Shown piece by piece: positions 1-42,962 of a stretch of 42,962 nt of DNA. Position 1 is the first letter of the stretch, and each line of letters opens with the position of its first letter. The position numbers and the translations under genes were made by a program. Origin of the DNA: a virus. The notes beneath the pieces are model-generated. The model ran no database searches and was not told the DNA's origin. It saw only the letters and a list, made by a program, of their open reading frames with translations. Location of the stretch: the IMG/VR virus record IMGVR_UViG_3300010354_000181, positions 1 to 42,962 of that record; one strand, given 5' to 3'.

Positions 1-87
1 ATGGAACTAACAGAGTGGAACGCTCTGTACTTGCTCAAAGCACAAGAGCAAGAAAAGGCGGAAAGAAAAGCACGGGCGAGGAGATAA
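1..87 (+). CDS. C-terminal end of a tail assembly chaperone-type protein (partial)
   Basis: An open frame runs from the window edge to a TAA at 85-87. The visible 28 residues end in a charged E/K/R/A-rich helix (EQEKAERKARARR), as is usual for the downstream tail assembly chaperone that precedes the tape measure gene in siphophages. The ATG at position 1 may be internal. The tape measure ATG follows the stop directly. The chaperone name rests on position and composition only. Confidence 0.5.
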   Translation: MELTEWNALYLLKAQEQEKAERKARARR

Positions 88-3000
88 ATGGCTGAGTCAC
101 CAACCATGGAAGTCCGCGCCCGTCTCTCCGCGGATTCAGCGCAGTTTGTTCAAGGCATGGAGCGGGCATCCCGTTCTGCCGGAGATTTCCAACAAGCCGC
201 ACAAAGAGTTAGCGGAGCATCGTTGGCGCTTGGTGCCGCGATTGGAACAGCCGCGGCATCATTGATTGCCTTTAGCGTCAAGAGTTTCAAAGCCGCCGCT
301 GAAGTCGAGAGATTAGATTTCGCATTACAGGCAGTTGGCGCATCAAGCGGTCTTGGTTATGAGGCACTCAAAGAAGCATCTGACGGTATGCGTCGAATGG
401 GGATTCAAGCATCCGTAGCGCAAAGAATGACATTGAAGTTGGCACAGTCCAACATTGAAATGAAGAAAGCAACCGATATTGCCAAGGTTGCTCAAGATTT
501 ATCAGTCGCAAGTAATATCTCAGCGGAAGAAGCATTAGAGAGAGTTACTCTCGCAATCACAACCGGTCAAAGCCGTATGCTTCGAAGCGTTGGTATCACA
601 GACGCATCCAACAGCGCAATGGAACGCTACGCCGCAACACTTGGCAAAAAAGCCTCAGCCCTAACAATGGCAGAACGCCGTCAAGCCGTTATGAATCAGG
701 TTATGCGGGAGGGCGGAAAAGTTGCCGGAGCCTACGCGATTGCTTTACAGTCACCGGCAAAACTTCTTACATTATTCGGCGACCTCCATAATGATTTACA
801 AGTCAATATGGGTGGAGCGCTTGTCAAAGGTTTTGGTCCGCTCATCAAAGCAACATTTAGATTTGAAAAAGCCTTAGTCGATGCGACCGCTGAGGGCGGG
901 AAGTTGCGTCCGGTTATAGAGGCTTTGGAGTTAGTCCTTACAAAGATGACTAAGCCAATCACAGATTTGATTGAAAAGGCGGCTGATTTTGTTGAGAACA
1001 TGGGAGACATGGGAACCGGCTCTGAAAAACTTGCCGGTAAAATCTCAATGCTTCTTCCAGTTTTTGCTGGACTTGGTTCTGCTATCGCAGTAAAAGCGGG
1101 ACAGCCCATATTAGCGAGCATACCTATTTTTGGTAGATTGCTTGGTGGCTTGAAACCGATTCCAGTTGCGCTTGCCGCTATTGCTTTGACATCACCACAA
1201 ATCCAAAGCGCAATACGAAATCTAGTTAGCGCTTTTGCCCCACTTCTTCCAATACTTCAAAAGGTTGCGGCAGTTTTTTCTACAACTCTTGCTATCGCAA
1301 TAGGCATCGTTGCTAAAGTTATTGATGGAGTTGCGAATGTAGTTCGTAAGATTGTTGGGTTTTTCCAACAATATGAAGTAGCGGCTAAGGCTTTGGCTAT
1401 TGCTATTGGGGCAGTAACTATTGCCGTTATTGCTACAAAAGTTCCAACAGCCATCGCAACTGCTCAAAACTGGTTGCTACAAAAATCACAACTTGCTGTA
1501 TCTAAAGCAAGCGCGATTATGGCTAGTTCACTATTCCTACCCGTATTAGCCATTGCCGCCGTCATTGGCGCGATAGTTCTTTTATATCAAAACAGCGAAG
1601 AGTTCCGCGAAGGGTTCACAAAGGTATTCAATGATGTAGCCCGAGTCGTCGGAGGAGCGCTTGCTTTTATTCTTACCGGCATTGGAAATCTTTTGATTGC
1701 TTTTGGCGAAGCAATCTCGCCAGCCACCTCTTTTGGTCAAACATTGATAAGCGTAGTTCAGTTTATTCATCAGGCTTTTCTCACCGCAATACAAGGCGTT
1801 CTCAAAGTCATTGTCATGTTCCTCAAGGCAATCAACTATCTATCAAGTTCAACTACCGGACTTGGCAAGGTTGTACGAGCAATCTTGAACTTTATATTCA
1901 AAGCATGGGCAACGGTTGTTGGCGGTATCCTCAAGTTCATTGGATTTTTCCTTGAGACTCTTGGCGCCCTATTAGATACGCACGGCATTGTAGGCAAAAT
2001 CATCGGAATGATTCTTGACTTCTTATGGAAAGCCTTTGCCACGGTTATTGGCGGAATCATCAAATACATTGGAATGTTTATTGAGTTCTTAGGCAACTTA
2101 CTTGATACACATAATATCGTAGGTATGTTGATTGCCAAGATTCTTGATTTCTTGATTGATGCTTTCGCAACTGTGTTTGGTGGCATATTCAAATATGTAG
2201 GCATGTTTATAGGATTCTTAGGCGACTTGCTCGATGCTAACTCATTTGTAGGTAAAGGTATTGCGAAAGTTATCAACTTTATTGCTGAAGTTTATTTCAC
2301 TCTTGTTGAAAAAATAAGTGGCTTTTTAGCAAAGATTATTGGCGCTTTAGTTTCATGGCTCAAAGGAAACAGAGAAACACTAGAAGCCGCTATTGATTTA
2401 TTCAATAAGTTTGCTGAGGGAGTTGGTAAGGCTCTTGCGGCAATACCTAACTTCTTAGCAATGTTGCTAGAAAAGTTTGGTGCTTTTTTCAACGACGCCG
2501 CCAAGGGTGTTGCTGATTTCATCAAACAAGCCGCCGACGGTTTACGCTTGATTCCAAAAGTGGGTGCCGCATTAGCCGCTCCATTAGATGCCGCCGCCGC
2601 AAAGATTTCAAGTTTTGGTTCAACGATTGAAACGACTCTTGGCAATGCCGCAAAACCTTTGAGGTCTTTTGCTACTTCGATAACAAACGCTACAAAGCAA
2701 GTCATATCAGATGGAGCATTGGGCGCTGTAATCAATAAGTTAGAAAAAGTACAAAATAGTTTAGTAGCAGTTAGCAAAAGCGCAAGTGGTTTGAAAGAGC
2801 GCGAGTTTGGGACTGAGTTAGTTACATTTATTTCACAGGGTCTAACTAAAATAGGTTCTGTCTCACAAAAAATCGGCAACACGATTCTTGAAGTAACAAA
2901 AGTTCCAATCGCTGAAGGATTAGTACAGGCTATTTCCGATGCTCTTACGACAGTTGGTGGTTTTGCCAAGAAAGCCGGAGAGACCATTATTGAAGCCGGT

Positions 3001-4131
3001 GACATCAAGTTAGGCACCGAGTTAGTACAGATGTTGTCGGATGCTTCTAAGTTTATTGGCGGCGCAGTATCTAAGGTAGGTTCATTTGTCTCTGAACTAA
3101 AACAGTTTGAAGTGGGCGACATCTTGATGGATGTTGTTGAGGGTATTACTGACTTTGCTATTCCAAAGATTGAAGCACTTGTCAATACTATTGAGGGTCT
3201 AAAAAACCTTCCGGTAGGTAAGTTCCTTATTGAGAACCTAAGCGAAAAAAGTATTCAAGCCGGAGAAAAACTTCTCACTTTTGCTACGGCAGTCAAATCG
3301 TTTACCTCTGAAAATACACTTGAAAAACTAACTACTGGTTTTGGTAATCTCGCAGATAAGTTGAAGGAGTCTTTAGGATTCGGAGATATTCTGAAGGCAG
3401 AGCAAGAAAAGATAGACCAACTTACAAGGGCTGGTGCTACCGATGACGGTGCGGCAGATGCTATTCAAAATCAAGCAGACTTGATGAAGAAGATTCGTGA
3501 CGCTATGGCGGCGGGCATTGAGTCTATGCGTGATGTTCTGACGGACCTTCAAGATGCCGCTAAACAGTTTGCTGATTCCCTCAAAGATACAATCCTAAGT
3601 TTTGCTGGTCTCAAGGGAGTTGAACTTCCCGACGGATTTATTCCGAAGGCTAAATCACTTATTGAGAATATGCGTATGCGCCTTGATAAGAGCCAACAGT
3701 TCGCTAATCAGATTCTTACTCTCCAAGGTTTAGGTCTTGATGCTAAGGCTATCCAAGACTTAGTTGAAGAGGGACCAATCAAGGGCGCTCAACTTGCCGC
3801 ATCGATTCTTGGTGGTGGAGCCGAAGCAATCGCTCAAATCAATGAACTACAAAAGCAGATTAGTTTCACGGGAACTGCGATTGGAACCTATGGTTCTGAG
3901 GCGGCTTTCGGAGCCAAGATTGCTGGCGCTCAAATGAAACTTGCCGAAGTTACCGATGCGGCGCTCTCAGCCCGTGGTCTTGGTGGTAATAACATTGTCA
4001 TTGAACAGGGTGCCTTTGTGGTCAATGTTGATACAACAGGTGTAACAGATATTGACGAAAAGACAGATTTGATTACAAAGCGTATCCAAGAAACATTCGC
4101 TATTTTGGCAAAGGAGTTGGCTAACAAATAA
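88..4131 (+). CDS. Tape measure protein
   Basis: A 1347-residue protein that sets tail length and is ejected with the DNA. The N-terminus (MEVRARLSADSAQFVQGM) is the typical start of actinophage and Gram-positive tape measure proteins, followed by Ala-rich helices and several long hydrophobic stretches (about residues 330-500 and 520-730). It is the longest gene in the window and lies just upstream of the minor tail genes. Two repeat families are embedded: three 43-residue copies (602-730) and four 34-residue copies (908-1043). I see no lytic peptidase or transglycosylase motif. The start abuts the preceding stop, and the TAA shares its last base with the next ATG. Confidence 0.93.
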   Translation: MAESPTMEVRARLSADSAQFVQGMERASRSAGDFQQAAQRVSGASLALGAAIGTAAASLIAFSVKSFKAAAEVERLDFALQAVGASSGLGYEALKEASDGMRRMGIQASVAQRMTLKLAQSNIEMKKATDIAKVAQDLSVASNISAEEALERVTLAITTGQSRMLRSVGITDASNSAMERYAATLGKKASALTMAERRQAVMNQVMREGGKVAGAYAIALQSPAKLLTLFGDLHNDLQVNMGGALVKGFGPLIKATFRFEKALVDATAEGGKLRPVIEALELVLTKMTKPITDLIEKAADFVENMGDMGTGSEKLAGKISMLLPVFAGLGSAIAVKAGQPILASIPIFGRLLGGLKPIPVALAAIALTSPQIQSAIRNLVSAFAPLLPILQKVAAVFSTTLAIAIGIVAKVIDGVANVVRKIVGFFQQYEVAAKALAIAIGAVTIAVIATKVPTAIATAQNWLLQKSQLAVSKASAIMASSLFLPVLAIAAVIGAIVLLYQNSEEFREGFTKVFNDVARVVGGALAFILTGIGNLLIAFGEAISPATSFGQTLISVVQFIHQAFLTAIQGVLKVIVMFLKAINYLSSSTTGLGKVVRAILNFIFKAWATVVGGILKFIGFFLETLGALLDTHGIVGKIIGMILDFLWKAFATVIGGIIKYIGMFIEFLGNLLDTHNIVGMLIAKILDFLIDAFATVFGGIFKYVGMFIGFLGDLLDANSFVGKGIAKVINFIAEVYFTLVEKISGFLAKIIGALVSWLKGNRETLEAAIDLFNKFAEGVGKALAAIPNFLAMLLEKFGAFFNDAAKGVADFIKQAADGLRLIPKVGAALAAPLDAAAAKISSFGSTIETTLGNAAKPLRSFATSITNATKQVISDGALGAVINKLEKVQNSLVAVSKSASGLKEREFGTELVTFISQGLTKIGSVSQKIGNTILEVTKVPIAEGLVQAISDALTTVGGFAKKAGETIIEAGDIKLGTELVQMLSDASKFIGGAVSKVGSFVSELKQFEVGDILMDVVEGITDFAIPKIEALVNTIEGLKNLPVGKFLIENLSEKSIQAGEKLLTFATAVKSFTSENTLEKLTTGFGNLADKLKESLGFGDILKAEQEKIDQLTRAGATDDGAADAIQNQADLMKKIRDAMAAGIESMRDVLTDLQDAAKQFADSLKDTILSFAGLKGVELPDGFIPKAKSLIENMRMRLDKSQQFANQILTLQGLGLDAKAIQDLVEEGPIKGAQLAASILGGGAEAIAQINELQKQISFTGTAIGTYGSEAAFGAKIAGAQMKLAEVTDAALSARGLGGNNIVIEQGAFVVNVDTTGVTDIDEKTDLITKRIQETFAILAKELANK
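1891..2277 (+). repeat. Three tandem 129-bp units in the tape measure gene
   Basis: Three consecutive 43-codon units begin at 1891, 2020 and 2149. Each encodes a variant of F-x-x-x-A-x-A-T-V-x-G-G-I-x-K, a hydrophobic run, then L-L-D-(T/A)-(H/N). Protein similarity is clear while the DNA has diverged, so the duplication is old. In-frame repeats in tape measure genes can change tail length in fixed steps. Confidence 0.85.
2809..3216 (+). repeat. Four 34-codon repeats in the tape measure gene
   Basis: A second repeat family starts at residue 908 with GTELVTFIS, AEGLVQAIS, GTELVQMLS and GDILMDVVE, each 34 residues apart. The fourth copy is the most diverged. It is distinct from the 43-residue family upstream. 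Confidence 0.75.
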
Positions 4132-5702
4132 TGGCTACCTACACACTTCGCCCCAACGCTAACTGGAACAACGCTTCGGCTTTTACAATCTCGGGCGGCT
4201 CCGGTTCAGTTCATGCCGCGCTCGCCGATAGTAGCGATAGCACTTACATCACTCGTACAAGCACAACAGTTCCGGCTTCCTATGAAGCGGAGTTCGGTAC
4301 AACAACTCTAGCGGCAACTGAAAAGATTGAATATGTAAACCTTCGCGCTCGTATGACGATTGGTACAAGCGGCAATGTTGGTCTATCCCTAGGTGTGATT
4401 ACTGACCGAAATGGTCGTGAAGTGAGTTATTCCGTTGGATACTTCAAGGTCAATACGCTCTCTCTTACAACAGTTGATACCGCATTGAAACTAACCACCG
4501 CTCCTAATGGAGCAGAGTGGTCACAAACTTTGATTGATAACTTGGTAGTGAAGTTCACCGATAGCGCAATCACAAGCGGCGACCGTGCCTCTCTATATGA
4601 ACTTTTTGTCGATGTCGTAACTACAACCAAACCAACAGTTTCAGTTACCGCGCCTTCAGGAACAATCACAGACACCACATTCCCTTCAGTTACTTGGACC
4701 TATGCGGACGCAGATGGTGACCCGCAGAGTGCCTACGAAATCAAAGTTTTTGATTCCACAACTTATTCAGGCGGAACCTTTGACCCTGATACATCTACGC
4801 CAACAGTAGAGACTGGCATCGTCACATCTTCAAATGATGGACAGACTCTTGAGGCTGACCTTGCGGACGCTACCACTTATCGCGCCTATGTTCGAGTAGC
4901 GCAGTTATTGAACGGTGGTAACTACTTTAGCGATTGGGCTTATAGTCAGTTCACCATTGATGTCGATGCCCCGGCAACACCATTGCTTTCGGCTTTCTAC
5001 GATACAAATATCGGAGCAGTTACAGTAACGGTTTTTGGTCGTACAAATGTTTTGAGTGCGAATCAAGCATCTTTAGAAACGAACACAACTGGATGGGCGG
5101 CGGTTTCAAACTGTGCGATAGCGCGGACAACGGCTCAGGCTTCCATAGGTAGCGCATCACTTGAACTAACAGCAAGCGCCGCGGGAGATATGGTTGCCAG
5201 TACAACAACGGCAACTAAGTTCACCGTTACAGCAAACCAAGAGTTCTCAGCAATCGCAGATTTTCGAGCAAACTCAACGACTCGCCTTGCGGCAGTTGGT
5301 ATCCGTTATCTGAACTCTGCTGGTAGCACAATCTCTACAACTTACGGAACTTCAGTAAGTTCAACAAGTTCCGGTTGGGCAACAGCACAGGCTACGGTTC
5401 TTGCTCCTGCCACCGCTACACATGCTCAAGTTTTTGTGAAAGTGATTAGTGCCGCAACAAGTGAGATTCATTATGTGGACAAGATTGCTTTTCATTCAGG
5501 CGACATGGCTGTATTTACCCGGGGAGGTTTTTCAAACTTCAAGTTTGATGTTGAGCGTTCAGATGACAACGGAACAACTTGGTCAGTTCTGCGTAACAGT
5601 CCAATCTCCGCTGACTCCGCGCAGATTGCTGAGATTGAAGATTATGAAACACCGCTTGACCAAACGGTGCGTTATCGTGCGAAAGCGAGGGCTGACATCT
5701 AA
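4131..5702 (+). CDS. Minor tail protein with fibronectin-like and carbohydrate-binding-like regions
   Basis: A 523-residue Thr/Ser-rich beta protein directly after the tape measure gene, where distal tail or adhesin proteins lie. Residues about 165-290 look like a fibronectin type III or Ig-like sandwich (WTYADADGDPQSAYEIKVFD). Residues about 310-455 look like a CBM4/9-type jelly roll (LETNTTGWAAVSNC, then WATAQATVLAPATATHAQVF). A surface glycan-binding role is inferred. The start overlaps the tape measure stop by one base. Confidence 0.75.
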   Translation: MATYTLRPNANWNNASAFTISGGSGSVHAALADSSDSTYITRTSTTVPASYEAEFGTTTLAATEKIEYVNLRARMTIGTSGNVGLSLGVITDRNGREVSYSVGYFKVNTLSLTTVDTALKLTTAPNGAEWSQTLIDNLVVKFTDSAITSGDRASLYELFVDVVTTTKPTVSVTAPSGTITDTTFPSVTWTYADADGDPQSAYEIKVFDSTTYSGGTFDPDTSTPTVETGIVTSSNDGQTLEADLADATTYRAYVRVAQLLNGGNYFSDWAYSQFTIDVDAPATPLLSAFYDTNIGAVTVTVFGRTNVLSANQASLETNTTGWAAVSNCAIARTTAQASIGSASLELTASAAGDMVASTTTATKFTVTANQEFSAIADFRANSTTRLAAVGIRYLNSAGSTISTTYGTSVSSTSSGWATAQATVLAPATATHAQVFVKVISAATSEIHYVDKIAFHSGDMAVFTRGGFSNFKFDVERSDDNGTTWSVLRNSPISADSAQIAEIEDYETPLDQTVRYRAKARADI

Positions 5703-6127
5703 TGGCAACGATTTCTTCAGGATATACAACTACCGTACCAATCCAAGTAGATAATCCCGCTCTATGGTCTTTCACGGCACCCGAGGACCCAACGATTAGA
5801 GTTACAGGTGTTGATGTTCTTCAGCCGCTCAACAATACAATCGTAGAATCTTACGGAGTATTCAAACCACTTGGTGCGACAAAAACGGTTGTTGTAGCAC
5901 AATCGATTTATGGTATTGATGGTACTTATCGTTTTACTATCAAAGGCGATACTCAATGGGATGAACTTTATCCAGTTCTTACCTATCAAGGAACTCTCCA
6001 TGTCCATGACCCATTAGGTCGCCAAAAGTATGTTCGTTTTGTAGACCGTAAATGGACAGAATCCGGACCGATTGCTAACTTGGTTCGCGTTGTTGATGTC
6101 ACCTATTTTGAGGTGGACGCACCATAA
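5702..6127 (+). CDS. Tail protein of unknown function
   Basis: 141 residues, mostly beta strand by composition, with no recognised domain. It is locked into the tail operon by one-base stop/start overlaps on both sides, so a structural or assembly role in the tail tip is likely. The central part (VTGVDVLQPLNNTIVESYGVFKP) resembles an immunoglobulin-like module. Confidence 0.7.
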   Translation: MATISSGYTTTVPIQVDNPALWSFTAPEDPTIRVTGVDVLQPLNNTIVESYGVFKPLGATKTVVVAQSIYGIDGTYRFTIKGDTQWDELYPVLTYQGTLHVHDPLGRQKYVRFVDRKWTESGPIANLVRVVDVTYFEVDAP

Positions 6128-7245
6128 TGTATCCGGTTTCCGATGATTTCAAAACGGCTATTCGGAAATCACATGTCACAAAAACCAAGATTGAGATTTA
6201 TGACATGTCGAATGGCTCGATTATTAGTACCGCATCCCCAATAGCCGGTGAGGTAACAATCGACAATCGCCGCTCAATCCGCCGTGAGTGTTCGCTTGAG
6301 TTTGTTGATACTGATGGAACTCTAGTTCCAACCAATAACATTAGTTCAGTCTTGCTTCCATACAATCGTGAGGTAAAGATTTATCGAGGTATTGTTTTTG
6401 CCGACGGTACGGAAGAGTTGGTTCCTCTTGGAGTTTTTGTTATTACTTCAGTCGATATTCAGGAGTCGGCTCAAGGAGTGAAAATCGCTATCAAGGGTTC
6501 AGATAGAAGCCTGATTCTTGCTCGGGCTAAGTTTACAAACCATGAGTTTTATATTGAAGAAGGAACCGCAAAAGAAACCGCGATTGAAAACATTCTCAAG
6601 TATCGTTATCCAAAAGTAAAAACAATCTTCCCAACTACAAACCAAACAACGGCTCTGCTGTATCCGACCCTTGACCAATCATCCGACCCTTGGCGTGAAG
6701 CGTTGAAGATTGCTGAGTCCGCATCCATGGATTTGTACTTTGATGAAAACGGAGTCGCCCGTATGAGACCGATTCCGGACCCCGACTTTGGTACACCGGT
6801 TGCCACTTACACAGATGGTAGTGAATCCGTTCTTGTACAAATCGCCCGTTCGTTGAGTACAGATGATTCATATAACGGAGTTATCTTTACCGGTGAGGGA
6901 ACAAATCTAACTATTGGTGTTATTGGTGAGGCGTGGGACGATAATCCCGCATCCCCGACCTATCGTAAAACTTATGGTGAAGTCCCATTATTCAAATCAA
7001 GCCCTACTGTTCTAACAGTTGCCGAGGCAGAAGAAGCGGCAAAGAATGAGTTGAAGAAAGTTATTGGGGCAACGGAAAAGATTACTTGGGACCAAATCGT
7101 AAATCCCGCTCACGATGTTTATGACTTAGTAAAAGTAACGCGCTCGCCAGTAGGTATAGACAAGATTTTGATGCTCGATGCTATTTCGATTCCTCTTGCC
7201 GCAAGCGGTACGATGAACGCAGTCGGACGAAGTAGGAGGTTCTGA
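6127..7245 (+). CDS. DUF5047-like tail/baseplate protein
   Basis: 372 residues. The N-terminus (MYPVSDDFKTAIRKSH, then GEVTIDNRRSIRRECSLEF) matches what I know of DUF5047-type actinophage tail proteins, which resemble baseplate hub components. It follows other tail genes with a one-base overlap and overlaps the next gene in the same way. Function as a hub or ring component is inferred from family and position. Confidence 0.75.
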   Translation: MYPVSDDFKTAIRKSHVTKTKIEIYDMSNGSIISTASPIAGEVTIDNRRSIRRECSLEFVDTDGTLVPTNNISSVLLPYNREVKIYRGIVFADGTEELVPLGVFVITSVDIQESAQGVKIAIKGSDRSLILARAKFTNHEFYIEEGTAKETAIENILKYRYPKVKTIFPTTNQTTALLYPTLDQSSDPWREALKIAESASMDLYFDENGVARMRPIPDPDFGTPVATYTDGSESVLVQIARSLSTDDSYNGVIFTGEGTNLTIGVIGEAWDDNPASPTYRKTYGEVPLFKSSPTVLTVAEAEEAAKNELKKVIGATEKITWDQIVNPAHDVYDLVKVTRSPVGIDKILMLDAISIPLAASGTMNAVGRSRRF

Positions 7246-7916
7246 TGGACCTGAGTTACTTAGTAAATCAAATCAAGGCATCGCCTCAAGGACTCCGACT
7301 TCGCCAAGGCAAAGTCATTACAGTCAATACGACAAGAACAATCGATGTTCAGATTGCCGGTGATACAAACACTTTGCCCGGAGTTCGTTATGCCTCAAAC
7401 TATGCTCCAAAGCCCGACGACCAAGTTTGGCTTTTGAATCAAGGCGCCGACTTGCTTGCTTTTTCCATGGTTGCCGCGGCAGATAGAACTCTCGCTCCAA
7501 CAGCCTCACGGAGTACAGCGCAGACCATTCCGACATCCACACAAACCGCTATTGTTTTTGACACAGTTGATTCCGATGGATGGAACTGTTGGGACCTTAG
7601 CCCAAACCCCACGCGGCTAACAGTCCCAGTTACAGGTCGTTATTTTATTACGGCTAATGTTTCATACGAAGCGGCATCGGCAGGACACCGCGCTATCAAC
7701 ATTTTGAAAAATGGCACAACCGAGTTGGCTCGCTCTGATTTCAGTCCAGTTTCAAACTCAATCGATACTCACACCACCGTAAATACTCACGCAGTTACCT
7801 TGACCAAAGGAGATTATGTTGAGTTGCGTGTGTGGCAAAACAGCGGAAGCGATTTAGACATTATGGCGGATGGGGACCATACCCCTAAGATGAGTCTTAT
7901 CTACCTCGGTTCCTAG
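7245..7916 (+). CDS. Baseplate/tail tip protein, N-terminal OB-like and C-terminal C1q-like
   Basis: 223 residues. Residues about 15-80 (LRQGKVITVN...DVQIAGDTNTLPGVRY...PKPDDQVWLL) fit the small OB-type barrel of baseplate spike proteins. Residues about 115-223 (VPVTGRYFITANVSYE... up to MSLIYLGS) fit a C1q/TNF-like jelly roll, often a receptor-binding head in phages. It is the last tail gene before the lysis block. Confidence 0.7.
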   Translation: MDLSYLVNQIKASPQGLRLRQGKVITVNTTRTIDVQIAGDTNTLPGVRYASNYAPKPDDQVWLLNQGADLLAFSMVAAADRTLAPTASRSTAQTIPTSTQTAIVFDTVDSDGWNCWDLSPNPTRLTVPVTGRYFITANVSYEAASAGHRAINILKNGTTELARSDFSPVSNSIDTHTTVNTHAVTLTKGDYVELRVWQNSGSDLDIMADGDHTPKMSLIYLGS

Positions 7917-7930
7917 CCGTAGGTTAGAAT
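7915..7930 (+). promoter_or_regulatory. Putative promoter of the lysis genes
   Basis: AGCCGTAGGTTAGAAT followed by AAG. A TAGAAT -10 box lies directly beside a GG-rich half-site, similar to sites at 14341, 38672 and (minus) 28703. The holin ATG follows 27 nt later, after an AGGATTAGGAG Shine-Dalgarno. No clear -35 box. Confidence 0.45.
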
Positions 7931-7956
7931 AAGCCCCACAAGGATTAGGAGAATCC

Positions 7957-8241
7957 ATGGACAAAAAACAAAAGGCAATGCTCGCCTCTTATGGGCGTTC
8001 ATTTCTTGCCGCAGTTACCACAGCATTTCTCATTCAAGGTGGCGACCTGTTCGCCCTTGATGTTGATTCCCTCAAGACGATTTTGGCGGCAGGTATCTCA
8101 GCCGTTCTTCCAGTCGCATTGAGAGCCGCCAATCCCAATGACCCGGCGTTTGGCAAAGTCGCAGATTCGATTACTGCCTCAGTTACCAAGAAACTAACCG
8201 AGCCAACAAAGAAGGCTCCAAGAAAGAAAGCCGCAAAGTAA
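7957..8241 (+). CDS. Holin-like membrane protein
   Basis: 94 residues. A short charged N-terminus (MDKKQKAMLASYGRS) leads into one or two hydrophobic helices (about 14-33 and 41-58), and the tail is very basic (KKLTEPTKKAPRKKAAK). This layout, immediately before a CHAP endolysin, is that of small actinophage holins. Shine-Dalgarno AGGATTAGGAG precedes the ATG. The stop overlaps the endolysin start by one base. Confidence 0.75.
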   Translation: MDKKQKAMLASYGRSFLAAVTTAFLIQGGDLFALDVDSLKTILAAGISAVLPVALRAANPNDPAFGKVADSITASVTKKLTEPTKKAPRKKAAK

Positions 8242-8765
8242 TGTCAGTTGAGAAAGTCCTAGCCGCGGCGAAAGCCGAAGTTGATGCCAAGTTCAGAGAG
8301 GGCGCCAACAACGATACAAAGTTCGGTAAGTGGTTTGGTATGAATAACCAGCCATGGTGTGCGATGTATGTTTCATGGTGTTTCAAAGAGGCAGGACTTT
8401 CTCATCTAATCGCCGCTCAATCTAAAAAAGGATTTGCTTCTTGTGATGTTGGATTGAAGTGGTTTGCCAAGAAGGGACAGATTGTTCCTGTCGGTCAAGC
8501 AAAGCCCGGAGATATTGCGTTCTTCCAGTTCGACGATGATGCGATGGCTGACCATGTAGGTATTGTTTTGAAGAATGATGGCAAAGGAACTCTTTGGGTT
8601 TATGAAGGAAATACCAGCGGCGATAATGCCGGAAGTCAGTCAAACGGTGATGGCGCATTTCTCAAGAAGCGCCCTTACAAACTCATCATGGGAGTTGCTC
8701 GTCCTGAGTACCCCGCTGAAGTCAAAGCGGCAAAGTCTCCTGACGAAGCCCGCGGAAAGGCATAA
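8241..8765 (+). CDS. CHAP-domain endolysin (amidase/endopeptidase)
   Basis: 174 residues with a CHAP cysteine peptidase fold that cuts peptidoglycan. The nucleophile region is PWCAMYVSW (Cys40), the histidine is in ADHVGIV (His105), and the third catalytic residue probably lies in YEGNTSG (Glu122/Asn124). No separate cell wall-binding domain is obvious; the last 25 residues are charged. It sits between the holin and an XhlA-like gene, forming a lysis cassette. No signal peptide, so it depends on holin for release. Confidence 0.88.
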   Translation: MSVEKVLAAAKAEVDAKFREGANNDTKFGKWFGMNNQPWCAMYVSWCFKEAGLSHLIAAQSKKGFASCDVGLKWFAKKGQIVPVGQAKPGDIAFFQFDDDAMADHVGIVLKNDGKGTLWVYEGNTSGDNAGSQSNGDGAFLKKRPYKLIMGVARPEYPAEVKAAKSPDEARGKA

Positions 8766-8767
8766 CC

Positions 8768-9046
8768 TTGAGCGAAGAGTTCCCAACATTAGGCGAGGTC
8801 ATGCGCCGACTCGATGAACTGACTATTGAAGTCAAACAAATGAATATCAACATCTCGCAGACTTATCTACGCAAAGATGTTTATGAGTCGGATACTGAAA
8901 GAATCACTCAGGCTATGGACCACATTACCGACCGGCTTCAGAAAATGGAGTCCCGCTCGGAGTGGGTCGTTCGGACCGTGGGCGCTCTTTTCATTGCCAC
9001 CGTTGTCGGTGCCTCAATGTATGTTGGACAGGTAATCGGGTTGTAG
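8768..9046 (+). CDS. XhlA-like coiled-coil membrane protein
   Basis: 92 residues from a TTG start. An amphipathic coiled-coil segment (about 8-65) is followed by a single C-terminal transmembrane helix (about 68-90: VVRTVGALFIATVVGASMYV). This is the plan of haemolysin XhlA-type proteins that accompany holins. The start lies 2 nt after the endolysin stop. Confidence 0.7.
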   Translation: MSEEFPTLGEVMRRLDELTIEVKQMNINISQTYLRKDVYESDTERITQAMDHITDRLQKMESRSEWVVRTVGALFIATVVGASMYVGQVIGL

Positions 9047-9049
9047 GGC

Positions 9050-9079
9050 TTGACAGCCTAAACCGGGGTTGTGTATCCT
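9050..9079 (+). promoter_or_regulatory. Promoter with operator-like palindrome, recombination operon
   Basis: TTGACA (9050-9055), an 18-bp spacer containing AACCGGGGTT (9061-9070), and TATCCT (9074-9079). It is the only member of the palindrome promoter family here with a consensus -35. The leader after it can pair CCTCTC (9077-9082) with GAGAGG (9090-9095). The Gam-like gene starts at 9104 after GAGAGGAG. Confidence 0.75.
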
Positions 9080-9103
9080 CTCCCGATAAGAGAGGAGTTC
9101 GAC

Positions 9104-9655
9104 ATGACCGAACCAATAGCAGTACCAGCAGTAGTACCAGTAGATGAGTTTGAGGTAGAGCAAGAACCGGCTCGCGAACCATTTACAATCGATGATGATT
9201 CAAAGGCTGATTGGGCGATGCGAAAACTCGCTTCAATCCGGCGCAAGCAAGCAGAGAACCAAGCCATCTTTGACCGAGAAGTTCAGAGGGTCCAAGAATG
9301 GCTCTCAAAGGTCAATACAGCCCTCGAAAGAGATGCTGAATGGTTTGAGGCTAACCTGCGTCCTTACGCCCTCCTACAACGCTCTGAAGGTCGTAAATCG
9401 GTAGTTTTACCCCATGGCACAATCAAGACCACCGCAGGACGGGCTAAGGTCGAGATTGAGAATGAAGAAACCTTCCTGACTTGGGCTAAGGAATCAGCGC
9501 CCGAGTTACTCCGAATCAAAACCGAGATTGATAAAAAGAATCTCAATGCTTTGATTACGGAAGAAAATAAAGTAATATCAACCCAAGGTGAAATAGTGCC
9601 AGCGGTCAGAGTCATACCTGCCGAGGCTTCAGTTTCATTTGTAATCGCAGACTAG
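9104..9655 (+). CDS. Gam-like host-nuclease inhibitor
   Basis: 183 residues. The pattern W-x-x-R-K-L-x-x-I, a long coiled coil with EWLSKVNTALERDAEWFE, and a later LPHGTIKTT turn are those of the Mu Gam family, which bind DNA ends and block RecBCD/AdnAB-type exonucleases. A start at 9104 is chosen because GAGAGGAG lies 7 nt upstream; an upstream GTG at 9071 would lie in the promoter. It pairs naturally with the ERF annealing protein that follows. Confidence 0.75.
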   Translation: MTEPIAVPAVVPVDEFEVEQEPAREPFTIDDDSKADWAMRKLASIRRKQAENQAIFDREVQRVQEWLSKVNTALERDAEWFEANLRPYALLQRSEGRKSVVLPHGTIKTTAGRAKVEIENEETFLTWAKESAPELLRIKTEIDKKNLNALITEENKVISTQGEIVPAVRVIPAEASVSFVIAD

Positions 9656-9666
9656 AGAGGAAGTCC

Positions 9667-10356
9667 ATGAGTACAGAAAATCTATCTATCGCTCAGGCAT
9701 TGAGCGAAGTTATGAAAGCAGTTGGTGGCATCGCAAAGAAGGACCGCAATCAAGCGCAGGGATTCAACTTCCGCGGTATTGATTCCGTTGTCAATGCGGT
9801 ATCGCCACAACTTCAAAAGTACGGAGTCGTAGTAGTCCCGTCAGTTGAAGATTATTCATACGACACAGTTGAGATTGGTCGCAACCGAACAGCGATGGGG
9901 CATGTCAAAGTCAAAGTTCGATACACATTCGTAGGACCGAAAGGTGATGCGATTGCCGCGACCGTAGTTGGCGAAGCAATGGACTCAGGCGATAAGGCAA
10001 CAGCCAAAGCCATGTCAGTTGCTTTCCGAACCGCGTTACTTCAAGCATTATGTTTGCCAACGGATGAACCGGACCCGGATGCGAGTTCTTATGAGCGTTC
10101 GAGTGCTGAGGACATTCTTCCCCCGGGAGCAGTTCTTATGAAGATTGCTCAAGCATCAACACTAGATACGCTCTCTGAAGTTGGCGCGTACTTGACTCAA
10201 GCAAAAGACAAATACGGCAAAGAGCAGATGGACCAGTTCCGAGAGAAGTTCATCGAAAAGCGTAATCAGTTGAATATCGTCAAAGATGGCGAATGGGTCA
10301 CAACCGAGGGGACAACAAATGACATCAAGCCTGAACCAACCGGAGTTACCGTATAA
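9667..10356 (+). CDS. erf: ERF-family single-strand annealing recombinase
   Basis: 229 residues. The N-terminal 150 residues show ERF hallmarks (FNFRGIDSVVNAVSPQLQKYGV, then DSGDKATAKAMSVAFRTALLQAL). ERF proteins anneal complementary strands during phage recombination and genome circularisation. The C-terminal part is charged and variable. Shine-Dalgarno AGAGAGGAAG precedes the ATG. The 3' end overlaps the next gene by 38 bp. Confidence 0.85.
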   Translation: MSTENLSIAQALSEVMKAVGGIAKKDRNQAQGFNFRGIDSVVNAVSPQLQKYGVVVVPSVEDYSYDTVEIGRNRTAMGHVKVKVRYTFVGPKGDAIAATVVGEAMDSGDKATAKAMSVAFRTALLQALCLPTDEPDPDASSYERSSAEDILPPGAVLMKIAQASTLDTLSEVGAYLTQAKDKYGKEQMDQFREKFIEKRNQLNIVKDGEWVTTEGTTNDIKPEPTGVTV

Positions 10357-10696
10357 CGGAACTTCGGGACATAGCGGAACAGATACTTCAAAGACTCGGG
10401 CGGTCTCAGCGGACCGCTCGGGTAAGACAGCACTAAGACAAGCGCAAGCGCTCAATCTCTTAGCAGAAAGAACTTTCCACGGAATCACTTGGAAAGAACT
10501 TTCTGAAGTTACCGGACTTCACCATGGAACGGCTTCAGGTGTACTCTCCGTCCTCCACAAAGCCGGACGCATTGCGCGACTCAGAGATTCGCGGAATGGT
10601 TGTAAAGTCTATGTGGATTTGAGATGTATCAACGGTAGGCAGATTGAGATTCAGGGACGAAAGAAATCATGTCCCCATTGCGGAGGTAGTTTGTGA
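10319..10696 (+). CDS. Winged-helix protein with C-terminal CxxC
   Basis: 125 residues. A MarR/Lrp-like winged helix spans about 45-95 (GITWKELSEVTGLHHGTASG, then a GCKVYV wing) and the C-terminus carries CPHCGG, half of a zinc site. The start at 10319 is preferred because GAGGGG lies just upstream; a more distal ATG at 10286 is possible. Between ERF and the replication initiator it could act in regulation or replication. It is one of two candidates here to bind the repeated palindromic operators. Confidence 0.7.
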   Translation: MTSSLNQPELPYNGTSGHSGTDTSKTRAVSADRSGKTALRQAQALNLLAERTFHGITWKELSEVTGLHHGTASGVLSVLHKAGRIARLRDSRNGCKVYVDLRCINGRQIEIQGRKKSCPHCGGSL

Positions 10697-11394
10697 GTAT
10701 CAAGTGGATGACGAGGGTTTGGTCAGATTCCCCCTATAACGGGACCCGCCTGATTCTCCACTTGGCGCTCGCAGACATGGCGCATGACGATGGACGCTTC
10801 TTCGCTTCACAAGCACATTTAGCAAAAAAGGCTAGATGTACAACGCACTATGTTCGAGAAGTCATCAATGAGTTGATTGCGGGAGGTTATATCTTGATAG
10901 TTACTAAAGGTAACTCGCGGGGTAAAGCCACGGTTTATCAGTTGTTGATGCCCTCAGAACTCCCAAACTCTGTTAGGGAGTCAGATTCAGAACTCCCTAA
11001 CTCCGATAGGGACAACTCCCAAACTCTGACCGTCCAACTCCCTAACTCTACTTCACACCACTCGTCCTATACACCCGTCCTATCTACAACAGGCGAGACC
11101 GCTATCGCGGTCCGCCCGAACTTTGAAGAAGCGGCAAAACGATGGTGGGAAAAACAGACAGTCAAGCCATTAGGAGCAAACGCTTGGTTCTCACTTTTGA
11201 AGATTTGTGAAGCCGCAGAGAAGCGCGGCTACACGAAGGAACAAATAGAACAGGCGTTAGATTATATCGGCACAGTTCCTTCAATGAGGCAGATGGATTT
11301 AGTTCTCCGAGGAGTCGGAGTTCGTACTAAGCATGAGCAAGGCGCTCGCAAAGCGATGGAGATAGCGGAGAAGTTCAGGGATGAATCTGAGTGA
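10693..11394 (+). CDS. Replication initiator-like winged-helix protein
   Basis: 233 residues from a GTG that overlaps the previous stop (GTGA). The N-terminus (about 15-90) is a replication-type winged helix (LALADMAHDDGRFFASQAHL...ARCTTHYVREVINELIAGGY). A Ser/Asn-rich linker follows, with repeated ELPNS-like units (about 94-120), and a helical C-terminal domain similar to DnaD/helicase-loading regions. The linker is encoded by iteron-like repeats (10958-11050), as in lambda O, where the origin lies in the initiator gene. Confidence 0.7.
   Translation: MSIKWMTRVWSDSPYNGTRLILHLALADMAHDDGRFFASQAHLAKKARCTTHYVREVINELIAGGYILIVTKGNSRGKATVYQLLMPSELPNSVRESDSELPNSDRDNSQTLTVQLPNSTSHHSSYTPVLSTTGETAIAVRPNFEEAAKRWWEKQTVKPLGANAWFSLLKICEAAEKRGYTKEQIEQALDYIGTVPSMRQMDLVLRGVGVRTKHEQGARKAMEIAEKFRDESE
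10958..11050 (+). repeat. Iteron-like repeats, candidate replication origin
   Basis: Four copies of AACTCCC(A/T)AACTC(T/C) start at 10958, 10991, 11014 and 11036. Spacings are 33, 23 and 22 bp, close to whole helical turns. An inverted copy (TGTTAGGGAGT, 10971-10981) and a partial one (GATAGGGAC, 11005-11013) lie between them. They encode the linker of the initiator-like protein. Confidence 0.65.
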
Positions 11395-11773
11395 AGTCGC
11401 CCTACTTGTAGGGTTCGCCGGAATCTATGACCTCCGTATCCAAGTCGATGAGTTGAAAGTTCGAGCATGGGCTGAATCTCTTGATGATGATATTCCTCTC
11501 GAGGATGGAAAGAAAATAATCTCTGCTCATTACGCAAACGCAGATACCGCAGTCAATCCATCTCATATCAATCGAGAATGGAGACACCGCAAAGCATCAG
11601 CAGTCGAAAGACAACGAAGCGAGCGCTTATCGCTAGAGTTGGAAGAGGCAAAGAAAAGTAAGGCACCGCCGGAAGTTGTCGCTGTTTATATGGCGGAAAT
11701 ACGAAAAGCGCTGAAGAAGGGTAATGATGCTCCGGTGGAAACAGATTCACGACAGGTGGCATCTGACTTATGA
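11381..11773 (+). CDS. Conserved phage protein next to the replication initiator
   Basis: 130 residues, helical and charged. The N-terminus (LALLVGFAGIYDLR-like, here EVALLVGFAGIYDLRIQ) and the block AWAESLDDDIPLEDGKK, then YANADTAVNPSHINREWRHR resemble a widespread actinophage/prophage family found after initiator genes. A helicase-loader or G39P-like role is conceivable but not shown. It overlaps the upstream gene by 14 bp. Confidence 0.65.
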   Translation: MNLSEVALLVGFAGIYDLRIQVDELKVRAWAESLDDDIPLEDGKKIISAHYANADTAVNPSHINREWRHRKASAVERQRSERLSLELEEAKKSKAPPEVVAVYMAEIRKALKKGNDAPVETDSRQVASDL

Positions 11774-11972
11774 AGATATTCCGGTTTGTCGCATGGCTAC
11801 GCAACTGGCGGTTCAGACGAACTCAGCGATATGCCCTGCTTGCTTGGACGCCATCGCGGATGAAAGACTCCAATGGCAAAATCTAAACCTCTCCGAGTTG
11901 ATGACGAAACTCGTTTCACCGTTCTCGCCCGAGGAGATTACAGGTGCGAACGATGCCGACAAGATTACTTAG
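11724..11972 (+). CDS. Small Cys-containing protein overlapping its neighbours
   Basis: 82 residues. A good Shine-Dalgarno (GAAGAAGG, 11713-11720) lies just before ATGATG. RWHLTYEDIPVC followed by ICPACLDAI resembles the small zinc-binding W-H-L...C...CPxCL proteins common in actinophages. It overlaps the upstream gene by 50 bp and the HNH gene by 100 bp, in a third frame. The competing small frame at 11770 (38 aa) lacks such motifs. The C-terminal half may be non-essential. Confidence 0.5.
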   Translation: MMLRWKQIHDRWHLTYEDIPVCRMATQLAVQTNSAICPACLDAIADERLQWQNLNLSELMTKLVSPFSPEEITGANDADKIT

Positions 11973-12262
11973 GCAAAAGAGTTTCAATCCATCACCGCAG
12001 ACCAAGGATGATGGGCGGGTCAAAGAATGAAGAGTTACACAAGACGGCAAACCTCATCGCTCTTTGTGGCTCCGGAACAACTGGATGTCATGGATGGGTT
12101 GAAAGTAATCGAGAGGAAGCGCGAAACCTTGGTTATCTGATTGTCAAAGTCGAGTCGGCTTCAGAGATACCTTTCAAAGACTTGAATGGTGATTGGTGGC
12201 TGATTGACAACGATGGGCAAAAAACGCAGTTTGACTTCACTCGAAAGTTCCCTCATGTTTAG
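11873..12262 (+). CDS. HNH endonuclease
   Basis: 129 residues. RVDDETRFTVLARGDYRCERC gives the first CxxC, SIHHRRPRMMGG gives the catalytic His, and NLIALCGSGTTGCHGWVES gives the second Cys pair and the final His. This exact layout is common in actinophages, where HNH proteins can assist terminase or DNA processing. No strong Shine-Dalgarno is visible, and translation may depend on the overlapping upstream frame. Confidence 0.85.
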   Translation: MAKSKPLRVDDETRFTVLARGDYRCERCRQDYLGKRVSIHHRRPRMMGGSKNEELHKTANLIALCGSGTTGCHGWVESNREEARNLGYLIVKVESASEIPFKDLNGDWWLIDNDGQKTQFDFTRKFPHV

Positions 12263-12292
12263 TCCATGGAATGTTTTTGCCAACTGGATGAG

Positions 12293-12673
12293 ATGGAGCA
12301 AACCATCTTCACGCTTGAGTTCCCATTTCGTCCATGGACCACAAACGCAGAGCGGGCTGGCAATCGATGGGAGAGAGCGAAACTTACAAAAGAGTGGCGC
12401 TCCGGTTTTCAACTTTTGGCGAAATCTGAGAAGATACCGCCTATGGCTTGGATTACCGTTACGGTCGAGCCTCATCAGAAAGGTGGTCGCCTTCAAGATG
12501 TAGGTGCGTGTAACCCGGCAGTCAAAGCGGCGATTGATGGATTGGTAGACGCAGGTGTTTTACCTGACGACTCTCCTGAGTTCGTTAGGTCGCTTGTATT
12601 CCTGCCACCCAAAAAAGATAAAAACGCATTGGTGATTTATATTCGAGGAGTAAAGAAAGAGAGGATGTTATGA
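12293..12673 (+). CDS. rusA: RusA-like Holliday junction resolvase
   Basis: 126 residues. The start region EFPFRPWTTNAERAGNRW and the block GRLQDVGACNPAVKAAIDGL, then DAGVLPDD match the RusA family, whose Asp residues bind the metal that cuts four-way junctions. Several Asp lie as expected around the AAIDGL helix. The ATG at 12293 gives the usual family start; 12266 would add nine residues. It works with ERF and Gam in recombination or resolves branched DNA before packaging. Confidence 0.75.
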   Translation: MEQTIFTLEFPFRPWTTNAERAGNRWERAKLTKEWRSGFQLLAKSEKIPPMAWITVTVEPHQKGGRLQDVGACNPAVKAAIDGLVDAGVLPDDSPEFVRSLVFLPPKKDKNALVIYIRGVKKERML

Positions 12674-12876
12674 ACTGGGAAGTTATTTGGACCGCAGTTG
12701 GATTACTTACAGCCGGTTTATTTTTTGCGCCCTTTTATATCGCATTAGCAATCGCGTATGAGAAATCGCGTAGCAAAGTTCATTTGGAGTTTGTAGCAAC
12801 AGCAAACGCAGTCGAGAAGAAGGTCAAGTTCGATGAAGCGGTAGAACGCCTATTCGAAGAAGGAGAAGCGAGATGA
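12670..12876 (+). CDS. Small single-pass membrane protein
   Basis: 68 residues. One hydrophobic helix (about 5-29) is followed by a charged cytoplasmic helix (EKKVKFDEAVERLFEEGEAR). The start overlaps the RusA stop (ATGA) and the stop overlaps the next start (ATGA), so it is translationally coupled in the replication operon. Function unknown. Confidence 0.65.
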   Translation: MNWEVIWTAVGLLTAGLFFAPFYIALAIAYEKSRSKVHLEFVATANAVEKKVKFDEAVERLFEEGEAR

Positions 12877-13172
12877 GTACGGTACTAGAGGCAGTTGAGT
12901 TAGACGGTCAAGGATTGGATGAGGTCAAACTTCTAACTGAAGCAATCCGCACCCATCAATCACAGATTCACGATTTAGGAAAGAGACGCAAACAGTTGAT
13001 TTTGCGACTTCGTAAACAGCGAATCACTTATCGCGAGATTGCTCAAGCAATGGGAGTAAGTGAGCAGTTGATTTACAAAATCATCCGCAACGATATTCCA
13101 AGAGAACCTGAGTATGATGCGAGCGGAAATATCGTTCGCAGAAGAGGGCGTCCACCAAAGCCCCGCGCATGA
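12873..13172 (+). CDS. HTH protein with C-terminal AT-hook
   Basis: 99 residues. A basic helix (IHDLGKRRKQLILRLRKQR) leads into a helix-turn-helix (ITYREIAQAMGVSEQLIYK, about 50-70), and the C-terminus has an AT-hook (RRRGRPPKPRA). Resembles sigma region 4-like or Hin-type HTH modules. It is a candidate for the phage-wide regulator. ATGA overlaps link it to both neighbours. Confidence 0.7.
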   Translation: MSTVLEAVELDGQGLDEVKLLTEAIRTHQSQIHDLGKRRKQLILRLRKQRITYREIAQAMGVSEQLIYKIIRNDIPREPEYDASGNIVRRRGRPPKPRA

Positions 13173-14356
13173 AATCCAAAATCAATGTTGGAGCAGTCGC
13201 AAGCGTTCCCATTGGTTCGCTCGAAGGCTATCCAACTAATCCGCGTCGCGGGGATATTGAAGCAATCGCGCTCTCGTTGAAAACTCATGGGCAGTACCGT
13301 CCTATTGTTGTTCAGTACGGAACTAACTTCATCCTTGCCGGCAATCACACTTACAAAGCCGCGAAGAAGTTGGGCTGGCGCAAAATCAAAGTCACCTATA
13401 TCGAAGTTGATGAAGAGACCGCTCGAAAGATTGTTCTTGCCGATAATCGATTGACCGACCTTGCTTCATATAACGAGCCGCTCTTGAAGAATCTTCTCTC
13501 GGCTCTACCTGACCTTGAAGGTACGGGCTTCTCTCAATCTGAGGTTGAGACTTTAGATAGGTTGATGACTGGTCAAGAAAAGACCACAGGAGGCGGCGAG
13601 AAGGCTTTACCGAGTGACCCTGAAGTGAAGATAGCGGCATGGAGATTTACGGTCGAACTCGAGGCTTACAAGGCTTGGAAGGAGCAACTTTACGCCGAGG
13701 CTCCGACAAAGCAGAAAGCAATCAAAGCAATCAAGACCCGGCTCGGATTCCCGGAGCGCTCGCCGGTTGAACCCGCTCCACACAAAGAGCGAACTCAGGT
13801 CGAGATTTCAGATGTGGAGACCGTCGGTATCAATGAGGTTCAGATTCATCCGCTGAATCCAAGAGAAGGCGATGTGGGAGCAATCAGTTCATCCCTTGAG
13901 GTGATGGGTCAATATCGCCCTATCGTCGCTAACAAGCGGACCAAGAACATCGTCTCCGGCAATCACACTTATCAGGCGGCGCTTCAGTTGGGTTGGGAGA
14001 AGATAGCGGTCCATTGGATTGATGTGGATGATGTGGAAGAGATAAAGATTTTGATAGTAGATAACCGGACTTCGGACTTGGCAACTTATGACCCGCAGGA
14101 ACTCAACAAACTTCTGACCTCGACCGGATTGAATGGAACAGGATTTACCCGGGAAGAAGTCGCTGAGATATTAGCGGGAGGAAAATCTAAGCCCGGGCAT
14201 CAACCCATAGGTCGAACAACCATCCGGGTCGGCGAACACACCATGCGAGTTCACACCGAGGACTTGAATCAATGGGCGAACGCGATTTATGGATGGAAAG
14301 ACATCGCTGAGTTATTATTGATTCCAATAGAGGCGTGTTCAACCGAGGTAGAATAA
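13169..14356 (+). CDS. Double ParB/sulfiredoxin-like nuclease-domain protein
   Basis: 395 residues with two tandem ParB-type domains, about 7-135 and 217-336. Both have N-P-R near the start, G-Q-Y-R-P-I-V, a (A/S)GNHTY motif (58-62 and 264-268), and LADNR or IVDNR. Linker segments after each domain are also distantly alike. Phage ParB-like proteins next to terminase may bind or nick DNA, or hydrolyse CTP; which applies here cannot be told. It overlaps the HTH gene (ATGA). Confidence 0.8.
   Translation: MKSKINVGAVASVPIGSLEGYPTNPRRGDIEAIALSLKTHGQYRPIVVQYGTNFILAGNHTYKAAKKLGWRKIKVTYIEVDEETARKIVLADNRLTDLASYNEPLLKNLLSALPDLEGTGFSQSEVETLDRLMTGQEKTTGGGEKALPSDPEVKIAAWRFTVELEAYKAWKEQLYAEAPTKQKAIKAIKTRLGFPERSPVEPAPHKERTQVEISDVETVGINEVQIHPLNPREGDVGAISSSLEVMGQYRPIVANKRTKNIVSGNHTYQAALQLGWEKIAVHWIDVDDVEEIKILIVDNRTSDLATYDPQELNKLLTSTGLNGTGFTREEVAEILAGGKSKPGHQPIGRTTIRVGEHTMRVHTEDLNQWANAIYGWKDIAELLLIPIEACSTEVE
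14341..14354 (+). promoter_or_regulatory. Putative terminase promoter
   Basis: AACCGAGGTA directly followed by a TAGAAT -10 (14349-14354); the half-palindrome and -10 overlap. The terminase ATG is 8 nt downstream with no Shine-Dalgarno, so the mRNA would be nearly leaderless. It overlaps the end of the ParB-like gene. Confidence 0.5.
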
Positions 14357-14362
14357 TCCGAC

Positions 14363-14875
14363 ATGAGTACAAAGACCGTGGCGAAGAAGCAGGACAAGAG
14401 ACCGCGTGGACGCCCGAAGGGGACGACGGTTCTCCTTGATGACACCAAACGCGAAGAACTTCTCAATCTGATTGTCCTTGGAGTTCCTATCTCAAAATCT
14501 GTGGGGATGATTGGCATATCCGAACAAACTTTCTATAACTGGATGAGTCGCGGCATGATTGAGAAAGAGCGGATAAATACAATCGTAGGTGCGAAACCTA
14601 AACCGGAAGAGAAAATATATCTTGATTTTTTGGAGTCTGTCACGCGGGCGCGAGCCGAAGCAATCGCTAAGAAGGTCGCAGTTGTATCAAGCGCGGCGGC
14701 TCAAGGTGATTGGAAAGCATCGGCTTGGTGGTTAGAGCGTCAAGTACCGGAGGAGTTCGGTCGTATTGATAAGCAAGAAGTCTTGAGCCATTCGGTATCC
14801 GAGGTTCGAGTTACAGTTTCGATGGGTGAACTTCAAGAGAAGATAGCCAAGGTTTTAGAGGCGCGTAAGAAATGA
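14363..14875 (+). CDS. terS: Terminase small subunit-like protein
   Basis: 170 residues. An N-terminal AT-hook (RPRGRPKG) is followed by a helix-turn-helix (VLGVPISKSVGMIGISEQTF, about 38-58) and a helical assembly region ending in a coiled coil. This is the plan of small terminases that recognise pac sites. The stop overlaps the large subunit start (ATGA). Confidence 0.75.
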   Translation: MSTKTVAKKQDKRPRGRPKGTTVLLDDTKREELLNLIVLGVPISKSVGMIGISEQTFYNWMSRGMIEKERINTIVGAKPKPEEKIYLDFLESVTRARAEAIAKKVAVVSSAAAQGDWKASAWWLERQVPEEFGRIDKQEVLSHSVSEVRVTVSMGELQEKIAKVLEARKK

Positions 14876-16479
14876 CCGAGCGGCTCCTCGATAGATTTCT
14901 CGAGAGCGACCCGCAACAACAAGCCGCGCTCCTTGCCATGCTTACCGATGAAGAGCGTCATGCCCTATCCGTAATCCTTGATGCTGAGTTGAAGAACCCA
15001 TGGGCTAGATGGGAGAACGACCCGGTTGGATTCGTTGAGACCGGATTGAGTGAAACCCTTTGGTCAAAGCAAAGAGAGATTCTTCTTTCAATCAGAGATA
15101 ACAAGAGAACCGTGGTCCCGGCTTGTCACGCTCCGGGTAAGTCTCACCTCGCCGCTCGAGCAGTCGCATGGTGGCTATCAGTTCACGCACCCGGCACGGC
15201 TATCGCTATCACGACCGCTGGAACATTCCGACAGGTCAGAAACATCATGTGGGCAAACATCCGCCGAGTCCATGTCAAGAATGATTTACCGGGCGAGATT
15301 CTCACGACACAATGGAAGATTGATGACACAGTTGTTGGATACGGATTCAGTCCGAGCGCTCACGATGAAACAGCCATTCAGGGTATCCACGCTCCGAACC
15401 TTTTGATTGTGGTCGATGAGGCAGGTGGTATCTCAGACATTATCGGTACAGCCCTTGAAGCATTGATGACCGGTGGCAACACCAAACTTCTTGTCCTTGG
15501 TAACCCGCCGACCGATAGCGAGCAGACATGGTTTGAAAGAATCTGTTCGAGTCCGCTTTACAATGTCATTCCAATCAGCGCCTATGACACACCAAACTTC
15601 ACAGGCGAACCAACCGGAGTTTGTAAGTCATGTCCGGATTACATTGAAGCCCATGAGGTCAAGACGCATCTCGTTGATGAGACTTGGGTTCGTGATGTCA
15701 TCTCTGAGTTCGGTGAGGATTCGCCATTCGTTGAGGCTCGTATCTTTGCTCGATTCCCTAAAGCATCTACCGGCAAGGTCATCCCCTTTGCTTGGGCTGA
15801 AGAAGCCACACACAATGAAGAGCCACTTCAATCAAACAAGATTCGCCTCGGAGTTGATATTGCCTCCGATGGTGGAGATGAGTTTGTTATTGCCAAGGCA
15901 GATGGATACAAGGTCAGCATCGTCCACCGGTCCTCGGGTAAACAGAACGCGAACGCAGTTGATGTCGCCGGAGTTGTCATGCGTGAGATTGAGAAATGCG
16001 TCGAGGAGCATAAGGCTCGAGATGTACAAGATTTGGTACAAGTCAAGATAGACACAATCGGATTGGGTTGGGGAGTTGTATCCCTTCTTGATAGATGGGT
16101 CCGCGAGCGCCAGTTAGCCGCGAAGATAATCGGAGTCAATGTCGCAGAGAAGCCAAAGGACCAAGGCAAGTTCAAGAATCAAAGAGCCGAGATGTGGTGG
16201 AACGCTCGAACCCTGATACAGCCAAGAGACGGCAAGCAAGAGATTCGCCTTGAGTGCGACCGATTTGTTTTGGCTCAGTTGGCAGGTCCGACCTATTACG
16301 CAGACGCATCCGGTCGAATCGTGATTGAATCTAAAGTGGATATGAAGAAGCGCGGTGTCGCATCGCCTGACCGGGCTGAAGCGATATTGTTGGCGCTCTA
16401 TGAATCGAGGTCGGTCATCCCTAGTATCGCTCCCCTATCAATCGGGCAAAGCAATCAATGGGACATGAAACACTTATGA
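14872..16479 (+). CDS. terL: Terminase large subunit
   Basis: 535 residues. ATPase: Walker A ACHAPGKS (84-91), Walker B LLIVVDEA (Asp182, Glu183), coupling motif near LVLGNPP. Nuclease: Asp329 (LGVDIASDGGDE), Asp394 (VKIDTIGLGWGV) and a final Asp in SPDRAEA. It packages DNA with the small subunit encoded just upstream. Unusually, the portal gene lies about 17 kb downstream, beyond the accessory region. Confidence 0.93.
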   Translation: MTERLLDRFLESDPQQQAALLAMLTDEERHALSVILDAELKNPWARWENDPVGFVETGLSETLWSKQREILLSIRDNKRTVVPACHAPGKSHLAARAVAWWLSVHAPGTAIAITTAGTFRQVRNIMWANIRRVHVKNDLPGEILTTQWKIDDTVVGYGFSPSAHDETAIQGIHAPNLLIVVDEAGGISDIIGTALEALMTGGNTKLLVLGNPPTDSEQTWFERICSSPLYNVIPISAYDTPNFTGEPTGVCKSCPDYIEAHEVKTHLVDETWVRDVISEFGEDSPFVEARIFARFPKASTGKVIPFAWAEEATHNEEPLQSNKIRLGVDIASDGGDEFVIAKADGYKVSIVHRSSGKQNANAVDVAGVVMREIEKCVEEHKARDVQDLVQVKIDTIGLGWGVVSLLDRWVRERQLAAKIIGVNVAEKPKDQGKFKNQRAEMWWNARTLIQPRDGKQEIRLECDRFVLAQLAGPTYYADASGRIVIESKVDMKKRGVASPDRAEAILLALYESRSVIPSIAPLSIGQSNQWDMKHL

Positions 16480-17000
16480 CGGTTAGCCTTTACCTAAGCC
16501 CGGACCATCGTGAGTACGCCGAGAACCTAGCGCAAGATACCTTCGAGAAATATCAGAATGTCAAAGGTCATTACCGCAATCTATTGAGTAGCCATGTCAT
16601 CGGTCGTTATGGCGAGATGGGCGCTTATCAGTTTTTCAATAACCGACAGATTGACTCCTATCCGTATTTTTCTAATATCGAGTACGACGGGTTATGCGAC
16701 ATCAATACCAAGTTAGGTCGGTGCGAGGTCAAGACTTGGAATCCGGATTTTTGGGAGGATTGGGGTCGAGCCATCTCAGTTGCTCAAATGCCATACCTTG
16801 AGAAGAAAGCGGATTTTATTTTGTGGTGTACAGCCCACGAAGTTCAAGGGCTAATCAAGGTCACAGTTCATGGATGGAATCGCATCGAGGATATGAAAGT
16901 GCGCTCGCCGATTATGACTGGACCGGAAGGCAAGCAGGTTGAAAACTATCAACTAAAGGTTGAGGAGTTGCGAAGCCTAGACACTCTCCGGCTCTCGTAG
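16476..17000 (+). CDS. PD-(D/E)XK-like nuclease-fold protein
   Basis: 174 residues. A helix with GRYGEMGAYQFF precedes Y-D-G-L-C-D-I-N, then CEVKTW: the E...D...ExK order of the PD-(D/E)XK superfamily. The start at 16476 overlaps the terminase stop (ATGA); an ATG at 16458 is less likely. Coupling to terminase suggests a role in DNA processing, or a stand-alone nuclease. Its last 24 bp overlap a convergent gene. Confidence 0.6.
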   Translation: MTVSLYLSPDHREYAENLAQDTFEKYQNVKGHYRNLLSSHVIGRYGEMGAYQFFNNRQIDSYPYFSNIEYDGLCDINTKLGRCEVKTWNPDFWEDWGRAISVAQMPYLEKKADFILWCTAHEVQGLIKVTVHGWNRIEDMKVRSPIMTGPEGKQVENYQLKVEELRSLDTLRLS

Positions 17001-17114
17001 AAAATCAAGGAGTTGCTCGACGATAAGAACATCTCGAGTCACCCCATCTTTTGTCATAGGGTGCGAGTAATCTCCGGCGAAGGCTTGAATCTCGCGGATG
17101 ACTAAAGCCCGCAT
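16977..17114 (-). CDS. Small protein at the end of the minus-strand operon
   Basis: 45 residues, MRALVIREIQAFAGDYSHP to the C-terminus LLDFLREPESV. The ATG at 17114 follows the upstream stop (17118-17116) by one base, so it is coupled. Balanced, codon-like composition and tight packing support it. No domain recognised. It converges with and overlaps the plus-strand nuclease-like gene. Confidence 0.6.
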   Translation of the reverse strand: MRALVIREIQAFAGDYSHPMTKDGVTRDVLIVEQLLDFLREPESV

Positions 17115-17115
17115 C

Positions 17116-17313
17116 TCATTTATCGTCATCAGTAAAGTTCCAATCAATCTCAATCCATCTTGATTCGCGAAGCGCTTTGATTGAGACGGCGAGCGCGACG
17201 ATGCTAACGAGTAGCGATACCCAAGCGAGCATTTGTAATCCTAACTCTTGAGAGTCGGATTCTGCCACGCTTGCGATACACAAACCAGTTACGCCACACA
17301 GCGATTTCTCCAT
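17116..17313 (-). CDS. Small membrane protein
   Basis: 65 residues if it starts at 17313, 38 if at 17232. The common part is one hydrophobic helix (MLAWVSLLVSIVALAVSIKA) followed by an acidic end (WNFTDDDK). The longer start overlaps the upstream gene by 25 bp and has a poor Shine-Dalgarno; the shorter one has TTAGGA six bases upstream. Start unresolved. Confidence 0.5.
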   Translation of the reverse strand: MEKSLCGVTGLCIASVAESDSQELGLQMLAWVSLLVSIVALAVSIKALRESRWIEIDWNFTDDDK

Positions 17314-17624
17314 TCCTGTGCGAACTTGCTCTTGGTTGGAGTCAGCAACTTGATGAAGGAAGCCGGAGCCGTATCCCATGGACCCGCATCTTCAGGCACC
17401 ACTTTGACCGCCACGCTTCCGTTCTTGCGTCGAGTTAGAAAGACGGCGGCGAATATGTCGCCATCTTGATTCTTGAAGGCGGCGAAGAATGGTTTCTGAC
17501 CATAGTTGTTTTTACCTTCGACCAACTTCACAAGTTCGATGAATGGATAATCTCGCTTGATTTCCCATTCAAGATATTTCTTGGTCGTAATGTTTTTACC
17601 GACCTGTTCGACATCCCACCCCAT
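17289..17624 (-). CDS. Conserved phage protein, MGW-type N-terminus
   Basis: 111 residues, starting MGWDVEQVGKNITTKKYLEW, with a later AVFLTRRKNGSVAVKVVPED segment. It resembles small DUF6927-like phage proteins with an MGW start; that is a loose match. The ATG follows the upstream TAA directly, so translation is coupled. Function unknown. Confidence 0.65.
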   Translation of the reverse strand: MGWDVEQVGKNITTKKYLEWEIKRDYPFIELVKLVEGKNNYGQKPFFAAFKNQDGDIFAAVFLTRRKNGSVAVKVVPEDAGPWDTAPASFIKLLTPTKSKFAQEWRNRCVA

Positions 17625-18107
17625 TTATGCCACCGCCTTTTCTTTGATTGCCTCGGTGATTGCTTGGATAACTTCGATTGGCAACTCTTCAATCCTTGTC
17701 CATCCGCTGACATAAGTTCCGTTAGCGAAAGGTTTGATTGCTTGAATAAGTTCTCTCAAAGCAGGATTGAAAACTTCTTGCTTGTATTTTTCTCTCTCAG
17801 CCTTGATGACCGCCGCCTTAGCCTGAGTGATTTTCCATTGCGCTTGATACTCAGCCTGAGCGACTTCATATTCAGCCCATGGTTTCCACAACTGGCTCAA
17901 CTGAACAACTCGTTCGTATCCACTTCCAACTTTGATAAGAACGCCGTTGCCTTTTTGAACTTGATAGTTTTTGCTGTAACCCTTTTCGTATGGTTCAACA
18001 GCAACGATAACTGCTTTTTCATGTCCGCCCCATGCTGTGTGTTCATGGTTGCGACCTCTTTGGTAAGCCCATTCTTGACCCACCACTAACTGACTTCTTT
18101 TAGCCAT
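17625..18107 (-). CDS. Hypothetical protein with central coiled coil
   Basis: 160 residues. The N-terminal 60 residues look like a small beta barrel (VVGQEWAYQRGRN, VIVAVEP, VLIKVGSGYERVV), followed by a long Ala/Glu/Lys helix (about 75-110). Shine-Dalgarno GAGAGGAG and the shared hairpin leader precede it. It heads a four-gene operon under the promoter at 18135-18153. Function unknown. Confidence 0.7.
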   Translation of the reverse strand: MAKRSQLVVGQEWAYQRGRNHEHTAWGGHEKAVIVAVEPYEKGYSKNYQVQKGNGVLIKVGSGYERVVQLSQLWKPWAEYEVAQAEYQAQWKITQAKAAVIKAEREKYKQEVFNPALRELIQAIKPFANGTYVSGWTRIEELPIEVIQAITEAIKEKAVA

Positions 18108-18110
18108 TTC

Positions 18111-18153
18111 GTTCTCCTCTCTAAGAACAGGTTCAGTATATCAAACCCCGGGT
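18111..18153 (-). promoter_or_regulatory. Palindrome promoter with 5' hairpin leader
   Basis: On the minus strand: ACCCGGGGTT (18153-18144), TGA, TATACT -10 (18140-18135), six bases, then the hairpin GTTCTTAGAGAGGAGAAC (18128-18111). GTTCT pairs with AGAAC and GAGAGG sits in the loop. Transcription would start at or next to the hairpin. Confidence 0.75.
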
Positions 18154-18163
18154 GGGTATTCAA

Positions 18164-18604
18164 CTAGGCGGCGTGAGTCGCCTCGAACTTGACCTCCGGG
18201 CGGACCACCCCGAGCCTCTTGAGGCTCTTGTCGATGATGTCCTTGGCGATGTCATGATTAGGACCGTACTCGACCGAGTAAGCGACCCAAGCGAATCCGT
18301 ATCCATCTACATATTGACCGATGTAGACATATCGAACATCTGTTCGAACAGCATGGGCAGAGAACTCTTCGAATGATTTGAAACTCTGAGCGACCTCCGA
18401 TGGATTGCCATAAGTTCCGGTCTTGCTTGGTCTGCCGAAAAGACTTGAGCGATTGCCAAGGGCAATGAGGCGCTTGGCTTCCTTCTCGCCATAGTTGAGC
18501 GCGAGTTGAACACCGACCCCTTGTGGGTATCCGTCAAAATGATTGTAGATTGACGAGATGGACCCATCCTTGTTCTTGATTCCGATTAGTGACCTTGTAG
18601 CCAT
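18164..18604 (-). CDS. Conserved phage protein (MATRSLIGI family)
   Basis: 146 residues. MATRSLIGIKNKDGSISSIY, then NHFDGYPQGVG and a SSLFG segment are hallmarks of a family found widely in phages, without assigned function. The start is supported by the family and by GGGAGGAAA upstream. It is downstream of two small genes led by the promoter at 19200-19219. Confidence 0.75.
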   Translation of the reverse strand: MATRSLIGIKNKDGSISSIYNHFDGYPQGVGVQLALNYGEKEAKRLIALGNRSSLFGRPSKTGTYGNPSEVAQSFKSFEEFSAHAVRTDVRYVYIGQYVDGYGFAWVAYSVEYGPNHDIAKDIIDKSLKRLGVVRPEVKFEATHAA

Positions 18605-18619
18605 TTTTTATTTCCTCCC

Positions 18620-19000
18620 TTAGTGTCCGGTTGAGGCATGAACAGGTTGTCCATCCCAAAACCATCCGTTTGTGAATGAGTTGATTCTGATAGCGGGCTT
18701 GCCGTCGTAACCCTCTTTGATTCGATGAATCGTGATTGGAGCCGGGACCTTATCGATTTCGCCGGTCTCGCGATTGCGTAACTCACGGACCAAAGGCTCA
18801 CCATTAGAAACTGTTGTCCAATAGTCGCCATTTCCATAATCGGCATATTCGCGCTTTTGCCCGGTCTCTTGGACCCATACAGATGAAGCCGAAACACGAA
18901 CTACCTTGAAGAACTCGACATTGGTTTGGTCGTATCCCCAAGATGTGTAGAAGATGTCGCCGACTTTAGGCGCGACCTTTTCGATTGTTGCTGTTGTCAT
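18620..19000 (-). CDS. Hypothetical phage protein
   Basis: 126 residues, beta-rich, with a start region KVAPKVGDIFYTSWGYDQTN and VEFFKVVRVSASSVWVQE, suggesting a small barrel. It overlaps the upstream gene by 4 bp (ATGA). No named domain recognised. Confidence 0.65.
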   Translation of the reverse strand: MTTATIEKVAPKVGDIFYTSWGYDQTNVEFFKVVRVSASSVWVQETGQKREYADYGNGDYWTTVSNGEPLVRELRNRETGEIDKVPAPITIHRIKEGYDGKPAIRINSFTNGWFWDGQPVHASTGH

Positions 19001-19173
19001 TGAGCGACCTCCTCAGTTTCGTTTACGAAGATTGCTTGGATTCTGTACTGACCGCCCGAGAACGCAGTCGCGGCTATCGCGAAGGTTTCGGCTTCTTTCT
19101 TGGTCTTGAAGTAATGAGTTCCGTTAGCATTATTAGCGGCTCTACGAACCTCGACTTGAAACACCTTTTTCAT
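18997..19173 (-). CDS. Small protein, paralogue of the gene at 19684-19854
   Basis: 58 residues starting MKKVFQVEVRRAANNANGTH. It is clearly homologous to the gene at 19684-19854: both share the MxKVF(Q/K)VE start, NGTHYF, a T-x-FAI-x-ATAFSGG block and IFVNE. The start at 19173 has AGGAGGAC upstream in the loop and stem of the leader hairpin. Function unknown. Confidence 0.7.
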   Translation of the reverse strand: MKKVFQVEVRRAANNANGTHYFKTKKEAETFAIAATAFSGGQYRIQAIFVNETEEVAQ

Positions 19174-19177
19174 TTCC

Positions 19178-19219
19178 GTCCTCCTCTCAGGACAACCCAA
19201 GTATATCACAACCCGGGTT
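19178..19219 (-). promoter_or_regulatory. Palindrome promoter with 5' hairpin leader
   Basis: AACCCGGGTT (19219-19210), GTGA, TATACT (19205-19200), six bases, then GTCCTGAGAGGAGGAC (19193-19178) with GTCCT/AGGAC pairing. The palindrome overlaps the stop codon of the upstream gene. Confidence 0.8.
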
Positions 19220-19457
19220 AGTTATCTTTGATTTCTAACGCTTGAACAACTCGTATCTGTTTCAACCAATAGTGTCTACGATTGCTTTGTTGTTTCGCTT
19301 CGACCGAGCGATAGTTTTGATGAAACGAACAAGCAAGTTTTCCCGTATCTTCTTCTTGAGTGATGATTGCCCAAGTGAAGTAGTTCGATGTCTTTCGCTC
19401 GAAAGTATAAAGTTTTGACCCGACTTCAACAGTCGCTCTGTAAGTCCTCTTAGTCAT
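19218..19457 (-). CDS. Hypothetical small protein
   Basis: 79 residues, basic (MTKRTYRATVEVGSKLYTFE; HYWLKQIRVVQALEIKDN). Own promoter at 19483-19502, with a hairpin leader containing GAGAGGGGG. Its stop codon lies within the next promoter. No domain recognised. Confidence 0.6.
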   Translation of the reverse strand: MTKRTYRATVEVGSKLYTFERKTSNYFTWAIITQEEDTGKLACSFHQNYRSVEAKQQSNRRHYWLKQIRVVQALEIKDN

Positions 19458-19460
19458 TCT

Positions 19461-19502
19461 GTCCCCCTCTCAGGACACCCCAAGTTTACCACAACCCGGG
19501 TT
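19461..19502 (-). promoter_or_regulatory. Palindrome promoter with 5' hairpin leader
   Basis: AACCCGGGTT (19502-19493), GTGG, TAAACT (19488-19483), six bases, then GTCCTGAGAGGGGGAC (19476-19461). TGTCC/GGACA pair around the Shine-Dalgarno. Confidence 0.75.
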
Positions 19503-19504
19503 AG

Positions 19505-19687
19505 TTATTCTTCTTTTTCTTCAATCTTTCCTACAAACTCGATGGCTCTGATATAGGCTCGGTTGTAAGCCAAGTAATCTTCAATCTCGCCAATCTTCTC
19601 GAACTCGACTTCAACTTCTTCAATCTGACCGTACGGGTCATTAGCGCTTCTACGCTCGACCTCTTTTCTAACTTTTGCTGTTATCAC
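19505..19687 (-). CDS. Small acidic protein
   Basis: 60 residues, rich in Glu (EVEVEFEKIGEIEDYL; GKIEEKEE). Its ATG overlaps the stop of the upstream paralogue gene (ATGA). Function unknown. Confidence 0.6.
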   Translation of the reverse strand: MITAKVRKEVERRSANDPYGQIEEVEVEFEKIGEIEDYLAYNRAYIRAIEFVGKIEEKEE

Positions 19688-19854
19688 TTTGCGACCTCCT
19701 CGTTCACGAAGATTTCTTGAATGTTGTATAGACCACCGCTGAAAGCAGTTGCGACAATCGCAAAATCTGTCGCTTGTTCGTTGGTCTCAAAGTAATGAGT
19801 TCCATTGACTTTGGCACCCGCTTTTTTGATTTCGACCTTGAAAACCTTTCTCAT
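19684..19854 (-). CDS. Small protein, paralogue of the gene at 18997-19173
   Basis: 56 residues starting MRKVFKVEIKKAGAKVNGTH. Same family as the 58-residue gene at 18997-19173, and both have the same promoter type. The pair probably arose by duplication of promoter plus gene. The start at 19854 has AAAGGGGGAC upstream. Confidence 0.7.
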   Translation of the reverse strand: MRKVFKVEIKKAGAKVNGTHYFETNEQATDFAIVATAFSGGLYNIQEIFVNEEVAK

Positions 19855-19858
19855 TTTC

Positions 19859-19899
19859 GTCCCCCTTTCGGACACCATCAGTATAACACAACCGGGGTT
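19859..19899 (-). promoter_or_regulatory. Palindrome promoter with 5' hairpin leader
   Basis: AACCCCGGTT (19899-19890), GTGT, TATACT (19885-19880), six bases, then GTCCGAAAGGGGGAC (19873-19859) with GTCC/GGAC pairing. It is the left arm of a divergent region; the LexA-type promoter lies on the other strand. Confidence 0.75.
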
Positions 19900-19913
19900 A
19901 GAAATCATCCCGA

Positions 19914-19962
19914 TTGTGCGTACATTGTGCGTACAGATTTAGTACCAAATGTGGTACCAAAT
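19914..19962. repeat. Two pairs of short direct repeats in a divergent intergenic region
   Basis: TTGTGCGTACA occurs twice in tandem (19914-19924, 19925-19935). GTACCAAAT occurs twice (19942-19950, 19954-19962), 12 bp apart. They fill the gap between the minus promoter and the LexA box and may be operator sites. Confidence 0.6.
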
Positions 19963-19967
19963 ATGGC

Positions 19968-19989
19968 TCGAACAGGTGTTCGATACACT
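19968..19989 (+). promoter_or_regulatory. LexA (SOS) box and leaderless-type promoter
   Basis: TCGAACAGGTGTTCGA (19968-19983) is a perfect match to the Gram-positive/actinobacterial LexA consensus CGAAC-N4-GTTCG. A TACACT -10 (TANNNT) follows at 19984-19989, and the ATG at 19996 is six bases further, so transcription would start at the start codon. Host LexA would repress it until DNA damage. Confidence 0.7.
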
Positions 19990-19995
19990 TCTGCC

Positions 19996-20427
19996 ATGAC
20001 CCTTACTTCAGCAGTCCACACACTTATCAAGGCGACATGCCCAACGGCGACTCAGGATGTAAGGGCTAATCTCGAGAACCGAGCCAAAGCCATAGAAACG
20101 GCTCTGTACGGTCCTCTGAACCCCGGAGAGCCGAACGATGAGTATTGGACCCGGCTCGGGGCTGAATGGGGTGTTAGCGCCGAGGAAGCCAAGAAACAGC
20201 GGTGCGGGAACTGTGCCGCCTTTATCCGGACCCCGGAGATGCTCGAATGTATCAATGCCGGTCTAGCCATAGGCGGAACCGGGACTGAATCTTGGGATAC
20301 GGTCGAGGCGGGCGAACTTGGATATTGCGAGGCTTTTGATTTCAAATGTGCTTCGGCTCGGACCTGCCGTGCTTGGATTGCGGGCGGACCAATCACAAAA
20401 GCCGGAGTCAAAAAAGGATTGAAGTGA
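19996..20427 (+). CDS. Cys-rich conserved phage protein under a LexA box
   Basis: 143 residues. The C-terminal half has CGNCAAFIRTPEMLECI, GYCEAFDFKC and RTCRAWIAGGPI, a pattern of conserved Cys seen in a phage family I recall from aquatic phages but cannot name. The Cys set suggests metal binding. The start at 19996 is chosen over an in-frame ATG at 19963 because the latter lies upstream of the LexA box and -10. First of three plus-strand genes here. Confidence 0.7.
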   Translation: MTLTSAVHTLIKATCPTATQDVRANLENRAKAIETALYGPLNPGEPNDEYWTRLGAEWGVSAEEAKKQRCGNCAAFIRTPEMLECINAGLAIGGTGTESWDTVEAGELGYCEAFDFKCASARTCRAWIAGGPITKAGVKKGLK

Positions 20428-20567
20428 GTAGCGGTCAATATAAAAAACACCATGGATGGCACTCGCGTCGCATGATTATTCGCGACGGTATGGTTGTGCT
20501 TCTCAATAAAGATGGGTCAGAGAGAGAGCGCCGTCCAATGGAAAAGAAGAATGACAAAAACAAATGA
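20424..20567 (+). CDS. Short basic protein
   Basis: 47 residues from a GTG overlapping the previous stop (GTGA). Sequence HHGWHSRRMIIRDGMVVLLN followed by ERERRPMEKKNDKNK. Overlap on both sides supports coupling in a three-gene operon. Function unknown. Confidence 0.55.
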   Translation: MSSGQYKKHHGWHSRRMIIRDGMVVLLNKDGSERERRPMEKKNDKNK

Positions 20568-20760
20568 CATTGTTGCTTTCAATGAACAATGCGATAAATG
20601 TAGCGCTCGCGCTTTAGTCGCGGCTTATTTCTTTGCGGGAGAACTTTACTTTTGTTTACATCATTACAAAGAGTTGAAGATAGGGGAGAAGGCGTATCTC
20701 CTTCAGTTCGTGGACGAACTAGAACCGACCGAAACCACGCCCATTCATGCCTTCGAGTAA
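20551..20760 (+). CDS. Small zinc-binding protein (DUF7455-like)
   Basis: 69 residues. CDKCSARALVAAYF then GELYFCLHHYKEL matches the C-x-x-C...C-x-H-H pattern of DUF7455-type actinobacterial and phage proteins. The ATG at 20551 overlaps the previous gene by 17 bp and follows AAAAGAAGA. Function unknown. Confidence 0.7.
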   Translation: MTKTNDIVAFNEQCDKCSARALVAAYFFAGELYFCLHHYKELKIGEKAYLLQFVDELEPTETTPIHAFE

Positions 20761-20812
20761 TCCCAACACCTAACGGTCAATATCTAACAACCGTCGTTTG
20801 TGTTTGTGGACT

Positions 20813-21193
20813 TCAGAGAGTTCCTCTACCTAACAAAGAGAATCCATCGGCTCTATCGTAGATAAGCCATTCGGCTGATTGGACCTCAAAAGTTTTTTGA
20901 AGAGCCGAGAGAACAATGTCTTTATTTAGTTCCCCGCAGGTATACAAATCAAACTGAAGTAATCCCGGCTCTTCTTCATCCCATATATGAAACGCGCAAT
21001 GGCTGGTCTCAATCATTACAGCGGCGGTGAGTCCGCGGTTACCGGGCTTATCGACATAACTGGCGAATGGTCCCTTGATGATTTTCATTTCAACCGCACT
21101 AATCAGGTCGCGTAAAAACTCGATGCCTTTCTCCTCATCCTTGATTGGATTACGGATTTTGGCGATGACCATGATGTGCTTATGAAATACCAT
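20813..21193 (-). CDS. speD-like: S-adenosylmethionine decarboxylase (SpeD)-like protein
   Basis: 126 residues, the length of small class 1b proenzymes. The core ETSHCAFHIW...FDLYTCG aligns with AESHLTIHTW...VDVFTCG of bacterial SpeD. Ser64 (would become the pyruvoyl group), His69 and Cys86 are kept; the residue before Ser is Thr rather than Glu. SpeD self-cleaves and makes decarboxylated AdoMet for spermidine; some homologues have become ornithine or arginine decarboxylases, so the substrate is open. AAGGAG precedes the ATG. It is in an operon with a small membrane protein and 0.9 kb from an HDAC-family enzyme. Confidence 0.75.
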   Translation of the reverse strand: MVFHKHIMVIAKIRNPIKDEEKGIEFLRDLISAVEMKIIKGPFASYVDKPGNRGLTAAVMIETSHCAFHIWDEEEPGLLQFDLYTCGELNKDIVLSALQKTFEVQSAEWLIYDRADGFSLLGRGTL

Positions 21194-21218
21194 TGCTGGC
21201 TCCTTAGAGTTCGGGTTT

Positions 21219-21407
21219 CTATCTAAAACTCTGAATCAGAGTCTCAGCGACAGAAGCCAAAACTATCAGCACAAAACTGCCAAGCAAAGTAATACCCCAC
21301 AGGTATCGAAGTTCAGGAAACTTCGCCGGTGGTCGTCTCTCTTTGAACTTTGGCTTGTTGATTATCTGACTGAACTTTTGGTCAATGACCTCTTGGTTCT
21401 CTTTCAT
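21219..21407 (-). CDS. Small membrane protein upstream of speD-like
   Basis: 62 residues. A basic N-terminal half (KPKFKERRPPAKFPE) and one transmembrane helix (about 36-57, YLWGITLLGSFVLIVLASVA). It is the first gene of an operon with speD-like and has the palindrome-type promoter. Function unknown. Confidence 0.65.
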   Translation of the reverse strand: MKENQEVIDQKFSQIINKPKFKERRPPAKFPELRYLWGITLLGSFVLIVLASVAETLIQSFR

Positions 21408-21445
21408 ACATTCCTCTCATGTTGTATGGATATACAACTAGGGTT
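21408..21445 (-). promoter_or_regulatory. Palindrome promoter variant with small hairpin leader
   Basis: AACCCTAGTT (21445-21436) followed by GTATATCCATAC, which offers TATATC or TATCCA as -10. The leader ACATGAGAGGAATGT (21422-21408) pairs ACAT/ATGT around the Shine-Dalgarno, as in the other leaders. Confidence 0.55.
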
Positions 21446-21468
21446 GAGGATACAGCATGAAGGGGCTG

Positions 21469-22047
21469 TCAAGCAAACTGAGTCTCGACACAGATTGGAA
21501 GGCTCGAGTAAGCGTCCCATTTAGTCGCGATTGTGATTGCCTTCTTGATGATTCGTTCTGCCTTCTTTGGGTCATCTGTACAGTTCAAGATTCCAAGTCC
21601 AAGCATTGCGCCTAATGCGACATCGCCACCGGAGCCACCGATATAAACATTGCGTCGGTCCCGGTCCCATGAATAATCCTCAGCGATTGGATATAAAACA
21701 CCATTGACTGAGATGATGAATGATGAGTCCTGAAACGCCGCGGCTCCATCATCTTTCGCATCGAAACCTTCAGAGATAAAAAACGAACGCAAAGACGGAA
21801 TCAGTTTGCGAGTCATAAACTTATCGAGGCTTTCGATATTGGTAGACATTGGCGGCTTTGGTGGATTCCATCCAAACTGCGCCAAGTTACCACCGCGAGA
21901 TGCGCCGGATACAGCGATTAGGTAAGAACCGTTCTCAACAATCTTTGGAGTTGATAAATCGAAAACTCGACCGCCTTCATCCGTTGCTCTTGAGTCCGCT
22001 CCAATAATCGCCCATCCATCTCCTTGAAAAGCGGCAAGAGTTGTCAT
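21469..22047 (-). CDS. Proteasome beta/HslV-like Ntn hydrolase
   Basis: 192 residues. After Met removal the protein starts with Thr-Thr. The following GWAIIGADSRATD places Asp at 17, as in proteasome beta subunits, and TPK places Lys at 34 (33 in the family). GGSGGDVALGAM matches the family's Ser/Gly loop. No propeptide is present, as in HslV. Actinobacteria own 20S proteasomes, so this may be a phage-specific protease or an acyl-transferring relative. AGGAG precedes the ATG. Confidence 0.75.
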   Translation of the reverse strand: MTTLAAFQGDGWAIIGADSRATDEGGRVFDLSTPKIVENGSYLIAVSGASRGGNLAQFGWNPPKPPMSTNIESLDKFMTRKLIPSLRSFFISEGFDAKDDGAAAFQDSSFIISVNGVLYPIAEDYSWDRDRRNVYIGGSGGDVALGAMLGLGILNCTDDPKKAERIIKKAITIATKWDAYSSLPICVETQFA

Positions 22048-22083
22048 CGGGTCTCCTAGGGATTAGATACCCAATAGTAACCT

Positions 22084-23007
22084 CTAAGGCTTCACAACCT
22101 CGGTAGGTAAAGCCATGAGTCCAAGCGCGGCGCTCGCCCATAGGTCCGGAGTTTCCGTATCAGGCTGGTAGCCGCCGGCTCCGCCGAGCAGAATCGGGTG
22201 GTCAAAGTATTGCTCTCGAATCATTCGCATGGATTGGAAGTAGCCATCCTTGGTGTACTCGAGGGATGAGAGCGGGTCATTCTTGAGACCGTCAGCACCG
22301 CAAGCAACAAAAATCATAGTTGGCTGAAACTCTTGGCAAGCCTCGAGAAACATCTCGGTAGCAGAGAGCAAACCTTCGTCACCGGTATTAGAAGCAAGCG
22401 GGAAGTTGTAAGCGCGGTTGCGATAGTCGCTGAGTAAACCGGTACCCGGAAAGATGCCGTACTCATGGACCGAGAAAGTCAAAACATTCTTGTTGGACTT
22501 GAGCAATAGTTCGGTGCCGTCACCATGGTGAGCATCGCAATCGAAGATAGCAACACGGTGACCGTATTCGTTAGTTGCTTTGGTAGCGGCAACAGCGAAA
22601 TCATTGAATACGCAAAAGCCGCTGGAATGGTCACGCATCGCGTGATGCTTTGCGCCGGGAAAGTGAACAGCCAATCGCGTCTTGAAATCAATCAAAGTAT
22701 CGAGAGCAGTCAGAGTACCGCCAACAAATAACTTGGCTAGTTCGCCGAGGTCATGTCGTTGCCCGTCCCATTCTCCGGATTCACCGCGGATGGTGACATC
22801 GAAAACATATTCCATATCGTGAACGAGATGTAAGTCCTCAGTTGATGGAGCAACAGGTTCTATCTCGTAAACATTGAGGCGACGCTTTTGACCGGCAATA
22901 ACTAGATTGTTGCGAGCATGGAGAAATCTTCGCCCTTGAGTTGGATGCTTAGGGTCGAAAACCCAATCGGCATACTGTGGCGAATGAACAATGATTGCGT
23001 GTTCCAT
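22084..23007 (-). CDS. HDAC / acetylpolyamine amidohydrolase-family enzyme
   Basis: 307 residues, full length for the family. Catalytic His pair in GAKHHAMRDHSSGFC (His121, His122), zinc ligands in DCDAHHGDGTE (Asp158, His160) and CGADGLKNDP (Asp239), and the transition-state Tyr in GGAGGY (Tyr280). The family removes acetyl groups from acetylated lysines or acetylpolyamines. With speD-like nearby, a polyamine substrate is attractive; host histone-like proteins are an alternative. GAGAGGAG precedes the ATG and it has its own promoter. Confidence 0.88.
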   Translation of the reverse strand: MEHAIIVHSPQYADWVFDPKHPTQGRRFLHARNNLVIAGQKRRLNVYEIEPVAPSTEDLHLVHDMEYVFDVTIRGESGEWDGQRHDLGELAKLFVGGTLTALDTLIDFKTRLAVHFPGAKHHAMRDHSSGFCVFNDFAVAATKATNEYGHRVAIFDCDAHHGDGTELLLKSNKNVLTFSVHEYGIFPGTGLLSDYRNRAYNFPLASNTGDEGLLSATEMFLEACQEFQPTMIFVACGADGLKNDPLSSLEYTKDGYFQSMRMIREQYFDHPILLGGAGGYQPDTETPDLWASAALGLMALPTEVVKP

Positions 23008-23023
23008 CTATATCTCCTCTCTC

Positions 23024-23040
23024 AATATAAACCCTAGTTT
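23024..23040 (-). promoter_or_regulatory. Palindrome promoter variant of the deacetylase gene
   Basis: AAACTAGGGTTT (23040-23029) merges into TATATT (23029-23024). The next bases, through GAGAGAGGAG, can fold TATAT with ATATA. The -10 and hairpin overlap, so the exact start is uncertain. Confidence 0.5.
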
Positions 23041-23068
23041 ATACTAAATCAAACATAACTACAAATCC

Positions 23069-23647
23069 TTACGATAGCCACTCCTTCAAAGTATCAGCCG
23101 GGTAGCCAATCTCTTCGAGCCACGCCCGGACATTCTCTTCATCCTTTTTCAAACAAAAGACATCCACAGTTTGAGAAAAGACATTGGAGGTAAGTTCCAT
23201 CAAAGCGTAGAACGGATACGGAGTTGGATAGTTACCTTCGCCAATCTCATTCAAGAAGTTGTTGAATCGGATTTTGCGTTGGTGATATTCGTCAGCCCAA
23301 CCCGTAGTCCAACCGGATGCGAGGACCGCGACATTATCGAGATTCTTTACAGTCTCGTAATGCCCACGCCAACCATCGGTCTTTTGATACAAGCGACCTT
23401 TGAAATCGCCGGTATGGAGTTCACCTAGGAAATCCGGAATCTCCGCGTCATCATCGTAGATTGTGTAATCACCTATGCGAACGCGGTCAATCTCACCACC
23501 ATGAATCTTGACGAGCGTTGAGGCGCTTTGAGTATCCTCATTCTCGCAGTCATAGCAGAGCGCTTGATTCTTGACATTCGAATAGGTCAGTTCGTCCTCG
23601 TTGAAATCTTGCTCGCAAGAAACGCACTTCTCTTTAGTTGCGGTCAT
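23069..23647 (-). CDS. Zinc-ribbon-containing hypothetical protein
   Basis: 192 residues. The N-terminus has two CxxC pairs (KCVSCEQDF, then ALCYDCENED), a zinc knuckle. The remainder is acidic and contains TIYDDDAEIPDFLGEL and AVLASGWTTGWADEYHQRKI. The start overlaps the upstream gene by 4 bp. Function unknown. Confidence 0.65.
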   Translation of the reverse strand: MTATKEKCVSCEQDFNEDELTYSNVKNQALCYDCENEDTQSASTLVKIHGGEIDRVRIGDYTIYDDDAEIPDFLGELHTGDFKGRLYQKTDGWRGHYETVKNLDNVAVLASGWTTGWADEYHQRKIRFNNFLNEIGEGNYPTPYPFYALMELTSNVFSQTVDVFCLKKDEENVRAWLEEIGYPADTLKEWLS

Positions 23648-23862
23648 GCGTCCTCCTTTTGAGGTGCCTTGATTACATTGTCAGCAATCAAGATTTGAGC
23701 GGTTCGACCGTAATGACCTTGAAGGCTCCACGCCAAACCGGAATCGACTAGATATTGGAAGAGTTCGATAAAACCTTCATGCGATAGTTCGCCGGTTTCA
23801 TAAGCGATGATTCGCTCGGTTAGGTCAAACTTTCCGTCCGCGTTAGTTGTTGGTTGAGTCAT
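23644..23862 (-). CDS. Conserved small phage protein (DUF7417-like)
   Basis: 72 residues. LTERIIAYETGELSHEGFIE, then LFQYLVDSGLAW-LQGHYGRTA match a short helical family frequent in phages. No function is assigned. It overlaps the next gene (ATGA). Confidence 0.75.
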   Translation of the reverse strand: MTQPTTNADGKFDLTERIIAYETGELSHEGFIELFQYLVDSGLAWSLQGHYGRTAQILIADNVIKAPQKEDA

Positions 23863-23877
23863 GCTTTCATCTCCTCT

Positions 23878-24222
23878 CTAAAGAAATCTCTCGGTTGATG
23901 TAGCAAACGAAACATTGACGAAGCAACTTGCTTTGTAAGCAACCTCGCCTACCTCTTCACAATAGACATCCTTTTGAACGCCTTTGTAAAACACCTTGCC
24001 ACCACGAATAAACTCGCGGCGAACGGTGTAGGTATCGTTGAATCCAAGAGTGATTGCTACTCGGTAGCCCTTGCCTACTGGCAAGATGACTTCAACGCAC
24101 TCGCCCTCTTCGTTGGTGATTGCGGTCCAGCGTCCACCGGAAATCGCAAACACATTTATAATGCCGATTTGATTGAGCAGTTCTTTTGGATTGAACGCTC
24201 GGCATTGATACTGGTTCTTCAT
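23878..24222 (-). CDS. Hypothetical beta-rich protein
   Basis: 114 residues, mostly strands (INVFAISGGRWTAITN; GYRVAITLGFNDTYTVRREF). First gene of a three-gene operon with the promoter at 24248-24267. No domain recognised. Confidence 0.6.
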   Translation of the reverse strand: MKNQYQCRAFNPKELLNQIGIINVFAISGGRWTAITNEEGECVEVILPVGKGYRVAITLGFNDTYTVRREFIRGGKVFYKGVQKDVYCEEVGEVAYKASCFVNVSFATSTERFL

Positions 24223-24225
24223 TTT

Positions 24226-24267
24226 GTCTCCTCTCTAAGACAATCTGAGTATAACACAACCGGGGTT
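24226..24267 (-). promoter_or_regulatory. Palindrome promoter with 5' hairpin leader
   Basis: AACCCCGGTT (24267-24258), GTGT, TATACT (24253-24248), then GTCTTAGAGAGGAGAC (24241-24226). The stem extends to six pairs, TTGTCT with AGACAA, holding the Shine-Dalgarno in the loop. Confidence 0.8.
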
Positions 24268-24385
24268 AGGAACGCTCCCCGTTACTACGGTTTAGGACGA
24301 TATATTCATTGAGGCAACCATCGCAGAGATAAGTCTCAGAATCGATTTGATTCTTGGCTACCGCATCGCAGTTGGCACAAGTCAT
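24266..24385 (-). CDS. Short zinc-ribbon protein
   Basis: 39 residues with two CxxC pairs, MTCANCDAV and YLCDGCLNEY, a complete zinc ribbon. The ATG overlaps the upstream stop (ATGA) and the TAA touches the next promoter's palindrome. Probably a small regulator or adaptor. Confidence 0.7.
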   Translation of the reverse strand: MTCANCDAVAKNQIDSETYLCDGCLNEYIVLNRSNGERS

Positions 24386-24780
24386 GCTTTCACCTTCTCC
24401 GTGACCGAGAAAACCGCACCGATTCCGTACTCGCCGGGAAGGTATTTGATTTCGGCATCTTCAGCCTTGACCCAACCGAAGTCGGCGCAAACATAAGTCT
24501 GACCCTCGATTTCGATTTCGTCACCGATTGATAGCGATGTGTGAGTTCTGTCCGAAGCCAATCTTGCTTCGATGACTTTCCACAAGTAAACCTCAAACGC
24601 CGTACCGCCAAAGTCGGCTAGTTCGCTTTGAAGATTAGTTGCTTTGTAAATCGCATTGAGCAATAAAGGATATTTGTCAGCAGGGATTTTGTAATCAAGA
24701 ATGTCGAACTCGACGCTTGATACAAAACGACCTTGTTCGATTCTGTTACCGAACGCCTTCCATGTCACTTTGACTTTCAT
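24382..24780 (-). CDS. Hypothetical protein
   Basis: 132 residues. KVKVTWKAFGNRIEQGRFVS, then LSIGDEIEIEGQTYVCADFG suggest a small beta domain in the C-terminal half. It heads an operon with the zinc-ribbon gene. Promoter with hairpin at 24783-24826. Function unknown. Confidence 0.6.
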   Translation of the reverse strand: MKVKVTWKAFGNRIEQGRFVSSVEFDILDYKIPADKYPLLLNAIYKATNLQSELADFGGTAFEVYLWKVIEARLASDRTHTSLSIGDEIEIEGQTYVCADFGWVKAEDAEIKYLPGEYGIGAVFSVTEKVKA

Positions 24781-24782
24781 TT

Positions 24783-24826
24783 GTTCTCCTCTCTAAGAAC
24801 AATCCGAGTATATCACAACCCGGGTT
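24783..24826 (-). promoter_or_regulatory. Palindrome promoter with 5' hairpin leader (best example)
   Basis: The core AACCCGGGTTGTGATATACT occupies 24826-24807. Six bases later comes GTTCTTAGAGAGGAGAAC (24800-24783), identical to the leader at 18111-18128 though the rest differs. The stem extends to seven pairs, TTGTTCT with AGAACAA. Confidence 0.85.
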
Positions 24827-25097
24827 AGGAAACCTTCGCACACTTACAAATCTTCATCATGTGTTTGAATCCGAACTTCTCGAGACTCTCGGTAAATCGG
24901 CACTTGGCATCGCCTAAGCACTCAGCCTTCGCATCCTCAAGGGTGGCAATATCAGTCACGAATCCTTGAATCTTATTTCTGCGCCGATTGGTCTCGGCGG
25001 CTAGAGCGATACGGCAATCGCTGGCATGGATTGAATAAGCATTACGGCAGTCCTCATGCTTGAACCAACCCCAGTTGAAGATAACTGTATAAGTCAT
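24825..25097 (-). CDS. Hypothetical Cys-containing protein
   Basis: 90 residues starting MTYTVIFNWGWFKHEDCRNA. Six Cys are spread through it (EDCRNAY, SDCRIAL, ECLGDAKC, KICKCA). The ATG at 25097 overlaps the upstream stop and follows AGGGAG. A longer upstream start at 25157 would lie inside the zinc-finger gene. Function unknown. Confidence 0.6.
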   Translation of the reverse strand: MTYTVIFNWGWFKHEDCRNAYSIHASDCRIALAAETNRRRNKIQGFVTDIATLEDAKAECLGDAKCRFTESLEKFGFKHMMKICKCAKVS

Positions 25098-25240
25098 TTC
25101 AATCTCCCTACTTTCAATGCGCTTTGGAACTCTTTCTCGAACTCGACCGCGAAACACTCACGGCAGACGGAGGCGCCGCTTTTGGTCAAGAACGCTTCAA
25201 ACTTTTCCATGGCGACCCCGCACTTAGAACACTTGGTCAT
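25094..25240 (-). CDS. Short zinc-finger protein
   Basis: 48 residues with two CxxC pairs (MTKCSKCGV; VCREC) separated by 28 residues. AGGAGG lies 5 nt upstream, and the promoter is at 25261-25279. The stop overlaps the next ATG (ATGA). Confidence 0.75.
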   Translation of the reverse strand: MTKCSKCGVAMEKFEAFLTKSGASVCRECFAVEFEKEFQSALKVGRLK

Positions 25241-25260
25241 GGCGACCTCCTTTCAGCCTC

Positions 25261-25279
25261 AGTATACCAAACCCGGGTT
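25261..25279 (-). promoter_or_regulatory. Palindrome promoter without leader hairpin
   Basis: AACCCGGGTT (25279-25270), TGG, TATACT (25266-25261). Its leader (GAGGCTGAAAGGAGGTC) does not form the hairpin. It diverges from the plus promoter at 25378-25396. Confidence 0.75.
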
Positions 25280-25377
25280 AGAAAAGCGAAAGGAAGCAAA
25301 AGGTGGAAATAGGTGTCAAATCGCGGCGTGTCGCTTCCGGACCATGCGGGAGTTCGGTCCAATCCGGGAAGATATAA

Positions 25378-25396
25378 AACCCCCGTTTGGTAAAAT
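25378..25396 (+). promoter_or_regulatory. Palindrome promoter variant of the metallopeptidase gene
   Basis: AACCCCCGTT (25378-25387), TGG, TAAAAT (25391-25396): same spacing as the divergent minus promoter. In the leader CATGG (25401-25405) can pair with CCATG at the start codon. The 98 bp between the two promoters has no gene, only a short GGACC/GGTCC inverted repeat. Confidence 0.6.
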
Positions 25397-25420
25397 GGGT
25401 CATGGAAAGAGAGGTAAGCC

Positions 25421-25945
25421 ATGGCAAAGGTCAAAGACCAAGCGAAGCGGCTCTATGCCGCTGAAGAGTTATCGGGTATCAAATACGGCGATGCTCTGAC
25501 TTTGAAGGAATGTCAAAAGTTCGTAGACAAGATTATGTCTCGACAATATGTGATTGAGAAATATCGCATGAAGTCACCCATCCTCGTCCTCGATGGTAGA
25601 GGTCGTCGTTCAGCGTGTGCGACTTTCTACGGAGGCGGTAGAGCCATCAAGTTGCCGAAGTGGTCAAGAAACAAATATGTGATTCTCCATGAGGTCGCTC
25701 ACCATCTGACAAGACTCGACGGACATAAGCCGGAGTTCGCATCATGTCTCTTGGATTTAGTCAGGCACTTCTTAGGCAAAGAATCTGCCGATGCTTTACA
25801 AGCCGCCTATCACTTCAAAGGTGTCAAGGTTCTCGGAAAGAGAGGACCGGTAAAAGCGCGATGCCCACAATCTAAAAAGGATTGGCTCGAAGCGAAGAAA
25901 CATTGGCAACGGGAGTTGAAAGAAAAACTGTCGCAAGTTGCCTAG
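25421..25945 (+). CDS. Zinc metallopeptidase-like protein (HExxH)
   Basis: 174 residues. ILHEVAHHLTRLDGHKPEF carries HEVAH (His90, Glu91, His94) with a likely third ligand in GHKPEF. The N-terminal part has CATFYGGGRAIKLPKWSRN. Similar HExxH proteins of about this size occur in actinophages; their target is unknown. GAGAGG precedes the ATG. Confidence 0.8.
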   Translation: MAKVKDQAKRLYAAEELSGIKYGDALTLKECQKFVDKIMSRQYVIEKYRMKSPILVLDGRGRRSACATFYGGGRAIKLPKWSRNKYVILHEVAHHLTRLDGHKPEFASCLLDLVRHFLGKESADALQAAYHFKGVKVLGKRGPVKARCPQSKKDWLEAKKHWQRELKEKLSQVA

Positions 25946-25947
25946 GC

Positions 25948-25953
25948 TAAACT
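25948..25953 (+). promoter_or_regulatory. Leaderless-type -10 box
   Basis: TAAACT lies exactly six bases before the ATG at 25960, and no Shine-Dalgarno is present. Transcription would start at the start codon. Confidence 0.5.
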
Positions 25954-25959
25954 TGCTCC

Positions 25960-26268
25960 ATGAAAAAAGTTAGGGACATTCTAAGTCGCATGGTTGCGGT
26001 CTTTACCGTCGGCGCTCTTGGAACTCTTGGCGCCGGGGCAGTCTTTGGAGTTGATGAAGTAGTCGCGCTCTCAATGGCTGGACTATTGGCAGTCGCCTCG
26101 GTCGCAGAACGATTGGCTCGAGAATATCTTGATGATGGAAAACTAACGCTCGATGAAATCAATGGGGCTTTCAGTCCATTCGCAAAGAGCGAAGAAGTAG
26201 AACCGGAGCCGCTACCTATTCTTTCGAACGACGAAGAGGATAAGTCAAAGCCCAAACGCCGAGCGTAA
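25960..26268 (+). CDS. Membrane protein with EF-hand-like acidic segment
   Basis: 102 residues. Two hydrophobic helices (about 10-30 and 34-48) are followed by REYLDDGKLTLDEINGAF, which resembles an EF-hand loop, and an acidic then basic tail. A similar D-G-K-x-T segment occurs at the end of the lectin-like protein at 26383. Could be holin-like. Its 3' end overlaps a convergent gene by 53 bp. Confidence 0.6.
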   Translation: MKKVRDILSRMVAVFTVGALGTLGAGAVFGVDEVVALSMAGLLAVASVAERLAREYLDDGKLTLDEINGAFSPFAKSEEVEPEPLPILSNDEEDKSKPKRRA

Positions 26269-26383
26269 TCAAAATCGCGTAGCCGACTATTCCTTTCGCA
26301 GTTCCGTCAAGAACAATCCAAGCAACAAACATTCCGAGCAAAGTCCATAGTTGCCCAATCATGTCATTGATGAAGTCTTTCAT
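26216..26383 (-). CDS. Small two-helix membrane protein
   Basis: 55 residues with two hydrophobic helices (about 9-27, LWTLLGMFVAWIVLDG, and 31-49, GIVGYAILITLGVWALTY) and a basic end. Its ATG overlaps the stop of the upstream lectin-like gene (TAATG), so the two are coupled. It could anchor or help export the secreted protein; that is inference. Confidence 0.65.
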   Translation of the reverse strand: MKDFINDMIGQLWTLLGMFVAWIVLDGTAKGIVGYAILITLGVWALTYPLRRSKE

Positions 26384-28656
26384 TACGGTCTCCTATATCC
26401 GATACCGCCGATTGCGGTAGCCATTGTAGTTGTTGCGATATTGCCAACGATGGTCGCGGCAATGATTGTCTTAGTTGCTTCTTCTCTTTCTTGCGGAGAC
26501 ATATCAGCGCCAAGATTTCCAATCGCAAAAATAAGTTGTGCCGGTGATTCAAAAATCGCAGAAAGAATCTCAGCCGGAGAAGCGAGCAGTTCTAAAGCCG
26601 CGGCAATCTCAGCGGTGATGATGACAGGATTGCCGTCCTCATCTTCTCGAGTCTCGACCGGTGTTTGTGGTGGTAGGTCCTCAAGGGTCAATCCCGCTTC
26701 GGCGAGCGCACTAACCGGGACCGCCGGCGCATCCTCGAACTGAGTTAGGACCGCCTCGACAACAATCTCTTTCTCAGCCTCGGTCATCTTTCCGTCGGCT
26801 AAAACATCCTTGACTAAATCCTTGACCTCTTCAGCGGTGACGGTTCCATCTTGTACTATGTCCGCCAAAGTATCGGAGGCATCAGATGGTTCTTGTGACG
26901 GATTACTTGGCTCTTGTGATTGCGACGGTTGCGGTTCTGTATCTGACTTATCTGAATCGTCGTCATCCGTTGTCGTCGGTTCATCATCAGGATTTTTCGA
27001 ATCGTCTGATTCAGTCGGCTCAGGTTCTACTGGTTGTGGCGTGGATTCTTCTTGTGTTGGTTCGGGACTAGGTTCATCCGATGGTTGTGGTTCAGGTGTT
27101 TGATTTGACGGGTCGGTTTCCGTTGGGCTTTCGGACGGTTGAGGCTCCGGTTCTTGAGAAGGCTCAGGAGTTGGCGATGGCTCAGGGTCGGGAGAAGGTG
27201 ACGCTCCGGGACTTGGACTTGGCTCAGGTTCAGGGGACGGAGTGGGAGTGGGTTGAGGAGTCGGAACGGGAGTCGGTGATTGCTCCGGGGTTGGTGTTGG
27301 ACTCGGAACAGGGATTGGTGTTGGATTCGGCTCGGGCTGTGGAACGGGTGTCGGAGAAGGAGTAAGAGATGGCTGAGGAGAAGGTGTGGGTTCAGGCGTG
27401 GACGGCGAGGGTTCCGGGGTCGGTTGCGGTTGAGCGCTCTGTGTTGGCTCAGGTTGCGGGCTTGGAGAACTTGTTGCCGTTGGTGCCGATGTTGGTTCAG
27501 GTGAAGGAGAAGGAGTGGGAGTTGGCTCCGTCGTACTTGATGTCGGCTCCGGCGTTGGCGAAGGTTGAGGAGTCACTTGAGGTGTTGCCTCCGGCGAAGG
27601 AGTTGGAGTAGCGTCGCCATATTCAAGGATTACTTGTAGGCGCTTTGCGATTCCATGGCAAGGGTCACTAAAAATACTATTGACCGCTTGAATCACAGCA
27701 TTGTTTTCACCAAGAAAAATCTTTGAAACTTTTACTATCGAGTTCGCCGCATGGCATTGAGCATTGATGACAAAATCATTAGGCAGACCATAACTAGCAA
27801 AAATCACCGAAGTAAAAATCTTTCCAATCGGAGCGGATAGATTCAAAGATTCGTTTTCGTTTGCCGTACCATTTACGCGATTGGAAGGGGGCGTCGATGG
27901 CGCAGGTGTTGTGGTTTCTGTTTGGGTTGGGCTTGGGCTTGGCGCTGGACTTTGTGTTGGTGAAGGTGATGCTTCGCTCGGTTGAGGAGAAGGTGTTGTC
28001 GTTGGAGTCGGCTCGGGTGATGGAGCGCTTGAATCTGTTGGAGTCGGAGTTGCGCTGGCAGAGGGCGAAGGCTCAGGCGTTGGAGTCGGACTTGGAGAGG
28101 GCGAATCTGAAGGCGTCGGAGAAGGCGAAGCAGATGGTTCAGGAGATACGGTCGCAGTCGGAGTATCAGATGTCGGAGAAGGCGAAGGCTCAGGCGTTGG
28201 CGAAGGGGTGGGGGTGGGTGTTGGGATTGGAGCAGGAGAACTCACCGAAATCGTAAAGATAGGTCCGTACCATCCCGCCCAAAAACCGTTATCGATTCCG
28301 GATAGATTGATTGTTACTTGACCGGAGACGGTCGCACTTACACTTGTTTGTTCAATCGTATTTCCACTAAAACTTTGACCATTGATTGAGACGCTCCAAC
28401 TATCAGCAATCGGAGTACAACTACCAATACAGTTCGCGATTGTGTTATTGATTGAAACCGTTACCGTCGAACCATCGCTAACCGTAGTTAGATAAGTCGC
28501 GCTTCCACCTCGATAATCAAACTGAATCGAGTCGCCGGAGACATTGCCATTGACCACCGATTGCCATGAGGCATCGGCGCTCGCTGAATCCGACATGGGC
28601 AAGATGCTCCAAAAGAGGATAAAGCACGAAACAACTAAAACGCGCAAAGTACGCAA
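26383..28656 (-). CDS. Secreted Pro/Thr-rich protein with SUEL-type lectin domain
   Basis: 757 residues from TTG 28656, or 769 from GTG 28692. A signal peptide ([17 protein letters not shown], then SASADA) leads to a beta domain (nt 28250-28570). Next come a P-T-P/S-rich linker (27880-28240), a domain at about 27612-27860 with [32 protein letters not shown], the pattern of SUEL/galactose-lectin domains, a second P/S/E-rich linker (26890-27612), and a helical acidic end with DGTVTAEEV and [13 protein letters not shown] precedes TTG 28656 by 10 nt. An exposed glycan-binding role is inferred, perhaps superinfection exclusion. Confidence 0.75.
26890..27612 (-). repeat. Low-complexity Pro/Ser/Thr/Glu-coding repeats
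   Basis: Degenerate short repeats encoding P-T-P, P-S-P and P-E-P units form the long linker of the lectin-like protein. A second block lies at 27880-28240. They create long spurious open frames on the plus strand. Confidence 0.85.
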
Positions 28657-28702
28657 TACGGACAAACTCCTGCTTGGGGTCACGCAGGACACGATTGGGG
28701 TT

Positions 28703-28708
28703 ATTGTA
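28703..28708 (-). promoter_or_regulatory. -10 box for the lectin-like gene
   Basis: TACAAT on the minus strand, preceded by GCCGGG and followed by AACCCC. Layout resembles the other GG-abutting -10 sites (7925, 14349, 38680). GTG 28692 lies 10 nt downstream, TTG 28656 lies 46 nt downstream with a Shine-Dalgarno. Confidence 0.45.
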
Positions 28709-28728
28709 CCCGGCTCTTCTTTCTGCTA

Positions 28729-28744
28729 AACTGGGGTTGTAAAT
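28729..28744 (+). promoter_or_regulatory. Palindrome promoter variant, divergent from the lectin-like gene
   Basis: AACTGGGGTT (28729-28738) followed by GTAAAT (28739-28744) as a weak -10. GAGAGGAG lies 5 nt before the GTG at 28758. No hairpin leader. Confidence 0.5.
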
Positions 28745-28757
28745 GAGAGGAGTCGAT

Positions 28758-29057
28758 GTGACAGTCGAGATGTTCGAGATTGAAAAACCAAGTTATGAGC
28801 AGATTGAAAAAAATCGCAAACTTGGAAATACCACTACAAAATATAACGACGAATGTTTTGTTTGTGAACGCCCCATGAAAACAACCGGCATGGAAAAAGG
28901 CACTTGGGTTCACTTATCGTGGGCGACCGGAATGATTATGAACATTGAACAAGCCAATAGCGAAGAGGGCGAAAAGCAATCGCAAGGTTTCTTCCCTGTC
29001 GGTTCTGATTGCGTCAAAGCAATCCCAAAGAGATTCGTTTACAAGGCGCCCAAATGA
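28758..29057 (+). CDS. Small Cys-containing phage protein
   Basis: 99 residues from a GTG five bases after GAGAGGAG; an ATG at 28743 lies upstream of that site. CFVCERPM, then WVHLSWATG, then VGSDCVKAI suggests a zinc site of Cys and His. It resembles small phage proteins without known function. The stop overlaps the next ATG. Confidence 0.7.
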   Translation: MTVEMFEIEKPSYEQIEKNRKLGNTTTKYNDECFVCERPMKTTGMEKGTWVHLSWATGMIMNIEQANSEEGEKQSQGFFPVGSDCVKAIPKRFVYKAPK

Positions 29058-29695
29058 CAATCAACCTTGACGAGATTCCTGATTTCGCGAAGATGGCTTT
29101 CGAGAAACTACACCCGGACCTTGAGCCGTATGTCGAAGAAGGTTCATTCGGTCCGATGCTCCGGCATCCACTTGTGTATCAAGTGCCGCTAACAATCCCG
29201 GGTTACGCCAATCGTTACTATCAACAAAAACTCGAGGATACAAAAAAAGCGCTTGAGTCCAAGAACTTCAAAAGTTATGTGTGGCTACATGAGCGTCCTT
29301 ATCGCTTACACGCTTTCGAAGAGATTCAAGAACACCTAACTGACCGTGAGTATTGGTCGCTCTTAGGTGCGATATGGGTCGATACAGAAAATGCGTGGGC
29401 GAATGTTGAGCAATGGCGCGAGTTCTTCTCTTCAGATAGAGGCGAGCGCGAATGGCTCATGGATTGGGATGAGCAGATGGCTTATGCCGGATTACCCGAG
29501 ATGATTACGGTCTATCGCGGTTATCAACCCGGACTCAATGAGAATGGAATCTCATGGACCATAAAGCGAGAAGTTGCTGAGAAGTTTGCGACACGATTAG
29601 GCAAAAAGGGCAAGGTGCTTGAAATGCGTGTCAAAAGAGAGAGAATCGTTGCCGTCTTTACTGGACGGAATGAATACGAGGTGGTGATTATATGA
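29054..29695 (+). CDS. ADP-ribosyltransferase-fold protein
   Basis: 213 residues. The C-terminal 90 residues show the R-S-E pattern of ADP-ribosyltransferases: VYRGYQPG, then GISWTIKREVAEKFATR, then GRNEYEVVI. The N-terminal part is helical and specific to phages. It could modify host proteins early in infection. Located among small accessory genes, overlapping both neighbours by ATGA. Confidence 0.65.
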   Translation: MTINLDEIPDFAKMAFEKLHPDLEPYVEEGSFGPMLRHPLVYQVPLTIPGYANRYYQQKLEDTKKALESKNFKSYVWLHERPYRLHAFEEIQEHLTDREYWSLLGAIWVDTENAWANVEQWREFFSSDRGEREWLMDWDEQMAYAGLPEMITVYRGYQPGLNENGISWTIKREVAEKFATRLGKKGKVLEMRVKRERIVAVFTGRNEYEVVII

Positions 29696-29829
29696 AGTGT
29701 TACAACTGCGGTAGTGAATATCGATTGACACTAATCAAAGGAAAGTTCTACTGTTTCGGATGTGAGGCGGATGCTTCACTCGAGGCGGTGGGGTTAGTTA
29801 GACCAATCAAAGAAAAGAGGACAGCATGA
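29692..29829 (+). CDS. Short zinc-ribbon protein
   Basis: 45 residues: MKCYNCGSEYRL, then FYCFGCEADASLEAV, two CxxC pairs. Coupled by ATGA to both neighbours. Function unknown. Confidence 0.65.
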   Translation: MKCYNCGSEYRLTLIKGKFYCFGCEADASLEAVGLVRPIKEKRTA

Positions 29830-29993
29830 CTGAGGACATGGGCTGGATTGAATCGCGCCTTAGCAAGCGCGGAGTTCGCTTGACCGCCAAAGGTCGTAAG
29901 TGGGCAGATAACACCGAGGCGATTCTCTTCTATGCGGTGATACTGGTTGCTTTCGGCATTGCCGGGTCAATAGAGACCGGGAAGTGGTTCTAG
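29826..29993 (+). CDS. Small membrane protein
   Basis: 55 residues. A basic N-terminal segment (SRLSKRGVRLTAKGRKW) and one transmembrane helix (AILFYAVILVAFGIAGS). Coupled to the zinc-ribbon gene by ATGA; the TAG shares a base with the next GTG. Confidence 0.6.
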   Translation: MTEDMGWIESRLSKRGVRLTAKGRKWADNTEAILFYAVILVAFGIAGSIETGKWF

Positions 29994-30187
29994 TGAGTCT
30001 CTTATCCCGGGTACGCAGAAAAGAGCCGCTACGGGTCTCTGAAGGCTCCCTACGGGCTATTCGTAGGGCAGAGCGTGAGAGAGCGCTCGCTGAAGAAGCC
30101 GACAGGCTCCGGGCTAGGTTGCTTTCCAAACCCGGGTTTGATATACTTGGATTGTCCGAGAGGAGGACACATGACTCAAGTGATTGA
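29993..30187 (+). CDS. Short Arg/Glu-rich helical protein (tentative)
   Basis: 64 residues from a GTG sharing one base with the previous stop. Highly charged (RAIRRAERERALAEEADR). It runs through the next promoter and 17 bp into the next gene, which argues for caution. It could be a small DNA-associated protein. Confidence 0.4.
   Translation: MSLLSRVRRKEPLRVSEGSLRAIRRAERERALAEEADRLRARLLSKPGFDILGLSERRTHDSSD
30119..30168 (+). promoter_or_regulatory. Palindrome promoter with 5' hairpin leader
   Basis: TTGCTT (30119-30124) at a 17-bp spacing is a possible -35. AACCCGGGTT (30129-30138), TGA, TATACT (30142-30147), six bases, then GTCCGAGAGGAGGAC (30154-30168) with TGTCC/GGACA pairing. ATG follows at 30171. 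Confidence 0.8.
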
Positions 30188-30584
30188 GAAGAAAACACTT
30201 GGCAAGCGCGAGTGCGCTCGCATTTACAAAGAGGCTGACGCCGCTGGTTGTGCCGCCGCTGAAGCCGCGGTCCCTACACCAATAGTTGTCGGGACTCCAA
30301 CTACGCCACTTGGCAATGACATCGATTACACAAAGCAAACTTACTTTGTGGCTGACGGTCTTTGCGGATTCGCATGGGTAAAGATATTTCCTGCCCGTGG
30401 CGCGTTCGTGACCTATTTGAAGAAAGCCGGAATCGGAAGCACTAACGGTTACGAAGGTGGTTACGATATTTGGGTTCGCGGATACGGTCAGTCTGTAACT
30501 AGAAAAGAGGCTTACGCTCAAGCGTTCGCCAAGGTCTTGAATGGTTACGGAATCAAGGCTTACGGACAAAGTAGGTTGGACTAA
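30171..30584 (+). CDS. Conserved phage protein of unknown function
   Basis: 137 residues. Ala-rich start (KRECARIYKEADAAGCAAAE), then P-x-P-I-V-V-G-T-P, a DGLCGFAWVKIFPARGAF block, and RKEAYAQAFAKVLNGYGI-KAYGQSRLD. The family is widespread in phages, with no known role. The start at 30171 is set by the leader hairpin and GAGGAGGAC. Confidence 0.75.
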   Translation: MTQVIEKKTLGKRECARIYKEADAAGCAAAEAAVPTPIVVGTPTTPLGNDIDYTKQTYFVADGLCGFAWVKIFPARGAFVTYLKKAGIGSTNGYEGGYDIWVRGYGQSVTRKEAYAQAFAKVLNGYGIKAYGQSRLD

Positions 30585-30586
30585 GG

Positions 30587-30822
30587 ATTCAGTCACCGGC
30601 ATCGACTCTCTTCCGTTGAGGACATGAGACCCGCCGGTGATTGGATAAGGGGCGCTCCGCGATTCGCTTCTTAGATTCGCGGGGCGTTCGCATAATCGCT
30701 TTTACCCTTTCGCGGTTGTGCGAGTCAGGTACCATTCCTTCCGGGTACCCGAGTCGGTGGCGTTGTAGCGCGGTTGCGCGTCCGTCCTCTCTCTAGCGTA
30801 ATCATTTTGCTCCGCCACCGAC
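30587..30822 (+). ncRNA. Highly structured RNA element (five helices), novel candidate
   Basis: No gene fits here, yet five strong helices lie in series. H1: 30587-30600 with 30633-30646 (14 pairs, 2 G-U). H2: 30650-30662 with 30677-30689 (13 pairs, 3 G-U). H3: 30688-30699 with 30712-30723 (12 pairs, 2 G-U). H4: GGTACC 30728-30733 with 30744-30749. H5: GTCGGTGGCG 30753-30762 with 30813-30822, containing a GCGC-GGTT-GCGC hairpin. The wobbles are G-U on the plus strand and would be mismatches on the minus strand, so the RNA is plus. It may be cleaved from the upstream mRNA. I do not recognise it as tRNA, tmRNA or a known riboswitch. Confidence 0.65.
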
Positions 30823-30837
30823 GCCCACAAAATATCC

Positions 30838-30985
30838 TTGACAGTCATTCATTTTGATGATGTACCCTAAATCCCAAGGTTCGCAAAACGCCTTACTTGT
30901 AAAAGCGGGGTCGGTCCGATACCGACACCATCGAAGTGCCGAAGCCATCGGCGCAAGAGATGTCTGCTCCGACCATCGGAGGAAT
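30838..30985 (+). promoter_or_regulatory. Promoter and folded leader of the transglycosylase-like gene
   Basis: TTGACA (30838-30843) and TACCCT (30863-30868), spacer 19. The roughly 110-nt leader has hairpins at 30910-30926 (GTCGGT/ACCGAC), 30936-30954 (seven pairs) and 30967-30981 (CTCCGA/TCGGAG). The last one traps the GGAGG Shine-Dalgarno just before the ATG, so translation may be switched by leader folding. Confidence 0.5.
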
Positions 30986-31450
30986 ATGCGATTCTATGAA
31001 AAGTTATTACAGCCAATCCCGGTTATCTTCTTCATCGTAGGACTGATAGTTCTCAATCCGCTCCACATTCCACCTGACCCTAAAGCCTTTGCTGAAGAGT
31101 CTGAAGTGGTAGTTGAAATAAAGCCAATCTTTATTGAGCGGACACCGGAAGCGGCTAAGAAGTTTGCCCGGGACCTCATGCCTAGTTGGGGCTGGAAGTC
31201 TGAAGCGCAATGGGATTGTCTCGAAGTGCTTTGGACCAAAGAATCTAACTGGCGACCCGAGGCTTACAACAGAAAACCGGTTTATCAAAACGGCGAGAAA
31301 CTCAATGCCGGCGGTATCCCGCAGATTCTCGGATTGAATCCAAAGATTTCAGTCGAGGAACAAATCTTCCGTGGCTTCACCTATATCGAAAGTCGCTATT
31401 CCAACCCCTGTTCGGCGTGGCGCTTTTGGACTTTGAACGGTTGGTACTAG
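30986..31450 (+). CDS. Transglycosylase-like protein with N-terminal membrane anchor
   Basis: 154 residues. A hydrophobic N-terminus (PVIFFIVGLIVLNPL) acts as signal or anchor. The C-terminal domain has WDCLEVLWTKESNWRPEA with the likely catalytic Glu, then a glycine-rich loop and YIESRY...AWRFWTLNGWY, the pattern of small actinobacterial transglycosylase/Rpf-like modules. It may open peptidoglycan during entry or exit. The ATG at 30986 follows GGAGG. Confidence 0.7.
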   Translation: MRFYEKLLQPIPVIFFIVGLIVLNPLHIPPDPKAFAEESEVVVEIKPIFIERTPEAAKKFARDLMPSWGWKSEAQWDCLEVLWTKESNWRPEAYNRKPVYQNGEKLNAGGIPQILGLNPKISVEEQIFRGFTYIESRYSNPCSAWRFWTLNGWY

Positions 31451-31453
31451 CCT
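31448..31453 (+). promoter_or_regulatory. Leaderless-type -10 box
   Basis: TAGCCT, six bases before the ATG at 31460, with no Shine-Dalgarno. It overlaps the stop codon of the previous gene. Confidence 0.4.
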
Positions 31454-31459
31454 CGCCAC

Positions 31460-31726
31460 ATGGCGAATGAGGAAGAACTAAAACCTTCAGTAATAGACGA
31501 TGCGCTCGCTCAAATCGGGCGCATCGCCTTTATTGAACCTGCTATCTGTACTGGATGGGTACTCGTATCAGAATGGATGGGTGAGGGCGATAAAGATTAT
31601 TGGACACTAACTCTTGCTGATAGTCAAAACCCTGATTGGCGTCATCAAGGATTGATACATCACGCGATAAAAACATGGGAGGATGAGGATGATGTCGGAC
31701 TCAAAGACAAACCGACCAATCAATGA
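31460..31726 (+). CDS. Hypothetical acidic protein (DUF7213-like)
   Basis: 88 residues. The middle (AICTGWVLVSEWMGEGDKDY, then W-T-L-T-L-A-D) and HQGLIHHAIKTW fit a small family common in actinophages. Function unknown. It probably uses a leaderless start. Confidence 0.65.
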   Translation: MANEEELKPSVIDDALAQIGRIAFIEPAICTGWVLVSEWMGEGDKDYWTLTLADSQNPDWRHQGLIHHAIKTWEDEDDVGLKDKPTNQ

Positions 31727-31829
31727 GAGAGAAAAAGAAGATTTATTGAAAGACCTTATCCGTGAGCGTTACGGCGAATGGGCTATCAATAAACAGATTT
31801 CGGTAGAGCAACCAAAAGAATCGCAGTAA
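31689..31829 (+). CDS. Short charged protein
   Basis: 46 residues: NEREKEDLLKDLIRERYGEW, then AINKQISVEQPKESQ. GGGAGG lies upstream of ATGATG. It overlaps the previous gene by 38 bp in another frame. Helical; function unknown. Confidence 0.5.
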   Translation: MMSDSKTNRPINEREKEDLLKDLIRERYGEWAINKQISVEQPKESQ

Positions 31830-31836
31830 ATACAAC

Positions 31837-32220
31837 ATGAGTTTTGATTTCGTAACTGTTGCGCCATGCCGAAACGCAGACCCTTGGCTCTTTGACCAAT
31901 CCAACTTAGATTTAGCGCAACCCGGATTGAGATACTGTAAATCGTGTGTTTTTTGGGATGAGTGTGAATCTCTAGTTGAGCCTCGCAGTAATGCCTACGA
32001 TGGAATAGTTGGCGGTAAGGTATGGAGAAATGGGAAAGTTTTGGCTAGGTTAGACCATGCCTTCCCAAACAGACTTATCGTAGGAGAGGAACTAAAAGAT
32101 GAAGAAACCTCCACAGTTCGAGGGAGCGAGTTGCCATGGGATAGATACGGAGATGTTTTTCCCGCTGGATGGCAAGGGGGGATATACGGCGGAGAATCTG
32201 ATGGCGAAGAGAGTTTGTAA
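31837..32220 (+). CDS. WhiB-like iron-sulfur protein 1 (C-terminus read into next gene)
   Basis: 127 residues. Four Cys (11, 34, 37, 43) fit the C...CxxC-x5-C WhiB cluster, followed by GIVGGKVW (56-63) in place of GVWGG. WhiB proteins hold a 4Fe-4S cluster and act with sigma factor at promoters. A WhiB protein would normally end near residue 75-80; the last 41 residues overlap the second whiB gene by 122 bp in another frame, suggesting loss of an earlier stop. Confidence 0.75.
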   Translation: MSFDFVTVAPCRNADPWLFDQSNLDLAQPGLRYCKSCVFWDECESLVEPRSNAYDGIVGGKVWRNGKVLARLDHAFPNRLIVGEELKDEETSTVRGSELPWDRYGDVFPAGWQGGIYGGESDGEESL

Positions 32221-32374
32221 AACTTGCCCTTGTATTCAAGATTGTCTGACCTATGCGTTACATTACAAAGTCCTCGGAATATGGGGCGGCACAACGATGG
32301 AAGAACGCGAAGTGCTAAGAAAAAAACTAAACATAATCGGACAACCAATATCTAATGAAAGGCACATAGCATGA
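32099..32374 (+). CDS. WhiB-like iron-sulfur protein 2
   Basis: 91 residues with Cys12, Cys40, Cys43 and Cys49 and the canonical GIWGG turn (60-64), then a basic MEEREVLRKK tail. AGGAGAGGAA lies upstream of the ATG. Phage WhiB proteins (for example WhiB of TM4) interfere with host WhiB regulators or redirect phage promoters. The stop overlaps the SSB start (ATGA). Confidence 0.85.
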   Translation: MKKPPQFEGASCHGIDTEMFFPLDGKGGYTAENLMAKRVCKTCPCIQDCLTYALHYKVLGIWGGTTMEEREVLRKKLNIIGQPISNERHIA

Positions 32375-32811
32375 CCACACTAACTATCGCTGGCAATCTT
32401 GCGGCTGACCCGGAGTTGAAGTTCACACCGAATGGAAAAGCCGTCGCATCATTTACTGTCATTAGTTCAAAATCAGTAAAGAAAGATGATGGCACTTGGG
32501 AAAGCACCGATGTCACCGCATGGTCAGTCAAGTGCTGGAATAAACTCGCTGAGAATGTTTGTGAATCTTTGAGCAAGGGTATGAGCGTGATTGTTCAAGG
32601 TTCTGCCGTCCAAGCCTCTTGGGAGGATAAGCAGACCGGACAAAAGAGAAGCAAGATTGAAGTCACCGCTTTCAATGTAGGCGTGGACTTGAAGCGTCAT
32701 TTAGTCAATGTCGTATCCCTAGACCGCAACGCGGAGGGCGATGTCGAGGTCAATCCTTGGACCCAACCATCATGGCAAAAGACACCGGAGGTCGAAGCGT
32801 TCCCCTTCTAA
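32371..32811 (+). CDS. ssb: Single-stranded DNA-binding protein
   Basis: 146 residues. OB-fold core with TIAGNLAADPELKFTPNGKA, VASFTVISS, WSVKCWNKLAENVCESLSKG and VIVQGSAVQASWEDKQTG. The C-terminus (EVEAFPF) is the acidic-aromatic tip used to recruit partners. It supports the replication and recombination genes at 9-14 kb. The stop overlaps the next promoter palindrome. Confidence 0.9.
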   Translation: MTTLTIAGNLAADPELKFTPNGKAVASFTVISSKSVKKDDGTWESTDVTAWSVKCWNKLAENVCESLSKGMSVIVQGSAVQASWEDKQTGQKRSKIEVTAFNVGVDLKRHLVNVVSLDRNAEGDVEVNPWTQPSWQKTPEVEAFPF

Positions 32812-32855
32812 CCCGGGTGTAGTATCATTGGGGTTGAAAATCTCTGAAGGGAGAT
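32810..32855 (+). promoter_or_regulatory. Palindrome promoter with leader hairpin
   Basis: AACCCGGGTG (32810-32819), TAG, TATCAT (32823-32828). The leader has ATCTC/GAGAT (32840-32855) with TGAAGG in the loop, a different stem sequence from all other leaders. Confidence 0.65.
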
Positions 32856-32858
32856 GAC

Positions 32859-33158
32859 ATGGCTTGGAGTGATTTCTTTGTAAGCAATCTTCCAAACGCG
32901 AAGATGCTTGTTACCCCGAATGGTCGCCCATTTATTTCAATGGCGATTGATAAGGGCGAGTTCATCGAAGTCCATTTGACTGAGAATGAAAACGAGTTGC
33001 CATTCGCGATTGTGTTCAAGAAGTTTGATGAACTTGGCGCTATTCTTGAAGAGCGGGCTTACGGATACGCTGGCACAAAAGATTTGGCGAAGAAACTTGC
33101 GATGGATGTCGCATTGTTTCGTCAGAACTCTTTTGATTTTGTCCTTGACGGAGAATAA
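32859..33158 (+). CDS. Hypothetical protein
   Basis: 99 residues. FFVSNLPNAKMLVTPNGRPF, then VHLTENENELPFAIVFKKFD suggest a small beta barrel. It is a single gene with its own promoter between ssb and the head module. Function unknown. Confidence 0.6.
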   Translation: MAWSDFFVSNLPNAKMLVTPNGRPFISMAIDKGEFIEVHLTENENELPFAIVFKKFDELGAILEERAYGYAGTKDLAKKLAMDVALFRQNSFDFVLDGE

Positions 33159-33180
33159 AAGGGCAAAAATCATCTAACGC

Positions 33181-33186
33181 TATAAT
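33181..33186 (+). promoter_or_regulatory. Consensus -10, leaderless-type
   Basis: TATAAT, six bases before the GTG at 33193. No Shine-Dalgarno and no -35 at the right distance. It would serve the head operon. Confidence 0.55.
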
Positions 33187-33192
33187 CGTGAG

Positions 33193-33348
33193 GTGTATGA
33201 CAACTTCGCTCCCAAAGGCGATATGGTCATGTCTGCTTTACGGGGTTTTGCTATTCAGGCTCACGAACTTTTTTCGGAGTTGAAAGAAGCGGGCTTCACC
33301 GAAAAACAGGCGCTCGCAATAGTCGTAGGTTTAGCCGCTAAAGAGTAG
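33193..33348 (+). CDS. Small protein before the portal
   Basis: 51 residues from GTG: MSALRGFAIQAHELFSELKE, then AGFTEKQALAIVV. The HELF-x-x-L-x-x-A-G-F-x-x-x-Q-A-L pattern occurs in short genes near phage head operons. Start chosen from the -10 spacing; an internal ATG at 33223 is possible. Confidence 0.6.
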   Translation: MYDNFAPKGDMVMSALRGFAIQAHELFSELKEAGFTEKQALAIVVGLAAKE

Positions 33349-33356
33349 AGGGTAGG

Positions 33357-34805
33357 ATGGCAGAAAAGATACCGCTAGATTTATCTGAGTTCGGCTCTAC
33401 CGGTCTGCGTCGTTCCGGCGGTACGGTCTTTGAAGAGTTCTTAGTAAACCTCCGTGGAATCCGCGGCGCCAAGGTTTATCGTGAGATGGCAGATAATGAC
33501 CCAACAATCGGGTCAATGTTGTTTGCGATTGAGAAAGTTATTACCCGTCTTGAGTGGCGCGTAGACCCATACTCTGATGATTCACAAGATGGAAGCGTTA
33601 GCCCGGAAGATAAAGAAGTAGCGGCGTTCGTAGAATCTTGTTTACACGATATGAGCGAATCATGGGATTCGACTTTATCGCAGATGTTGTCTATGTTGAT
33701 TTTCGGATACTCGTATCACGAAATAGTTTACAAAGTTCGCTCCGGAGATAACAAGGACCCACGCAAGAAATCAAAACATAGTGACGGTCGCATTGGTTGG
33801 CGCAAGATGCCGATTCGCGCTCAAGAAACTTTATTCCGCTGGATGATTGATGAAGATGGTGGTATTCAAGGAATGGTCCAAGTGGACCCTTCAAGCGGTG
33901 GCATTTATGAAATCCCGATTGAAAAATCTTTATTGTTCCGTACAACCTCTCACAAGAATAACCCTGAAGGTCGTTCGATTCTTCGTAATGCTTATCGCTC
34001 TTGGTATTTCAAGCGCCGCATCGAAGAGATTGAGGCTATTGGTGTTGAGCGCGACCTAGCAGGTTTGCCGGTCGCTTATGTTCCACCTGAGTTCTTATCT
34101 TCAACCGCGACCGCGGAGCAATCCACAGTTCTAACGACAATCAAAGACATAGTTACATCCATCAAGCGTAATGAGCAAGAAGGCGTAATCATGCCTTCAA
34201 TGTACGACGACCAAGGACACAAAGTTTTTGATTTAGTTCTCTTGTCATCCGGAGGAAGCCGTCAGTTTGATACCGACAAGATTATCCAACGCTATGACCA
34301 AAGAATCGCGATGTCGATTCTCTCTGACTTTATTTTGCTTGGCTCCGACCGCGTTGGCTCTTATGCCCTTGGAACTTCCAAGATGGATTTGTGGTCAATG
34401 GCAGTTGATTCAATCGCCAAGAACATTGCCGAGGTAATGAACCAACACGCGATTCCACGATTGATGAAACTCAACGGCATGGATATTTCCCGTGCGCCTT
34501 ACATAACTTATGGTGAAGTAAGCCATGTTGATTTGAATGAAGTATCCGCGTTCGTTGCTGGATTGGTACAAACCGGCGCGATTGTTCCGGACCCTAAGTT
34601 GGAGCAATACTTACGCGACTTGGCTGGATTGCCACCTGCTGAACATGATGGACAAAACTTCGGTATGCCGCCGATGCCTGAAGGTGAGATGCCTCCTATG
34701 CCTCCGCAAGCGGAAGAACCGCAAGCCCCTGAGACATCCGGCGAAGAGAATCTTCCAACGGCACCCGACATTCAAGGAGTTCCACAGAGTCCGCAAGTAG
34801 GTTAG
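33357..34805 (+). CDS. Portal protein
   Basis: 482 residues. NDPTIGSMLFAIEKVITRLE, WRVDP and a central EGVIMPS, then D-Q-R-I-A-M-S-I-L-S-D-F-I-L-L-G region match portal proteins related to the DUF935/Mu gp29 group. It forms the dodecameric DNA entry ring and docks terminase. The C-terminus is Pro/Met/Glu-rich. Followed by MuF, as expected. Confidence 0.88.
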   Translation: MAEKIPLDLSEFGSTGLRRSGGTVFEEFLVNLRGIRGAKVYREMADNDPTIGSMLFAIEKVITRLEWRVDPYSDDSQDGSVSPEDKEVAAFVESCLHDMSESWDSTLSQMLSMLIFGYSYHEIVYKVRSGDNKDPRKKSKHSDGRIGWRKMPIRAQETLFRWMIDEDGGIQGMVQVDPSSGGIYEIPIEKSLLFRTTSHKNNPEGRSILRNAYRSWYFKRRIEEIEAIGVERDLAGLPVAYVPPEFLSSTATAEQSTVLTTIKDIVTSIKRNEQEGVIMPSMYDDQGHKVFDLVLLSSGGSRQFDTDKIIQRYDQRIAMSILSDFILLGSDRVGSYALGTSKMDLWSMAVDSIAKNIAEVMNQHAIPRLMKLNGMDISRAPYITYGEVSHVDLNEVSAFVAGLVQTGAIVPDPKLEQYLRDLAGLPPAEHDGQNFGMPPMPEGEMPPMPPQAEEPQAPETSGEENLPTAPDIQGVPQSPQVG

Positions 34806-34807
34806 CC

Positions 34808-35812
34808 ATGGCGATTCATTTTGCGAAAGCAGAGCGACCACGGGCGATTCCACTTACACCGGAAGAGCAAGCACTCGCTCGAGAGTTGTTTCGTGCTATC
34901 AAAAAAGCAACCGACAAAATCTCGATGAAAGAACTTGAGAGATTGATGTCCCGCCTTGACCCGGCTCTTTTGAATCGATTGATTGCTTCAATCACAATCG
35001 CCAATCAAAGAGAGTTACAAGCCGCTTTGCTCAATGCGATTGATATAGGCGGAAACGATGCCATAAAAGAACTACAACAGATGGCACCAAAGTTATCCCT
35101 ACCCGCCGCCGCTGTTGCCGCACTACCCACAAGTGATAAGCCTTTGGCAGATATGGATTTTGGTAAACCATTCTCGATGCCAAGAGGACGCCGTGGTAGC
35201 AGAGTTCAGATAACAACTTCTTTCAATGTTACTAATCCAAACTCGCTTCGCTTTGCTGAGACAAGAGCGGCACAACTCATCACCTCTATCGATGCCCTTA
35301 CAAGAGAAGCAATCAAACAAACAATCATTGAAGCATTTAGAGAGCAGATTGATGTGAGAGCAACCGCCGCACGAATCAAAAATGTTGTTGGTCTCCATCC
35401 GCAATGGGCAAAAGCAGTTACCGAGTTTGAGAAAAAAGAAATGGCTCGGTTGATTCGCCAAGGTGATAAACCTGAGCGAGCGCTCACAAAAGCACAAGAG
35501 CGAGCAAGTCGATATGCCGATTCACTCAAGAGTAAAAGGGCAACCATGATTGCTCGAACCGAAATACAACTTGCCCAAAATGAGGGACGCGAAGAAGGTT
35601 GGCGACAAGCCGCCGAAGAAGGATTTATCGCACCGGAGTCAATGCGTCGTTGGGTGACCGCTCAAGATGAAAGAACTTGCGATGAGTGCGCTCCTATGGA
35701 TGGAGAAGAAGTTCCTTGGGATGGTGTATTCTCAAACGGTCTAACCAATCCAATAGTTCACCCTAACTGCCGTTGCGCTGTAATCTTGATTCCGCCGGAG
35801 CGTGGACGATGA
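34808..35812 (+). CDS. MuF-like minor head protein
   Basis: 334 residues. The C-terminal MuF domain shows ATMIARTEIQLAQNEGREEG, then W-V-T-A-Q-D-E-R-T-C-D-E-C and IVHPNCRCAVILIP, a metal-binding Cys/His arrangement. MuF proteins sit inside the head near the portal and are often fused or linked to effectors. The stop overlaps the next gene (ATGA). Confidence 0.88.
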   Translation: MAIHFAKAERPRAIPLTPEEQALARELFRAIKKATDKISMKELERLMSRLDPALLNRLIASITIANQRELQAALLNAIDIGGNDAIKELQQMAPKLSLPAAAVAALPTSDKPLADMDFGKPFSMPRGRRGSRVQITTSFNVTNPNSLRFAETRAAQLITSIDALTREAIKQTIIEAFREQIDVRATAARIKNVVGLHPQWAKAVTEFEKKEMARLIRQGDKPERALTKAQERASRYADSLKSKRATMIARTEIQLAQNEGREEGWRQAAEEGFIAPESMRRWVTAQDERTCDECAPMDGEEVPWDGVFSNGLTNPIVHPNCRCAVILIPPERGR

Positions 35813-36699
35813 GCATTTCGATATTACTTCCACCCGGATTCAAACCAGTAATCAAACACGGCGAGCATGACCAATCAAGTCATGGTAACTGGGCTACGGG
35901 AGATTTAGTAGATAATGGCACTATTTCTCAAGATAATGAGTTAGACAAAGAACTTTCATCCTTAGTTGATAATGGATATAACTATGAAGAACAGTTTATG
36001 AAAGATATAAAAAAACAAGATTTGGCATTGAGTAAAATCTACGAAATGAGAGGTTTTGACGGCAAACCAACTTCAGTTGAATCTTGGGATGAGTTTGATT
36101 CTATGGAAAGTCCAGTAATAGAAGGAGGAATGTTTGGCGGTAGAAAACTATTTGGAGATGTTGGTGGTGGGTATGATTATGAAAATGGTCGTAGAGGTGA
36201 AGTTGGAAATCCAATCACAGAGTTTTCAAGAGGTTTTCAAAATGGTACGGATGCCGAGGGTAATCCAGTAACAGCCGAACAAGCGATTGAGTCTTTTGTA
36301 AATGGAGATAAACATTGGGCTGGTAAAGGAATGGCTGGCAATGGAACTTATGTTGCTATGAATGTTCCAACAGCCCTTGGATACACAGAGAACGATGACT
36401 TCGAGGGTGCTATTTCATTCAAGTTAGACCCGAGCGCAAGGGTGGGTTCCTATACTCAGATTTCAAATGAAATGAGTAAACTAAAATCAGAGGGTAAACT
36501 GCCTAAAAGTTTGGAAGATGTAGGTAGGTTTGCCGCGGCTAAAGGCTATGATGCTTACATTCACGATACAACAGATTCAATCGAAAGACGGACGGTACCC
36601 GATATGGCTGTTGTTCTGAACCGCTCCAAAGTAGTTTTTGGACCATCAATAAAAGCGGCAGACTTAGATAAACACCGATGGGAAAAGGCAGGTAAATAA
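35809..36699 (+). CDS. Tagged ADP-ribosyltransferase-like head effector
   Basis: 296 residues. Residues 16-31 are KHGEHDQSSHGNWATG, the tag shared with four other sites. The C-terminal half has FSRGFQNG, GKGMAGNGTYVAMN, AISFKLDPSARVGSY and a final VPDMAVVLNRSKVVFG, the layout of ART-type toxins (R, glycine-rich turn, final strand). Encoded right after MuF, it may be packaged and injected, like T4 Alt. The start overlaps MuF by 4 bp. Confidence 0.65.
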   Translation: MSISILLPPGFKPVIKHGEHDQSSHGNWATGDLVDNGTISQDNELDKELSSLVDNGYNYEEQFMKDIKKQDLALSKIYEMRGFDGKPTSVESWDEFDSMESPVIEGGMFGGRKLFGDVGGGYDYENGRRGEVGNPITEFSRGFQNGTDAEGNPVTAEQAIESFVNGDKHWAGKGMAGNGTYVAMNVPTALGYTENDDFEGAISFKLDPSARVGSYTQISNEMSKLKSEGKLPKSLEDVGRFAAAKGYDAYIHDTTDSIERRTVPDMAVVLNRSKVVFGPSIKAADLDKHRWEKAGK

Positions 36700-38672
36700 T
36701 GTCAAATCCTCTCATCAGTAGAGCCGCCGCCTCTCTTGCTCAATCTCTTTCTTTAGAAGATAAGTTTGATTTAGTTGCCGCCGTGAGCCAAGCGTCTACA
36801 ATCGATGAAATAAAAGACCCTTGGAAAAATAAAATATCCCAACTGATTGATAAAAAAACATCTTTCAAAAAACATGGGGACCATGACCAATCAAGCCACG
36901 GTAACTGGGCGCATGGGATTGAAGTAGCCCCGGAGGTTGTCCGCTCGGTCCTTGATAGAGTCAGAGAGAACGGTGGTCTTTCGGTCAATCTCAAGGATGG
37001 CTCTGAGCCTACAAAGGGCTTTATGGTCGCCAAGGGCAAGAAGTACGCGGCGATTGTCAAGGCTGACGATTTCTATGATGAGACCAAGGGGGCAGAAATC
37101 CTCTCCTCCTACATGAAACAGCACAAAGCGGATTTGGCAACGGGGAAAAACTACCTCGGTTTATGGCACAATACCGAGGATGGACAGGTTTATCTTGATG
37201 TATCCGAAAACATTCAGGATGAAGCGGAGGCTACAAGCCGCGGTCGCGCTCGCGACCAAATCTCTATTTGGGATGTAGCAAACTTCAAAGAGATACCGAC
37301 AGGAGGTACAGGTGGCATCGAAAAAACTCGAGGCGGTAGAACTGCCCGATTTATCACAGATGACCGACGAACAAATCGACGAATACGCGAAACAGATTTG
37401 GTCGAAGTTGTCACAAAACAAAGAACAGCAAAAGTAATCTATTTTCAATATGGGTTGAAACCCGTATTGAAACATGGCGAGCATGACCAATCTGAACATG
37501 GTAACTGGGCGCGTGGATATACAGAAGAGGAGCGCTCCCGGATTGAAGGAATGAAAGATAAGGGTCCAGCCCGGGAAGATTTAGATAAAGTCCTTGCTGG
37601 CAAACGAGAAATCGATACGGAAGAACTCAAACTTATAGTTGAAAACGATAGTGCTTTGTATTCTCAAGCGACGGAAGATATTGATGCGCGAGTAGAGGAA
37701 GCATTAGCAAGATTACAAGGTGAGTTCCCTAATCACGAATATACAGAACAAGAAAAAACAACTATCTACGAAAATGTACAGAGAGACATGATTGATAGTT
37801 ATATTGATGATAACCGGGATAACTTGGAAGAGATGGCGCGAGCCGATTCCGGCGACGAAATAGACCCGGCTGAACTAACCCCATTGTTTGATGAGGTTTA
37901 CGGTATCTCTCATACAGGCACAGGCGCCGATGGTGAAGAACACACATTGACTTCCACGGTATATGGTGTTTCGGAAGAAGGCGGAAATCTTTTTGTACAA
38001 GGAGTTATTCAGGATGAAAATGACGAAGATGTTGGTGTAATCAATCGTCGTTTCTTCGAAAGAAATGGTGTTCTAGGAGTTGAACATCAAGAACTTATTC
38101 TTTTTATGGATGAACACAAAGGAACCGGTTTCGGTAAAGAAGTAATAAAACAATCCGAGGCTTGGTATGTCGCAAAAGGATTAGGTTTTATTGAAGTTGG
38201 TACTGCTATGGATGGCGCTCGCCATTGGGCAAGAGCAGGTTATGACTTCAATCCGGATAAACTAGAAGATAATCTGACTAAGATAAGCATGAATGTCGAG
38301 GAAGTAGAAGGATTTGAAAGAGGCACTCCTGCCCGCGCTGAGTTTGATGCGATAATGGCGAGAGCAACAGATGGTTATGAACCAAACTGGGAGGACGAAA
38401 GCGGTAATAAATATCCTGCTTGGAGTTCAATCAAGGATATGAAGGCTGACAACTTTCCGCTACCTGCCGATTTCGCAAACATCGGATATACGCCCGGAGC
38501 AAGAGAGTGGGCTGGAAAAAGTTTGATGGAAGGATTGAAGTTGAAATATGTGAAGGTCCTTACCGCTGAGGGTCAGAAACTTCTTGATGGTCCTATTGAC
38601 CATGATGGCGATGGCATGATTTATGATGGAACAGCCCGAGAGAAACCTGCTCCCGGTGGCGGAAATAAATAA
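36699..38672 (+). CDS. Two-tag fusion protein with GNAT-like domain
   Basis: 657 residues. Tag 1 at about 58-73; then a domain with GFMVAKGKKYAAIVKADDFY and YLGLWHNTEDGQVYLDVSEN; an Arg/Thr-rich stretch (about 208-245) that overlaps another coding frame; tag 2 at about 257-272; a helical region; a GNAT-like part at about 405-520 (HKGTGFGKEVIKQSEAWYVA, ARHWARAGYDF); and a C-terminal DHDGDGMIYDGT metal loop. It looks like two tagged proteins joined by readthrough of an old gene boundary. Function inferred only. Confidence 0.65.
   Translation: MSNPLISRAAASLAQSLSLEDKFDLVAAVSQASTIDEIKDPWKNKISQLIDKKTSFKKHGDHDQSSHGNWAHGIEVAPEVVRSVLDRVRENGGLSVNLKDGSEPTKGFMVAKGKKYAAIVKADDFYDETKGAEILSSYMKQHKADLATGKNYLGLWHNTEDGQVYLDVSENIQDEAEATSRGRARDQISIWDVANFKEIPTGGTGGIEKTRGGRTARFITDDRRTNRRIRETDLVEVVTKQRTAKVIYFQYGLKPVLKHGEHDQSEHGNWARGYTEEERSRIEGMKDKGPAREDLDKVLAGKREIDTEELKLIVENDSALYSQATEDIDARVEEALARLQGEFPNHEYTEQEKTTIYENVQRDMIDSYIDDNRDNLEEMARADSGDEIDPAELTPLFDEVYGISHTGTGADGEEHTLTSTVYGVSEEGGNLFVQGVIQDENDEDVGVINRRFFERNGVLGVEHQELILFMDEHKGTGFGKEVIKQSEAWYVAKGLGFIEVGTAMDGARHWARAGYDFNPDKLEDNLTKISMNVEEVEGFERGTPARAEFDAIMARATDGYEPNWEDESGNKYPAWSSIKDMKADNFPLPADFANIGYTPGAREWAGKSLMEGLKLKYVKVLTAEGQKLLDGPIDHDGDGMIYDGTAREKPAPGGGNK
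37312..37437 (+). CDS. Small gene embedded in another frame of the fusion gene
   Basis: 41 residues from GTG: ASKKLEAVELPDLSQMTDEQ, then IDEYAKQIWSKLSQNKEQQK. AGGAGG lies five bases before the GTG. The amino-acid composition looks natural, while the overlapping frame reads as an odd Arg/Thr-rich stretch. Likely a true gene lying where two larger genes once met. Confidence 0.55.
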   Translation: MASKKLEAVELPDLSQMTDEQIDEYAKQIWSKLSQNKEQQK

Positions 38673-38685
38673 ACTGGGGTATAAT
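38672..38685 (+). promoter_or_regulatory. Half-palindrome promoter, leaderless-type
   Basis: AACTGGGG followed directly by TATAAT (38680-38685). The ATG at 38692 is six bases further with no Shine-Dalgarno. It overlaps the stop of the fusion gene. Confidence 0.55.
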
Positions 38686-38691
38686 AAGACT

Positions 38692-38856
38692 ATGACAAGT
38701 AGACGAGAAAAGATAAAAGCCATCCAAGAGGCTTACGCCAAATGGGAGGAATCTGCCAAGTTTACTTCGGAGACCGGAGCATCCGATGAGGATGAAGCCC
38801 GTATCATGGATGAAATACAAACCATCCTTCAGGGAAATAAACCTCAGTCAGAATAG
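38692..38856 (+). CDS. Short helical protein
   Basis: 54 residues: SRREKIKAIQEAYAKWEESA, then SDEDEARIMDEIQTIL. Start fixed by the -10 box at 38680. Function unknown. Confidence 0.6.
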   Translation: MTSRREKIKAIQEAYAKWEESAKFTSETGASDEDEARIMDEIQTILQGNKPQSE

Positions 38857-38863
38857 CATCCGC

Positions 38864-38869
38864 TATCCT
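38864..38869 (+). promoter_or_regulatory. Leaderless-type -10 box
   Basis: TATCCT, seven bases before the ATG at 38877; no Shine-Dalgarno is present. Confidence 0.4.
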
Positions 38870-38876
38870 AAGCACT

Positions 38877-40532
38877 ATGGCGGATATTGCTCCTAAGTTA
38901 GTTGGTTTGAGCGCTGAAAGACTCACAGCGCTCCATAAGCGTGTTCACACAGAGCAAGCCACGCCCGCAAGCATTGAAGTCCACCACACCATCCTCAATG
39001 AGATGGGTCGCCGGGGTATGGAGTTACCCGAGGACGATTGGAATGGCTATGAGATTCTGATTGATTCCATAGATGGCGTGGACCTAACTAGCCTCTCCGG
39101 ATTGCCCGCTGAGACAGTCTTAGATGTCATCAAGTCCACCGGTAGCACGGTCGGCAATATCAAGACTTACTTGACCTATAAGGGTTATCAAATGCGGGTT
39201 GAGCCGGTCAGCAAAATGATTGTTGAAGAAGATGGAAAATGGGTTGTTTACAACGAAGAGGGAACTCGCAGTTTTGGAAGTTATGATTCTAAAGAAGAAG
39301 CCGAGGCAAGACTTCGACAGATTCATGCTTTCAGCAAAGCCGAAGAAGATGGATACACACCACCGCAAGCAGTTCGCACAGCGGCACAACGAGCAATCGA
39401 GTGGATTGATGCTGGTTTGGCTGGTGGCGGATTCACTAGAACTGGAAGAACAAGAGCGGGTCAGTTAGCCCGGGGCGAAAGTGTTTCGATTGAAACTTTG
39501 AAGAGAATGAAATCTTTCTTCTCTCGGCATGAAGTTGATAAAAGAGCCGTTGGATTTAGTCGCGGTGAAAAAGGATTTCCTTCCGCTGGTCGAGTTGCTT
39601 GGGACGCTTGGGGCGGTGACGCGGGATTCTCTTGGGCTGAAGCAATGGTTGAGAGATATGAGAACGCACAAAAGGTTGAAAAGCACGGTGAACATGACCA
39701 ATCTGACCATGGCGCGTGGGCTACCGGAGAAGGCGGAGCCAAAGAAGATTCCGGTGGGCGCACTAAAGTTCCGCCTAAAGCAGATGACATTCCGCCAAAA
39801 TCTGAGCGTACTTTGGAGGCAATCAAAGCCGCTAAGAGAATCAGAGAACAGGCTGAAAGGGTCGAACCGCTCATTACAGATTTGATGGTTCAACTTGCTG
39901 ACCAAAGCGGAGGTAAGTTTGCCACTCTGCCCGATGGCAAAGATTCCCTAACACAAAGAGTGAAATCGACAGAATCTCTAGCAAGAAAGATTGATGGCGA
40001 CGCAGAGAAAAAATATGGAGGCGATAGGGAAAAAGCGGCAGATAATATCTATGACGCAGTTCGTTATACCCTCAATGTAGATGATTCAAACTACACAGCA
40101 AACTTAGAAAATACGCTGAAAACTCTTGAATCGACAGGTTGGAAAATCACGGAAGTAAAAAACTTTTGGCAACAGGGTGACCCTTATGATGGCGTAAATA
40201 TGAAAGTCGAGCGAGATGGCGTAAAGGTCGAACTACAACTCCATACCCCTAAATCCTATGAAGTAAAGGAAGTCAAACTTCATAAGGATTATGAGACATA
40301 TAGAGAATCGACCGATGATGGAGTCCGCCAAAAGTTTTGGGACAAAATGGTTGAAACAGCCAAGGCAATCCCAAGACCGGCTAACACCGCCAAACTATTG
40401 ACTTTAGGCACCTTGGTTGTACAAACCTTTGAGACCGCTCAACAGGCTGGATTGACTAAATCAACCGGGGTTGATATTATATGGACAATAACAAGAGGAG
40501 GTATAGCCGTATGCGGTATTTCGCAAGTTTAG
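38877..40532 (+). CDS. Tagged multidomain head protein with RelA/SpoT-like domain
   Basis: 551 residues. Region 1 (about 1-150) includes YKGYQMRVEPVSKMIVEEDG. Region 2 (about 160-262) has TPPQAVRTAAQRAIEW...ARGESVSIETLKRMKSFFSRHE and SAGRVAWDAWGGDAG, a module seen in phage head proteins. The tag KHGEHDQSDHGAWATG lies at about 268-283. Region 3 (about 321-475) shows SLTQRVKSTESLARKI, IYDAVRYTLNV, KNFWQQGDPYDGVNM and VELQLHTPKSYEVKE, the pattern of phage RelA/SpoT synthetase-type domains. A (p)ppGpp-like or tRNA-modifying toxin role is possible. The last 22 bp overlap the protease gene. Confidence 0.72.
   Translation: MADIAPKLVGLSAERLTALHKRVHTEQATPASIEVHHTILNEMGRRGMELPEDDWNGYEILIDSIDGVDLTSLSGLPAETVLDVIKSTGSTVGNIKTYLTYKGYQMRVEPVSKMIVEEDGKWVVYNEEGTRSFGSYDSKEEAEARLRQIHAFSKAEEDGYTPPQAVRTAAQRAIEWIDAGLAGGGFTRTGRTRAGQLARGESVSIETLKRMKSFFSRHEVDKRAVGFSRGEKGFPSAGRVAWDAWGGDAGFSWAEAMVERYENAQKVEKHGEHDQSDHGAWATGEGGAKEDSGGRTKVPPKADDIPPKSERTLEAIKAAKRIREQAERVEPLITDLMVQLADQSGGKFATLPDGKDSLTQRVKSTESLARKIDGDAEKKYGGDREKAADNIYDAVRYTLNVDDSNYTANLENTLKTLESTGWKITEVKNFWQQGDPYDGVNMKVERDGVKVELQLHTPKSYEVKEVKLHKDYETYRESTDDGVRQKFWDKMVETAKAIPRPANTAKLLTLGTLVVQTFETAQQAGLTKSTGVDIIWTITRGGIAVCGISQV
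40463..40480 (+). promoter_or_regulatory. Palindrome promoter of the head protease gene
   Basis: AACCGGGGTT (40463-40472), GA, TATTAT (40475-40480), lying inside the end of the upstream gene. AGAGGAGG precedes the ATG at 40511. Confidence 0.6.
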
Positions 40533-41233
40533 GCGATGGCAATAAAGCCTTGAACATATTCCGTTTTGAAAGAGGCGAGACGGGAATGATTGAAGATTAT
40601 TGGACTCCTGAAGGTTGGAAGAAAGATAAAGACGCAGAGATAGTTCGCTATCTTGCTTTAGGACAAGGTGACTTCACGGAAATCTCTGACGAGGTGGCTC
40701 GCAAGATTTTTCCGCAAGCATTTGAAGATGAGGCAGTCAAAGCCCTAGGCGCTTTCAATCTTCAGAAAGCAGAGGGCGAAAAACGATACACACTTGGCGC
40801 TATGTATATCCCTGATATGGAAGATGCCCATGGTGAGTGGACAGATTCAGATGAGTTACAAAGAGCAGTTTGGGATTATGTTCGTACCAACGACCGCCGT
40901 ATCAGACTTCAGCACAATAGAGATGTTGTAGCGGGTGAATGGGTAGAAGTCATGGCTTTCCCACATTCACTCACAGTTCCTATTACAACCCCCGAAGGTA
41001 AAGAGGAGCAACACACTTATCCACCGAACACAGTTTTTCTTGGTGTGATTTGGGAACCTTGGGCTTGGGAAATGGTTCGAGATGGAAAGATTCGCGGTTA
41101 TTCAATCGGTGGAAAAGCCGAAAGATTATTTGTCGATATGGAAGTAGACAAAAGTGACCCCGGAGTGAACCAAGTTCATGTTGATACAATAATGAACCCG
41201 AAGAAACCAAAGGAAAAGATATATGAAGATTAG
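40511..41233 (+). CDS. XkdF-like prohead protease
   Basis: 240 residues. YTLGAMYIPDMEDAHGEWTD, IRLQHNRDVVAGEWVEVMAF, and VIWEPWAWEMVRDGKIRGYS followed by IGGKAERL match the XkdF family of putative phage proteases that process the head interior. The conserved His in LQHNRD and Ser in GYSIGGKA are candidate catalytic residues. Start chosen at 40511 (after AGGAGG) rather than 40481, which overlaps the -10. Confidence 0.8.
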   Translation: MRYFASLGDGNKALNIFRFERGETGMIEDYWTPEGWKKDKDAEIVRYLALGQGDFTEISDEVARKIFPQAFEDEAVKALGAFNLQKAEGEKRYTLGAMYIPDMEDAHGEWTDSDELQRAVWDYVRTNDRRIRLQHNRDVVAGEWVEVMAFPHSLTVPITTPEGKEEQHTYPPNTVFLGVIWEPWAWEMVRDGKIRGYSIGGKAERLFVDMEVDKSDPGVNQVHVDTIMNPKKPKEKIYED

Positions 41234-41633
41234 GGATAAGAAACTACTCGATACTTTACGCGAAGGTCCTTTGTCCCATTTATCTGACCTAGATTTCAAA
41301 ATGATTCGTGATGCCGTAAAAGAAAATGGCATTGACGGTGTTAGCGGATATGCCGCATCAATGATTGCTGACGCAAAGCGTCGCATGGCTTTCGACATGA
41401 AGAAAGCAAAACAAGTTCGCGTAGGCGATATGGTTTCTTGGGATTCATCCGGCGGAAGAGCCGAAGGTAAAGTTTTGAGAATCGAAAACTCCGGACGAAT
41501 CAATGTTCCGGGTTCTTCATTCAACATTCAGGGCGAAGAAGATGACCCTGCTGTTTTGATTACTCTGTATCGCGATGGAAAGCCAACCGATACAAAGGTT
41601 GGACACAAGATGTCCACACTAAAAAAAAAGTAG
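41223..41633 (+). CDS. TUDOR-like (DUF2945-type) head-module protein
   Basis: 136 residues. A helical N-terminus is followed by a small barrel (about 61-136): VRVGDMVSWDSSGGRAEGKV, INVPGSSFNIQ, DPAVLITLYRDGKPTDTKVG. This matches the hypervirulence-associated TUDOR-like domain often near XkdF. The gene ends in an A9-G run then TAG. The next frame has no start codon of its own and would be added by -1 slippage, giving a tagged 211-residue form. Confidence 0.75.
   Translation: MKIRDKKLLDTLREGPLSHLSDLDFKMIRDAVKENGIDGVSGYAASMIADAKRRMAFDMKKAKQVRVGDMVSWDSSGGRAEGKVLRIENSGRINVPGSSFNIQGEEDDPAVLITLYRDGKPTDTKVGHKMSTLKKK
41621..41630 (+). other. A9-G slippery run, possible -1 frameshift
   Basis: CTAAAAAAAAAGTAG: codons CTA AAA AAA AAG TAG in frame 0. 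A -1 slip on the run moves reading into GTA GTT CTT TCT and on to 41854. Either ribosomal frameshifting, polymerase slippage, or an A-count sequencing error would explain it. Confidence 0.55.
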
Positions 41634-41854
41634 TTCTTTCTAAACACGGAGACCACGACCAAGCCGCTCACGGCAACTGGCGTGAAGGAAATGATTCCGA
41701 AGGTGAAGATTCACCGGAGCCGAAAAACTATATTTCAAGTAGTCACTCAATCTCTAACGATGATGATTCCGAGGGTGAGTTTGGGGACTCTGACTACGAT
41801 AATCCCCGTCACATGGACACGATGGATTATCCAAGAAAGAAAACTAAGGGTTGA
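41630..41854 (+). CDS. Tagged C-terminal extension in the -1 frame
   Basis: 74 residues: VVLSKHGDHDQAAHGNWREG, then an acidic Ser/Asp/Glu-rich tail and DYPRKKTKG. It has the tag of the upstream effector-like genes, no ATG/GTG/TTG before the tag, and no Shine-Dalgarno. It makes sense only as an extension of the TUDOR-like protein. Confidence 0.6.
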   Translation, partial: VVLSKHGDHDQAAHGNWREGNDSEGEDSPEPKNYISSSHSISNDDDSEGEFGDSDYDNPRHMDTMDYPRKKTKG

Positions 41855-41856
41855 AA

Positions 41857-42123
41857 ATGAAATCGATTATCGACGATACAACCGAAATCCTGACATCCAT
41901 GAATCTTCGAGTAATCCCGGTCGAGACCCCTCCCGGATATAGCGGACTTCAGGTGGACCTGCCCAATGATTCACAAGCCTTTTTCGTTTGGGCAAAAATC
42001 GACAAAGACGATTATGCCTTTAGAGTGGCTCGATTTTGGGCTAATGAGAATCCTTTTTCAATGCTTATGATTCCTAACCTGATTGAAGCCTTGGCTAGAA
42101 CCCGGGAGTTGGCTAGACAGTAA
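41857..42123 (+). CDS. Hypothetical head-module protein
   Basis: 88 residues: MKSIIDDTTEILTSMNLRVI, then a beta segment SQAFFVWAKIDKDDYAFRVA and a helical end. The ATG follows AAGGG and lies 2 nt after the stop of the -1 frame extension, which supports that extension being translated. No domain recognised. Confidence 0.65.
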   Translation: MKSIIDDTTEILTSMNLRVIPVETPPGYSGLQVDLPNDSQAFFVWAKIDKDDYAFRVARFWANENPFSMLMIPNLIEALARTRELARQ

Positions 42124-42132
42124 AAAGGCTAA

Positions 42133-42198
42133 AACTACACTTGTGGTATTCTTCATTCGTCAAGACCCGAGGTTAGTTTTTTTAGCCGGATGCTAAAA
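42133..42198 (+). promoter_or_regulatory. Promoter and leader hairpin of the scaffold/capsid gene
   Basis: AACTACACTT (42133-42142), GTGG, TATTCT (42147-42152): spacing equals the minus-strand family, but the palindrome is degenerate, so this site may escape control. The leader has TTTTAGC/GCTAAAA (42180-42198, loop CGGAT). The TTG start is at 42229 after AAGGAG. Confidence 0.6.
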
Positions 42199-42228
42199 GA
42201 CTTGCCTCTTATTTGTAAGGAGAGACCC

Positions 42229-42962
42229 TTGCCCAAGCCACGCACTCGCAAAATGGTGAATCTTGCTATTGAAGAGACAAGTGGAGTGGACCATCCGGCT
42301 CACTTACATGAAGGCTGGTTGGTTATGAAATCTGCTAGTCAATCTGAAGTTCAGAGGGTACTGGACAAATCGCTCACCGAGGAGGACTCCAATATGGAGC
42401 AAACAAACACTTCGGCAACTGAAGAGCAGGAGAAGCCGGTTGAAAAAACCGTAGAGGAAGAACTCGCGGCGGCTCAAGCCCGTATCGCAGAACTCGAAGC
42501 CAAACTCGCCGAAAAGGAATCTGAAAAGCCTGAGTTGGAAGTTGAAATGGCGGCGAGTGAGGAAAAGCCCTCTGAAGAAAAGAAAATGGACGAGTACATG
42601 AAGTCCGCTCCCGAATCAGTTGTCAAAATGATTACCACCCTCAAGGCAGAAGCAGAAGCGGCAACCGCAGAACTCCGCAAGGAGCGCGTTGCCCGTGCTG
42701 ACGCAGAGGCAGTAGAAAAAGCAAAGGGTTGGGCTAATCTCAATCTCAATGCTGAAAAAGTTGGACCGGCACTACGCCGTTTGAATGAAGTAGATTCAGA
42801 CCTCGCGAAGAGCATTGAAGAAGTTCTTTCTTCAGTAAATGCTCAGGCTGAATCAGCATCGATTTTTGCGGAGATAGGCAAATCCGCAGACTTCCCAACG
42901 GGCAATGCTTATGACCGCATGACGGCATTGGCAAAGTCGGCAGTCGAAGAGGGAGTAGCAAA
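42229..42962 (+). CDS. Scaffold/capsid-type head protein (partial)
   Basis: 244 residues visible, cut by the window end. The TTG start follows AAGGAG by six bases. It begins PKPRTRKMVNLAIEETSGVD, then HPAHLHEGWLVMKSA, as in actinophage head proteins cleaved or folded with an N-terminal delta/scaffold region. A long Glu/Ala coiled coil (about 75-180) follows. The capsid fold itself may lie beyond the window. Confidence 0.7.
   Translation, partial: MPKPRTRKMVNLAIEETSGVDHPAHLHEGWLVMKSASQSEVQRVLDKSLTEEDSNMEQTNTSATEEQEKPVEKTVEEELAAAQARIAELEAKLAEKESEKPELEVEMAASEEKPSEEKKMDEYMKSAPESVVKMITTLKAEAEAATAELRKERVARADAEAVEKAKGWANLNLNAEKVGPALRRLNEVDSDLAKSIEEVLSSVNAQAESASIFAEIGKSADFPTGNAYDRMTALAKSAVEEGVA

Follow-up and report, generated by a model that had tools for sequence, protein, structure and literature searches.

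The sequence examined here, from a lake-type phage, is the 42,962-bp IMG/VR virus record IMGVR_UViG_3300010354_000181, referred to as a whole as the window. Its genes include tape measure, ParB-like, large terminase, portal and head morphogenesis genes, and kinship with Arthrobacter and Microbacterium phages suggests that the host is probably of an actinobacterial kind. Dispersed along the record is a set of small ORFs, for which Pfam yielded no informative match above the cut-off, and 0-4 nt before their ATG lie short hairpins carrying the Shine-Dalgarno (SD) sequence in the loop. In the associated promoter family, a AACCCNNGTT-like element lies directly against an extended -10 (TGNTATACT). 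At the strong sites, an AACCC(G/C)GGTT-like element is followed by the extended -10 (TGNTATACT or TAAACT), 6 nt, the hairpin (e.g. GTTCT TAGAGAGG AGAAC) and, 0-4 nt on, the start codon. No Rfam match above the gathering score was found in the window.

All nine stems with SD loops proposed by the first-pass annotation are present where it had placed them, and the spacing of about 6 bases that it reported between the -10 and the stem is exactly 6 nt in the seven clear sites (18111, 19178, 19461, 19859, 24226, 24783 and 30154), the -10 being TAAACT at 19461 and TATACT at the other six. All seven promoters are pattern matches, the one at 18135 with 2 mismatches, and six of the seven sites lie on the minus strand. 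The hairpin GTTCT TAGAGAGG AGAAC at 18111..18128 (minimum free energy, MFE, -5.8 kcal/mol; z -2.9) follows the promoter CACCCGGGGTTTGATATACT (18135..18154) and precedes the gene at 17625-18107(-); GTCCT GAGAGG AGGAC at 19178..19193 (MFE -7.8; z -3.0) stands in the same way between the promoter AACCCGGGTTGTGATATACT (19200..19219) and the gene at 18997-19173(-). They are followed by GTCCT GAGAGG GGGAC, with one U-G pair, at 19461..19476 (MFE -7.4; promoter AACCCGGGTTGTGGTAAACT, 19483..19502; gene 19218-19457(-)), and by GTCC GAAAGGG GGAC at 19859..19873 (MFE -6.0; promoter AACCCCGGTTGTGTTATACT, 19880..19899; gene 19684-19854(-)). The same promoter sequence, AACCCCGGTTGTGTTATACT, recurs at 24248..24267, upstream of GTCT TAGAGAGG AGAC at 24226..24241 (MFE -4.9; gene 23878-24222(-)), and AACCCGGGTTGTGATATACT recurs at 24807..24826, upstream of a second GTTCT TAGAGAGG AGAAC at 24783..24800 (MFE -5.8; gene 24382-24780(-)). 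The only clear site on the plus strand combines the promoter AAACCCGGGTTTGATATACT (30128..30147) with GTCC GAGAGGA GGAC at 30154..30168 (MFE -5.9) and the gene at 30171-30584(+).

Two further sites on the original list stand only in part. The one described as weak, ACAT GAGAGGA ATGT (21408..21422, minus strand; gene 21219-21407(-) downstream), keeps the 6-nt distance to a weaker -10, TATATC, with the weak promoter AACCCTAGTTG-TATATC directly upstream, but its stem is thermodynamically marginal (MFE -1.1 kcal/mol). The other, ATCTC TGAAGG GAGAT (32840..32855, plus strand; MFE -6.2; gene 32859-33158(+) downstream), is a genuine hairpin and recurs identically in one relative (L145), but it begins 11 nt past the -10 of a promoter-like sequence (ACCCGGGTGTAGTATCAT, 32811..32828, plus strand) and would not be 5'-terminal. 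Three of the 12 window promoters, on which the first-pass annotation was silent, lack a hairpin at the predicted +1: ACCCGGGTTTGGTATACT (25261..25278, minus strand), whose leader from 25260 has no SD-loop hairpin, and two in the structural gene region, namely ACCGGGGTTGTGTATCCT (9062..9079, plus strand; leader from 9080) and a promoter-like sequence at 40464..40483 (plus strand; leader from 40481), with a -10 read as TATTAT and ending at 40480. The overall count of promoters without a +1 hairpin is 3 or 4 of 12.

Of the 12 AACCC-type promoters found in the window, 8 are followed at the predicted +1 by a stem of 4 bp or more with an SD-like loop. When the first 12 nt of the leaders were shuffled 2000 times, mostly 0-3 promoters retained a stem; the commonest outcome was 1, and none exceeded 6. 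Folding energies of the seven clear leaders at 37 C range from -4.9 to -7.8 kcal/mol (z-scores against shuffled sequences between -2.2 and -3.0), and most clear hairpins stay folded within 60-100 nt of context, a comparison from which the 32840 site was left out for its wrong register. The predicted hairpins are 15-18 nt long and, in most sites, the first base is a G that pairs with the C closing the 3' arm, leaving a blunt 5' end with no unpaired nucleotide. Most SD bases sit in the loop and some belong to the 3' arm.

Relatives were gathered from IMG/VR contigs mainly by the promoter pattern, with no hairpin in the query, and otherwise by terminase homology, and their leaders were extracted by promoter alone, so that the hairpin played no role in choosing them. 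The promoter-only pattern retrieved more than 100 viral contig stretches among the matches listed and the terminase search 80 loci, together yielding at least 122 distinct promoter-anchored leaders from viral contigs that are partial and related to one another. The same pattern gave 29 matches in 257 Gb of cellular genomes, scattered over unrelated phyla and at or below chance, and these were discarded. Among the matches listed, 78 of the 122 leaders form a stem of 4 bp or more whose first base comes exactly six nt past the -10, and about one third show no clear hairpin (e.g. the GTACAAGGTCGAGAGAGG type); stems span 4-6 bp and loops 5-9 nt.

The first-pass annotation had argued that stem letters differ while pairing is kept, and the wider set of leaders bears this out. 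A MAFFT alignment locked onto GAGAGG and left the arms out of register, and it was replaced by tables anchored on the promoter and by arm swaps. Among the matches listed, leaders opening with GTTC have GAAC as partner in 19 of 38 cases and GGAC, by wobble, in 9 of 38, whereas those opening with GTCC have GGAC in 25 of 36, GGGC in 9 of 36 and GAAC in 0 of 36 (Fisher 2e-7, for sequences that are related to one another). That relatives might lose pairing as often as expected by chance was addressed by swapping 5' arms between leaders: with wobble allowed, 53 of 91 distinct relatives' leaders among the matches listed pair at +1, against 33.7 +/- 2.8 after swapping, and with Watson-Crick pairs only the figures are 32 of 91 against 12.4 +/- 2.7. 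Pairing at +1 to +4, where GTTC and GTCC predominate, is selected by construction, and what counts as evidence is the set of positions outside, along with the contingency table and the arm swaps. Clear Watson-Crick changes on both sides of the stem occur within 4 of 16 gene families (five as counted, one being inflated by a one-base register shift). Base pairing rather than sequence is what the contingency table and the arm swaps find conserved and, because pairing is kept while the letters change, the predicted shape of the RNA is what matters in these leaders.

The same data bear on where transcripts begin. The distance from the -10 to the stem is constant, and pairing lies at the shuffled expectation at -1 (64 observed, 64.9 expected) and -2 (48 observed, 46.7 expected) but above expectation at +5, a position not used in stem selection; a small excess at -3 may come from one gene family. 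In Arthrobacter phage Laroye, moreover, the ATG of three genes under a related AACCC-type promoter comes exactly six nt past the -10, the layout expected of leaderless genes. From the -10 spacing, the boundary of covariation, with its excess at +5 and none at -1 or -2, and these leaderless genes, we infer that the transcript starts at the first base of the stem. The earlier suggestion that the mRNA would begin with the hairpin agrees with this placement, the stems starting at the sequence-predicted 5' end.

The hairpins are restricted to promoter-proximal genes. When hairpins with an SD loop and 5 or more Watson-Crick pairs are counted, 48 of 106 promoter-linked starts carry one, against 12 expected by shuffling, whereas other starts remain near background (60 of 1333, against 41 expected). 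Several of the 60 can be recognised as degenerate versions of this promoter. Likewise, GAGAGG is present in 100 of 106 promoter-linked leaders, as opposed to 220 of 1333 other starts.

No close phage record was found by DNA match, relatives being detected at the protein level only. The terminase is ~53% identical to those of Arthrobacter phages Ottawa and Laroye. In Ottawa, which shares the promoter type, 8 of 12 such promoters lead into a stem of 5 bp or more that starts at the second or third nucleotide of the predicted transcript; these hairpins are longer and GC-rich, with one or two unpaired 5' nucleotides, different loops and the SD downstream. In Laroye and in Kovu, one leader forms a hairpin close to the presumed start, and in that same leader a second hairpin, GACT AGGGAG AGTC, carries the SD in its loop and adjoins the ATG. 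In Microbacterium phage ValentiniPuff (terminase 47%), no such promoter was found in the 49.9 kb examined. Because Ottawa keeps a 5' hairpin with the SD outside, 5'-terminal pairing looks like the trait common to the clade, and the SD in the loop like its compact version in the clade of the window.

For the observed hairpins, with their compensatory pairing, their restriction to promoter-proximal genes and their constant distance from the -10, we propose, with roughly even confidence, the role of a 5'-end-protecting leader that is compatible with translation. A hairpin of 15-18 nt would open the transcripts at the predicted +1, the paired 5' terminus would hinder 5'-end-dependent decay, and the SD (GAGAGG) placed in the loop would keep a very short leader translatable, with the start codon a few nucleotides later. 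Protection is the most economical function that can be put forward because the pyrophosphohydrolase RppH and 5'-sensing RNases require single-stranded 5' ends (PMC3997798). The comparison with Ottawa favours such a 5'-end role over the binding of a regulator, judging from the leaders of both phages. On the other hand, the window promoters and relatives' leaders that lack a +1 hairpin, and the unpaired 5' nucleotides in Ottawa, speak against the proposal; GAGAGG is conserved more strongly than protection alone needs and, with the SD partly in the 3' arm, the hairpin could also lower initiation.

It is precisely because the loop is so strongly conserved that a regulatory reading stays alive, in which a phage or host RNA-binding protein would read the stem and the near-invariant GAGAGG loop as a translational operator and switch the gene set together. 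A nearly fixed loop on a stem whose letters vary is what loop recognition on a generic stem predicts, and the targets are dispersed small ORFs; nonetheless, the loop is, after all, a strong SD, the lengths of stem and loop vary, the hairpin loops of Ottawa differ and no candidate binding protein was identified, all of which leads us to consider such an operator rather unlikely. A CsrA site in particular was rejected, given a loop that reads GAGAGG(A) and not ANGGA and the absence of CsrA from this possibly incomplete record. In a further reading, a phage-wide leader code that we regard as clearly improbable, although worth stating, a single phage-encoded or host factor would read the 5'-terminal GAGAGG-loop hairpin and favour this set of phage mRNAs over those of the host, by stabilising or by translating them. 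Somewhat less doubtful, if still unlikely, is the idea that the stem serves only to present the SD in the loop, where it is kept from pairing with other sequence, and so raise initiation, its 5' position being a by-product of very short leaders. The SD does sit in the loop at all seven clear sites and the hairpins persist in longer context, but internal genes should then share the hairpin, and they stay near background, several of their matches being degenerate promoters, while Ottawa keeps its 5' hairpins with the SD outside.

Control by temperature or of initiation, with a stem that melts to tune translation in the manner of an RNA thermometer, appears very unlikely: median hairpin energy does change from about -9.1 kcal/mol at 10 C to -4.1 kcal/mol at 37 C, and the AGG of the SD is often in the 3' arm, but the loop contains most of the SD, the hairpins of most sites are predicted to be largely folded even at 37 C and stem stability is not tuned to a single value. 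Least probable of all, in our estimate, is that the pairing stems from coincidence, the initial GTYC being complementary to the purine-rich flanks of the SD, or from a dyad read in DNA by a DNA-binding protein. The dominance of GTTC and GTCC at +1 to +4 does give arm swapping a high background, but the observed pairing exceeds it by about 7 SD (standard deviations); as for a dyad, the leaders accept arm combinations that pair by wobble and never show the incompatible one (0 of 36), which is an RNA rule, and the arms lack the sequence conservation expected of a protein site, so that this reading is largely ruled out.

A literature search within an open-access library found no description of this arrangement, and its likeness to known systems is partial in each case. 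MS2 coat protein, CsrA and T4 RegA act at SD-containing sites. The resemblance lies in an SD or GGA motif located within or next to a small hairpin or a leader element, whereas here the binding protein was not found and the loop departs from ANGGA. Also comparable are the 5'-terminal stabilising stem-loops of mRNAs reportedly described by Bouvet and Belasco and by Emory et al. In E. coli and Bacillus such a hairpin belongs to an individual cellular leader and leaves the SD outside, whereas the window phage uses the design again and again, at many promoters, with the SD set in the loop. What the two would have in common is a hairpin that sits at the 5' terminus or beside it and leaves few nucleotides or none unpaired (PMC3997798). 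Ottawa, a related phage with the same promoter type and a hairpin near the predicted 5' end, differs in its longer, GC-rich stems and in an SD lying downstream.

The nearest described system is the SAS/ESAS of cluster K mycobacteriophages. SAS is a repeated short element a few nucleotides before the start codons of non-structural actinophage genes, much as the window hairpins stand before small ORFs that may likewise be non-structural; its outer arms are complementary (GGG...CCC) around an SD-like AGGAG, and a subset is linked, as ESAS, to a repeated SigA-like promoter containing an inverted repeat. In contrast, SAS is a near-fixed 13-mer (GGGATAGGAGCCC), while the window elements read GTYC..GAGAGG..GRAC, and it lies ~13 nt downstream of the transcription start expected for the ESAS promoter (estimated by eye) and not at +1. 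In the published account SAS is regarded as a sequence element, and RNA pairing of the ESAS repeats finds no support; in Adephagia, Pixie and TM4 we find the 13-mer fixed and departures that mostly fail to keep pairing. Assignment of the window element to SAS was hence rejected, as it lacks the 13-mer and SAS arms seldom compensate, and the two are somewhat alike in position. If the proposed role holds true, phages of apparently uncultured hosts would possess a compact, repeatedly used leader of ~16 nt that joins 5'-end protection to ribosome binding, could serve as a useful short expression leader and would allow transcript starts to be predicted from sequence, and the comparison would provide a structural route to re-examining the unexplained SAS elements of mycobacteriophages.

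A duplication of about 170 bp (repeat D3; 19019-19188 and 19700-19869, minus strand), with copies that are 70% identical, accounts for two of the genes together with their leaders (18997-19193 and 19684-19873). Because both lie within this duplication, the hairpins of the two leaders (19178-19193 and 19859-19873) are probably paralogous; stem and loop both differ between the copies. A 769-codon open frame (26383-28692, minus strand) is made up of degenerate repeats, and comparison with PHROG returned no match for it.

A minus-strand gene (22084-23007) codes for a protein with a histone deacetylase domain (Hist_deacetyl in Pfam, E 7e-58), an unusual product for a phage. Its leader carries an inverted repeat, TATAAACTAGGGTTTATA, within which the AACCCTAGTT promoter element occurs as its reverse complement. 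The same repeat lies upstream of a gene of similar length in three related loci (L021, L031 and L032). Conserved hairpins with the Shine-Dalgarno sequence (SD) in the loop, TTTAC TAGGAG GTAAA and TTTAC TAGAGGGG GTAAA, are present upstream of genes in relatives (L022, L093, L101, L113, L119, L152 and L160, among other loci), and no AACCC-type promoter is visible for these genes.

In the cultured Arthrobacter phage Laroye (L230), three genes (3268, 24865 and 48289) appear to be leaderless from the position of the ATG, which follows the -10 of an AACCC/ATCCC-type promoter by exactly six nucleotides. In Arthrobacter phage Ottawa (L235/L237), the promoter AACCCCCGTTAGG-TANNNT occurs repeatedly, each time ahead of a GC-rich 5' hairpin, and the SD lies downstream of that hairpin.
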